From the NCBI GenBank assembly GCA_900315085.1, contig OMXW01000006.1, positions 1-32,785 on the forward strand: 32,785 nt of DNA, given 5' to 3'. The position numbers and the translations under genes were made by a program. Of this stretch, positions 1 to 32,785 are shown one piece after another (the stretch's first letter is position 1; every line of letters begins with the position of its first letter). This DNA is from an uncultured Eubacteriales bacterium. Its GTDB lineage: Bacteria > Bacillota > Clostridia > Oscillospirales > Acutalibacteraceae. Under the pieces are notes generated by a model, which saw only the letters and a program-made list of their open reading frames with translations, did no database searches and was not told the origin of the DNA.

Positions 1-94
1 TTTTTTAACAATTATGAACTTTTTATTACATCTATATACAATCACTGTGTATATTGTCAAGTTTCATAAGATGCAGTTTAATGACAAACAGAAT

Positions 95-132
95 AAAAAG
101 CCGGCCTCTGAAACTCGCTTCAAAGGTCGGCT
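95..132 (-). terminator. Rho-independent terminator after the dockerin pullulanase
   Basis: On the minus strand an imperfect hairpin (AGCCG...CGGCT outer arms, loop near gcgag) is followed by a run of T. It lies about 30 bp past the stop codon of the pullulanase gene and probably ends the two-gene pullulanase transcript. Positions 1-94 are AT-rich and show no gene. Confidence 0.8.
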
Positions 133-162
133 TAGATTATTTAATTATTTTCTCAATAGACA

Positions 163-3100
163 TCAGTAAAGAGTCTTTGCGATGGGAGCGTTGGGATTTT
201 CTTCGGGATTCTCAGTGTAGAATGTGAGGTAGTCGCCTGTATCGATCTTGGAATCGTCGATTATAATCCACATTTCGTTTTCAACAAAGCCCTTGTAGTC
301 CTTGGTCTGTGTTGCCTTGTTGTTGGTTACGATTACATTGTAGGAGCCTGCGCCTTGATAAGTAAAGCTGTATTCAAACCAACCTGTATCGGGATTAAGA
401 GGAGCCGGAGGCTGTTTATCCCAGCTGCCGCCTGTGTAGTTGCCCTTGTCCTTGCCCTCAAGATCCGCGCCCCAAATCCACAGATAAGGAGTCCATGTTG
501 CGGTTGTGTGCTTGAGGTGGAGTTTAACATCGAGGCTGCCTGCTACATAGTAGTAATCGATAATGAGCTTAGCGCCGAAACGGAACTTGCCTTCGGTAAT
601 TTCGGGAAGCTTGGATTCGTCGAGAGCGTATCCCATAACCTTGTAAACATCTGTCTTGAAGTCATCTCCTACTCTGCCCTTCAGCTCAACAGATGAGGTC
701 AGATTCTTCTTAGCGCCTGTTGAATCGTAGTAATAGTAGTTAACCTGAACCTTGCCCTGAGCAACACTGTAGCCTGAGATGTACTTCATAAGCATTGTAA
801 CGTCTGAGATATTTACAGAACCGCTGTAGTCAAAGTCATAGTTTGACTTATCCTTGCTGATAATTCCTGCAAGAATCTTCTGAAGTGTTGTAGCGTCGGC
901 AATATTAACCTTGCCGTCCTCGTTAACGTCGCCGTACTTCTCAATGCTTTCGGGTACATAGTTGCGGTAAACGTATGTTACTTCCTGAGGAGTATCTGAA
1001 TATTTGCCTGTTTCGCTTCCGCGTACTTCCTTGAGAACATAGATATTCTCAACAGACTCTGAGGGAGCTGTCTTATAGCCTGCGCCGATGTTGCCCTGAA
1101 TTGTTACGGGATCAACAAGCTGTTTGCCGCTTTCGGATACGCAGTTTATTACAACCTTGCCTCTGCCGTCATTAAGACCAACAGACTCAAAGCTTGTTTT
1201 GTCAACAGCAACGATCGAGCTGTTTGCGGGAACGGTGAACTTGGCGCCCTTGACTGTCTTGATTGCGCTGAGACCTGCGCTCTGATCGTCTGCGATTACT
1301 ACCCATTCGGATACGGATGTATCGCCGAGAGTGATAGTTGTCGGCATTGAACCGCCGTTATGCATAACTGCAACCTTGTTCCACTCGCCCTCCTTATCGT
1401 TGGTTACAACATAAGAGAAGCTGTTTGCAAGACCGCTGAGGTTTTTGCCGAAGAAGTTGAACGCGCTTGCGTAATCGTTTGTATCTGTGTTGAACGGTGT
1501 AAAGTTCTTCTTGATCTTGATCATGCCCTGATAGTAGGAAACAAGATCAGCATAGCCTACAAGGTTGTTCCAGTCAATCTTGTTGATTTCGGGGGATGAT
1601 TTGTAAGAGTTTGTATCGCCGTACTTTGTACGAGCCATCTCGTCGCCGGCGAGGTAGAAGGTAGCGCCCTGCGAGGTGTTGAGGATAGCGGAAGCCATCT
1701 TGCTCATTCTTACGCCGGTTTCGTTGCGCTTACCGTATTCGTCGCCCGTAGCTGAAGCTGTGAGCTGGTCGTAGAGTGTAGCGTTATCGTGACAAGCCGC
1801 GTAGCTTACAGTCTGAGCAGGAGACTGAGCCTTCCAGCCGTTATTGATAGTGGTGTTTGCGAGGAAGCCGCTTCCTACGTTTTTAGCGTTCTCAGCGTTG
1901 CCTGCAACAAATCCTTTTTCCTTAATATTAAAAACGCTGCCCTTGATACCATCGCGGATTTTATCGTTGAAGAATGCAACTCTTTCGTTGAGCTTGGAAG
2001 CAAACTTCTGAATTGCGGGATAGAAGGTGTTGCCTGTGCAGGTGGTTCTCTCATAAACCGATGTACCGCCTGTCCAACCTTCACCCCAGATTGTAAGCTT
2101 GGGATTAACCTTGTCCATCTCATCGCGGATGATGTTCATTGTTTCGGTGTCGATAAGGCCCATAAGGTCAAAGCGGAAACCGTCAACATGATACTCGTTT
2201 ACCCAGTACATACAAGAGTCAACGATGTATTTTCTGGTCATCAAGAAATCGGATGAAACCTCGTTGCCGCAGCCTGAGCCGTTTGAGAATGTGCCGTCGC
2301 CCTTAACGCGGTGATAGTAATAAGGAACGGAAGCCTGGAAGCAGGAGTTATCCTTATCACATGCGAATGTGTGGTTGTAAACAACGTCCATAACGACCGA
2401 AATTCCCGCGTCATGGAGCGCCTTGATCATTTCTTTACACTCTTTAACTCTTACGTTACCGTCGTAGGGGTTTGAAGAGTAGCTGCCCTCGGGTACGTTG
2501 TAGTTCTGAGGATCGTAGCCCCAGTTAAACTGAGTGTCAGAACCTGCCTCGTTAATTGACTGGAAGTCATAGAACGGGTTGATCTGAACTGTAGTAATAC
2601 CAAGCTGCTTTAAGTAATCTACGCATGTTGAAACGCTGCCCTCATTGTTAAGGGTTGTGTTTTTCTCGGTAAATGCAAGATACTTGCCGCGGTTTGCCTC
2701 GCTGACGCCTGAGCTCTTGTCGTATGAGAAGTCCTTAATGTGGATTTCCCAAACCTGAGAGTCGGTCTGCTTGTCAACAAGAATGTGTTTGTCGTCATCC
2801 CAGCCGTCGGGATTTGTCTTTGAAAGGTCGCAGACCATTGAACGTTTACCGTTAACGCCTGTAGCCACCGAATAGATATCCTGGGTTTCGGCTGTCTGAG
2901 TTTTGCCGCCGTAAGGTGCGTCGGCAGTAACGGTGTAAGTGTAGTAGGTGTTAACGATATCGCCGTTAACGGTCGCAGTCCAAACACCTGTCCACTTTTC
3001 GCCGTCCATCAGCTTCTCCATCTGGATATTGCCAAGTTTTTTTGCGCCTGCCTCGGAATCCGAGCCTGTGGCGTAACGGTTAAGAATTACTTCTGTTGCG

Positions 3101-3327
3101 GTTGGTGACCAGAGCTTGAATACTGTTTTCTCAGGTGAGTAAACAGCGCCAAGATCGTTGCCGCTGTAGCCGTAGTCTGTACCGAGATTGCGCGCGGCCT
3201 TTGCGTAGTTGTTAACCGCAGCCCCGGTATCTCCCGAGGTTGTAGCCGCAAAGCCCGATACAACGCTTGTTGAAGCAAGCATGCATACGGCAAGTGCAGA
3301 AGCAAGTATTTTTTTTGTGCTTCTCAT
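163..3327 (-). CDS. Secreted type I pullulanase (GH13) with dockerin and C-terminal starch-binding-like module
   Basis: This secreted enzyme should cleave alpha-1,6 branches of starch and pullulan. It begins with a signal peptide (MRSTKK, then a hydrophobic stretch ending SGFAA). An N-terminal CBM48-like region follows, then a GH13 catalytic domain with DVVYNHT near residue 315, GFRFDLMG near 380 (nucleophile Asp), WGEGW near 411 (acid/base Glu) and ACHDN near 512. A MucBP-like segment precedes a dockerin at about residues 798-852, with two calcium-loop repeats (DVNEDGKVNIADAT and DFDYSGSVNISDVT). A second MucBP-like segment follows, and the last 120 or so residues are rich in Trp/Tyr (TPYLWIWGAD, GGSWDK) and resemble a CBM26-type module. 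The start is supported by AAGGAGG six bases upstream. It lies 41 bp downstream of a paralogous pullulanase and is probably co-transcribed. The dockerin implies docking to a cohesin scaffold, as in the R. bromii amylosome. The module family at the C terminus is the least certain part. Confidence 0.9.
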   Translation of the reverse strand: MRSTKKILASALAVCMLASTSVVSGFAATTSGDTGAAVNNYAKAARNLGTDYGYSGNDLGAVYSPEKTVFKLWSPTATEVILNRYATGSDSEAGAKKLGNIQMEKLMDGEKWTGVWTATVNGDIVNTYYTYTVTADAPYGGKTQTAETQDIYSVATGVNGKRSMVCDLSKTNPDGWDDDKHILVDKQTDSQVWEIHIKDFSYDKSSGVSEANRGKYLAFTEKNTTLNNEGSVSTCVDYLKQLGITTVQINPFYDFQSINEAGSDTQFNWGYDPQNYNVPEGSYSSNPYDGNVRVKECKEMIKALHDAGISVVMDVVYNHTFACDKDNSCFQASVPYYYHRVKGDGTFSNGSGCGNEVSSDFLMTRKYIVDSCMYWVNEYHVDGFRFDLMGLIDTETMNIIRDEMDKVNPKLTIWGEGWTGGTSVYERTTCTGNTFYPAIQKFASKLNERVAFFNDKIRDGIKGSVFNIKEKGFVAGNAENAKNVGSGFLANTTINNGWKAQSPAQTVSYAACHDNATLYDQLTASATGDEYGKRNETGVRMSKMASAILNTSQGATFYLAGDEMARTKYGDTNSYKSSPEINKIDWNNLVGYADLVSYYQGMIKIKKNFTPFNTDTNDYASAFNFFGKNLSGLANSFSYVVTNDKEGEWNKVAVMHNGGSMPTTITLGDTSVSEWVVIADDQSAGLSAIKTVKGAKFTVPANSSIVAVDKTSFESVGLNDGRGKVVINCVSESGKQLVDPVTIQGNIGAGYKTAPSESVENIYVLKEVRGSETGKYSDTPQEVTYVYRNYVPESIEKYGDVNEDGKVNIADATTLQKILAGIISKDKSNYDFDYSGSVNISDVTMLMKYISGYSVAQGKVQVNYYYYDSTGAKKNLTSSVELKGRVGDDFKTDVYKVMGYALDESKLPEITEGKFRFGAKLIIDYYYVAGSLDVKLHLKHTTATWTPYLWIWGADLEGKDKGNYTGGSWDKQPPAPLNPDTGWFEYSFTYQGAGSYNVIVTNNKATQTKDYKGFVENEMWIIIDDSKIDTGDYLTFYTENPEENPNAPIAKTLY

Positions 3328-3368
3328 AAAAGTCCTCCTTATTATTTCCGCTGTAAATGAGCGGTAAT

Positions 3369-6221
3369 TTACTTATATTCGGTTTCCGCAGACGGCTCAG
3401 ACGCAATATCCATTCCTGCTCTGAGCTTCTTTTTGCGGTTTATCCGTGATAAAATTACTGATGCGACGCACAGAGTCAAAATTACTCCTGCGCCGATATA
3501 GACGTAAATCAGCATATCCGCGAAAGGATCCGGCTGGGTTGAGTAGCGGAAAAGAATATTCTGCTCTCCCTTCTTAAACATACCTATTGTATTGTTCGGC
3601 ACTTCAATCAGGTTCATGTCCTCATACTCATTCTGCTCGGCGGTGTACTCCTGATCGACCTTTCCGCTAAGGGTTTTCTTGTCGAGGATTTTGCCGTTAT
3701 CCGCCATGTAAATGAGGTTAATCCAGCACTTGTCGGCTTCTTTTTTGTCTGTCTTTTTATAGTAATATGTGATTGTAATGTCGTGGTCGGGAACCATTCC
3801 GGCACCGTTTGACGGAAGTTTATCGGTATTGAGCTTGTATCCCTCAACCGACGGAATCTCGGGAGTAAAGTACTTTCTTCCCTCTCTGTTCTTGATTACA
3901 AAATCATCTATTATTTCTTTTTTGCTTTTCTCGTCAACAAACTTGATTGTAACAGTAGCGGTTTTTCCGCTGTATTCCTCAACGTAAACGTCAACAAACT
4001 TTACCTCGGGAGTAAACTCACCGGTAGTAACGCCGTTGGATGACTTCATATCGTAGTCAAGCGACTGAGCTATTCTTGAAATATCGTAGCTTGCACCTAT
4101 CTGATCGGAAACTACCTGAGTTTTGATTTTTTCCTTAGTTTTATTGTCAAAGTAGTTAATAACTACCGCGCCCTCGTAGTCCTCAATACCCGCTTTTTCA
4201 TAGCTTGTCTTATCAACAAGAATCGCCGCCGAGTGAGCCGCTGTTTTTACGCTGCCCGAACATGTTCCGAGATTTCTGAGGCCTGCAGTGTGTTCATCCG
4301 CAATCTTGATCCATTCGCCGCTGACGGAAATGTTCTGCTCACTGTCAGAACCGTTGAAAATTACGCATATTTTATCCCAAGCGTTCTTGTTTGTGTTGTT
4401 TACGGTGTAAGCGCAAACACCCGAAGGAAGATTCTCAAGTGACGTAATATTGTTAGCCGTCATAGGAGTGGGATCGCTGAACGCTGCGAAGTTTTCACGG
4501 ATTTTCATAAGTCCGCGGTAGTATTCAACCAAATCGCTGTATTCATTGAGGCTCTTCCAGTCGAGCTGATTCCTCTCGCGGCTTGAAGCGTAGGAGTTCT
4601 CGTCGCCGTCCTTGCTGCGCGCGAATTCCTCACCGCCGAGAATAAACGGAACACCCTGTGAGGTGAATACGATTGCTGCTGCAAGCTTGTTCATATCTAC
4701 AAGCTTATCGTCGCGCTTGCGGTATTCCTCGTTATTGAGCACGGAATCTACAAGTTTATCATACAGCGCCTCGTTATCGTGACATGAAGCGTAATTAATG
4801 CACTGAGTGGGAGCGCTTGCCCAGTTGTTGACGCACATTCCCAAAAAGCCGTTTTTAATGCCCGAACGGCTTTTTCCCGTCTGAACAAAACCGGGTTCGC
4901 TTCCGAAAACGCTGCCCTTTATCGCGTCGCGGATTTTATCATTGAACGCGCCAATGCGTTTATCGAGTTGAGAAAGGTTTTGCTGATTAGCAAGCACCGT
5001 ACCCTCGTCGCAATTGGTTTTCATGTTCCAAGCTTCTCCGTACATCAGAATTCGGGTTCCGCTTCCGTCCGCGTAAAGATGGTCAAGCGCGCTTCTGATT
5101 TGATTCATTGTGGTTACGTCGTGAAGTCCCATCAAATCAAATCGGAAGCCGTCGATATGGTACTCCTTTGCCCAGTAAGTAACGGAATCAATCATGTATT
5201 TTCTGAACATAAGATGCTCCGACGCCGTGTCGTTGCTGCAGCCTGAGCCGTTGGAAAATGTTCCGTCGGGATTCATCCTGTAGTAGTAATTCGGAACGGT
5301 ATACTGGAACCATGAATCGGTTGAGTATGTATGGTTGTAAACAACGTCCATGATTACGCCGATGCCCGCGCTGTGCAAAGCCTGAATCATCTGCTTGCAC
5401 TCGTTGATTCGAACGCTGCCGTCGTTGGGATTTGTAGAATAACTTCCCTCGGGGACATTGTAGTTAACGGGATCGTAGCCCCAGTTATACTGTTTCATAA
5501 TGTCCTTGCTCTCATCAACCGAGCCGAAGTCGTACATTGGCATGATCTGAACGTATTTTACGCCGAGTTTTTTGAGATAATCAACACAGGTCGGAGTACC
5601 GCCCTGAATACCGTCAACGGTTGTATTTTTCTCGGTAAATGCGGTAAACTTTCCGCGGTTTTTCTGAGAAACGCCGCTTGTCTGCGACGATGAAAAGTCG
5701 GCAACCGAAATCTCCCAAACGCTTGCGTTTGTCTGCTGAGCCACAAATACATGGTTGTCGTTTTCCCAGTTCTGAGGATTTGTTTTGCTAAGGTCAACTA
5801 CCATGCTGCGTTTGCCGTTAACACCGCAGGCGCGCGCGTAAATATCGCCTGTCTGCTTAACGCTTTTTCCGTGAGTAACGGTATAGGTGTAGTATTTTCC
5901 GAGCAGATTTCCCGGGATAACCGCCTCCCATACGCCTGTGGTTTTATCAAGCGTCATCTTCTTTGTTTTAATAGACTTGCTGCTTCCGCCGTCGTCGTAA
6001 ATATCAACGCTTACGGCGTTTGCCTTCGGCGACCAAACCTTAAAAGTCGTCTCGTCCTTTGTGTAAGTCGCACCCAAGTCGTCGCCGTCATAAGCAAGCT
6101 CGTCAAGCTCTGCGGCATACGCCTTGTAGTCGGTTGCGCCAACGGCTGTTAAATCTGTTGAAACTACCCCTGTAAACATAGCTAATGTCAATACTCCTGT
6201 CAAAATTTTTTTAAAAAGCAA
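3369..6221 (-). CDS. Membrane-anchored type I pullulanase (GH13)
   Basis: This is a second debranching enzyme of the same family, expected on the outer cell surface. From the TTG start it is 950 residues. A signal peptide (LFKKILTGVLTLAMF) is followed by a CBM48-like region and a GH13 domain with DVVYNHT (about 292), GFRFDLMG (about 360), MYGEAW (about 395) and SCHDN (about 480). MucBP-like segments follow. A single transmembrane helix (IYVYIGAGVILTLCVASVIL) ends in a basic RINRKKK stop-transfer, so the enzyme should be held in the membrane and face outward. It has no dockerin, unlike its downstream neighbour. An upstream in-frame GTG at 6242 would place the AGGAGG inside the coding sequence, so the TTG at 6219-6221 is the better start. 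The gene is first in a two-gene operon. Confidence 0.9.
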   Translation of the reverse strand: MLFKKILTGVLTLAMFTGVVSTDLTAVGATDYKAYAAELDELAYDGDDLGATYTKDETTFKVWSPKANAVSVDIYDDGGSSKSIKTKKMTLDKTTGVWEAVIPGNLLGKYYTYTVTHGKSVKQTGDIYARACGVNGKRSMVVDLSKTNPQNWENDNHVFVAQQTNASVWEISVADFSSSQTSGVSQKNRGKFTAFTEKNTTVDGIQGGTPTCVDYLKKLGVKYVQIMPMYDFGSVDESKDIMKQYNWGYDPVNYNVPEGSYSTNPNDGSVRINECKQMIQALHSAGIGVIMDVVYNHTYSTDSWFQYTVPNYYYRMNPDGTFSNGSGCSNDTASEHLMFRKYMIDSVTYWAKEYHIDGFRFDLMGLHDVTTMNQIRSALDHLYADGSGTRILMYGEAWNMKTNCDEGTVLANQQNLSQLDKRIGAFNDKIRDAIKGSVFGSEPGFVQTGKSRSGIKNGFLGMCVNNWASAPTQCINYASCHDNEALYDKLVDSVLNNEEYRKRDDKLVDMNKLAAAIVFTSQGVPFILGGEEFARSKDGDENSYASSRERNQLDWKSLNEYSDLVEYYRGLMKIRENFAAFSDPTPMTANNITSLENLPSGVCAYTVNNTNKNAWDKICVIFNGSDSEQNISVSGEWIKIADEHTAGLRNLGTCSGSVKTAAHSAAILVDKTSYEKAGIEDYEGAVVINYFDNKTKEKIKTQVVSDQIGASYDISRIAQSLDYDMKSSNGVTTGEFTPEVKFVDVYVEEYSGKTATVTIKFVDEKSKKEIIDDFVIKNREGRKYFTPEIPSVEGYKLNTDKLPSNGAGMVPDHDITITYYYKKTDKKEADKCWINLIYMADNGKILDKKTLSGKVDQEYTAEQNEYEDMNLIEVPNNTIGMFKKGEQNILFRYSTQPDPFADMLIYVYIGAGVILTLCVASVILSRINRKKKLRAGMDIASEPSAETEYK

Positions 6222-6228
6222 TATAATG

Positions 6229-6234
6229 CCTCCT
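6229..6234 (-). promoter_or_regulatory. Ribosome binding site that selects a TTG start
   Basis: A perfect AGGAGG on the minus strand stands 7 bases before the TTG at 6221-6219. The codons after TTG begin the lysine-bearing n-region of the signal peptide, which supports this start over the GTG 21 bases upstream. Confidence 0.85.
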
Positions 6235-6364
6235 GATTGCACATTTATTATATTATTTTATCACAAAACAGTATCAGATTTAATTCTAATACAGAAATTA
6301 CTTTTTTATGCACCTTGTTTATCTGTAGAAAATTCAAATCAAATTTAGTGTATTTTGACGATAC

Positions 6365-6406
6365 AAAAAGACGCGGCAAATACCTTGGCAAAGGTACAGC
6401 CGCGTC
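6365..6406 (-). terminator. Terminator of the dnaG-rpoD-zincin operon
   Basis: On the minus strand GACGCGGC pairs with GCCGCGTC, with an inner TACCTT/AAGGTA stem, followed by TTTTTG. It sits directly after the stop of the zincin gene. Confidence 0.9.
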
Positions 6407-6412
6407 CGTTAT

Positions 6413-6775
6413 TTAACTTTCCAGATATTTTCTGATTTGTTCCTTATCCCAGTCGCCCAAGTCGTCAACTCCTGCAAGGTACTCGTTGTGATGTCTTACC
6501 TCATGGTGCAGAATCCTGACAAGCTCCTTATAGAGTCTTTCCTTTGGCAAACTGCCGTAAACGCGCACAATTGAGCCGTAGTAGAACACAATAGCGTTTC
6601 CGAGTGAATTGCGTATGTACTCGCCGAGAATAAACAAATCATTGTTTTTTGCCGCGGGGTGCACCTTTAACTGAGGCAGAAGCGAAAGTCCGCCGTTCAA
6701 GTCGCGGTACAGCTCGTAAGGCATACCGTCGGCGATTTCATCAAGCATTTCGCCGAGTTCTTCAAAACTAACCAT
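6413..6775 (-). CDS. Small zincin-like metallopeptidase family protein
   Basis: A 120-residue protein with the zinc-binding motif HHEVRHH near residue 90, as in the short zincin family (Pfam Zincin_1 type). In that family two His and a downstream acidic residue bind zinc and the Glu is catalytic. The N-terminal half has the family's conserved hydrophobic blocks (LFILGEYIRNSLGNAIVFYYGS). No signal peptide or membrane helix is visible, so it should be cytoplasmic. It begins 18 bp after the rpoD stop and ends just before a strong terminator, making it the last gene of the dnaG-rpoD operon. The ribosome binding site is weak (GGAA), which would fit translational coupling to rpoD. The substrate is unknown. 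Confidence 0.75.
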   Translation of the reverse strand: MVSFEELGEMLDEIADGMPYELYRDLNGGLSLLPQLKVHPAAKNNDLFILGEYIRNSLGNAIVFYYGSIVRVYGSLPKERLYKELVRILHHEVRHHNEYLAGVDDLGDWDKEQIRKYLES

Positions 6776-6793
6776 AATTCCAATAAAGAAAAA

Positions 6794-7891
6794 TTAATAA
6801 TCAAGGTAATCCTTGAGTTTTCTGCTTCTTGAGGGATGACGGAGCTTTCTGAGCGCCTTTGCCTCGATCTGACGGATACGCTCACGGGTTACGTTAAATT
6901 CCTTGCCGACCTCCTCAAGAGTTCTGCTTCTTCCGTCCTCAAGACCAAAGCGGAGCTTGAGCACCTTTGCCTCTCTGGGAGTGAGCGTTGAGAGAACATC
7001 AGAGAGCTGTTCGCGGAGCATTGTGTGAGAAGCCGCGTCAGCCGGAGCGGGAGCGTCATTGTCGGGGATGAAGTCGCCGAGGTGGCTGTCCTCCTCCTCG
7101 CCGATAGGAGTTTCAAGCGATACCGGCTCCTGAGCCACGCGCATGATCTCGCGCACCTTGTCAACAGGCATGTCGATTTCTTCCGCTATTTCATCGGGAG
7201 AGGGTTCGTGACCGTTCTGGTGGAGAAGCTGGCTCTGAACTTTTTTGACCTTGTTGATTGTTTCAACCATATGAACTGGAATTCTGATTGTACGCGCCTG
7301 ATCGGCAATTGCCCTTGTAATAGCCTGACGGATCCACCATGTAGCATAGGTTGAGAACTTAAAGCCCTTTGTGTAGTCAAACTTTTCAACAGCCTTAATA
7401 AGGCCAAGGTTACCCTCCTGAATAAGATCAAGGAACTGCATTCCTCTGCCGAGGTAACGCTTTGCGATACTTACAACGAGTCTGAGGTTTGCTTCGCTTA
7501 GGCGCTGCTTAGCGGTTACGTCGCCGTCGGAAATCCTGATAGCAAGCTCAACCTCTTCCTCACTGGTTAGAAGCGGAACACGACCGATTTCCTTTAGATA
7601 AACCTTTACAGGATCGTCGATCGCCATGCTCTGTTCGGCTGCCGGAGCTGAACCATCTTCATCCTTGTTTTCAACGATACCAAGCTCAATGTCGTCAATC
7701 TTGATGTCCTCAAGATCCTCAACGATTTCAATACCCTGAGCCTCAATGGTGTCATAGAGTTTTTCAAGCTTTTCGGGATCAATGTCAAGCTCGCCTATAG
7801 CGTCAAGAATATCCTGATTTGTAAGCTGACCTTTTTGCTTTCCAAGCTCTACCAGTTCTTTTACTATAGATCTTTTTTCCTGCTGCGGCAT
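6794..7891 (-). CDS. rpoD: Primary RNA polymerase sigma factor SigA/RpoD
   Basis: The housekeeping sigma-70 factor, 365 residues, the short Firmicute length without the large non-conserved region. An N-terminal region 1.1-like segment is followed by an acidic linker, then region 1.2 ([16 protein letters not shown]), region 2 with the core-binding and -10 recognition helices ([33 protein letters not shown]), region 3, and region 4 ([41 protein letters not shown]). It recognises the TTGACA/TATAAT promoters seen elsewhere in this window. It starts 20 bp after the dnaG stop, the conserved dnaG-rpoD macromolecular synthesis order. Confidence 0.98.
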
Positions 7892-7911
7892 ATTATCTTC
7901 CTTTCCGGCGA

Positions 7912-9666
7912 CTACTTTTTGGAATTAAGGTACTCCTGAATTTCCTCGGCAGTCATGTTTGATATATCTTTTTTGTTTAACTTTTTACTTTCTTCGTTTA
8001 TGATTTGAATATATTCATCAAGCGCTCTTCGCGTTCCCGCGACCGCGCTGTGCTTTGACATTATTTTATATACGCGCGACCTTTCGTCCTCCGAAAAATC
8101 AGCGGTCAAATTATTGAGCGGATCAAGTCCTGAGCCGATTCTGTCTGAGAAATAAGTAAAGTACCGCTTCATTAGCTCGTTTTGAAACTGATCCTTGCTC
8201 AAGCGCTCATTGATGTATTTTACGGAATCGGGATTATTGATAAGGTAAGCGATAAGCGCTTCCTCAGCCGATGAGCTTCTCGGCTTTTTTACATGCTCGG
8301 TGTCGAGCCTGTCACCTCTGCCGCTCAAATCATTTTGCAGTCTGCGCACTTCCTTTTTGGCGTTTTCCCTATCCTTGCGTCGGTTGATTGAATTAACCTG
8401 CCGCACAAAAGAATCCTTGCTGATTTCAAACTCCTTGCACAGCCTTGAAATGTACACATCGCGCTCAATCGGGCTGTATATTGCGGCAATAACCTTTGTT
8501 GCTTCCTCGAGGAACTGAACCTTTCCGTCAGAAGTATTGAGATTATAGTTACTTCTGAGCTTTTGAAGTCTGTATTCAACATCGTTTCCGCTTTTTTCAA
8601 CAAGAGCTCTGAATGCCTCGGGGCCGTCGGCTCCCTTTGATTTAATAAATTCATCGGGATCCTTGCCGCTTGGCACAGTAAGTATCCTGACTAATAAGCC
8701 TGCGTTGCGAAGTATCGGAATAGCGCGCGAGGTTGCCTTTTGACCTGCCTCATCGCTGTCGTAACAGATAACGACCTCATCGGCGTAACGCTTCATAAGC
8801 ATAGCCTGCTCACGCGTAAGAGCGGTGCCGAGAGTTGCGACCGCGTTCTGAAAACCTGCCTGATTCACCGCGATAACATCCATATAGCCCTCGCACAAAA
8901 TCAATGTGCGTGAGCCTGAGTTCTTGGCGTTGTTCAGCGAAAACAGGTTCTCGCTCTTTTTAAACACGGGAGTATCGGAGGTATTCAGATATTTAGGCTT
9001 TTCATCGGTCATGATTCGTCCGCCGAATGCGATTACGTTTCCCCTTAAATCAATAATGGGAAACATCACTCGGTTGCGGAACCTGTCATAAATTCCGTTG
9101 CCGTTTTTTTGCTTCACGGCGAGGTTTGCGGCAACAAGCTCGTTTTTGCTGAACCCCTTGCCGATTAGATAATCACTAAGCGAGCTCCAGTCATCATCCG
9201 CAAAGCCGAGACCGAAGTGGCGGATCGTGCGGTCTGTGAGCATTCTTCCGTGAAAATAGTCGAGCCCGTGTTTTCCGTCAGGTGAATACAGCATTTTGTA
9301 GTAATAGCGCGCCGCCTCACGGTTCGCCTCATAAACTCTTGTTCTGAGCTTGCTCATGCTGTCGTCATAGGAATCCTCGGGCATATCCATACCTGCCCTC
9401 TGTGCCAAAAACTTTACCGCGTCAACGTAGTCGAGGTTCTCCATCTTCATAACAAAGGTGATTACATCGCCGCCTACGCCGCAGCCAAAGCAGTAAAAAG
9501 AGCCGTTTTCGGTATAAATATTAAACGAAGGCGTTTTTTCACCGTGAAACGGACAGAGTCCAACCATGTTTCTGCCGCGCCTTTTGAGCGTGATATATGA
9601 CGAAACAAGCTCGGTAATATCATTGCGAAGCTTAAGCTCCTGCAAAAAGCTTTCGGGAAACGCCAT
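7912..9666 (-). CDS. dnaG: DNA primase
   Basis: DnaG synthesises RNA primers for lagging-strand replication and works with the replicative helicase. The N-terminal zinc-binding domain shows [11 protein letters not shown] followed by [11 protein letters not shown] (residues 38-68). The RNA polymerase core follows, with the TOPRIM motifs EGYMD and DSDEAGQKA in the middle and a C-terminal helicase-interaction region. At 584 residues it is a normal length. The start is supported by AAAGGAGG just upstream, and a TATAAT lies about 50 bp further upstream, so this is probably the first gene of the dnaG-rpoD-zincin operon. Confidence 0.98.
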
Positions 9667-9713
9667 TGAACTCCTCCTTTCGCCTTCCTATTATCTTTTT
9701 ACGCACAAATTAC

Positions 9714-9719
9714 ATTATA
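9714..9719 (-). promoter_or_regulatory. Probable -10 element for dnaG
   Basis: A perfect TATAAT on the minus strand lies about 50 bp upstream of dnaG in an AT-rich gap. No good -35 box is visible at the usual distance, so only the -10 is called. Confidence 0.45.
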
Positions 9720-9739
9720 TCCTTTATTTTTCAAAAAAT

Positions 9740-10366
9740 TTATTCAAAAACAAAATATTTTTCTTCTTTTCCCTCTGCCTGCACCTCACCTGCCGAAATA
9801 TCGGCAAGTTTTTTGTTGAGCAAGGGCAATAACTCTGACGGCATATGAAACTTTATTACAACATCGGCTTCATACAATGTGTCGTCAATCTGAGCGCCCG
9901 CGTCAATAACCGCAGCGCTTACCTTTCCGTACTGATTGTAACTGCAGCCGAGCGAACACAGCAGACAGCTCTGCATTTTTATCACCTGTCCAGCTTCAAG
10001 TGCAAGCTTTGCGCCCTGAGCGTATGCGCGGACAAGACCTCCCTTGCCGAGTAGAATTCCGCCGAAATATCGCGTAACAACAACGCAGACATCGTAAACC
10101 TCATTTTTTGTTATCACATCAAGCACAGGCATTCCCGCCGTGCCCGACGGTTCACCGTCGTCGCTGTATCGGCGAAGATTTCCCTCGCGCAGAGAATAAG
10201 CGTAGACGTTGTGGCGCGCGTCCCAGTGCTTTGCGCGGATTTCATTTATAAACGCCGTGGCATCTTCCTCTGTTTTGACAGGCTTGCAGTAGCCGATAAA
10301 CCGCGAACGCTTTTCTGTAAACTCGCCGAAAGATTCAATTTTTACTGTTTTGTAGCTGTCAGACAT
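9740..10366 (-). CDS. YigZ / IMPACT family protein (UPF0029)
   Basis: A 208-residue cytoplasmic protein of the YigZ/IMPACT family. The signature lies in the N-terminal domain: SRFIGYCKPV, then HNVYAY and the block SDDGEPSGTAGMP near residue 75, then VVVTRYFGGILLGKGGLVRAYA. The C-terminal half matches the family's ferredoxin-like second domain. The biochemical role is not settled; eukaryotic IMPACT modulates Gcn1/Gcn2 signalling, and bacterial members are usually annotated as conserved hypotheticals. The GAGAGGT site upstream of the ATG supports the start. It stands alone between the rpmE terminator and the dnaG promoter. Confidence 0.9.
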   Translation of the reverse strand: MSDSYKTVKIESFGEFTEKRSRFIGYCKPVKTEEDATAFINEIRAKHWDARHNVYAYSLREGNLRRYSDDGEPSGTAGMPVLDVITKNEVYDVCVVVTRYFGGILLGKGGLVRAYAQGAKLALEAGQVIKMQSCLLCSLGCSYNQYGKVSAAVIDAGAQIDDTLYEADVVIKFHMPSELLPLLNKKLADISAGEVQAEGKEEKYFVFE

Positions 10367-10388
10367 AGTTACCTCTCAAAATGAAAAC

Positions 10389-10412
10389 AAGGCGGCACGC
10401 TGTGCCGCCTTT
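10389..10412 (-). terminator. Terminator after rpmE
   Basis: A perfect 10-bp stem (AAGGCGGCAC/GTGCCGCCTT, loop agc) on the minus strand is followed by a T-rich stretch. It lies about 20 bp past the rpmE stop. Confidence 0.9.
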
Positions 10413-10430
10413 GTAGTCTGAAAAATGAAA

Positions 10431-10634
10431 TTACTTTTCGATATTGAAACGCTTCTTGAATCTGTCAACACGTCCGCCTGTGTCAACGAGTTTCTGCTTT
10501 CCGGTGTAGAAAGGATGACACTTAGAACAAATTTCAACACGGATGTCCTTCTTTGTTGAACCTGTTTCAATAACATTACCGCAAGCACAAGTAATTGTTG
10601 TCTGCTCATACTTAGGATGGATATTTTCTTTCAT
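10431..10634 (-). CDS. rpmE: 50S ribosomal protein L31, zinc-binding type
   Basis: L31 of the large ribosomal subunit, 67 residues from ATG 10634. The zinc-ribbon cysteines are present (CACG near residue 16, then [13 protein letters not shown]), so this is the zinc-containing form rather than the zinc-free RpmE2 paralogue. A GTG nine bases upstream overlaps the AGGTG ribosome binding site; the ATG is preferred because the spacing is correct and MKENIHP is the family's usual N terminus. It is a single-gene unit with a clear promoter and terminator. Confidence 0.96.
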
Positions 10635-10671
10635 TATTTTCACCTACTTACTTTACACAATTAACAGATTG

Positions 10672-10700
10672 ATTATACTACATTTGTTTACAAAATGCAA
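10672..10700 (-). promoter_or_regulatory. Sigma-A promoter for rpmE
   Basis: TTGCAT (10695-10700) and TATAAT (10672-10677) on the minus strand are separated by exactly 17 bases and lie about 40 bp upstream of the rpmE start. Confidence 0.8.
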
Positions 10701-10738
10701 GTGTTTTTTTAAATTTTTTATTTTGAATGTTAATTCGG

Positions 10739-11512
10739 TTACTTTTCCGCCTGATAATCGGAAAATTCTTCAAGGCACATATTCAAAGTACGCATTTTTC
10801 CGGCGTATTCACTGCCTACATAACGAAAAACGGAAGCGGAATAGTTATGATGAGTCAAATCCTCTTTCGTATCGGGGAAACGGAGGATAAAACCGTACTC
10901 AATTCCTTCGCGCTCAAGAAACGCTTTTGCTTTTGAATTGCTGATATCAAAATCAACCAGCATTCCAAGCTGAGCTTCGCTCTCCCCTGCGCGGCTGACA
11001 TCAGCTGACGCCATAGCCGACGCGCGAACCTGAGAGAACTTTCCGTCCCTGTTAACCTCTTTCAGCTTCTTTTCAAACAGCTTTTCCTGTTCGTCATAGC
11101 TGATATATGCGCTTTTTATCTTTAGGCTTATTCCTTTATCCTTTGCCGCGTCAAACATTTTCTTTATATCCGAAAGCATAATGCTGTTGACCTTATAGCC
11201 TTGAAAATCCGAAAGCTCGGGAACCTCAGTTTTTTCGAGAGGATAACGCGCGCTTACGATTTTTAACAGATCGGCGGAATTATATGACTGACTGACCGCA
11301 GGAACGGCGGACTGACTGCCCGAACCCATGCTTTTAACCAGCACAACAATTGATACAATTACCGCGACAGCCAAAACAGCAGCAATAACCGCAAAAATCC
11401 TGCTCTTTGACCTGATTGGTTTTATTCTGCCTGTTTCATAGGATTCAAGAGCCTGTCTGCGCCGTTTTTTTGATTCGTTGTACCGCTTTTTTTCGGACGG
11501 GGTCAGTCCCAT
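10739..11512 (-). CDS. VanY-like membrane-anchored protein, probably catalytically inactive
   Basis: A 257-residue protein with a basic N terminus (EKKRYNESKKRRRQ), one membrane helix near residues 38-62 and an extracellular domain of the D-Ala-D-Ala carboxypeptidase VanY/LdcB fold. The fold is recognised from SAYISYDEQ (family SxYRSxxxQ), SEAQLGMLVDFDI (family SEHQTGLAVD) and FILRFPDTKEDLT followed by FRYVG (family EPWHxRYVG). The first zinc His is Ala and the EPWH block is SASV, so two of three zinc ligands and the catalytic Glu are missing; only the Asp ligand remains. It may therefore bind peptidoglycan or regulate another enzyme. It starts 11 bp after thrS and probably shares its T-box-controlled transcript. 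Confidence 0.75.
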   Translation of the reverse strand: MGLTPSEKKRYNESKKRRRQALESYETGRIKPIRSKSRIFAVIAAVLAVAVIVSIVVLVKSMGSGSQSAVPAVSQSYNSADLLKIVSARYPLEKTEVPELSDFQGYKVNSIMLSDIKKMFDAAKDKGISLKIKSAYISYDEQEKLFEKKLKEVNRDGKFSQVRASAMASADVSRAGESEAQLGMLVDFDISNSKAKAFLEREGIEYGFILRFPDTKEDLTHHNYSASVFRYVGSEYAGKMRTLNMCLEEFSDYQAEK

Positions 11513-11523
11513 ATTACACCTGC

Positions 11524-13467
11524 TTACTTAATTTGTTTTGTATCAATTTCCTCTTTAGCCATAGCGAGGAATTCTTCCAGCTTCATAGCTCCGAGGTCGC
11601 CCTCTTTTCTGTGACGAACCGAAACTGTGCCTGCCTCGATATCCTTATCGCCTACGATGAACATGTAAGGAATTTTCTCAAGCTGAGCCTCGCGGATTTT
11701 GTATCCGATTTTCTCGCTTCTGCTGTCAACCTCAACGCGAAGACCTGCTGCCTCAAGCTGCTTTTTGATTTCATATACATAGTCAAGATGTCTGTCTGCA
11801 ACGGCAAGCAGCTTAACCTGCGTGGGAGCAAGCCACATCGGGAATGCGCCTGCATACTTTTCAATAAGCAGTGCGAGAGTTCTCTCGTAGCAGCCGATTG
11901 ATGTACGGTGAATAATAAACGGATGCTTCTTAACGCCGTCGCGGTCAACGTATTCCATATTGAATTTCTCAGCGAGGTACGGGTCGATCTGAATTGTGAT
12001 CAGAGTATCTTCCTTACCGTATACGTTCTTGATCTGAATATCGAGCTTGGGACCGTAGAACGCTGCCTCACCGATTCCGATGCTGTACGGAATTTCAAGG
12101 TTATCAAGGATTTTTCCCATCATATCCTGAACATTGTCCCACTCCTCTTTTGTTCCGATATATTTTTCACGGTCGTCGGGATCCCACTGTGAGAAGCGGT
12201 AGCTTACATCCTCATAAAGACCAACAGTCTTTAGCATATATGAAGCGAGCTCAACGCAGCTCTTGAACTCATCCTCGAGCTGCTCGGGAGTACACATAAG
12301 GTGACCTTCCGAGATCGTAAACTGGCGAACGCGGATCAGACCGTGCATCTCACCCGAAGCCTCGTTGCGGAAGAGTGTTGAAGTCTCGTTATATCTCAGC
12401 GGCAGATCGCGGTATGAACGCTGCTTGTTGAGATATGCCTGATACTGGAACGGACATGTCATTGGTCTGAGAGCATAAACTTCCTCGTCGCTGTCGGGGT
12501 CGCCGAAGATGAACATGCCGTCCTGATAGTGATCCCAGTGTCCGCTGATTTTATAAAGGTCGCTCTTTGCCATAAACGGAGTTTTTGTGAGCTGCCAGCC
12601 GAGGCTCTGCTCCTTATCTTCAACAAAACGCTGCAAAAGCTGAATTACTCTCGCGCCCTTTGGAAGAAGAATAGGCAAGCCCTGACCGATGTAATCTACT
12701 GTTGTAAAGAAACCGAGCTCACGGCCGATTTTATTATGGTCGCGCTTTCTTGCTTCTTCCATCATCTTTAAATGCTCCTCAAGCATTGAAGCTTTCGGGA
12801 AAGCGATACCGTAAACGCGGCAGAGCTGTGCTTTGTTCGCGTCGCCTCTCCAGTACGCGCCTGTACAGTTTGTAAGCTCAACAGCCTTGATGGGAGCAAC
12901 GCTCATGAGGTGAGGACCTGCGCAAAGGTCTGTAAACTCACCCTGCTTATAGAAGCTGATGTTCTCGCCCTTGTCGCTGTGCTCTGAAGCAAGCTCAACC
13001 TTGTAGGGCTCGTTCATCTCTGTGAGCTTTGCAACCGCCTCCTCGGGAGGAAGCTCAAAACGCTCGATTTCAAGACCTGACTTTACAATCTTTTTCATCT
13101 CTGCCTTGATTTTCTGTAAGTCCTCGTTTGAGAAAGGCTTTTCTACATCGAAGTCATAGTAAAATCCGTTTTCAATTGCGGGGCCGATTGCACATTTTGC
13201 GTTCGGGTACAGTCTTTTTACAGCCTGCGCAAGAACGTGCGACGCGGAATGCCAGAAAGCATGCTTTCCGTCCGGATCGTCAAACGTGAGAAGCTCAAGC
13301 TTGCAGTCCTCGTTTAGAGGAGTTCTCAAATCCTTAACCTCATTGTTAACTCTTGCCGCGCATACGCTTTTATACAAGCCCATGCCGATTGATTTTGCGA
13401 TTTCCGCGGGCGATACACCGTTTTCAAATTCCTTGATAACGCCGCCTTTTAATTCAACATTAATCAT
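11524..13467 (-). CDS. thrS: Threonyl-tRNA synthetase
   Basis: ThrRS charges tRNA-Thr and edits mischarged serine. It is 647 residues from ATG 13467. The N-terminal TGS domain (INVELKGGVIKEF) is followed by the editing domain (HSASHVLAQAVKRL, with YYDFD and CAGPHL) and the class II catalytic core (motif 2 near RNEASGEMHGLIRVRQF, motif 3 near HRTSIGCYERTLALLIE). The C terminus is an anticodon-binding domain (VKLLAVADRHLDY). A TTG 21 bases upstream is in frame, but AGGAGA correctly precedes the ATG. Expression should be controlled by the T-box leader directly upstream. Confidence 0.98.
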   Translation of the reverse strand: MINVELKGGVIKEFENGVSPAEIAKSIGMGLYKSVCAARVNNEVKDLRTPLNEDCKLELLTFDDPDGKHAFWHSASHVLAQAVKRLYPNAKCAIGPAIENGFYYDFDVEKPFSNEDLQKIKAEMKKIVKSGLEIERFELPPEEAVAKLTEMNEPYKVELASEHSDKGENISFYKQGEFTDLCAGPHLMSVAPIKAVELTNCTGAYWRGDANKAQLCRVYGIAFPKASMLEEHLKMMEEARKRDHNKIGRELGFFTTVDYIGQGLPILLPKGARVIQLLQRFVEDKEQSLGWQLTKTPFMAKSDLYKISGHWDHYQDGMFIFGDPDSDEEVYALRPMTCPFQYQAYLNKQRSYRDLPLRYNETSTLFRNEASGEMHGLIRVRQFTISEGHLMCTPEQLEDEFKSCVELASYMLKTVGLYEDVSYRFSQWDPDDREKYIGTKEEWDNVQDMMGKILDNLEIPYSIGIGEAAFYGPKLDIQIKNVYGKEDTLITIQIDPYLAEKFNMEYVDRDGVKKHPFIIHRTSIGCYERTLALLIEKYAGAFPMWLAPTQVKLLAVADRHLDYVYEIKKQLEAAGLRVEVDSRSEKIGYKIREAQLEKIPYMFIVGDKDIEAGTVSVRHRKEGDLGAMKLEEFLAMAKEEIDTKQIK

Positions 13468-13492
13468 TAGTATTCTCCTATCTAACAAAAAT

Positions 13493-13727
13493 ATAAAAGT
13501 CCCAATACCCGTAAAGGTATTGGGACGAAGTTTCTCGTGGTTCCACCCAAGTTCGTTTAATTCAAATAAAGAATTAAACCTCTTTGTTCCTTAACGCGGA
13601 TTACGCCGCGCCATTTCCTGCGCGGAGCTCAAAGGCGGTAAGCGGCAAGTCCGAATATGAAGCTTTCAGCATTTGCTTCACTCTCTGGAAACGGATTGTT
13701 GCAACTGTTGTCCTTATCACTGCTGTT
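13493..13727 (-). promoter_or_regulatory. T-box riboswitch leader of thrS
   Basis: The leader between promoter and thrS has the layout of a T-box: an AGAGAG motif and GCTGAAAGCTTC in stem I, a stem III hairpin (CGCGG/CCGCG), the T-box sequence GGGTGGAACCACG (13536-13550), and a terminator hairpin at 13499-13526 (GTCCCAATACC/GGGTATTGGGAC) followed by T residues. A candidate specifier codon ACC (Thr) lies at 13637-13639; this position is inferred without folding. Uncharged tRNA-Thr should favour the antiterminator and allow thrS transcription. Confidence 0.93.
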
Positions 13728-13733
13728 AGACAT

Positions 13734-13762
13734 ATAATAACACTGCAAATTCACAATGTCAA
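13734..13762 (-). promoter_or_regulatory. Sigma-A promoter for thrS
   Basis: A consensus TTGACA (13757-13762) and TATTAT (13734-13739) are separated by 17 bases on the minus strand, just upstream of the T-box leader. Confidence 0.88.
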
Positions 13763-13768
13763 GTGTAA

Positions 13769-15289
13769 TTATTTTTCAAAATCTTTTAACAGATTGTTGA
13801 TTTCATTAAGTCTGCGCTCATAGTAATCATCATCCTTGGTTTCCGGTACCTGCGATTTTTTGAGCTGCGCGTTAACAAAATCAGCATTGCTTTTTTCTTC
13901 CTCAGCCTGATTTGCTTTGGCTGCCTTTTCTGCTTCCTCGGCTTTTTTTGCTTCAACAAGCTTCTTTGCCTGCTCTTCCATTTTTGCCTCGGCAGCCTTT
14001 TTATTATCGTCATCGTTCTTAGAACGCGACTTTATTTCGGCTTTCTTGGCTTCCTCAAGCATACGCTGAGCGTCGGAAACTGATTTTTTCTCGAACTTTT
14101 TCTTTTCTTTTTCAGCCTTCTTTGAGTTCATTTCAATATCATCCTGATACGGAACGGTCAAAGGAGCCTCGGTATTCTTTTGCTCGTGCTTTGTGAAATA
14201 AGGAATCGGTTCGTCGTCCTCTTCATCAATGCTGTAACCGATTATAAAATCATCCAGACCTTTGGCATTGGTGTAATAGTCGTCATCGTACTTTACATGA
14301 GGATCATTCCCCGCGGGTCTTTCTGAAAAAACCAGATCTTCGTACTCTTCGGTGTTGATATATTCCTTTTCGGTTTCAGCCTGCTCAACAACCGCTTTTT
14401 CCTCTTTGGTAGGCTTCTTTTTTTCTTTGATCTGCTTAACGGTTTTATCGTCGGCAGGAAGTCCGTCTACTACTTCAAACTCATCCTTTGTGTATGAGTT
14501 CATGAACATCTCGGCGATGAACGAAGCGGCATACAGACCGAGAATAATAAACTGTACAGCCGCGAGCAGTGCGGAGTACTCATATCCCTCTCTTGTGAGG
14601 CGAAGGATCTCATAAACGCCGAATGTGATATTAACCGCAACAGCGGGTAAACCGTAAATAAAGCAGGATTTAACTGGATTTCTGCCCTTTATTCTTGAAA
14701 CGATCATTGAATTTGAGAACAGATAAAGCGTCATGAAGATATAGCAGAACATAGAGGTCAAATCTCTTGAGTAAATCGAAGCTTTAGTAGCCATAAGGAA
14801 TTCGGACACAAGCTCCGCGCATCCCCAAAGCGCGGGGAATACAAAGAGCATCGAGATGTTCGAAACTATGCTCTTGCCCTGAAAATGCACCTTTGATATG
14901 AGCATTAGCGCAATGCCTGCCGGCAATGAGAAAATAGCACAGATGATAATCATCATGTAGTATTCGGAATCAATGCTGTTAGAAAGCGCGGCTGAAAATC
15001 TTGCCGCTGATGCCGCGATTATCGCTGCGCCGCTCAAAAGTGACAGTGCGCCTGCGGCTACATTCCTTTTAACAGGATAAACCGGAGCGGTTTTACGGTC
15101 AAATATGTTAAGAATAATAGAAACAATAAAAAGACCGATTGATATACCGATTACGGTATATGTGATGTTCATTACGTTCATTCCGAGAAACAGTCCGTTG
15201 CCGTCAAGCCCGAAAAGACTCATCAGCTTCAGGAACATCATTGCTATGAATGCCGGAACAAACGGGAATACAGAATATTTTACTTTCAT
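13769..15289 (-). CDS. Polytopic membrane protein with long charged coiled-coil tail
   Basis: I do not recognise the family. The first 270 or so of 506 residues contain about eight hydrophobic segments (for example NVMNITYTVIGISIGLFIVS, YYMMIIICAIFSLPAGIALM and SALLAAVQFIILGLYAASF). The remainder is a cytoplasm-type tail, acidic in the middle (EEDDEP, DDDYY) and then alanine/lysine/glutamate-rich (ADAxKKAAEAKMEEQAKKL style), predicted to form a long coiled coil. The tail ends YYERRLNEINNLLKDFEK. GGTGGAG supports the ATG start. It has its own promoter and no clear operon partner. A role in the cell envelope or division is possible, but nothing in the sequence proves it. Confidence 0.7.
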   Translation of the reverse strand: MKVKYSVFPFVPAFIAMMFLKLMSLFGLDGNGLFLGMNVMNITYTVIGISIGLFIVSIILNIFDRKTAPVYPVKRNVAAGALSLLSGAAIIAASAARFSAALSNSIDSEYYMMIIICAIFSLPAGIALMLISKVHFQGKSIVSNISMLFVFPALWGCAELVSEFLMATKASIYSRDLTSMFCYIFMTLYLFSNSMIVSRIKGRNPVKSCFIYGLPAVAVNITFGVYEILRLTREGYEYSALLAAVQFIILGLYAASFIAEMFMNSYTKDEFEVVDGLPADDKTVKQIKEKKKPTKEEKAVVEQAETEKEYINTEEYEDLVFSERPAGNDPHVKYDDDYYTNAKGLDDFIIGYSIDEEDDEPIPYFTKHEQKNTEAPLTVPYQDDIEMNSKKAEKEKKKFEKKSVSDAQRMLEEAKKAEIKSRSKNDDDNKKAAEAKMEEQAKKLVEAKKAEEAEKAAKANQAEEEKSNADFVNAQLKKSQVPETKDDDYYERRLNEINNLLKDFEK

Positions 15290-15336
15290 AAATAGTCTCC
15301 ACCCTGTTTTGAATCAAATTAGTTCCACAAGTTATC

Positions 15337-15372
15337 TTAGCTAAAATGCGTACATATAATATTTTAAGCTAA
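15337..15372. repeat. Inverted repeat across a divergent promoter region
   Basis: TTAGCTAAAAT (15337-15347) and ATTTTAAGCTAA (15361-15372) are inverted copies differing by one inserted A. The repeat overlaps the -10 of the minus-strand promoter and a TATAAT (15355-15360) on the plus strand, so it could be an operator acting on both directions or a short leader hairpin. Confidence 0.5.
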
Positions 15373-15389
15373 ATACAGCGCATTGTCAA
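15361..15389 (-). promoter_or_regulatory. Sigma-A promoter for the membrane protein gene
   Basis: TTGACA (15384-15389) and TAAAAT (15361-15366) on the minus strand have a 17-base spacer, about 70 bp upstream of the start at 15289. Confidence 0.8.
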
Positions 15390-15464
15390 GCAAAAATAAT
15401 GATAATAAAATTAATCTATAGCGGTTTTTTATTGTTAAGTAGTGTGAAAAAGGTGGTAATCTTA

Positions 15465-16004
15465 TTGAAGCATAAGATTTTTATGCTGATTTGTATTTTT
15501 GCGGCAATGGCAACTATTCCCGTTGTCTGCCTTAACTTTGAAGCCAAAACAAAAAAGGAAAATTCTTCCGATGATATTTCCGACATTGTATGTAAAACCG
15601 CCTGCGCTTACTGCAACAATGAATTTTGCGACGAGGCAATTGAGGCGATTACAGAGGTTATTGTTACAAATATTAAGTCCGGTTATTCGTACGAAAGCAA
15701 GGATATTTCCGATAAGGAATTATTTAAAAGAATTAAGGCGCTTTATAATTCGAAATCAGAATTATACATAAACAATAGTATTAAATTTATTCCATTATCA
15801 GTTTGCTCAAACGGTTCAACACAAAAATCGAAAAAATATGACTATATCTCCCCTGTTGCCTCTCCGTGGGACTGCTTTTCAAATAATTACAGCAAAAACA
15901 ACAGCTGCGAGGGTGTAAGCGCTGACGGAATTAATTATCTGTGCAAAAACGGATTCAGCAAAAAAGACGCTTTAAAATGGTATATTCCAAACCTTACCGA
16001 TTGA
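15465..16004 (+). CDS. Short divergent SpoIID-like exported protein
   Basis: From TTG 15465 this is 179 residues. The longer ATG frame from 15399 would bury AAGGTGG (15450-15456) inside the gene, so the TTG is preferred. An N-terminal hydrophobic segment (FMLICIFAAMATIPVVCL) suggests membrane anchoring or export. Two blocks recall SpoIID/LytB domains: NNEFCDEAIEAITEVIVTN (compare the family's xxSFPEEALKAQAVAARTY) and, after SPWDC, GVSADGINYLCKNGFSKKDALKWY (compare GVSQYGANxLAKxGxSYxxILxxYY). In that alignment the family's catalytic Glu falls on Tyr, so lytic transglycosylase activity is doubtful. The many cysteines are unusual. The family call is tentative. Confidence 0.5.
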   Translation: MKHKIFMLICIFAAMATIPVVCLNFEAKTKKENSSDDISDIVCKTACAYCNNEFCDEAIEAITEVIVTNIKSGYSYESKDISDKELFKRIKALYNSKSELYINNSIKFIPLSVCSNGSTQKSKKYDYISPVASPWDCFSNNYSKNNSCEGVSADGINYLCKNGFSKKDALKWYIPNLTD

Positions 16005-16056
16005 TTTAACAATAATATTATGGTAAAATATGTTCAAAAACGCGGAGGTATAAATA

Positions 16057-16530
16057 ATGAAAAAGATTATCGCACTGTTGCTCGCCGTAATTTCCGTAAC
16101 CGCTTTCACCGCCTGCTCAAATAATTCTCAAAACGGCTCGTCCCAAAGCAGCGAGGTTTTTGCGGATATGTTTGAACTCAGTCAAAAAATGCTGAAAGCA
16201 GATGATACTCTGCCTATTATGATGACTGTCAGCAACGACGAGGACAAGGACGGTCAGAAGTTCAGGCAGCACTGCGATTTTGATTTTTCAAAGGTAAAAT
16301 CATACTTCTGGTCATATGAGGAAACAGGAAAACCGTATGAGATCGCCGCTGTAGAGCTGAAAGATTCATCGGATACCGAAGCTCTAAAAGCTTCATTGGA
16401 CAAACATCTGACCTCAATCGGCGCGGATAAAAATAATTCCGAGATTGTTTCAAAAGGAAACTACACAGCGCTGATTGCCTGCAATCAAAAGGATAAAGTA
16501 AAGGAAACATTTGAAATCCTGGTAAAATAA
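16057..16530 (+). CDS. DUF4358-like lipoprotein
   Basis: A 157-residue lipoprotein. MKKIIALLLAVISVTAFTAC is a textbook lipobox signal with the acylated Cys at residue 20, followed by an S/N/Q-rich linker. The mature domain (SKVKSYFWSYEETGKPYEIA, VELKDSSDTEALKASLDKHL) resembles DUF4358 proteins, which often precede or follow sporulation or cell-envelope genes in clostridia; function is unknown. A GCGGAGGT site precedes the ATG. It begins 52 bp after the SpoIID-like gene on the same strand and may be co-transcribed with it. Confidence 0.75.
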   Translation: MKKIIALLLAVISVTAFTACSNNSQNGSSQSSEVFADMFELSQKMLKADDTLPIMMTVSNDEDKDGQKFRQHCDFDFSKVKSYFWSYEETGKPYEIAAVELKDSSDTEALKASLDKHLTSIGADKNNSEIVSKGNYTALIACNQKDKVKETFEILVK

Positions 16531-16535
16531 ATTTA

Positions 16536-16567
16536 TTAAGCCGCGGTCAAATAAGATCGCGGCTTAA
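16536..16567. terminator. Bidirectional terminator between the lipoprotein gene and cotJC
   Basis: A 13-bp stem (TTAAGCCGCGGTC/GATCGCGGCTTAA with one G-T pair, loop aaataa) lies between converging genes. AT-rich tracts flank both sides, so it can serve the plus-strand lipoprotein gene and the minus-strand cotJC. Confidence 0.8.
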
Positions 16568-16571
16568 ATTA

Positions 16572-16786
16572 TTATTTCTTATTTTGTTTTTTAAAGCACG
16601 CCTTATCATAGGACGGGTTGAACGCGTAGAAGTTCTTTTCATTTAGGGAATCTGTGAGCAAACGCAAGTTCTCACCAAATCTCTGATAGTGTACAACCTC
16701 GCGTTCGCGTAAAAATCTAATTGCGTCCTTTACATCGTAATCATCGCAGAAGCGCAGGATGTTATCGTAGGTTGTTCTTGCCTTTT
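16572..16786 (-). CDS. cotJC: cotJC segment 3 (C-terminal residues 140-207)
   Basis: This open stretch has no start of its own and encodes the C terminus of a manganese-catalase-like CotJC protein. After the shared core (KA codons) it reads RTTYDNILRFCDDYDVKDA, then FLREREVVHYQRFGE, ending KKQNKK and a TAA at 16572. The His in REVVH is the last metal ligand of the family. Upstream the frame runs into the stop of the adjacent recombinase gene. It fits in frame onto segment 2 at the 9-bp repeat 16778-16786 / 22071-22079. The segment shows no internal stop or frameshift, which argues against random decay. Confidence 0.88.
16778..16786. other. Recombination core, element 1, recombinase side
   Basis: The plus-strand sequence TTGCCTTTT recurs at 22071-22079. 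Both copies sit at the same codon position of cotJC (AAG GCA on the minus strand), so crossing over anywhere within the nine bases restores the frame. It is 25 bp from the end of the recombinase gene. Confidence 0.8.
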
Positions 16787-16811
16787 GCTCCCCTAAGGCT
16801 GTATAGACACT

Positions 16812-18311
16812 TCAAAAGTTCCAGTAAATATTTATTACTCTGTTATTTCTGCTCCCTCCTATTTCTATTTTTTCTATAAGTGTTTGAGCAGTCAAATAGT
16901 CAAGCTTGCTTATAGTTTTCAGTTGGTTAAGATTCGGAGTATTATTTGGAATATGTGATAATTCGCTTTTAACTGTTTTTATTTCCTCCGAGAAACGTTT
17001 TTTTAAACTCAAATATTCTTCTTTTGTTATCAGTCCGTCAAGTTTATCATAATAAATTGAGTTCAGCCGGTTATTAAGCTTTGCAAGCTCTGAATTTAAG
17101 GTTTCAGGCTTCAAATACTGTTCAGAATATTCCGATTGTGTATTAATTAATTCTGACAGCATATTTTGGTCAAGATATTTTTCAAGGATTGTTTTGAGTT
17201 TACATATTATCTCCCCGTGCAAGACTGTTTCAGATATTGTCATACCTCCGCATCGGGATTTGTCAACAAAGGCGGTATTACAACGGAAATATCTTTTTCC
17301 GCCCGAATAGTATACTCGCATTGAGCCGCCGCAGTTAAGGCACCTTACTTTTCCTGCCAAAACGTTCGGCTTCCCTGTTTTTCCGCTTTTTAGCTTCTCT
17401 TTCCTGAGCTTCTGCGCTTTATCCCATACTTTACGGCTGATTATTGCTTCATGCGTATTCTCAACAATATCCCACTCAGACGGCGGTTTTTGCCTCTGCT
17501 TGCTTGATTTATAGGAAACCTTTTCCTGCCTGCCCTGAACCGTATTTCCTATGTAAATCTGATTTGAAAGAATTCTCTGCACCGAATATGTATGCCACAT
17601 ATCCGAGCAATCTCGGTGGATATTCTGAAAAGATTGTTCGTGCTGTTTTTTATATGTCGCGGGATTTGGTATTCTCTCAGTATTTAATATTCTTGCGATT
17701 GAGGTTACTCCCATACCATTTAAATATAGTCGAAAAATATATCTGACCGTATTTGCGGCTTCATCGTCAATAATCAGGCGGTTCTTATTTTGCGGATCTT
17801 TTATATATCCAAACGGCGCGAAAGCTCCTACCCAAAGTCCCTGTCTGCGTTTATTTGAAAGAGTTGCGCGGATATTTTCCGACAAGTCCTCGAGGTACCA
17901 CTGATCGGTAAGAGCGAAAATCTGGCGCGTTTTCCTGTTTGCTCTGTTCATTGTATCGCCGTTATCTACAACCGAAATAAAACGAATCCCCCATATCGGA
18001 AATAATCCGTTTACATACTTTTCAATAAGCTCCATATCACGAGCAAATCTTGACTGGGTTTTGCAGATTATTGTGTTAAAGCGCTTTTTTCGTGCGTCGG
18101 AAATCATTCGGTTGAATTCGGGACGTTCTCTGTCTGAGCCGCTGAAATCCTCGTCTTTATAGATATCATATATTTCAAAGCCGTTTCTTTTGCAATAATC
18201 GGTTAGAATATTCTGCTGATTTATAATACTTTCGCTTTCATCATCCCTGCTCAGTTTATTTCTGTCCTCCTGCGAGAGCCTGGCATATAAAGCGGCGATT
18301 TGTTTTTGCAT
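16812..18311 (-). CDS. Large serine recombinase of element 1
   Basis: A 499-residue site-specific recombinase. The resolvase domain begins AALYARLSQED with the catalytic Ser at residue 13, followed by the DEDFSGSDRERPEFN loop and TQSRFARD. The recombinase domain (FGYIKDP, IARILNTERIPNP, VQRILSNQIYIGN) is followed by a zinc ribbon (RCLNCGGSM then RCGG, about residues 322-360) and a coiled-coil tail (LNSELAKLNNRLNSIYYDKL). All parts expected of an active enzyme are present. The gene ends 25 bp from the cotJC junction, the usual position of an integrase beside its attachment site. It follows a 35-residue gene by 3 bp. It is the likely enzyme for excising element 1. Confidence 0.95.
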   Translation of the reverse strand: MQKQIAALYARLSQEDRNKLSRDDESESIINQQNILTDYCKRNGFEIYDIYKDEDFSGSDRERPEFNRMISDARKKRFNTIICKTQSRFARDMELIEKYVNGLFPIWGIRFISVVDNGDTMNRANRKTRQIFALTDQWYLEDLSENIRATLSNKRRQGLWVGAFAPFGYIKDPQNKNRLIIDDEAANTVRYIFRLYLNGMGVTSIARILNTERIPNPATYKKQHEQSFQNIHRDCSDMWHTYSVQRILSNQIYIGNTVQGRQEKVSYKSSKQRQKPPSEWDIVENTHEAIISRKVWDKAQKLRKEKLKSGKTGKPNVLAGKVRCLNCGGSMRVYYSGGKRYFRCNTAFVDKSRCGGMTISETVLHGEIICKLKTILEKYLDQNMLSELINTQSEYSEQYLKPETLNSELAKLNNRLNSIYYDKLDGLITKEEYLSLKKRFSEEIKTVKSELSHIPNNTPNLNQLKTISKLDYLTAQTLIEKIEIGGSRNNRVINIYWNF

Positions 18312-18314
18312 AAA

Positions 18315-18422
18315 TCAGGCTCTTTCACGGTTAATAATTATATATGCTGCCGCATTATTTAACAATTCCTTTTTCTCGCTTTCGCACTTGCTCTTAAAGA
18401 TGCTGTTCACTTTTATTTCCAT
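18315..18422 (-). CDS. 35-residue small protein upstream of recombinase 1
   Basis: A short gene (MEIKVNSIFKS... ending NRERA) with a good AAGGAG site and a stop 3 bp before the recombinase ATG, so the two should be co-translated. It is hydrophilic and helical in character, with no recognised domain. By position it could be a recombination directionality factor or a conserved companion of this recombinase type; this is a guess from context only. Confidence 0.55.
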   Translation of the reverse strand: MEIKVNSIFKSKCESEKKELLNNAAAYIIINRERA

Positions 18423-18443
18423 AACAAAATCACTCCTTGCCAA

Positions 18444-18472
18444 TATTTATGAAAGGAAGATGAAAAAATAAC
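18444..18472 (-). promoter_or_regulatory. Possible sporulation sigma-E-like promoter for recombinase 1
   Basis: GTTATTTT (18465-18472) and CATAAATA (18444-18451), 13 bases apart on the minus strand, partly match the mother-cell sigma-E consensus (about GTCATATT and CATACAAT). The -35 overlaps the T tract of the coaBC terminator, so the match may be accidental. Confidence 0.22.
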
Positions 18473-18495
18473 CTCCGCCGAAGTTGGCAGAGGTT
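18463..18495 (-). terminator. Terminator of the pan-coaBC operon
   Basis: AACCTCTGCC pairs with GGCGGAGGTT around an aacttc loop on the minus strand, followed by ATTTTTTC. It separates the pan operon from the recombinase unit. Confidence 0.9.
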
Positions 18496-18499
18496 TGAA

Positions 18500-19702
18500 T
18501 TATTTATTGCTGAGAGCAAGTAGCTCGTCAAGAAGCCTGTCCGCGGCGTCTGCTTTTGAAAGGAGAGGCAAATCGGTTACTCCGTCCTTTTTAATCAGCA
18601 CAAGGTGATTTGTATCTGTTCCAAAGCCCGAGCCCTCATCTCTGAGAGAATTCGCGGCTATTAAATCCGCGTTTTTCCTGCTAAGCTTTTCGCGTGAATT
18701 TTCAAGCATGTTCTCGGTTTCCATTGAAAAGCCGCAGAGAATTTGACCGACACGCTTATGCTCGCCGAGCCACTTTAAAATATCGGTTGTGCGCTTCATG
18801 GGAATAGCCATATCAGTGTCGCCGTCGGACTTTTTGATTTTCTCGGCGGCTGTGCTGACGGGGGTATAGTCCGCAACAGCGGCGGTTTTTATGATTATAT
18901 CCATGTCCGAATAGTTTTCGCTGACCGCTTCAAACATATCCTGAGCGCTCTGAACGCTAACAAGCTTTGTAAACGGCGGAGGAGCAATACTTACGGGACC
19001 GCTGACAAGAGTTACCTCCGCTCCGCGAAGCATAGCCTGGCGCGCTACAGCGTAGCCCATCTTTCCTGTGGAGTGATTTGTAATAAAGCGAACCGGGTCG
19101 ATGCTCTCCCTGGTAGGACCTGCGGTTACAAGCACCTTTTTCCCTGCCAAATCCTTTTCCTTTGCGATTTCACGCAGAATGTAGTCGAGAAGCACCTGCT
19201 CCGAAGGCATTTTGCCCGTTCCCGTGTATCCGCAGGCAAGATATCCGTTATCGGGCGGAATGACAGTAACTCCGTATTTTTCAAGCGTTTTAATATTATC
19301 CTGCACCACCTGATTTGTGAACATATTAACGTTCATCGCAGGTGAAACGATTACAGGGCATTTCATCGCCAGGTAAGTTGTGCTGAGCATATCATCGGCA
19401 ATTCCGTGCGCCATTTTAGCTATGATATTTGCCGATGCCGGAGCTATCAGCATAACGTCCGCCTTGTCTGCAATTGAAACGTGCGCAACGTTAAAAATGA
19501 AATCACGGTCAAAGGTATCGATCATACACTTGTTTTTGGTAAGTGTTTCAAACGCAATGGGATTGATAAAATTAGCGGCGTTTTTTGTCATTATTACATG
19601 TACGTCCGCGTGCAGCTTTACAAGACTGCTTGCGAGATTTGCTATTTTATACGCCGCAATGCTTCCCGTTACGCCGAGAACCACTGTTTTTCCTTTTAAC
19701 AT
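18500..19702 (-). CDS. coaBC: Bifunctional phosphopantothenoylcysteine decarboxylase/synthetase
   Basis: CoaBC converts 4'-phosphopantothenate and cysteine to 4'-phosphopantetheine in CoA synthesis. It is 400 residues from ATG 19702; the longer frame overlaps panD and is not used. The flavin-dependent CoaC half shows VTGSIAAYKIANL, PAMNVNMF and the ACGYTGTGKMP loop with the active-site Cys. The CoaB half begins KVLVTAGPTRESIDPVRFITN with STGKMGYAVA, and has KTAAVADYTP near the middle. It starts 10 bp after panD and ends the operon before a strong terminator. Joining coaBC to panBCD gives one transcript from ketoisovalerate toward CoA. Confidence 0.96.
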   Translation of the reverse strand: MLKGKTVVLGVTGSIAAYKIANLASSLVKLHADVHVIMTKNAANFINPIAFETLTKNKCMIDTFDRDFIFNVAHVSIADKADVMLIAPASANIIAKMAHGIADDMLSTTYLAMKCPVIVSPAMNVNMFTNQVVQDNIKTLEKYGVTVIPPDNGYLACGYTGTGKMPSEQVLLDYILREIAKEKDLAGKKVLVTAGPTRESIDPVRFITNHSTGKMGYAVARQAMLRGAEVTLVSGPVSIAPPPFTKLVSVQSAQDMFEAVSENYSDMDIIIKTAAVADYTPVSTAAEKIKKSDGDTDMAIPMKRTTDILKWLGEHKRVGQILCGFSMETENMLENSREKLSRKNADLIAANSLRDEGSGFGTDTNHLVLIKKDGVTDLPLLSKADAADRLLDELLALSNK

Positions 19703-19712
19703 ATACGCACCC

Positions 19713-20102
19713 TTACATATCGCACAGCTTACCGTGCTTTTCGTATCTTGTTGTTTTAGTAATTTGGTTGTTATCGTCCACAAAAACTACCTTTGGAGCG
19801 TGTGTTGACGCTTCTTCGGGCGTCATCTGAGCGTAGCACATAATAATAATCTTATCATCCACGCTGACTTGGCGGGCTGCCGCACCGTTAAGACAAATAA
19901 GTCCGCTGCCGCGCTGTCCCGCGATTACATAGGTTGTGAAGCGGCTGCCGTTGTTAACGTCAACGATTTGAACCTGCTCGTATTCCATGATTCCCGCAGC
20001 TTCCATAAGCGCTTCATCGATTGTAATACTGCCCACATAACTGAGTTCAGCCTGTTTTACGGTGGCGCGGTGGATTTTTCCCTTTAGTAATGTAATGTTC
20101 AT
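19713..20102 (-). CDS. panD: Aspartate 1-decarboxylase precursor
   Basis: PanD makes beta-alanine from aspartate. At 129 residues it has normal length. The self-cleavage site is intact: YVGSITID with Gly24-Ser25, where Ser25 becomes the pyruvoyl group. The downstream blocks [32 protein letters not shown] and YAQM match the family. It lies 9 bp after panC and 10 bp before coaBC. Confidence 0.97.
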
Positions 20103-20111
20103 TGTTCTCCC

Positions 20112-20954
20112 TTATTCCGCGATAAAGTTATCAATCAGTCGGGTTTTGCCGATGTATACTGCTATAGCTGTGAGCACAGGACCGTCGATTTGGTGGTGAA
20201 TTTCTATTGAATCCCACTTTACCATTTCAACATAGTCAATCTTTGCCAAAGGCTCTGATTCAATCAACTCAGTCATTGCGGAAAGTACCTTATCACCGTC
20301 GCGCTCTCCGTCCTTTATCATTTTCTCGCCTAAGAATATCGCTTTGCTGAGCACAAGAGCCGCCTTGCGTTCCTCGGCAGAAAGGTAAGTGTTGCGCGAG
20401 CTTTTTGCGAGTCCGTCCGCTTCACGGATGATTGGACAGCCTACAACCTCAAGATTCATATTGAGGTTGCGAACCATTCTTCTGATTACCGCAAGCTGCT
20501 GCGCGTCCTTCTGACCGAAATACGCCTTATCCGGAGTAACTATATTAAAGAGCTTGTTTACTACGGTGCAAACACCTCTGAAATGAGTTGGGCGGCTTTT
20601 TCCGCACAGTTCTTTTGTAACGCCGGTCATATCCACAAATGTGGTAAAATCATCTCCGTACATCTCGCTCGGCTCGGGATGGAATACCATCGCCGCACCT
20701 GTACTCTCGCAGAGCGCGCAGTCGGCTTCAAGGTCGCGCGGATAGGTTTCCAGATCCTCGTTGGGCGCAAACTGAATGGGATTGACAAATACGCTTACTA
20801 CAACTTTGTCGTTTTCGGCAACGGCTCTTTTTACAAGGCTTTGGTGTCCCTCGTGAAGATAGCCCATGGTGGGAACAAGACCTACGCTAAACCCCTGTTT
20901 TTTCCATTCACGTACCTGATCTTTTACTTCCTTTACGGTTCTTGCTAAAATCAT
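20112..20954 (-). CDS. panC: Pantoate-beta-alanine ligase
   Basis: PanC joins pantoate and beta-alanine with ATP to form pantothenate. The 280-residue protein has the nucleotide-binding PTMGYLHEGHQSLV near residue 28, VFVNPIQFAPNEDLETYPR, YFGQKDAQQLAVIRRM and SSRNTYLSAEER, all family hallmarks. It is 13 bp after panB and 9 bp before panD, in a tight operon. Confidence 0.97.
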   Translation of the reverse strand: MILARTVKEVKDQVREWKKQGFSVGLVPTMGYLHEGHQSLVKRAVAENDKVVVSVFVNPIQFAPNEDLETYPRDLEADCALCESTGAAMVFHPEPSEMYGDDFTTFVDMTGVTKELCGKSRPTHFRGVCTVVNKLFNIVTPDKAYFGQKDAQQLAVIRRMVRNLNMNLEVVGCPIIREADGLAKSSRNTYLSAEERKAALVLSKAIFLGEKMIKDGERDGDKVLSAMTELIESEPLAKIDYVEMVKWDSIEIHHQIDGPVLTAIAVYIGKTRLIDNFIAE

Positions 20955-20967
20955 CGTCTGCTCCCCC

Positions 20968-21795
20968 TTATTTCAGTTTTTCAATTATTTCGTCGTCGAT
21001 TGCGTAGCAGTGCTCCTGAGACGGGAAAACTCCGCTTTGTACTTCGTTTATATACTGCTCAAACGCCGCCTTCATTACTTCGCCGACGTTGGAGAATTTC
21101 TTTACAAATTTTGGTGTGAAGTCGGAATACATTCCAAGCATGTCCTGATATACGAGAACCTGACCGTCGCACTCTGCTCCTGCGCCGATTCCGATTGTGG
21201 GAATAGTCAGCTTTTTGGTGATGAGCGCCGCAAGCTTTGCCGGAACGCCCTCGATCACTACGCAGAACGCGCCTGCTTCTTCAACCGCCAGCGCGTCGGC
21301 AATCAGCTTTTTTGCTGCCGCTTCGGTTTTGCCCTGTACCTTATGGCCGCCGAATGCGTTTACCGACTGAGGAGTAAGTCCGATATGTGCAACCACGGGG
21401 ATTCCGGCAGCAACGATCGCTTTTATCTGCTCCTTTACCTCAACGCCGCCCTCGAGCTTAACCGCGTTTGCCCTGGCTTCTTTCATTAATCTGCCCGCGT
21501 TTACCACAGCGTCATACACGCTTGTCTGGTATGACATAAAGGGCATATCTACTACAACCATTGCGTTTTTCGCTCCGCGCGCTACTGCCGCGCCGTGGTG
21601 AATCATGTCCTCCATTGTTACGGATACGGTATCCTCGTAACCGAGCATTACGTTTCCTAGCGAATCGCCTACGAGAATCATGTTTACGCCTGCCTCGTCA
21701 ATAAGGCGAGCGGTTGAATAATCGTAAGCTGTGAGCATGGTTATTTTTTTGTTTTCATTTTTTGCCTGCTGTAATGTTAAAACTGTGTTCTTCAA
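20968..21795 (-). CDS. panB: Ketopantoate hydroxymethyltransferase
   Basis: PanB makes ketopantoate from alpha-ketoisovalerate and methylene-tetrahydrofolate, the first pantothenate step. The best start is TTG 21795-21793, with AAAGGAG (21804-21810) eight bases upstream; this gives 275 residues, the family's usual length. A longer frame from 21885 would add a 30-residue tail covering the ribosome binding site. Motifs include [43 protein letters not shown] and [14 protein letters not shown]. No panE (ketopantoate reductase) is in the window, so that step must be encoded elsewhere or done by IlvC. Confidence 0.96.
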
Positions 21796-21898
21796 TTTAA
21801 ATTCTCCTTTACACACATATTTCACATTCTTGCATATTTCTTCTGCTTTTAAGGTATAACTTCGTTTGAATGTCATCCTTACCAATTAAACTATCACC

Positions 21899-21915
21899 TT
21901 GCCGTAAAACGGCAA
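21899..21915. promoter_or_regulatory. Small hairpin in the panB leader
   Basis: TTGCCG-TAAAA-CGGCAA forms a 6-bp perfect inverted repeat in the roughly 150-nt untranslated leader between the promoter and panB. It lacks a following T run in either direction, so it is not an obvious terminator; it may be an operator or leader structure. Confidence 0.35.
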
Positions 21916-21952
21916 TCGGACGGGTAATAAAAAATGTTCTTTACCAGCGTTT

Positions 21953-21980
21953 ATTATACCACATTTTCAGGGGGTGTCAA
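21953..21980 (-). promoter_or_regulatory. Sigma-A promoter of the pan operon
   Basis: Consensus TTGACA (21975-21980) and TATAAT (21953-21958) on the minus strand are 16 bases apart. The promoter lies about 90 bp inside element 1 from its core, so the pan operon moves with its own promoter. Confidence 0.85.
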
Positions 21981-22070
21981 TGGAATTAGCGGTAAAAACA
22001 CTGTACAGAAGCGCATAATCGAAAAAGTATGATTTGTATCGGTATGATATTAAATTTAGTAGTGCATATA

Positions 22071-22079
22071 TTGCCTTTT
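22071..22079. other. Recombination core, element 1, pan-operon side
   Basis: This is the second copy of TTGCCTTTT, in segment 2 of cotJC. Beyond it toward lower coordinates the catalase similarity stops abruptly, although the frame stays open to a TGA at 21967. Confidence 0.8.
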
Positions 22080-22406
22080 CATCCGCGCCCATGTTTTCGT
22101 GCAAATCAGTTATTGCGTCACCCTTGCTTTGGAGATACGCGGCGGTAAACGGTACTCCAGCGGCAGAGGCAGGATAAATTCCGAGCGTATGATCTACAAA
22201 ATACGCGTCAAGTCCAGCCTTTTGGATTTCCTCAGGGGTTGAATTCTTGGTCAGCTGATAGACTATTGCGCCTATCATTTCAAGATGGTTCAGCTCTTCT
22301 GTACCTATATCCGTCAGTGTCGCTTTAAGCTCGGGCATAGGCATTGTGAAACGCTGGCTGAGATATCGCAGAGACGCTCCCAGCTCACCGTCCGGACCAC
22401 CGTACT
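22072..22406 (-). CDS. cotJC: cotJC segment 2 (residues 32-139, with flanking core codons)
   Basis: This segment encodes the middle of a CotJC/manganese catalase: YGGPDGELGASLRYLSQRF, then TDIGTEELNHLEMIG, GLDAYFVDH, AAGVPFTAAYLQSKGD and ENMGADEKA. It carries four of five family metal ligands: Glu in GEL, Glu and His in EELNH, and Glu in DEK. As an isolated frame (21967-22452) it would need a TTG start with no ribosome binding site and would carry foreign residues at both ends. Those ends start exactly at the repeats 22400-22406 and 22071-22079. Joined to segments 1 and 3 it gives normal family sequence. Confidence 0.9.
22400..22406. other. Recombination core, element 2, catalase-middle side
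   Basis: CCGTACT on the plus strand (AGTACGG on the minus) recurs at 31776-31782. In both copies TAC is an in-frame Tyr codon of cotJC (QYGG), so exchange restores the frame. Confidence 0.72.
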
Positions 22407-22478
22407 TCAAAATGTGATAGTCTTTATCGGTAATTATTATTAAAAAGGGCAAAAAATGAGATAATTCGAAAAAAGAGG

Positions 22479-22507
22479 TTGCAGAAATGGCAGAAATTAA
22501 CTATAAT
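22479..22507 (+). promoter_or_regulatory. Sigma-A promoter for the CHAP protein gene
   Basis: TTGCAG (22479-22484) and TATAAT (22502-22507) are separated by 17 bases, about 47 bp before the start. It lies inside element 2, about 70 bp from its core. Confidence 0.82.
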
Positions 22508-22553
22508 ATAGGTTAAGAGATTATAGGCAATTACTGCCAAAAGGAGTATGCAA

Positions 22554-24053
22554 ATGAAAAAAACAGTAAGTTTTTTGCTTACAGCCGCTATGGCTGTATC
22601 AGGACTTGTGGGTACTGCCTCGGCTGCTTCTGCCGCAACCGTTGAGGAAACGCAGCAGACCGCCGCGCAGATTCAGGAAATTCCTGCTGCCGCTCAGGAG
22701 AATTATCCTAAGATCAATCTGCTTGAGAACCGCGAGGACAGCGTTAAAATCGGCTGGACTAAGTACGCGGGAGCGGTTAAATACCGCGTGTTCATCAAGA
22801 GCGGAAACACCTGGAAAGGCCTTGGCAACTCAACTTGTCTGAGCTATATCCACAAGGTTTCCAAGAACAATTCAAGCTATATTTACACCGTACGCGCAAT
22901 TGGCAGCGACGGAAGCTTTATCAGCGGATACAACAAGGACGGCTATGCTCACAAATTTGTTGTTACACCAAGCATTACAAAGATTGAAAATGTTGACGGA
23001 GGCACAAAGCTTACATGGCCTGCAAAATCAGGCGTTAATTACCGCGTTTTCTACCGCGACAGCAACAACACCTGGCGCAAGCTTGCAAAGCTGACCACAA
23101 ACTCTTATGTGCACAAAAATCTGACAAACGGCGCTAAATGGACTTACACCATCCGTTACGAGAACAGCAAGGGTGAATTTGTAAGCCCCTACAACTCAAA
23201 CGGCTGGAAGAATACATATGTTGCCGCTCCCAAAATCACTTCGATTAACAGAAACAATAATGTTTTTGAGATTAACTGGGATAAAAACAATTACGCGGAG
23301 AGATATCGCGTATACCGCAAGCAGGGCAGCGATTCATGGGTTACTATGGGCGACACTACCGGCACAAAGTTCACCGATAAGAAAATGGTTTCGGGCGTAA
23401 AATTCACTTACATGGTTCGCGCTCTTAACGCTAACGCTACTAAGTACACAAGCGCACTGAGCAAATCAAGATGGAAAATCTGCGTTATGGGCAATATGTC
23501 AGAAAAGACAAGACAGCTAAGAGAAGGCTTGATCGACTTCCTCAGCAAGCAGGTAGGCAACAAAAACCGCAAGTATATTGACCACGTTAACAAGTACGGT
23601 AACTTCGGTCTTGGCTACGGCACTCAGTGGTGCGCGGTATTCGGCTGGGGCGCAATGGATATGTACTCACGCACTCAGAGCAACGTTACCAATCAGATTC
23701 CCCCGCGCTGGCATGTTAGTGAAATCGCCAACGAAGCGCGTAAGCTCGGCGGCTGGTACAACACATTCAGCACTAACTATGAGGCTAAGCCCGGCGATAT
23801 CTTCATGACCTCATTCCAGAAATATCCGTATGAGGACGGAAGAACTCACGTTGGATACATTGAATATGTTGACAAGGACAAGAACGGTAAGGTTACTTAC
23901 ATCCACACAATCGAGGGTAACTTCAACTGGGAGCTCGGCGACAACTCGGAAACTGTTGTAGGCAGAAGCTGCTGGAAGGATCGCCTTGAAAAAGATCACG
24001 GCGCAATGGTTACAGATTACCTCGATATCAGCAAAATCCTGAAAGTTAATTAA
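22554..24053 (+). CDS. Secreted CHAP-domain protein with three fibronectin-III-like repeats
   Basis: A 499-residue exported protein, probably a cell-wall amidase or endopeptidase. The start is ATG 22554, seven bases after AGGAG; an ATG six bases earlier is too close. A signal peptide (KKTVSFLLTAAMAVSGLVG, ending ASAA) is followed by three related repeats of about 85 residues (each with YRVF or YRVY, a Trp and a TYxxR strand) that look like fibronectin type III. The C-terminal CHAP domain has TQWCAVF with the catalytic Cys near residue 360, RTHVGYI with the His near 432 and IEGNFN. The gene has its own promoter and a terminator shared with the converging gene. It may remodel the wall or act as a competitor lysin. 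Confidence 0.85.
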   Translation: MKKTVSFLLTAAMAVSGLVGTASAASAATVEETQQTAAQIQEIPAAAQENYPKINLLENREDSVKIGWTKYAGAVKYRVFIKSGNTWKGLGNSTCLSYIHKVSKNNSSYIYTVRAIGSDGSFISGYNKDGYAHKFVVTPSITKIENVDGGTKLTWPAKSGVNYRVFYRDSNNTWRKLAKLTTNSYVHKNLTNGAKWTYTIRYENSKGEFVSPYNSNGWKNTYVAAPKITSINRNNNVFEINWDKNNYAERYRVYRKQGSDSWVTMGDTTGTKFTDKKMVSGVKFTYMVRALNANATKYTSALSKSRWKICVMGNMSEKTRQLREGLIDFLSKQVGNKNRKYIDHVNKYGNFGLGYGTQWCAVFGWGAMDMYSRTQSNVTNQIPPRWHVSEIANEARKLGGWYNTFSTNYEAKPGDIFMTSFQKYPYEDGRTHVGYIEYVDKDKNGKVTYIHTIEGNFNWELGDNSETVVGRSCWKDRLEKDHGAMVTDYLDISKILKVN

Positions 24054-24061
24054 ACAATCAT

Positions 24062-24097
24062 AAAACGGAGCCGGCTCATTTGAGTCAGCTCCGTTTT
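24062..24097. terminator. Bidirectional terminator between converging genes
   Basis: AAAACGGAGC and GCTCCGTTTT form the outer stem with an inner GCTC/GAGT pairing and an attt loop. T tracts occur on both strands, serving the CHAP gene (plus) and the dockerin peptidase (minus). Confidence 0.9.
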
Positions 24098-24101
24098 CAT
24101 T

Positions 24102-26375
24102 TTAACTTGCTTTGCCTGTCTTGCCTATTCCGTTTTTATAATTTGAGAGGTATCTTTGGATGCAGGTGGTGTCGGAAACAGTGAGCTTTCCGTCGCCGTT
24201 TACATCTCCTACCTTCTTTGACATACTGTTCAGATTAATCAGTCCGATTGCGGCTTTCTGGATATCGGACGCGTCCTTGATGCTTACTATTCCGTCGAGG
24301 TTTGAGTCTCCCATCAGGAACGGGTTTTCCTCTGTGGTTGATATCAGCGTGTAACTTTGGCTGTTGTCAACTGTAAAGCTATAGTCGTGCGTTATAGGCG
24401 CGTTATTTGAAGAAGTGTAGCCCAGTTCGTAGTAGCTCATTTCCATGCTGAATGAACAGAACGGAACTATGTACAGTTCAAGATGATGTCCTGCCGCTAC
24501 GGTGTAGTAATTTGGATTAAGCCAGATCGTGTAGTCGTAATATTCGCCTTTTTTGATTGGCTCTGAGCGCGTTACCGCGGTTGAAGGCTCATAGCCTGCC
24601 TCGGGATTACGTAAATCGATTGAGCCTTCGGCAACGATTTTTGAGGTAATCATTGAGCTGTTCCATTCGGCAATATCGTACGGCTCATGTCCGCCGCCTA
24701 CCTCTACTGCCTTTTCCTTGATTATGGTGCGTCCGAGGGTTGTCCTGCCTTCGGGTATTACGTAGCAGTTGAACGGTGAATCGGCTCTGTCAACAAGCAC
24801 AGCGCTCATAATAATCTCGCCTTTATCGATGTCATCAGTCTTTGCTCTTACATGAACCTCAGTCGGTCCGTTGAGGGTGATCGGTGATGTTATCTCTCTT
24901 TTCCACAAAAGAGCGTTTGAATTTGACTTGCCCTTAAAGGTGTCGCTTAACAACAGATTGTCCATCATGTGCGCGTCGTTAGCGTCAACCTTATGCTCGC
25001 TTGCATCGTAAGGATAAACCGCAGTTTTTACGCCTGTTTTCCAATCCTCCGCACTGTAGAATTTGCCGTCCTGATTGCTTTGTACGGTGAAGGACGGAAG
25101 ATTTTGAACATTGTTGTCGGCTCCGGCGAGGTAGTGTGAAAACCAGCGGTTAATGTATTCGCTGTATGAGACGTCGCCGATCATTATGTCATAGTTACTC
25201 TCAAAGTTGAAAAGATTTGCGTGCGCATTCTGGTGGAGCACAGCTTTTACGGTTGCGCCTGACTTTAAAAACGCGTCGCGCATTAAGTCAAACTGCTTAG
25301 GCGTTACATTGGTATCGTTTAAACCCTGAATAAGCAACGCTGAGGCTTTAATATTACTGTTCTTAAAGTAGTCGCGTCTATCCCAGAATTCGCCGTAGAA
25401 ACCCTGAAGGGCTACCTGCGTGTTCTTTACATATGTAGAGTATTTATCGAATGTTAAGTGCTGTTCGGCAGTGTAATCTTTAAGGAGTCGGCTGGAGCAT
25501 ATCTGCATAAGTCGTGAAGTGTAGTCAAACGCAGGATGAAATCCGCGCACCGTTCCCTGTGAGTTGGAATAATCATACCAGCTTGATACGCCTGCTATCG
25601 GTACGATCGTTTCAAGGCCTTCAACGCCCGTTGTCGCTACAGCGAACGCCGCTGAACCCGATTAAGAACCGCCTATCATTCCAACCTTGCCGTTTGACCA
25701 GTCGGCTGAGATTTCTTTGTTGTCAGTTAGATTAGTGTATGCTTTGCGCTTGCCGTTGAGCCATTCGATAACGCTTTTGAACGCCTGAGTTTCCATTTCG
25801 GTTCCCGTGCATAGTATGCCCTCGGAGCCGTAGGTGCCCAGTCCTGCAGCCTGTATTACAGCAAAGCCGCGAACCAAAGAATAATCATACATTCCGATTC
25901 TAATGGGATAAATTGTTGAGCTTGTACCGAATGTGACGTTCCAGTTTGCCATATTTTCCTGAGACGCTGCCTGCAATGTTGTAACAGAGCCGCTAGGGGT
26001 ACGCTTTGCGGGCTTTGCTTTAAGCTGCTCATCATCTACCGTTTCATCGGCATCCGTGAAGCCTGAATAGTTCTTACCCATTGTGTAAGGGCGCGCTTCG
26101 TAGATAACTGGTGCTTTGTAATATCCCTCTGCCGCCGCGCGCGGAACCTGTACATACGCTTTTATAAGGTCGGGCTTTCCGTCGAGGTCGGTATCGTAGT
26201 CGGTTTCCACGCACACCGAAAAGCGGAGAATGTCACTGTTATCGTTTGAATAGCCCTCAGCACGCGCGTCGGAATACTGCACAATCGGCTGTGCAGAGCC
26301 GTTTACGATTTTCATTCCCTTTTCGCCTGTCTGTGCCGCCGACACTGTAGCAGGCATCGCCATGCCCAAAAGCAT
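24102..26375 (-). pseudogene. Dockerin-bearing X-Pro dipeptidyl-peptidase (S15/CocE type), interrupted by a stop at the nucleophile
   Basis: One continuous frame encodes an exported S15-family peptidase with a C-terminal dockerin, but an in-frame TAA at 25662-25664 breaks it. The stop replaces the residue right after the catalytic Ser: GMIGGS-stop-SGSAAFAVATTGVEGL, where the family has GxSYLG, so a Tyr codon probably mutated. Asp (GLNDTNVTP) and His (NAHANLF) lie downstream and look intact. The dockerin repeats are DSNLDGIVSIKDAS and DVNGDGKLTVSDTT. The N terminus is also suspect: signal-peptide-like codons (KILSAFLSTA) continue upstream of ATG 26375, but no usual start precedes them before an in-frame TGA. 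The product, if any, ends before the active site is complete. Confidence 0.85.
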
Positions 26376-26498
26376 TGCCGTACTCAGAAAAGCTGACAGG
26401 ATTTTTTGATGTCACCACTCCATAAACAAATTTTACATTTATACATTAACAAAAATAGAATAATTTGTAAATAGGGATATTTGACGAAAATATCATAC

Positions 26499-26533
26499 AA
26501 AAAAGGCTCGAAGCGTATTGCTTCAAGCCTTTT
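26499..26533 (-). terminator. Terminator of pnp
   Basis: On the minus strand AAAAGGCTTGAAGC pairs with GCTTCGAGCCTTTT around aatac, with a T run. It lies directly after the pnp stop. Confidence 0.92.
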
Positions 26534-26540
26534 GGATTAT

Positions 26541-28736
26541 TTATCTTCTGCCGCGGTTATTGTTTCTGGGACGGCGCGGACGCTGGGGCTTATCGCCATC
26601 GTCCTCGGGCTTTAATCCGTCAACGTCAATAAGAACCTGACGGCGGCTCAGGTTGAGTCTGCCCTTGTCGTCGATTTCCATTACCTTTACGCGGATGATA
26701 TCGCCAACGTTTACAACGTCGGTCACGTTCTCAGTGCGCTTAACATCGAGCTGTGAAACATGAACAAGGCCTTCCTTGCCGGGTGCGATTTCTACAAACG
26801 CGCCGAAGTCCATGATTCTTGTAACCTTGCCAAGGTACATTGCACCGGGCTCGGGATCGGAAGCGATTGTCTGAACAATTTCAACTGCGCGCTTGCACTT
26901 CTCTGTGTCAAGACCTGCAACGAATACCTGTCCGAACTCGCCGTCCTCTTCGATATCAATTTTAACCTCACACTCTGCCTGGATCTCCTTGATAACCTTA
27001 CCGCTCTTGCCGATAACCTCGCTGATTTTGTCAGCAGGGATTGTTGTTGTGAACATCTTGGGAGCGAAAGGTGAAAGCTCTTCACGCGGCTGTGCGATTG
27101 CCTTGAGCATTACCTCGTCAAGGATGAACAGACGAGCCTTGTGAGTCTTTGCAAGAGCTTCCTTAACCATTTCAGGTGTAAGACCGCTGATTTTGAGGTC
27201 CATCTGGATTGCTGTGATACCCTCGTGTGTACCAGCTACCTTGAAGTCCATATCGCCGAAGAAGTCCTCAAGGCCCTGGATATCAACCATTGTCATCCAA
27301 CGCTCGCCCTCGGTGATAAGACCGCAGGAGATACCTGCAACGGGAGCCTTGATCGGAACACCCGCGTCCATAAGAGCGAGGGTTGAACCGCAGACTGAAC
27401 CCTGTGAGGTTGAACCGTTTGATGAGAGAACCTCGGAAACAAGGCGGAGAGCGTAGGGGAATTCCTCAACCGACGGAATTACAGGGAGAAGCGCTCTTTC
27501 TGCAAGCGCGCCGTGACCGATTTCACGTCTGCCGGGACCTCTGCTGGGCTTTGTTTCGCCAACCGAGTAGCTCGGGAAATTGTAGTGGTGGATATATCTC
27601 TTCTCGGTTTCGCCGTCAATACCGTCAAGAAGCTGCTTGTCGGATACGGGACCGAGTGTAGCTACGGTGAGAACCTGTGTCTGACCTCTGGTGAACATAC
27701 CTGAACCATGTGTTCTGGGAAGTACGCCTACCTCGGAAGCGAGAGGACGGATATCATCCATTCCTCTGCCGTCAACACGCTTCTGCTCATCGAGCAGCCA
27801 GCGGCGAACGATAAACTTCTGTGTCTTGTAGAGGCACTCGTCAATTGCTGCCTCCTGCTCGGGATAAAGCTCGTCGAATTTCTCGTGAACTGCCTCGTAG
27901 ATGGGCTTTAAGCGCTCGTCGCGGACAGTCTTGTCGTCGGTATCGAGAGCAAGCTTAACATCCTCCTCGGCAAATGCCTTAATTGCCTCAAACATGTCAT
28001 GGTCGGGCTCAAGGCTTGCAAACTCAAACTTGGGCTTGCCGATTTCGGCTGTGATTTCGTTGATAAATTTGATTATGCTCTGGTTAGCCTCGTGACCAAA
28101 CATGATTGCGTCGTACATTTCATCGTCGGATACGCAGTCTGCGCCTGCTTCGATCATCGCGATTCTCTCGCTTGTTGAAGCTACGGTTGTTGACATTCTG
28201 CTTACCTTTCTCTGCTCCTCTGTGGGGTTGATCACATATTCGCCGTCAACCATACCTACCGAACAGCCTGAGATTGGGCCGTTCCACGGAACGTCGGAAA
28301 TTGAAATAGCGATTGAAGCGCCGATCATTGCTACGATTTCGGGCTGGCAGTCGGGATCAACGCTCATTACCGTGCAGACGATTGAAACGTCGTTGCGCAT
28401 GCTCTTGTCAAAAAGAGGACGGATGGGACGGTCAATTACACGGCTTGTGAGGATTGCGTGCTCGCTGGGTCTTCCCTCTCTCTTTAAATATGAGCCGGGA
28501 ATTCTGCCTACGGAATAAAGCTTCTCCTCGTAGTCAACTGAAAGCGGGAAGAAATCTACTCCCTCTCTGGGCTTTGCGGACGCTGTTACTGCTACATGTA
28601 CCACGGTGTCGCCGTAGGTTACAAGACATGCGCCGTTTGCAAGCTGTGTCATTTTGCCTGTTTCTACCTTGAGCGGACGTCCCGCAAATTCGGTTTCGAA
28701 CACTCTGTACTTGTCAAATGTCATAAATCTGTTCAT
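26541..28736 (-). CDS. pnp: Polynucleotide phosphorylase
   Basis: PNPase degrades RNA 3' to 5' with phosphate and is a core mRNA-turnover enzyme. The 731-residue protein has two RNase PH domains (first with GACLVTYGDTVVHV, second with HGSGMFTRGQTQVL and FPSYSVGETKPSRGPGRREI), a KH domain (IPADKISEVIGKSGKVIKEI) and an S1 domain (GKVTRIMDFGAFVEIAPGKE). The tail is basic (RRPRNNNRGRR). AAAGGA stands seven bases before ATG 28736. It follows rpsO, the order seen in many bacteria, with a strongly structured spacer. It lies inside the putative intervening element 2. Confidence 0.98.
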   Translation of the reverse strand: MNRFMTFDKYRVFETEFAGRPLKVETGKMTQLANGACLVTYGDTVVHVAVTASAKPREGVDFFPLSVDYEEKLYSVGRIPGSYLKREGRPSEHAILTSRVIDRPIRPLFDKSMRNDVSIVCTVMSVDPDCQPEIVAMIGASIAISISDVPWNGPISGCSVGMVDGEYVINPTEEQRKVSRMSTTVASTSERIAMIEAGADCVSDDEMYDAIMFGHEANQSIIKFINEITAEIGKPKFEFASLEPDHDMFEAIKAFAEEDVKLALDTDDKTVRDERLKPIYEAVHEKFDELYPEQEAAIDECLYKTQKFIVRRWLLDEQKRVDGRGMDDIRPLASEVGVLPRTHGSGMFTRGQTQVLTVATLGPVSDKQLLDGIDGETEKRYIHHYNFPSYSVGETKPSRGPGRREIGHGALAERALLPVIPSVEEFPYALRLVSEVLSSNGSTSQGSVCGSTLALMDAGVPIKAPVAGISCGLITEGERWMTMVDIQGLEDFFGDMDFKVAGTHEGITAIQMDLKISGLTPEMVKEALAKTHKARLFILDEVMLKAIAQPREELSPFAPKMFTTTIPADKISEVIGKSGKVIKEIQAECEVKIDIEEDGEFGQVFVAGLDTEKCKRAVEIVQTIASDPEPGAMYLGKVTRIMDFGAFVEIAPGKEGLVHVSQLDVKRTENVTDVVNVGDIIRVKVMEIDDKGRLNLSRRQVLIDVDGLKPEDDGDKPQRPRRPRNNNRGRR

Positions 28737-28762
28737 AGTAAAATCCTTTCTGATATTTTATT

Positions 28763-28876
28763 ATATATCGGGATTTTACACCGTTTTAGCAATAAAACCA
28801 TACCGTATTAAATGTGTTGCTGATATATGGTATCGTTTTACCGCTAAAAAGGGTGAGTTATAAAATCCCGTTATAT
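28763..28876 (-). promoter_or_regulatory. Long imperfect hairpin in the pnp leader
   Basis: CGGGATTTTA (28769-28778) and TAAAATCCCG (28861-28870) are perfect inverted arms. Moving inward, CACC/GGTG, TTTTAGC/GCTAAAA, TAAAAC/GTTTTA and ATACC/GGTAT also pair, about 32 bp in total. ATATA/TATAT adds five more outside the arms. It lies 26 bp before the pnp start and may be an RNase III-type autoregulatory target like the pnp leader of E. coli, or a small palindromic insertion. Confidence 0.75.
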
Positions 28877-28894
28877 TTTTGCTAATTTGAATTT

Positions 28895-28926
28895 AGGGCA
28901 AACAGGGTTACTGCCCTGCTTGCCCT
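28895..28926 (-). terminator. GC-rich hairpin after rpsO
   Basis: AGGGCAAGCAGGG pairs over 13 bp (one G-T pair) with CCCTGTTTGCCCT, loop cagtaa, on the minus strand 13 bp past the rpsO stop. No T run follows, so it may stabilise or process the rpsO mRNA, or act as a weak attenuator before pnp. Confidence 0.65.
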
Positions 28927-28939
28927 GAGTTTGTAAGAA

Positions 28940-29203
28940 TTACTTACGGATACCGAGTCTTGAAATGATTGAACGGTATCTTTCAATGTCTACCTTCTTG
29001 AGGTAGCCGAGAAGGCTTCTTCTCTGACCTACCATCATTAAAAGACCGCGTCTGCTGTGATGGTCTTTCTTATGAATCTTGAGGTGCTCGGTGAGGTCGT
29101 TGATTCTCTTTGTGAGAAGCGCGATCTGAACCTCGGGTGATCCTGTGTCGCCCTCATGGGTAGCGTATTCGGCCATTATAGCCTGCTTTTCTTCTTTAAG
29201 CAT
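28940..29203 (-). CDS. rpsO: 30S ribosomal protein S15
   Basis: S15 of the small ribosomal subunit, 87 residues from ATG 29203. A GTG upstream overlaps the AAGGTGG ribosome binding site and is rejected. Family blocks include [49 protein letters not shown] and [12 protein letters not shown]. It has its own promoter and is followed by pnp 200 bp later. Confidence 0.98.
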
Positions 29204-29308
29204 TTTGTTTTCCACCTTTTATTTTATTTTCGCCTGAATCTCAGTAGCGGGCTGTGAAAATCCGCTTTGCGGCTTGACCCCGAAACCGTGATACAGGTCA
29301 ACTGCTTT

Positions 29309-29337
29309 ATTATATCACAACATATTGGAAATGTAAA
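29309..29337 (-). promoter_or_regulatory. Sigma-A promoter of rpsO
   Basis: TTTACA (29332-29337) and TATAAT (29309-29314) are 17 bases apart on the minus strand. The transcript would begin with a roughly 100-nt GC-richer leader, a possible site for S15 autoregulation; no specific fold was proven. Confidence 0.8.
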
Positions 29338-29347
29338 GACTTTTTCG

Positions 29348-29743
29348 TTATTCTTTATTTTCGCGTTTCGATTCGTGATCCTGGAGCATCTTTGAAAATA
29401 TAGCGATTATTCGCTTTTTCTCCGCTCTGTCAAATCTGCGGTAGGCTGCGATTATATCGCGCTCCGTTTTACTTAGAGTAACACTGTAACTTAGCCTATC
29501 CGAAAGCTTTGGGTTTGGGTTGTCTTCTATGAGGGTGTTTACATCTACCGAAAACAGCTTTGCAAGCTTATTTATTGTTGCTATGCTTGGTTCGGATACG
29601 CCTGTTTCATACTTGGTGTAGGTTGAGCGATTGACTGTGAGATAATTTGCTACCTGTTGCTGCGTCAGTCCGCTGCTGAGTCTGTATGCGGCGAGTTTTC
29701 TGCTGAACGATGTGCCGCGTTCATCAAGGTCTTTTTCCGACAT
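29348..29743 (-). CDS. XRE-family transcriptional regulator
   Basis: A 131-residue repressor-type protein. The N-terminal helix-turn-helix is clear: FSRKLAAYRLSSGLTQQQVANYLTVNRSTYTKYETGVSEPS, followed by INKLAKLFSVDVNTLI. The C-terminal half (LSKTERDIIAAYRRFDRAEKKRIIAIF) is helical and may dimerise. ATG 29743 stands six bases after a perfect AGGAGG; an ATG-like GTG upstream is too close to it. A 17-bp palindrome upstream is a candidate autoregulatory operator. Its targets are unknown; it lies inside element 2, so control of the recombinase is possible but unproven. Confidence 0.92.
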   Translation of the reverse strand: MSEKDLDERGTSFSRKLAAYRLSSGLTQQQVANYLTVNRSTYTKYETGVSEPSIATINKLAKLFSVDVNTLIEDNPNPKLSDRLSYSVTLSKTERDIIAAYRRFDRAEKKRIIAIFSKMLQDHESKRENKE

Positions 29744-29782
29744 GAACACCCTCCTTCCCTATGTATTTTGACCATTGGATTA

Positions 29783-29788
29783 ATTATA
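29783..29788 (-). promoter_or_regulatory. Probable -10 element for the XRE regulator
   Basis: TATAAT on the minus strand lies 40 bp upstream of the start. No strong -35 is visible. Confidence 0.5.
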
Positions 29789-29815
29789 ATACAACCAAAA
29801 TATGCTTTCTATAAA

Positions 29816-29832
29816 TGTGAAGATACTTCACA
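29816..29832. promoter_or_regulatory. Palindromic operator candidate
   Basis: TGTGAAG-ATA-CTTCACA is a perfect 7-bp inverted repeat. It lies just upstream of the XRE gene's promoter, the size and position expected for a dimeric XRE repressor's own operator. Confidence 0.55.
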
Positions 29833-29838
29833 ATAGGC

Positions 29839-29869
29839 AAAAAAAAGAGACGCCTAAGCAGGCAGCTCT
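29839..29869 (-). terminator. Terminator after the DUF4250 gene
   Basis: AGAG..GCCT pairs with AGGC..CTCT (loop gctt, two mismatches) on the minus strand, followed by a run of T. It begins at the DUF4250 stop. Confidence 0.8.
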
Positions 29870-30042
29870 TACATGAATTTATTCAATTTTTCGTCGTAGG
29901 TATAATCAACTGCTTCAAGCTTTTGTTCAAGCTCTTTTCTGTCTATTTGAAGGTCGTCGCACATTTCGTCGAGCGATGAGTAGCTGTCGCGGAGCTTGGT
30001 GTTTACATAGCTTAAAAGTATCATCGGGTCGTTCGGTATCAT
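29869..30042 (-). CDS. DUF4250 small protein
   Basis: A 57-residue protein (start MIPNDPMILLSYVNTKLRD, then SLDEMCDDLQIDRKEL, ending YTYDEKLNKFM). This matches the pattern of the DUF4250 family, small proteins common in gut Firmicutes, with a predicted helix-turn-helix-like shape. Function is unknown. AAGGAAA upstream serves as a modest ribosome binding site. It is an isolated short gene with its own terminator. Confidence 0.75.
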   Translation of the reverse strand: MIPNDPMILLSYVNTKLRDSYSSLDEMCDDLQIDRKELEQKLEAVDYTYDEKLNKFM

Positions 30043-30077
30043 AATATTTTCCTTTCCTTATTTATACTTTTATTTTA

Positions 30078-30281
30078 TCACAGATTATCGATTATATCAA
30101 TATTATTGTAATATCCGCTCATTGTTATTCCGATGTTTTCAAGCATCTTTTCTTTATACGGTTTTGATTGTTCTTTTGACAACTGCCAATTTACCTTATT
30201 ATCACAGAGCGTGAACCACGGAATTTTTTGATTATTTTCTGATAAAATAAAGGCTTCTGCGCGAAGCGTTTGCTTTTTCAA
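30078..30281 (-). CDS. 67-residue unknown protein divergent from recombinase 2
   Basis: From TTG 30281 (preceded by GGGGTGAT) this encodes 67 residues (KKQTLRAEAFILSENN... WFTLCDNKVNWQLSKEQ... ENIGITMSGYYNNID). A longer frame to 30392 would overlap the recombinase and is not favoured. No family is recognised with certainty. It is transcribed away from the recombinase across a 60-bp gap that carries an inverted repeat. A role as an accessory or directionality protein for the element is possible. Confidence 0.55.
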   Translation of the reverse strand: MKKQTLRAEAFILSENNQKIPWFTLCDNKVNWQLSKEQSKPYKEKMLENIGITMSGYYNNIDIIDNL

Positions 30282-30282
30282 A

Positions 30283-30341
30283 AATATCACCCCGATAATA
30301 ATTATGTGTTCGGATAAATAAATATTTACGGGAGTGATATT
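30283..30341. repeat. Inverted repeat spanning the divergent start region of recombinase 2
   Basis: AATATCACCCCG (30283-30294) and CGGGAGTGATATT (30329-30341) are inverted copies with one base inserted. Each arm contains the ribosome binding site of one divergent gene, so the symmetry could partly reflect that; it may also be a shared operator. Confidence 0.45.
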
Positions 30342-31748
30342 ATGGAGAAAAAAACAGCCGCCGCTTATATTCGCGTATCTACCACCGACCAAACCGAGCT
30401 TTCACCTGACAGTCAAATCAAGATCGTGCGGAAATACGCCGATCAGCACGGGTACAGATTGCCATATGAATATATCTTCCGAGACGACGGTATCAGCGGA
30501 AGGAGAGCCGATAAACGTCCTGAATTTAACGCGATGATTGCCGCTTCAAAACAAAAGCCTGCTCCGTTTTGCGCGGTGCTGCTGTGGAAGTTTTCGCGGT
30601 TTGCAAGGAATCAGGAAGAAAGCATTTTTTATAAGTCGATGCTTCGCCGCTGCGGTGTGGAGGTAATAAGCGTATCGGAGCCCGCTGTTGACGGACCGTT
30701 CGGCACTTTGATTGAGAGGATCATTGAGTGGTCTGACGAATATTACTCTATAAGGCTTTCGGGCGAGGTCAAGCGCGGTATGACAGAAAAGGCAGAACGC
30801 GGCGGCGCGGTAAGTATTCCATCGTTTGGTTATGATATAATCGACAAAAAGTATGTGCCAAACGATAAAGCTGATATTGTTAGGGAGATTTTTTCCGATT
30901 ACCTGAGCGGTATGTCATTGGTACATATAGCGCGGAATCTGAATTTACGCGGAATCAGGACGAACCGCGGCAACATGTGGGAAAGCCGAACGGTGGAATA
31001 TGTGCTGAGAAATGTTGTATACATCGGCAAGATACGCTGGAATCCAAAACGGCGCACCCGGTTAAACTACGGTGACAAGGACATTATTGTTTCAGACGGA
31101 TTGCATGAACCGATTGTTGAAAGAGAGATTTTTGACGAGGTTCAGCATAAGCTCGATGAACAGAAAAATCGGAGTTTGAAATACAGACACGAAAAGTCGG
31201 TTTGCAATGAATACATGCTCAGAAGTCTGGTTAAGTGCTCCGATTGTGGGGGAAGTCTGACTATGTCAGTCAAAGGCACGGGGCTTCAATGTTGTAATTA
31301 CATTCACGGGAAGTGCGGAGTATCGCATTATATTTCACTTAGTATCATTAATAAAACTATTATTGAAGCGGTTGAAAAGGCGTTTCATAATGAGTGCTTT
31401 GAGATAGAATTGAACCGCACATCAGAAAAACGCACTGATTATGATTTGATTATTCAAAAAGAAACTAAGAAATACGGTCGGATAAAAAAAGCGTATGAGG
31501 AAGGGATTTACAGCGTTGAAGAATACAAGACGAGCCGAAAGGTTATTGATGAAAAGATTTATAAGTTAAAAAAGCAGCGGGATTTCTCGGATAAGGTGAT
31601 TATGCCGACTGAGGGTAAAAAGGAAATTGCAGCCGTTCTGAAAAGTCATGATGTAAGCGAACGTGAGAAAAATGAGCTTTTGCGCTCCTTTATTCACAAA
31701 ATTGTTTTTGACCGTGCCGAATCTGCGGTGCGTATCTTTTTTGCCTGA
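30342..31748 (+). CDS. Large serine recombinase of element 2
   Basis: A 468-residue site-specific recombinase. The resolvase domain starts AAAYIRVSTTDQ with catalytic Ser13 and includes FRDDGISGRRADKRPEFN, WKFSRFARN and EPAVDGPFGTLIE. The recombinase domain (SFGYDIID, IARNLNLRGIRTNRG, VEYVLRNVVYIGK) is followed by a zinc-ribbon-like block (KCSDCGGSL then CCNY and KCG, with non-standard spacing) and a coiled-coil C terminus (KKYGRIKKAYEEGIYSVEEY). It is clearly different in sequence from the recombinase of element 1, so the two elements have separate enzymes. The gene ends 27 bp from the cotJC segment 1 junction. The start is supported by GGGAGTGAT. Confidence 0.95.
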   Translation: MEKKTAAAYIRVSTTDQTELSPDSQIKIVRKYADQHGYRLPYEYIFRDDGISGRRADKRPEFNAMIAASKQKPAPFCAVLLWKFSRFARNQEESIFYKSMLRRCGVEVISVSEPAVDGPFGTLIERIIEWSDEYYSIRLSGEVKRGMTEKAERGGAVSIPSFGYDIIDKKYVPNDKADIVREIFSDYLSGMSLVHIARNLNLRGIRTNRGNMWESRTVEYVLRNVVYIGKIRWNPKRRTRLNYGDKDIIVSDGLHEPIVEREIFDEVQHKLDEQKNRSLKYRHEKSVCNEYMLRSLVKCSDCGGSLTMSVKGTGLQCCNYIHGKCGVSHYISLSIINKTIIEAVEKAFHNECFEIELNRTSEKRTDYDLIIQKETKKYGRIKKAYEEGIYSVEEYKTSRKVIDEKIYKLKKQRDFSDKVIMPTEGKKEIAAVLKSHDVSEREKNELLRSFIHKIVFDRAESAVRIFFA

Positions 31749-31753
31749 TATTA

Positions 31754-31864
31754 TCACCTTTTGAAATACGCTCCTCCGTACTGACTTGCAATTATTTTTG
31801 CAAGCTTTAAGTTGGGCGTTTTGATGTTTACAGGATACTGTAATTTCTTTTCATATACAAACAT
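31754..31864 (-). CDS. cotJC: cotJC segment 1 (N-terminal residues 1-31)
   Basis: ATG 31864-31862 overlaps the cotJB stop by one base (TGATG), as in an intact cotJBC operon. It reads MFVYEKKLQYPVNIKT, then NLKLAKIIASQYGG, the standard CotJC N terminus. After QYGG the family similarity stops, and five foreign residues (AYFKR) lead to a TGA at 31754. At the 7-bp repeat 31776-31782 / 22400-22406 it joins in frame with segment 2 to give SQYGGPDGELGA. Without excision the cell would make only a 36-residue peptide. Confidence 0.93.
   Translation of the reverse strand: MFVYEKKLQYPVNIKTPNLKLAKIIASQYGGAYFKR
31776..31782. other. Recombination core, element 2, recombinase side
   Basis: CCGTACT on the plus strand is repeated at 22400-22406. 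Just inside the element, TACG and CGTA flank gaggag as a small inverted repeat. A core this short needs experimental confirmation, but the frame match supports it. Confidence 0.72.
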
Positions 31865-32118
31865 CAGCAGTCATCCTCGCTTTCCCACGGCCAGGGACCG
31901 TTAATCCATTTCCAGTTGTTGCCCTCGGTGATGTTCTTCTGCAGCGGTCCGTACTGACTTTCATAGTCAGCCTTTGCTTTTGCCGCCTGCATTTTGAACA
32001 TGTTCATCTTTTCGATTGTGTTTTCGTCGTTTGGGTGCGTGTCAAGAAAAAGCTGCAAATCGAGTGCGGCAAACTGATAGGTCGACAGCTTTTTGAGCAA
32101 AGCCTCGCGTTTAGTCAT
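31864..32118 (-). CDS. cotJB: Spore coat protein CotJB
   Basis: CotJB is a small spore-coat-associated protein encoded with cotJA and cotJC. The 84-residue product starts MTKREALLKKLSTYQFAALD and has LFLDTHPNDENTIE, a conserved CotJB block, then YGPLQ and a Trp/Pro-rich end (NWKWINGPWPWE). ATG 32118 overlaps the end of cotJA by 8 bases; a GTG four codons earlier is also possible. The stop overlaps the cotJC start, so translation of the three genes should be coupled. In B. subtilis the cotJ operon is expressed in the mother cell. Confidence 0.94.
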   Translation of the reverse strand: MTKREALLKKLSTYQFAALDLQLFLDTHPNDENTIEKMNMFKMQAAKAKADYESQYGPLQKNITEGNNWKWINGPWPWESEDDC

Positions 32119-32311
32119 CGCCGCCACCACACTTGCTTCCGTAGAACGGTTTATCTAAATTAGGGTACATCGTTCCCATTGCAAAGCCGTGGTCGGCTGA
32201 ATAGGTTTCTGTTGCCAGCGCCTGAAACGGCACATATGCCATTGCGAACGGTGTTTTTTCGGGAAACTCGGTCAGACCGTATTGCTGATTGATTATTTCT
32301 TTCAGCTTCAA
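32111..32311 (-). CDS. cotJA: Spore coat associated protein CotJA
   Basis: A 66-residue CotJA-type protein. The family core is FAMAYVPFQ followed by GFAMGTMYPNLDKPFYG and a Gly/Asp-rich end. The start is TTG 32311, with GGAGGAG seven bases upstream; no ATG is available in this frame. It is the first recognised gene of the cotJ operon, divergent from a TspO-family gene. No sporulation promoter could be assigned with confidence in the upstream 130 bp. Confidence 0.9.
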   Translation of the reverse strand: MKLKEIINQQYGLTEFPEKTPFAMAYVPFQALATETYSADHGFAMGTMYPNLDKPFYGSKCGGGDD

Positions 32312-32444
32312 TTTTACTCTCCTCCATTTCTGAGCACTGCTCGTTATCAGTATATTCGGAGGGTCGTTTTTTGTGAGAACGCCATGAATATTTTGAATTA
32401 TCGCTCATATACTTATTATGAAAAATAACAGGTGAGGCGATAAT

Positions 32445-32785
32445 ATGAATAAACTGAAGATTTATCTTCCGTCGGTGCTTATTCCTCTGCTTTCGGGCGG
32501 CATTGTTGGAATATTGATTTCCGGCTCGATGGATTATGACAAGCTGAATCAGCCCGCGCTTGCTCCTCCGAGTATTCTGTTTCCCATTGTCTGGACGATT
32601 CTTTATATCCTAATGGGAATCAGCTACGGAATTTTGAAAGAGAACGGCAAAACAGACGATACCGTTAAGATTCTTTACTACACTCAGCTTATTGTTAATT
32701 TGCTGTGGCCTATAGCGTTCTTTGTGCTTAAATGGAGATTGTTCGCGTTCTTCTGGATTCTTTTGCTGGACTTTTTAGTTATTTA
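32445..32785 (+). CDS. TspO/MBR family membrane protein (5' part)
   Basis: The frame opens at ATG 32445 after an AGGTGAGG site and runs off the end of the window. The first 113 residues show the TspO pattern: LNQPALAPPSILFPIVWTIL (family PPxxAPPxxVFPIVWTxLY), YILMGISYG and NLLWPIAFFV, with hydrophobic segments spaced as in five-helix TspO proteins. These membrane proteins bind porphyrins and related ligands; the role here is unknown. It is divergent from cotJA. Confidence 0.88.
   Translation, partial: MNKLKIYLPSVLIPLLSGGIVGILISGSMDYDKLNQPALAPPSILFPIVWTILYILMGISYGILKENGKTDDTVKILYYTQLIVNLLWPIAFFVLKWRLFAFFWILLLDFLVI

Follow-up and report, generated by a model that had tools for sequence, protein, structure and literature searches.

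The coat catalase-like gene cotJC of a gut Ruminococcus-type bacterium lies in three ordered pieces on one strand, with two large serine recombinase (LSR) elements between them. This arrangement raises the question of whether the gene has been lost or can still be rebuilt by removal of both elements. Here it was addressed in the window, the whole stretch of 32,785 nucleotides that was analysed, which comes from a metagenome assembly of 152 contigs.

Results

Two LSR elements inside the cotJC coding region

Directly upstream of cotJC are cotJB (31864–32130; Pfam CotJB, E=1e-26) and cotJA (32111–32311; Pfam CotJA, E=3.8e-14), both on the minus strand. On the same strand, cotJC itself consists of piece 1 (31775–31864; codons 1–30, joined at a core GG), piece 2 (22084–22398; codons 31–135, with joins at the cores GG and GA) and piece 3 (16572–16790; codons 136–207 plus the stop, joined at a core GA). 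Element 1, of 9,376 bp, and element 2, of 5,293 bp, both lie inside the coding region. Their removal in silico leaves one open frame of 207 codons, which follows the family consensus across both joins and matches Mn_catalase with E=2.3e-52. An earlier note on this DNA had described the pieces, their order and strand, the repeats and the recombinases at the element edges, as well as the single 207-codon frame left by deleting both gaps, and all of this was recovered on re-analysis. Its piece boundaries (residues 1–31, 32–139 and 140–207), however, give way to those set by the attP arms. The genome contains Spo0A. For the window itself, no joined cotJC and no circle were observed.

The crossovers were placed by palindromic attP arms, that is, by the dyad match of the left arm with the right (all minus strand). 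For element 1, the core GG at 31773–31774 with the right arm (together 31752–31774) and the core GG at 22397–22398 with the left arm (22397–22419) place the crossover in codon 31; 18 of 21 arm positions match across the dyad (with 22399–22419), and none of 200,000 random pairs was as good. For element 2, the core GA at 22082–22083 with the right arm (22061–22083) and the core GA at 16789–16790 with the left arm (16789–16811) place it in codon 136, with 13 of 21 positions matching (chance 5.7e-4). With this crossover, the second join reads GAEQKARTTY, the same as in intact relatives, the family consensus here being AEQKARTTY. The earlier reading of this join, GADEKARTTY, had taken in ‘DEK’, which is element sequence. 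The 9-bp repeat AAAAGGCAA was also considered as the crossover and was rejected: it is off the dyad centre, and the resulting join departs from the family consensus.

Recombinases and core genes in the elements

The recombinases int1 (30342–31748, plus strand) and int2 (16812–18311, minus strand) each have Resolvase, Recombinase and zinc-ribbon domains. All three are over cut-off in int2, as are the first two in int1, whose zinc ribbon falls just under threshold (23 bits, with the cut-off at 25.3). Their families are tied to cotJC sites 32 and 139, respectively. In the window int1 lies on the piece-1 side, unlike in most of the genus.

Besides int1, element 1 carries on its minus strand a small ORF (30078–30281) that may encode a recombination directionality factor (RDF), a DUF4250 gene (29869–30042; Pfam DUF4250, E=1.3e-27), an XRE-type regulator (29348–29749; Pfam HTH_3, E=2.6e-13), rpsO for ribosomal protein S15 (28940–29215; TIGR00952, over cut-off), pnp for polynucleotide phosphorylase (26541–28736; profile match) and an S15-type peptidase that bears a dockerin and is spread over two frames (24102–26375; domain matches). 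A secreted fn3/CHAP-like protein (22548–24053; weak Pfam matches) is encoded on the plus strand. Element 2 carries panB (20968–21885; TIGR00222), panC (20112–20954; TIGR00018), panD (19713–20102; TIGR00223) and coaBC (18500–19783; TIGR00521), all on the minus strand. The cargo genes of both elements do not figure in the earlier note. The copies of rpsO, full-length pnp and coaBC inside the elements are the only ones detected in the genome, a status that is provisional because this metagenome assembly is 88.75% complete; panB belongs to the accessory genes of the genus, with 19 of 100 genomes carrying it (the window's own included). No phage structural or lysis genes were found among the scanned ORFs of the two elements; such genes do occur in relatives, for example in Ruminococcus flavefaciens SAb67. 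In relatives, spo0A and spoIVB lie beside a cotJC break.

Foreign phage DNA was considered as a source of the element 1 cargo and was set aside, as XRE, rpsO and pnp occur together in 18 of 19 rpsO loci from relatives. That the same genes form a chromosomal block in relatives, and that the assembly is a metagenomic one of 152 contigs, might instead suggest a chimera, with core genes or cotJC pieces misjoined in the bin. Yet matching arms of one attP stand at both ends of element 1, the int1–small ORF–XRE–rpsO–pnp linkage recurs in two other genomes (G029 and G114), and panBCD–coaBC recur together with int2 in G002 at 92–98% identity. Moreover, G093 has an intact cotJC, then a remnant of the small ORF (read by eye) and then the XRE–rpsO–pnp block. 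A chimera is therefore scarcely credible. No single step accounts for the gene orders of both the window and G093.

Recurrence of split cotJC

Among 100 genomes of the same genus, we read cotJC as split in 39 and full-length in 48. The breaks fall at three sites, at each of which one LSR family adjoins most breaks, and 8 of the 39 split genomes are broken twice. A split at site 32 occurs in 13 of the 15 genomes that have the int1 family and in 3 of the 85 that lack it (Fisher P=8e-12), and every genome with one of the 12 full-length int2 relatives (45% identity or more) has its cotJC split at 139 (P=2e-12). Across Clostridia, the site-32 family (INT1) adjoins cotJC in 71 of 80 loci. Sixteen of 18 chosen genomes have two or more pieces on one contig, always in order and on one strand. 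In R. flavefaciens SAb67, cotJC is in four pieces around three elements; no sporulation is known in this species. The gene is also split in Faecalispora jeddahensis JCD, by an element of about 4.5 kb, and in Anaeromassilibacillus senegalensis An867, by one of about 53 kb. The earlier note had singled out two stacked elements in one coat gene as the unusual part, a uniqueness contradicted by the eight doubly split genus genomes and by SAb67.

Selection on the split copies

Such pieces might also be the remnants of a gene that was broken once and is now decaying. Indeed, some spore formers can do without cotJC: insertions in two homologues of C. difficile lowered catalase activity and caused no coat defect (PMC11222575). 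On the other hand, pN/pS is 0.08–0.22 in split cotJC compared with 0.12–0.18 in intact cotJC, the frames of int1 and int2 are both open, and two genomes split at site 32 (G032 and G034) differ in cotJC by 32 synonymous codons and a single nonsynonymous one. Judged by these comparisons, the split pieces are kept under purifying selection. The earlier note had named another intact cotJC, together with decay of the fragments in relatives, as grounds against its proposal; the window's genome, at 88.75% completeness, has no other cotJC match, and none of the 39 split genomes has a stop in the counted codons. We regard a decaying pseudogene as very unlikely.

Putative excised forms and the small ORF

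Putative excised forms were seen in relatives, outside the window's genome. One relative is a circle of 42 kb with a rejoined attP, and cotJC of its bin is unbroken at that site; this circle may be a free phage. The int1 family occurs without a split at site 32 in G044 and G050; in both, int1 lies beside an unbroken attP and cotJC runs unbroken across the site. A search of viral contigs with a degenerate attP pattern returned one contig, and looking behind INT1 found more. These forms were seen with no link to sporulation, and phages, or elements with phage genes, are frequent among the relatives, as would be expected of ordinary prophage-type insertions that are excised on phage induction or never, cotJC being knocked out meanwhile with no developmental control. 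However, the scanned ORFs of the window's elements include no phage structural genes, which would leave induction without evident purpose, although att sites and recombinases are kept. The split pieces are also stop-free and conserved, as the G032–G034 comparison illustrates, and the small ORF has CATA at −25. Prophage-type insertion alone thus appears improbable.

The small ORF is common to nine site-32 elements, and CATA stands exactly 25 nt upstream in eight of the nine, the window's included, in a test made after the pattern was seen and with no −35 box defined. No promoter consensus beyond CATA was obtained there, and the window's own cotJA is without CATA. The ORF was not found in the complete elements of G032, G034 and G091, and no counterpart of it was detected in element 2. 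Pfam, PHROG and PDB searches, by sequence and fold, returned no relatives, the PDB chains of SprA–SprB (YokA–YotN) included; its structure model has a mean pLDDT of 77.9. We consider it a candidate for the excision factor, with a promoter that may be active in the mother cell.

Discussion

The sequence evidence strongly supports two excisable serine recombinase elements whose removal would rebuild cotJC, because the attP arms match, one LSR family serves each site, the pieces are free of decay and are collinear in every case where a contig contains at least two, and an attP-bearing circular relative exists. On the attP arms, collinearity and lack of decay, the earlier proposal of rebuilding by excision is strongly supported, with a different second junction. 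We further consider it probable that, when the cell sporulates, the recombinase of each att-bounded element removes that element exactly from the mother-cell DNA, which would restore one 207-codon cotJC. What points to the mother cell is the candidate promoter and RDF pair at site 32, where the small ORF with its CATA-type promoter may confine excision of element 1 to that cell.

Several known systems, described here from the sections of the reports consulted, offer parallels. The skin elements in sigK are excised in the mother cell by an LSR, and the RDF of C. difficile skinCd, CD1234, is under sigma-E control (PMC5025042, PMC4191935). Like skin in B. subtilis and skinCd, the cotJC elements combine a position inside a sporulation gene with an LSR; unlike skin, they occupy a coat gene at several sites, use different recombinase families, often interrupt the gene more than once and hold core genes, and their excision is predicted whereas that of skin is established. 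SP-beta in spsM of B. subtilis reconstitutes a coat-related gene with a phage integrase-type LSR (PMC4191935), and its SprA (YokA) gives int1 the best match among solved structures (E=1.7e-8), but SP-beta is one phage at one site. The gin element in gerE of B. cereus is a non-phage element that uses an LSR and the extra factor GirX and recombines within a 9-bp sequence; in contrast to the cotJC elements, it is 28.6 kb long and has three recombinases in one element, and the consulted sections report no core genes (PMC5595907). A clostridial prophage-like insert with a circular form, yin in yabG of C. botulinum, has a putative RDF of 72 aa under a putative SigK promoter, and is described as unique to one strain (PMC10747680), whereas the cotJC insertions span a genus and beyond. 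We regard them as a further variant of the known skin-type gene-intervening elements.

As the mother cell is terminal, the elements would persist in the germ line and could therefore hold core genes such as rpsO, pnp and coaBC; once these are inside, loss of an element would be lethal. A broader reading, to which we give about an even chance, is that cotJC is a docking gene with some five sockets for different serine recombinase phages and elements. A strain would then make the coat protein only if every element excises, and excision in a doomed cell would leave them free to swallow core chromosome such as rpsO–pnp and panBCD–coaBC. The mother cell would then discard its only copies of one ribosomal protein gene and one coenzyme A gene, and the germ line could never lose the element.

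If excision is programmed as proposed, the process would extend well beyond the odd gene or strain among spore formers: in Clostridia of gut and rumen it would commonly affect a single coat gene, in which as many as three elements can be stacked, and it would account for cotJC seeming missing or broken in many genomes. The elements also provide recombinase families whose att sites are defined and conserved, together with a candidate for the directionality factor. Moreover, such excision would show how essential genes end up in DNA destined to be thrown away by a terminal cell, much as some genomes lose DNA in the soma only, here in a bacterium.

An interrupted cotJC and its crossover sites

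The genes cotJA and cotJB and the start of cotJC lie on the minus strand of the window, descending from 32311. There cotJC is interrupted twice, breaking off at 31775 and 22084 and picking up again at 22398 and 16790, respectively; its stop codon ends at 16572. The two gaps measure 9,376 and 5,293 bp, and each holds one large serine recombinase (int1 in element 1, int2 in element 2), whose 3' end adjoins one break, as the earlier note had described. Its claim that the three ordered, same-strand pieces make up a single frame also held: joined, they give 207 codons and match Mn_catalase with E=2.3e-52. An uninterrupted form of the joined protein, which the note had proposed to seek in relatives, is present, the nearest being a Ruminococcus sp. 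protein with 96% identity; the R. bromii protein has 84%. The window's genome is a metagenome assembly of 1.93 Mb in 152 contigs, 88.75% complete, and a search of it with the joined protein matched cotJC in the three pieces and nowhere else. The last 99 bp of the window (32687-32785) repeat exactly a stretch of another contig of this genome (G000:C120:51429-51527), which indicates that the window runs on into that contig.

The attP of a serine recombinase is a palindrome around a 2-bp core. The outer ends of element 1, when combined, read TATCACATTTTGAAGTACGGT-GG-AGCGTATTTCAAAAGGTGATA, with arms that match at 18/21 positions, a likeness equalled by 0 of 200,000 random pairs; those of element 2 have the core GA and match at 13/21 positions (chance 5.7e-4). 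By eye, most of the relatives with breaks at sites 32 and 139 have similar arms and identical cores; G003 and G072 are exceptions at the latter. These site names, like 64, are alignment end positions, and the crossovers in the window fall at codons 31 and 136. At the second join the core GA gives GAEQKARTTY, the same as in P0001; the ADEK proposed earlier for this join therefore derives from element sequence, and that part of the earlier reading was not borne out.

Split genes in the genus and beyond

The joined protein served as query against 100 genomes of the genus, and we mapped the loci and read their classes. A full-length match was found in 48 (G004 and G095 among them, with one internal stop), and cotJC was split in 39, with at least two pieces seen in 31 and a single piece ending at a site in eight; the remaining genomes were cut at or near contig ends (four), had only a 35% paralogue (one) or had no match (eight). 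Breaks occur at site 32 in 16 genomes, at 64 in 15 and at 139 in 16, and eight genomes are doubly split. Each site has its own recombinase: int1-like at 32, a third family at 64 and int2-like at 139. We saw no recombinase next to the break in G018 and G049 (site 32) or in G003, G018 and G054 (site 139); G072 has only a distant one. Relatives of int1 (E<=1e-60) are present in 15 genomes, of which 13 are split at 32, versus 3 of the other 85. Relatives of int2 at the same threshold occur in 33 genomes; 12 are full-length with at least 45% identity, and all 12 of these genomes are split at 139, the others comprising one truncated copy (G002) and proteins of at most 38% identity. Wherever at least two pieces share a contig (11 genomes), they are collinear and on a single strand. 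Two genomes carry additional 3' copies, G033 a 134-207 piece downstream of an intact cotJC (L051) and G018 two 135-207 pieces 4.9 kb apart (L048); some elements may bring their own cotJC 3' end.

A wider search with an int1 alignment covered genome contigs (the best 80 loci, genus members included) and viral contigs (80 loci). In the genome contigs cotJC abuts the recombinase at 71 of these 80 loci (40 on the piece-2 side, 31 on the piece-1 side), lies elsewhere in three and is absent from six; in the viral contigs it abuts at 17 of 80. Among 18 genomes picked by hand from the 80, 16 have at least two pieces on one contig, all ordered and on one strand, and two (G113, G114) have them on separate contigs. 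Ruminococcus flavefaciens SAb67 (L308-L311, NZ_UETD01000004.1) has four ordered pieces spanning 88 kb and three elements, with a serine recombinase adjoining each gap and prophage-tail and lysozyme-type genes inside two of the three; joined at shared core words, the pieces give 203 open codons, and they add insertion sites near codons 66 and 177. At L163 and L317, from termite-gut Oscillospiraceae outside the window's genus, a cotJC piece stands between int1-like and int2-like recombinases.

Excised forms

G044 and G050 are the only genomes with int1 that are not split at 32: their cotJC is unbroken across the site, and the attP that int1 adjoins is unbroken as well and has the form predicted. 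The G044 contig (42.3 kb) has a 25-bp terminal overlap, as expected of a circle; none was found in that of G050. Judged from sequence, an unbroken attP together with an intact cotJC site suggests that an excision product exists for the int1 family. Among 54 INT1 (int1-type) loci lacking an abutting cotJC and having enough sequence behind the recombinase, 30 have a dyad of at least 15/20 within 120 bp; nine of the dyads read as attP with core GG and seven with core CC, and several of the remainder are terminators or centre on different cores. We infer that a core read from the recombinase as GG may correspond to placement on the piece-2 side and CC to the piece-1 side, which could explain the two orientations and that of the window (CC).

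Selection on the split copies

No stop was found in the counted codons of the 39 split genomes; the count took in codons more than four away from any break and, for the window, only a small part of piece 3, and it covers some genomes in part. Median pN/pS by segment is 0.08-0.22 in the split groups versus 0.12-0.18 in 34 non-split genomes, with synonymous sites near saturation. Eight pairs split at the same site, matched by that site and not by descent from one proven insertion, differ at 32/1, 70/8, 88/6, 72/10, 66/13, 84/21, 60/10 and 28/10 synonymous/nonsynonymous codons.

Cargo of the elements

Element 1 carries DUF4250-XRE-rpsO-pnp, then a peptidase in two frames and a secreted protein; XRE, rpsO and pnp stand together in 18 of 19 rpsO loci examined from relatives. 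The peptidase (24102-26375) is of S15 type and bears a dockerin, and the same block occurs in G093 without it. Element 2 carries panBCD-coaBC. Single copies of rpsO, coaBC and full-length pnp were found in the window's genome (88.75% complete). In G002, whose cotJC is intact, a prophage-tail gene and an amidase gene are followed by a panBCD-coaBC operon, 95-98% identical to that of the window, together with an int2 that is truncated (92%) (L077, G002:C50); element 2 cargo thus appears mobile, a vitamin operon apparently travelling with phage-type DNA. The site-32 element of G032 includes Maf and CobW genes. In G029 (L069/L075) and G114 (L182/L330) pieces 1 and 2 are on different contigs: int1, the small ORF, XRE, rpsO and pnp follow piece 2, and inward of piece 1 lie tRNA nucleotidyltransferase, a PALP enzyme, a P-type ATPase and SpoIVB, with Spo0A next in G029 (in G114 all but the first of these were identified by eye). 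Either an element of very large size or an inversion of the chromosome would account for this arrangement.

A candidate directionality factor

A small ORF of 67-83 aa (30078..30281, minus strand, in the window), the candidate recombination directionality factor, lies beside int1 in nine elements; none was found among the examined loci without a site-32 element, nor in G032, G034 and G091, whose elements are covered whole. Searches by Pfam, PHROG, PDB sequence and fold gave no significant relative. The motif CATA, characteristic of the -10 boxes that mother-cell sigma factors recognise, stands exactly 25 nt upstream of the ORF in eight of the nine and at 16 nt in G077; anywhere in -18..-40 it precedes 139 of 1,246 ORFs, a post hoc test made after the pattern was seen. 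Of 67 genomes, 51 show a CATA element in the cotJA promoter; the window's own cotJA is without it. A profile search detected Spo0A above the cut-off, and a sigma-E-like protein narrowly missed it. A short divergent region (30282-30341) separates int1 from the small ORF and, by eye, holds an inverted repeat, AATATCACTCCCG / CGGGGTGATATT, that may be an operator.

Mechanism

No report of an interrupted cotJC was found in the openly licensed literature searched. A CotJC-like gene of Clostridioides difficile is reported to lie beside prophage phi027 (PMC11222575). Set against the accessible parts of PMC5595907, PMC4191935, PMC5814915, PMC11222575, PMC10747680 and PMC5025042, what is new here is the gene itself, its use of several insertion sites, each with a recombinase family of its own, the stacking of elements and the core genes that they carry. 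The simplest mechanism would be excision of the skin type, in which each recombinase, together with a directionality factor, would remove its element in the mother cell.
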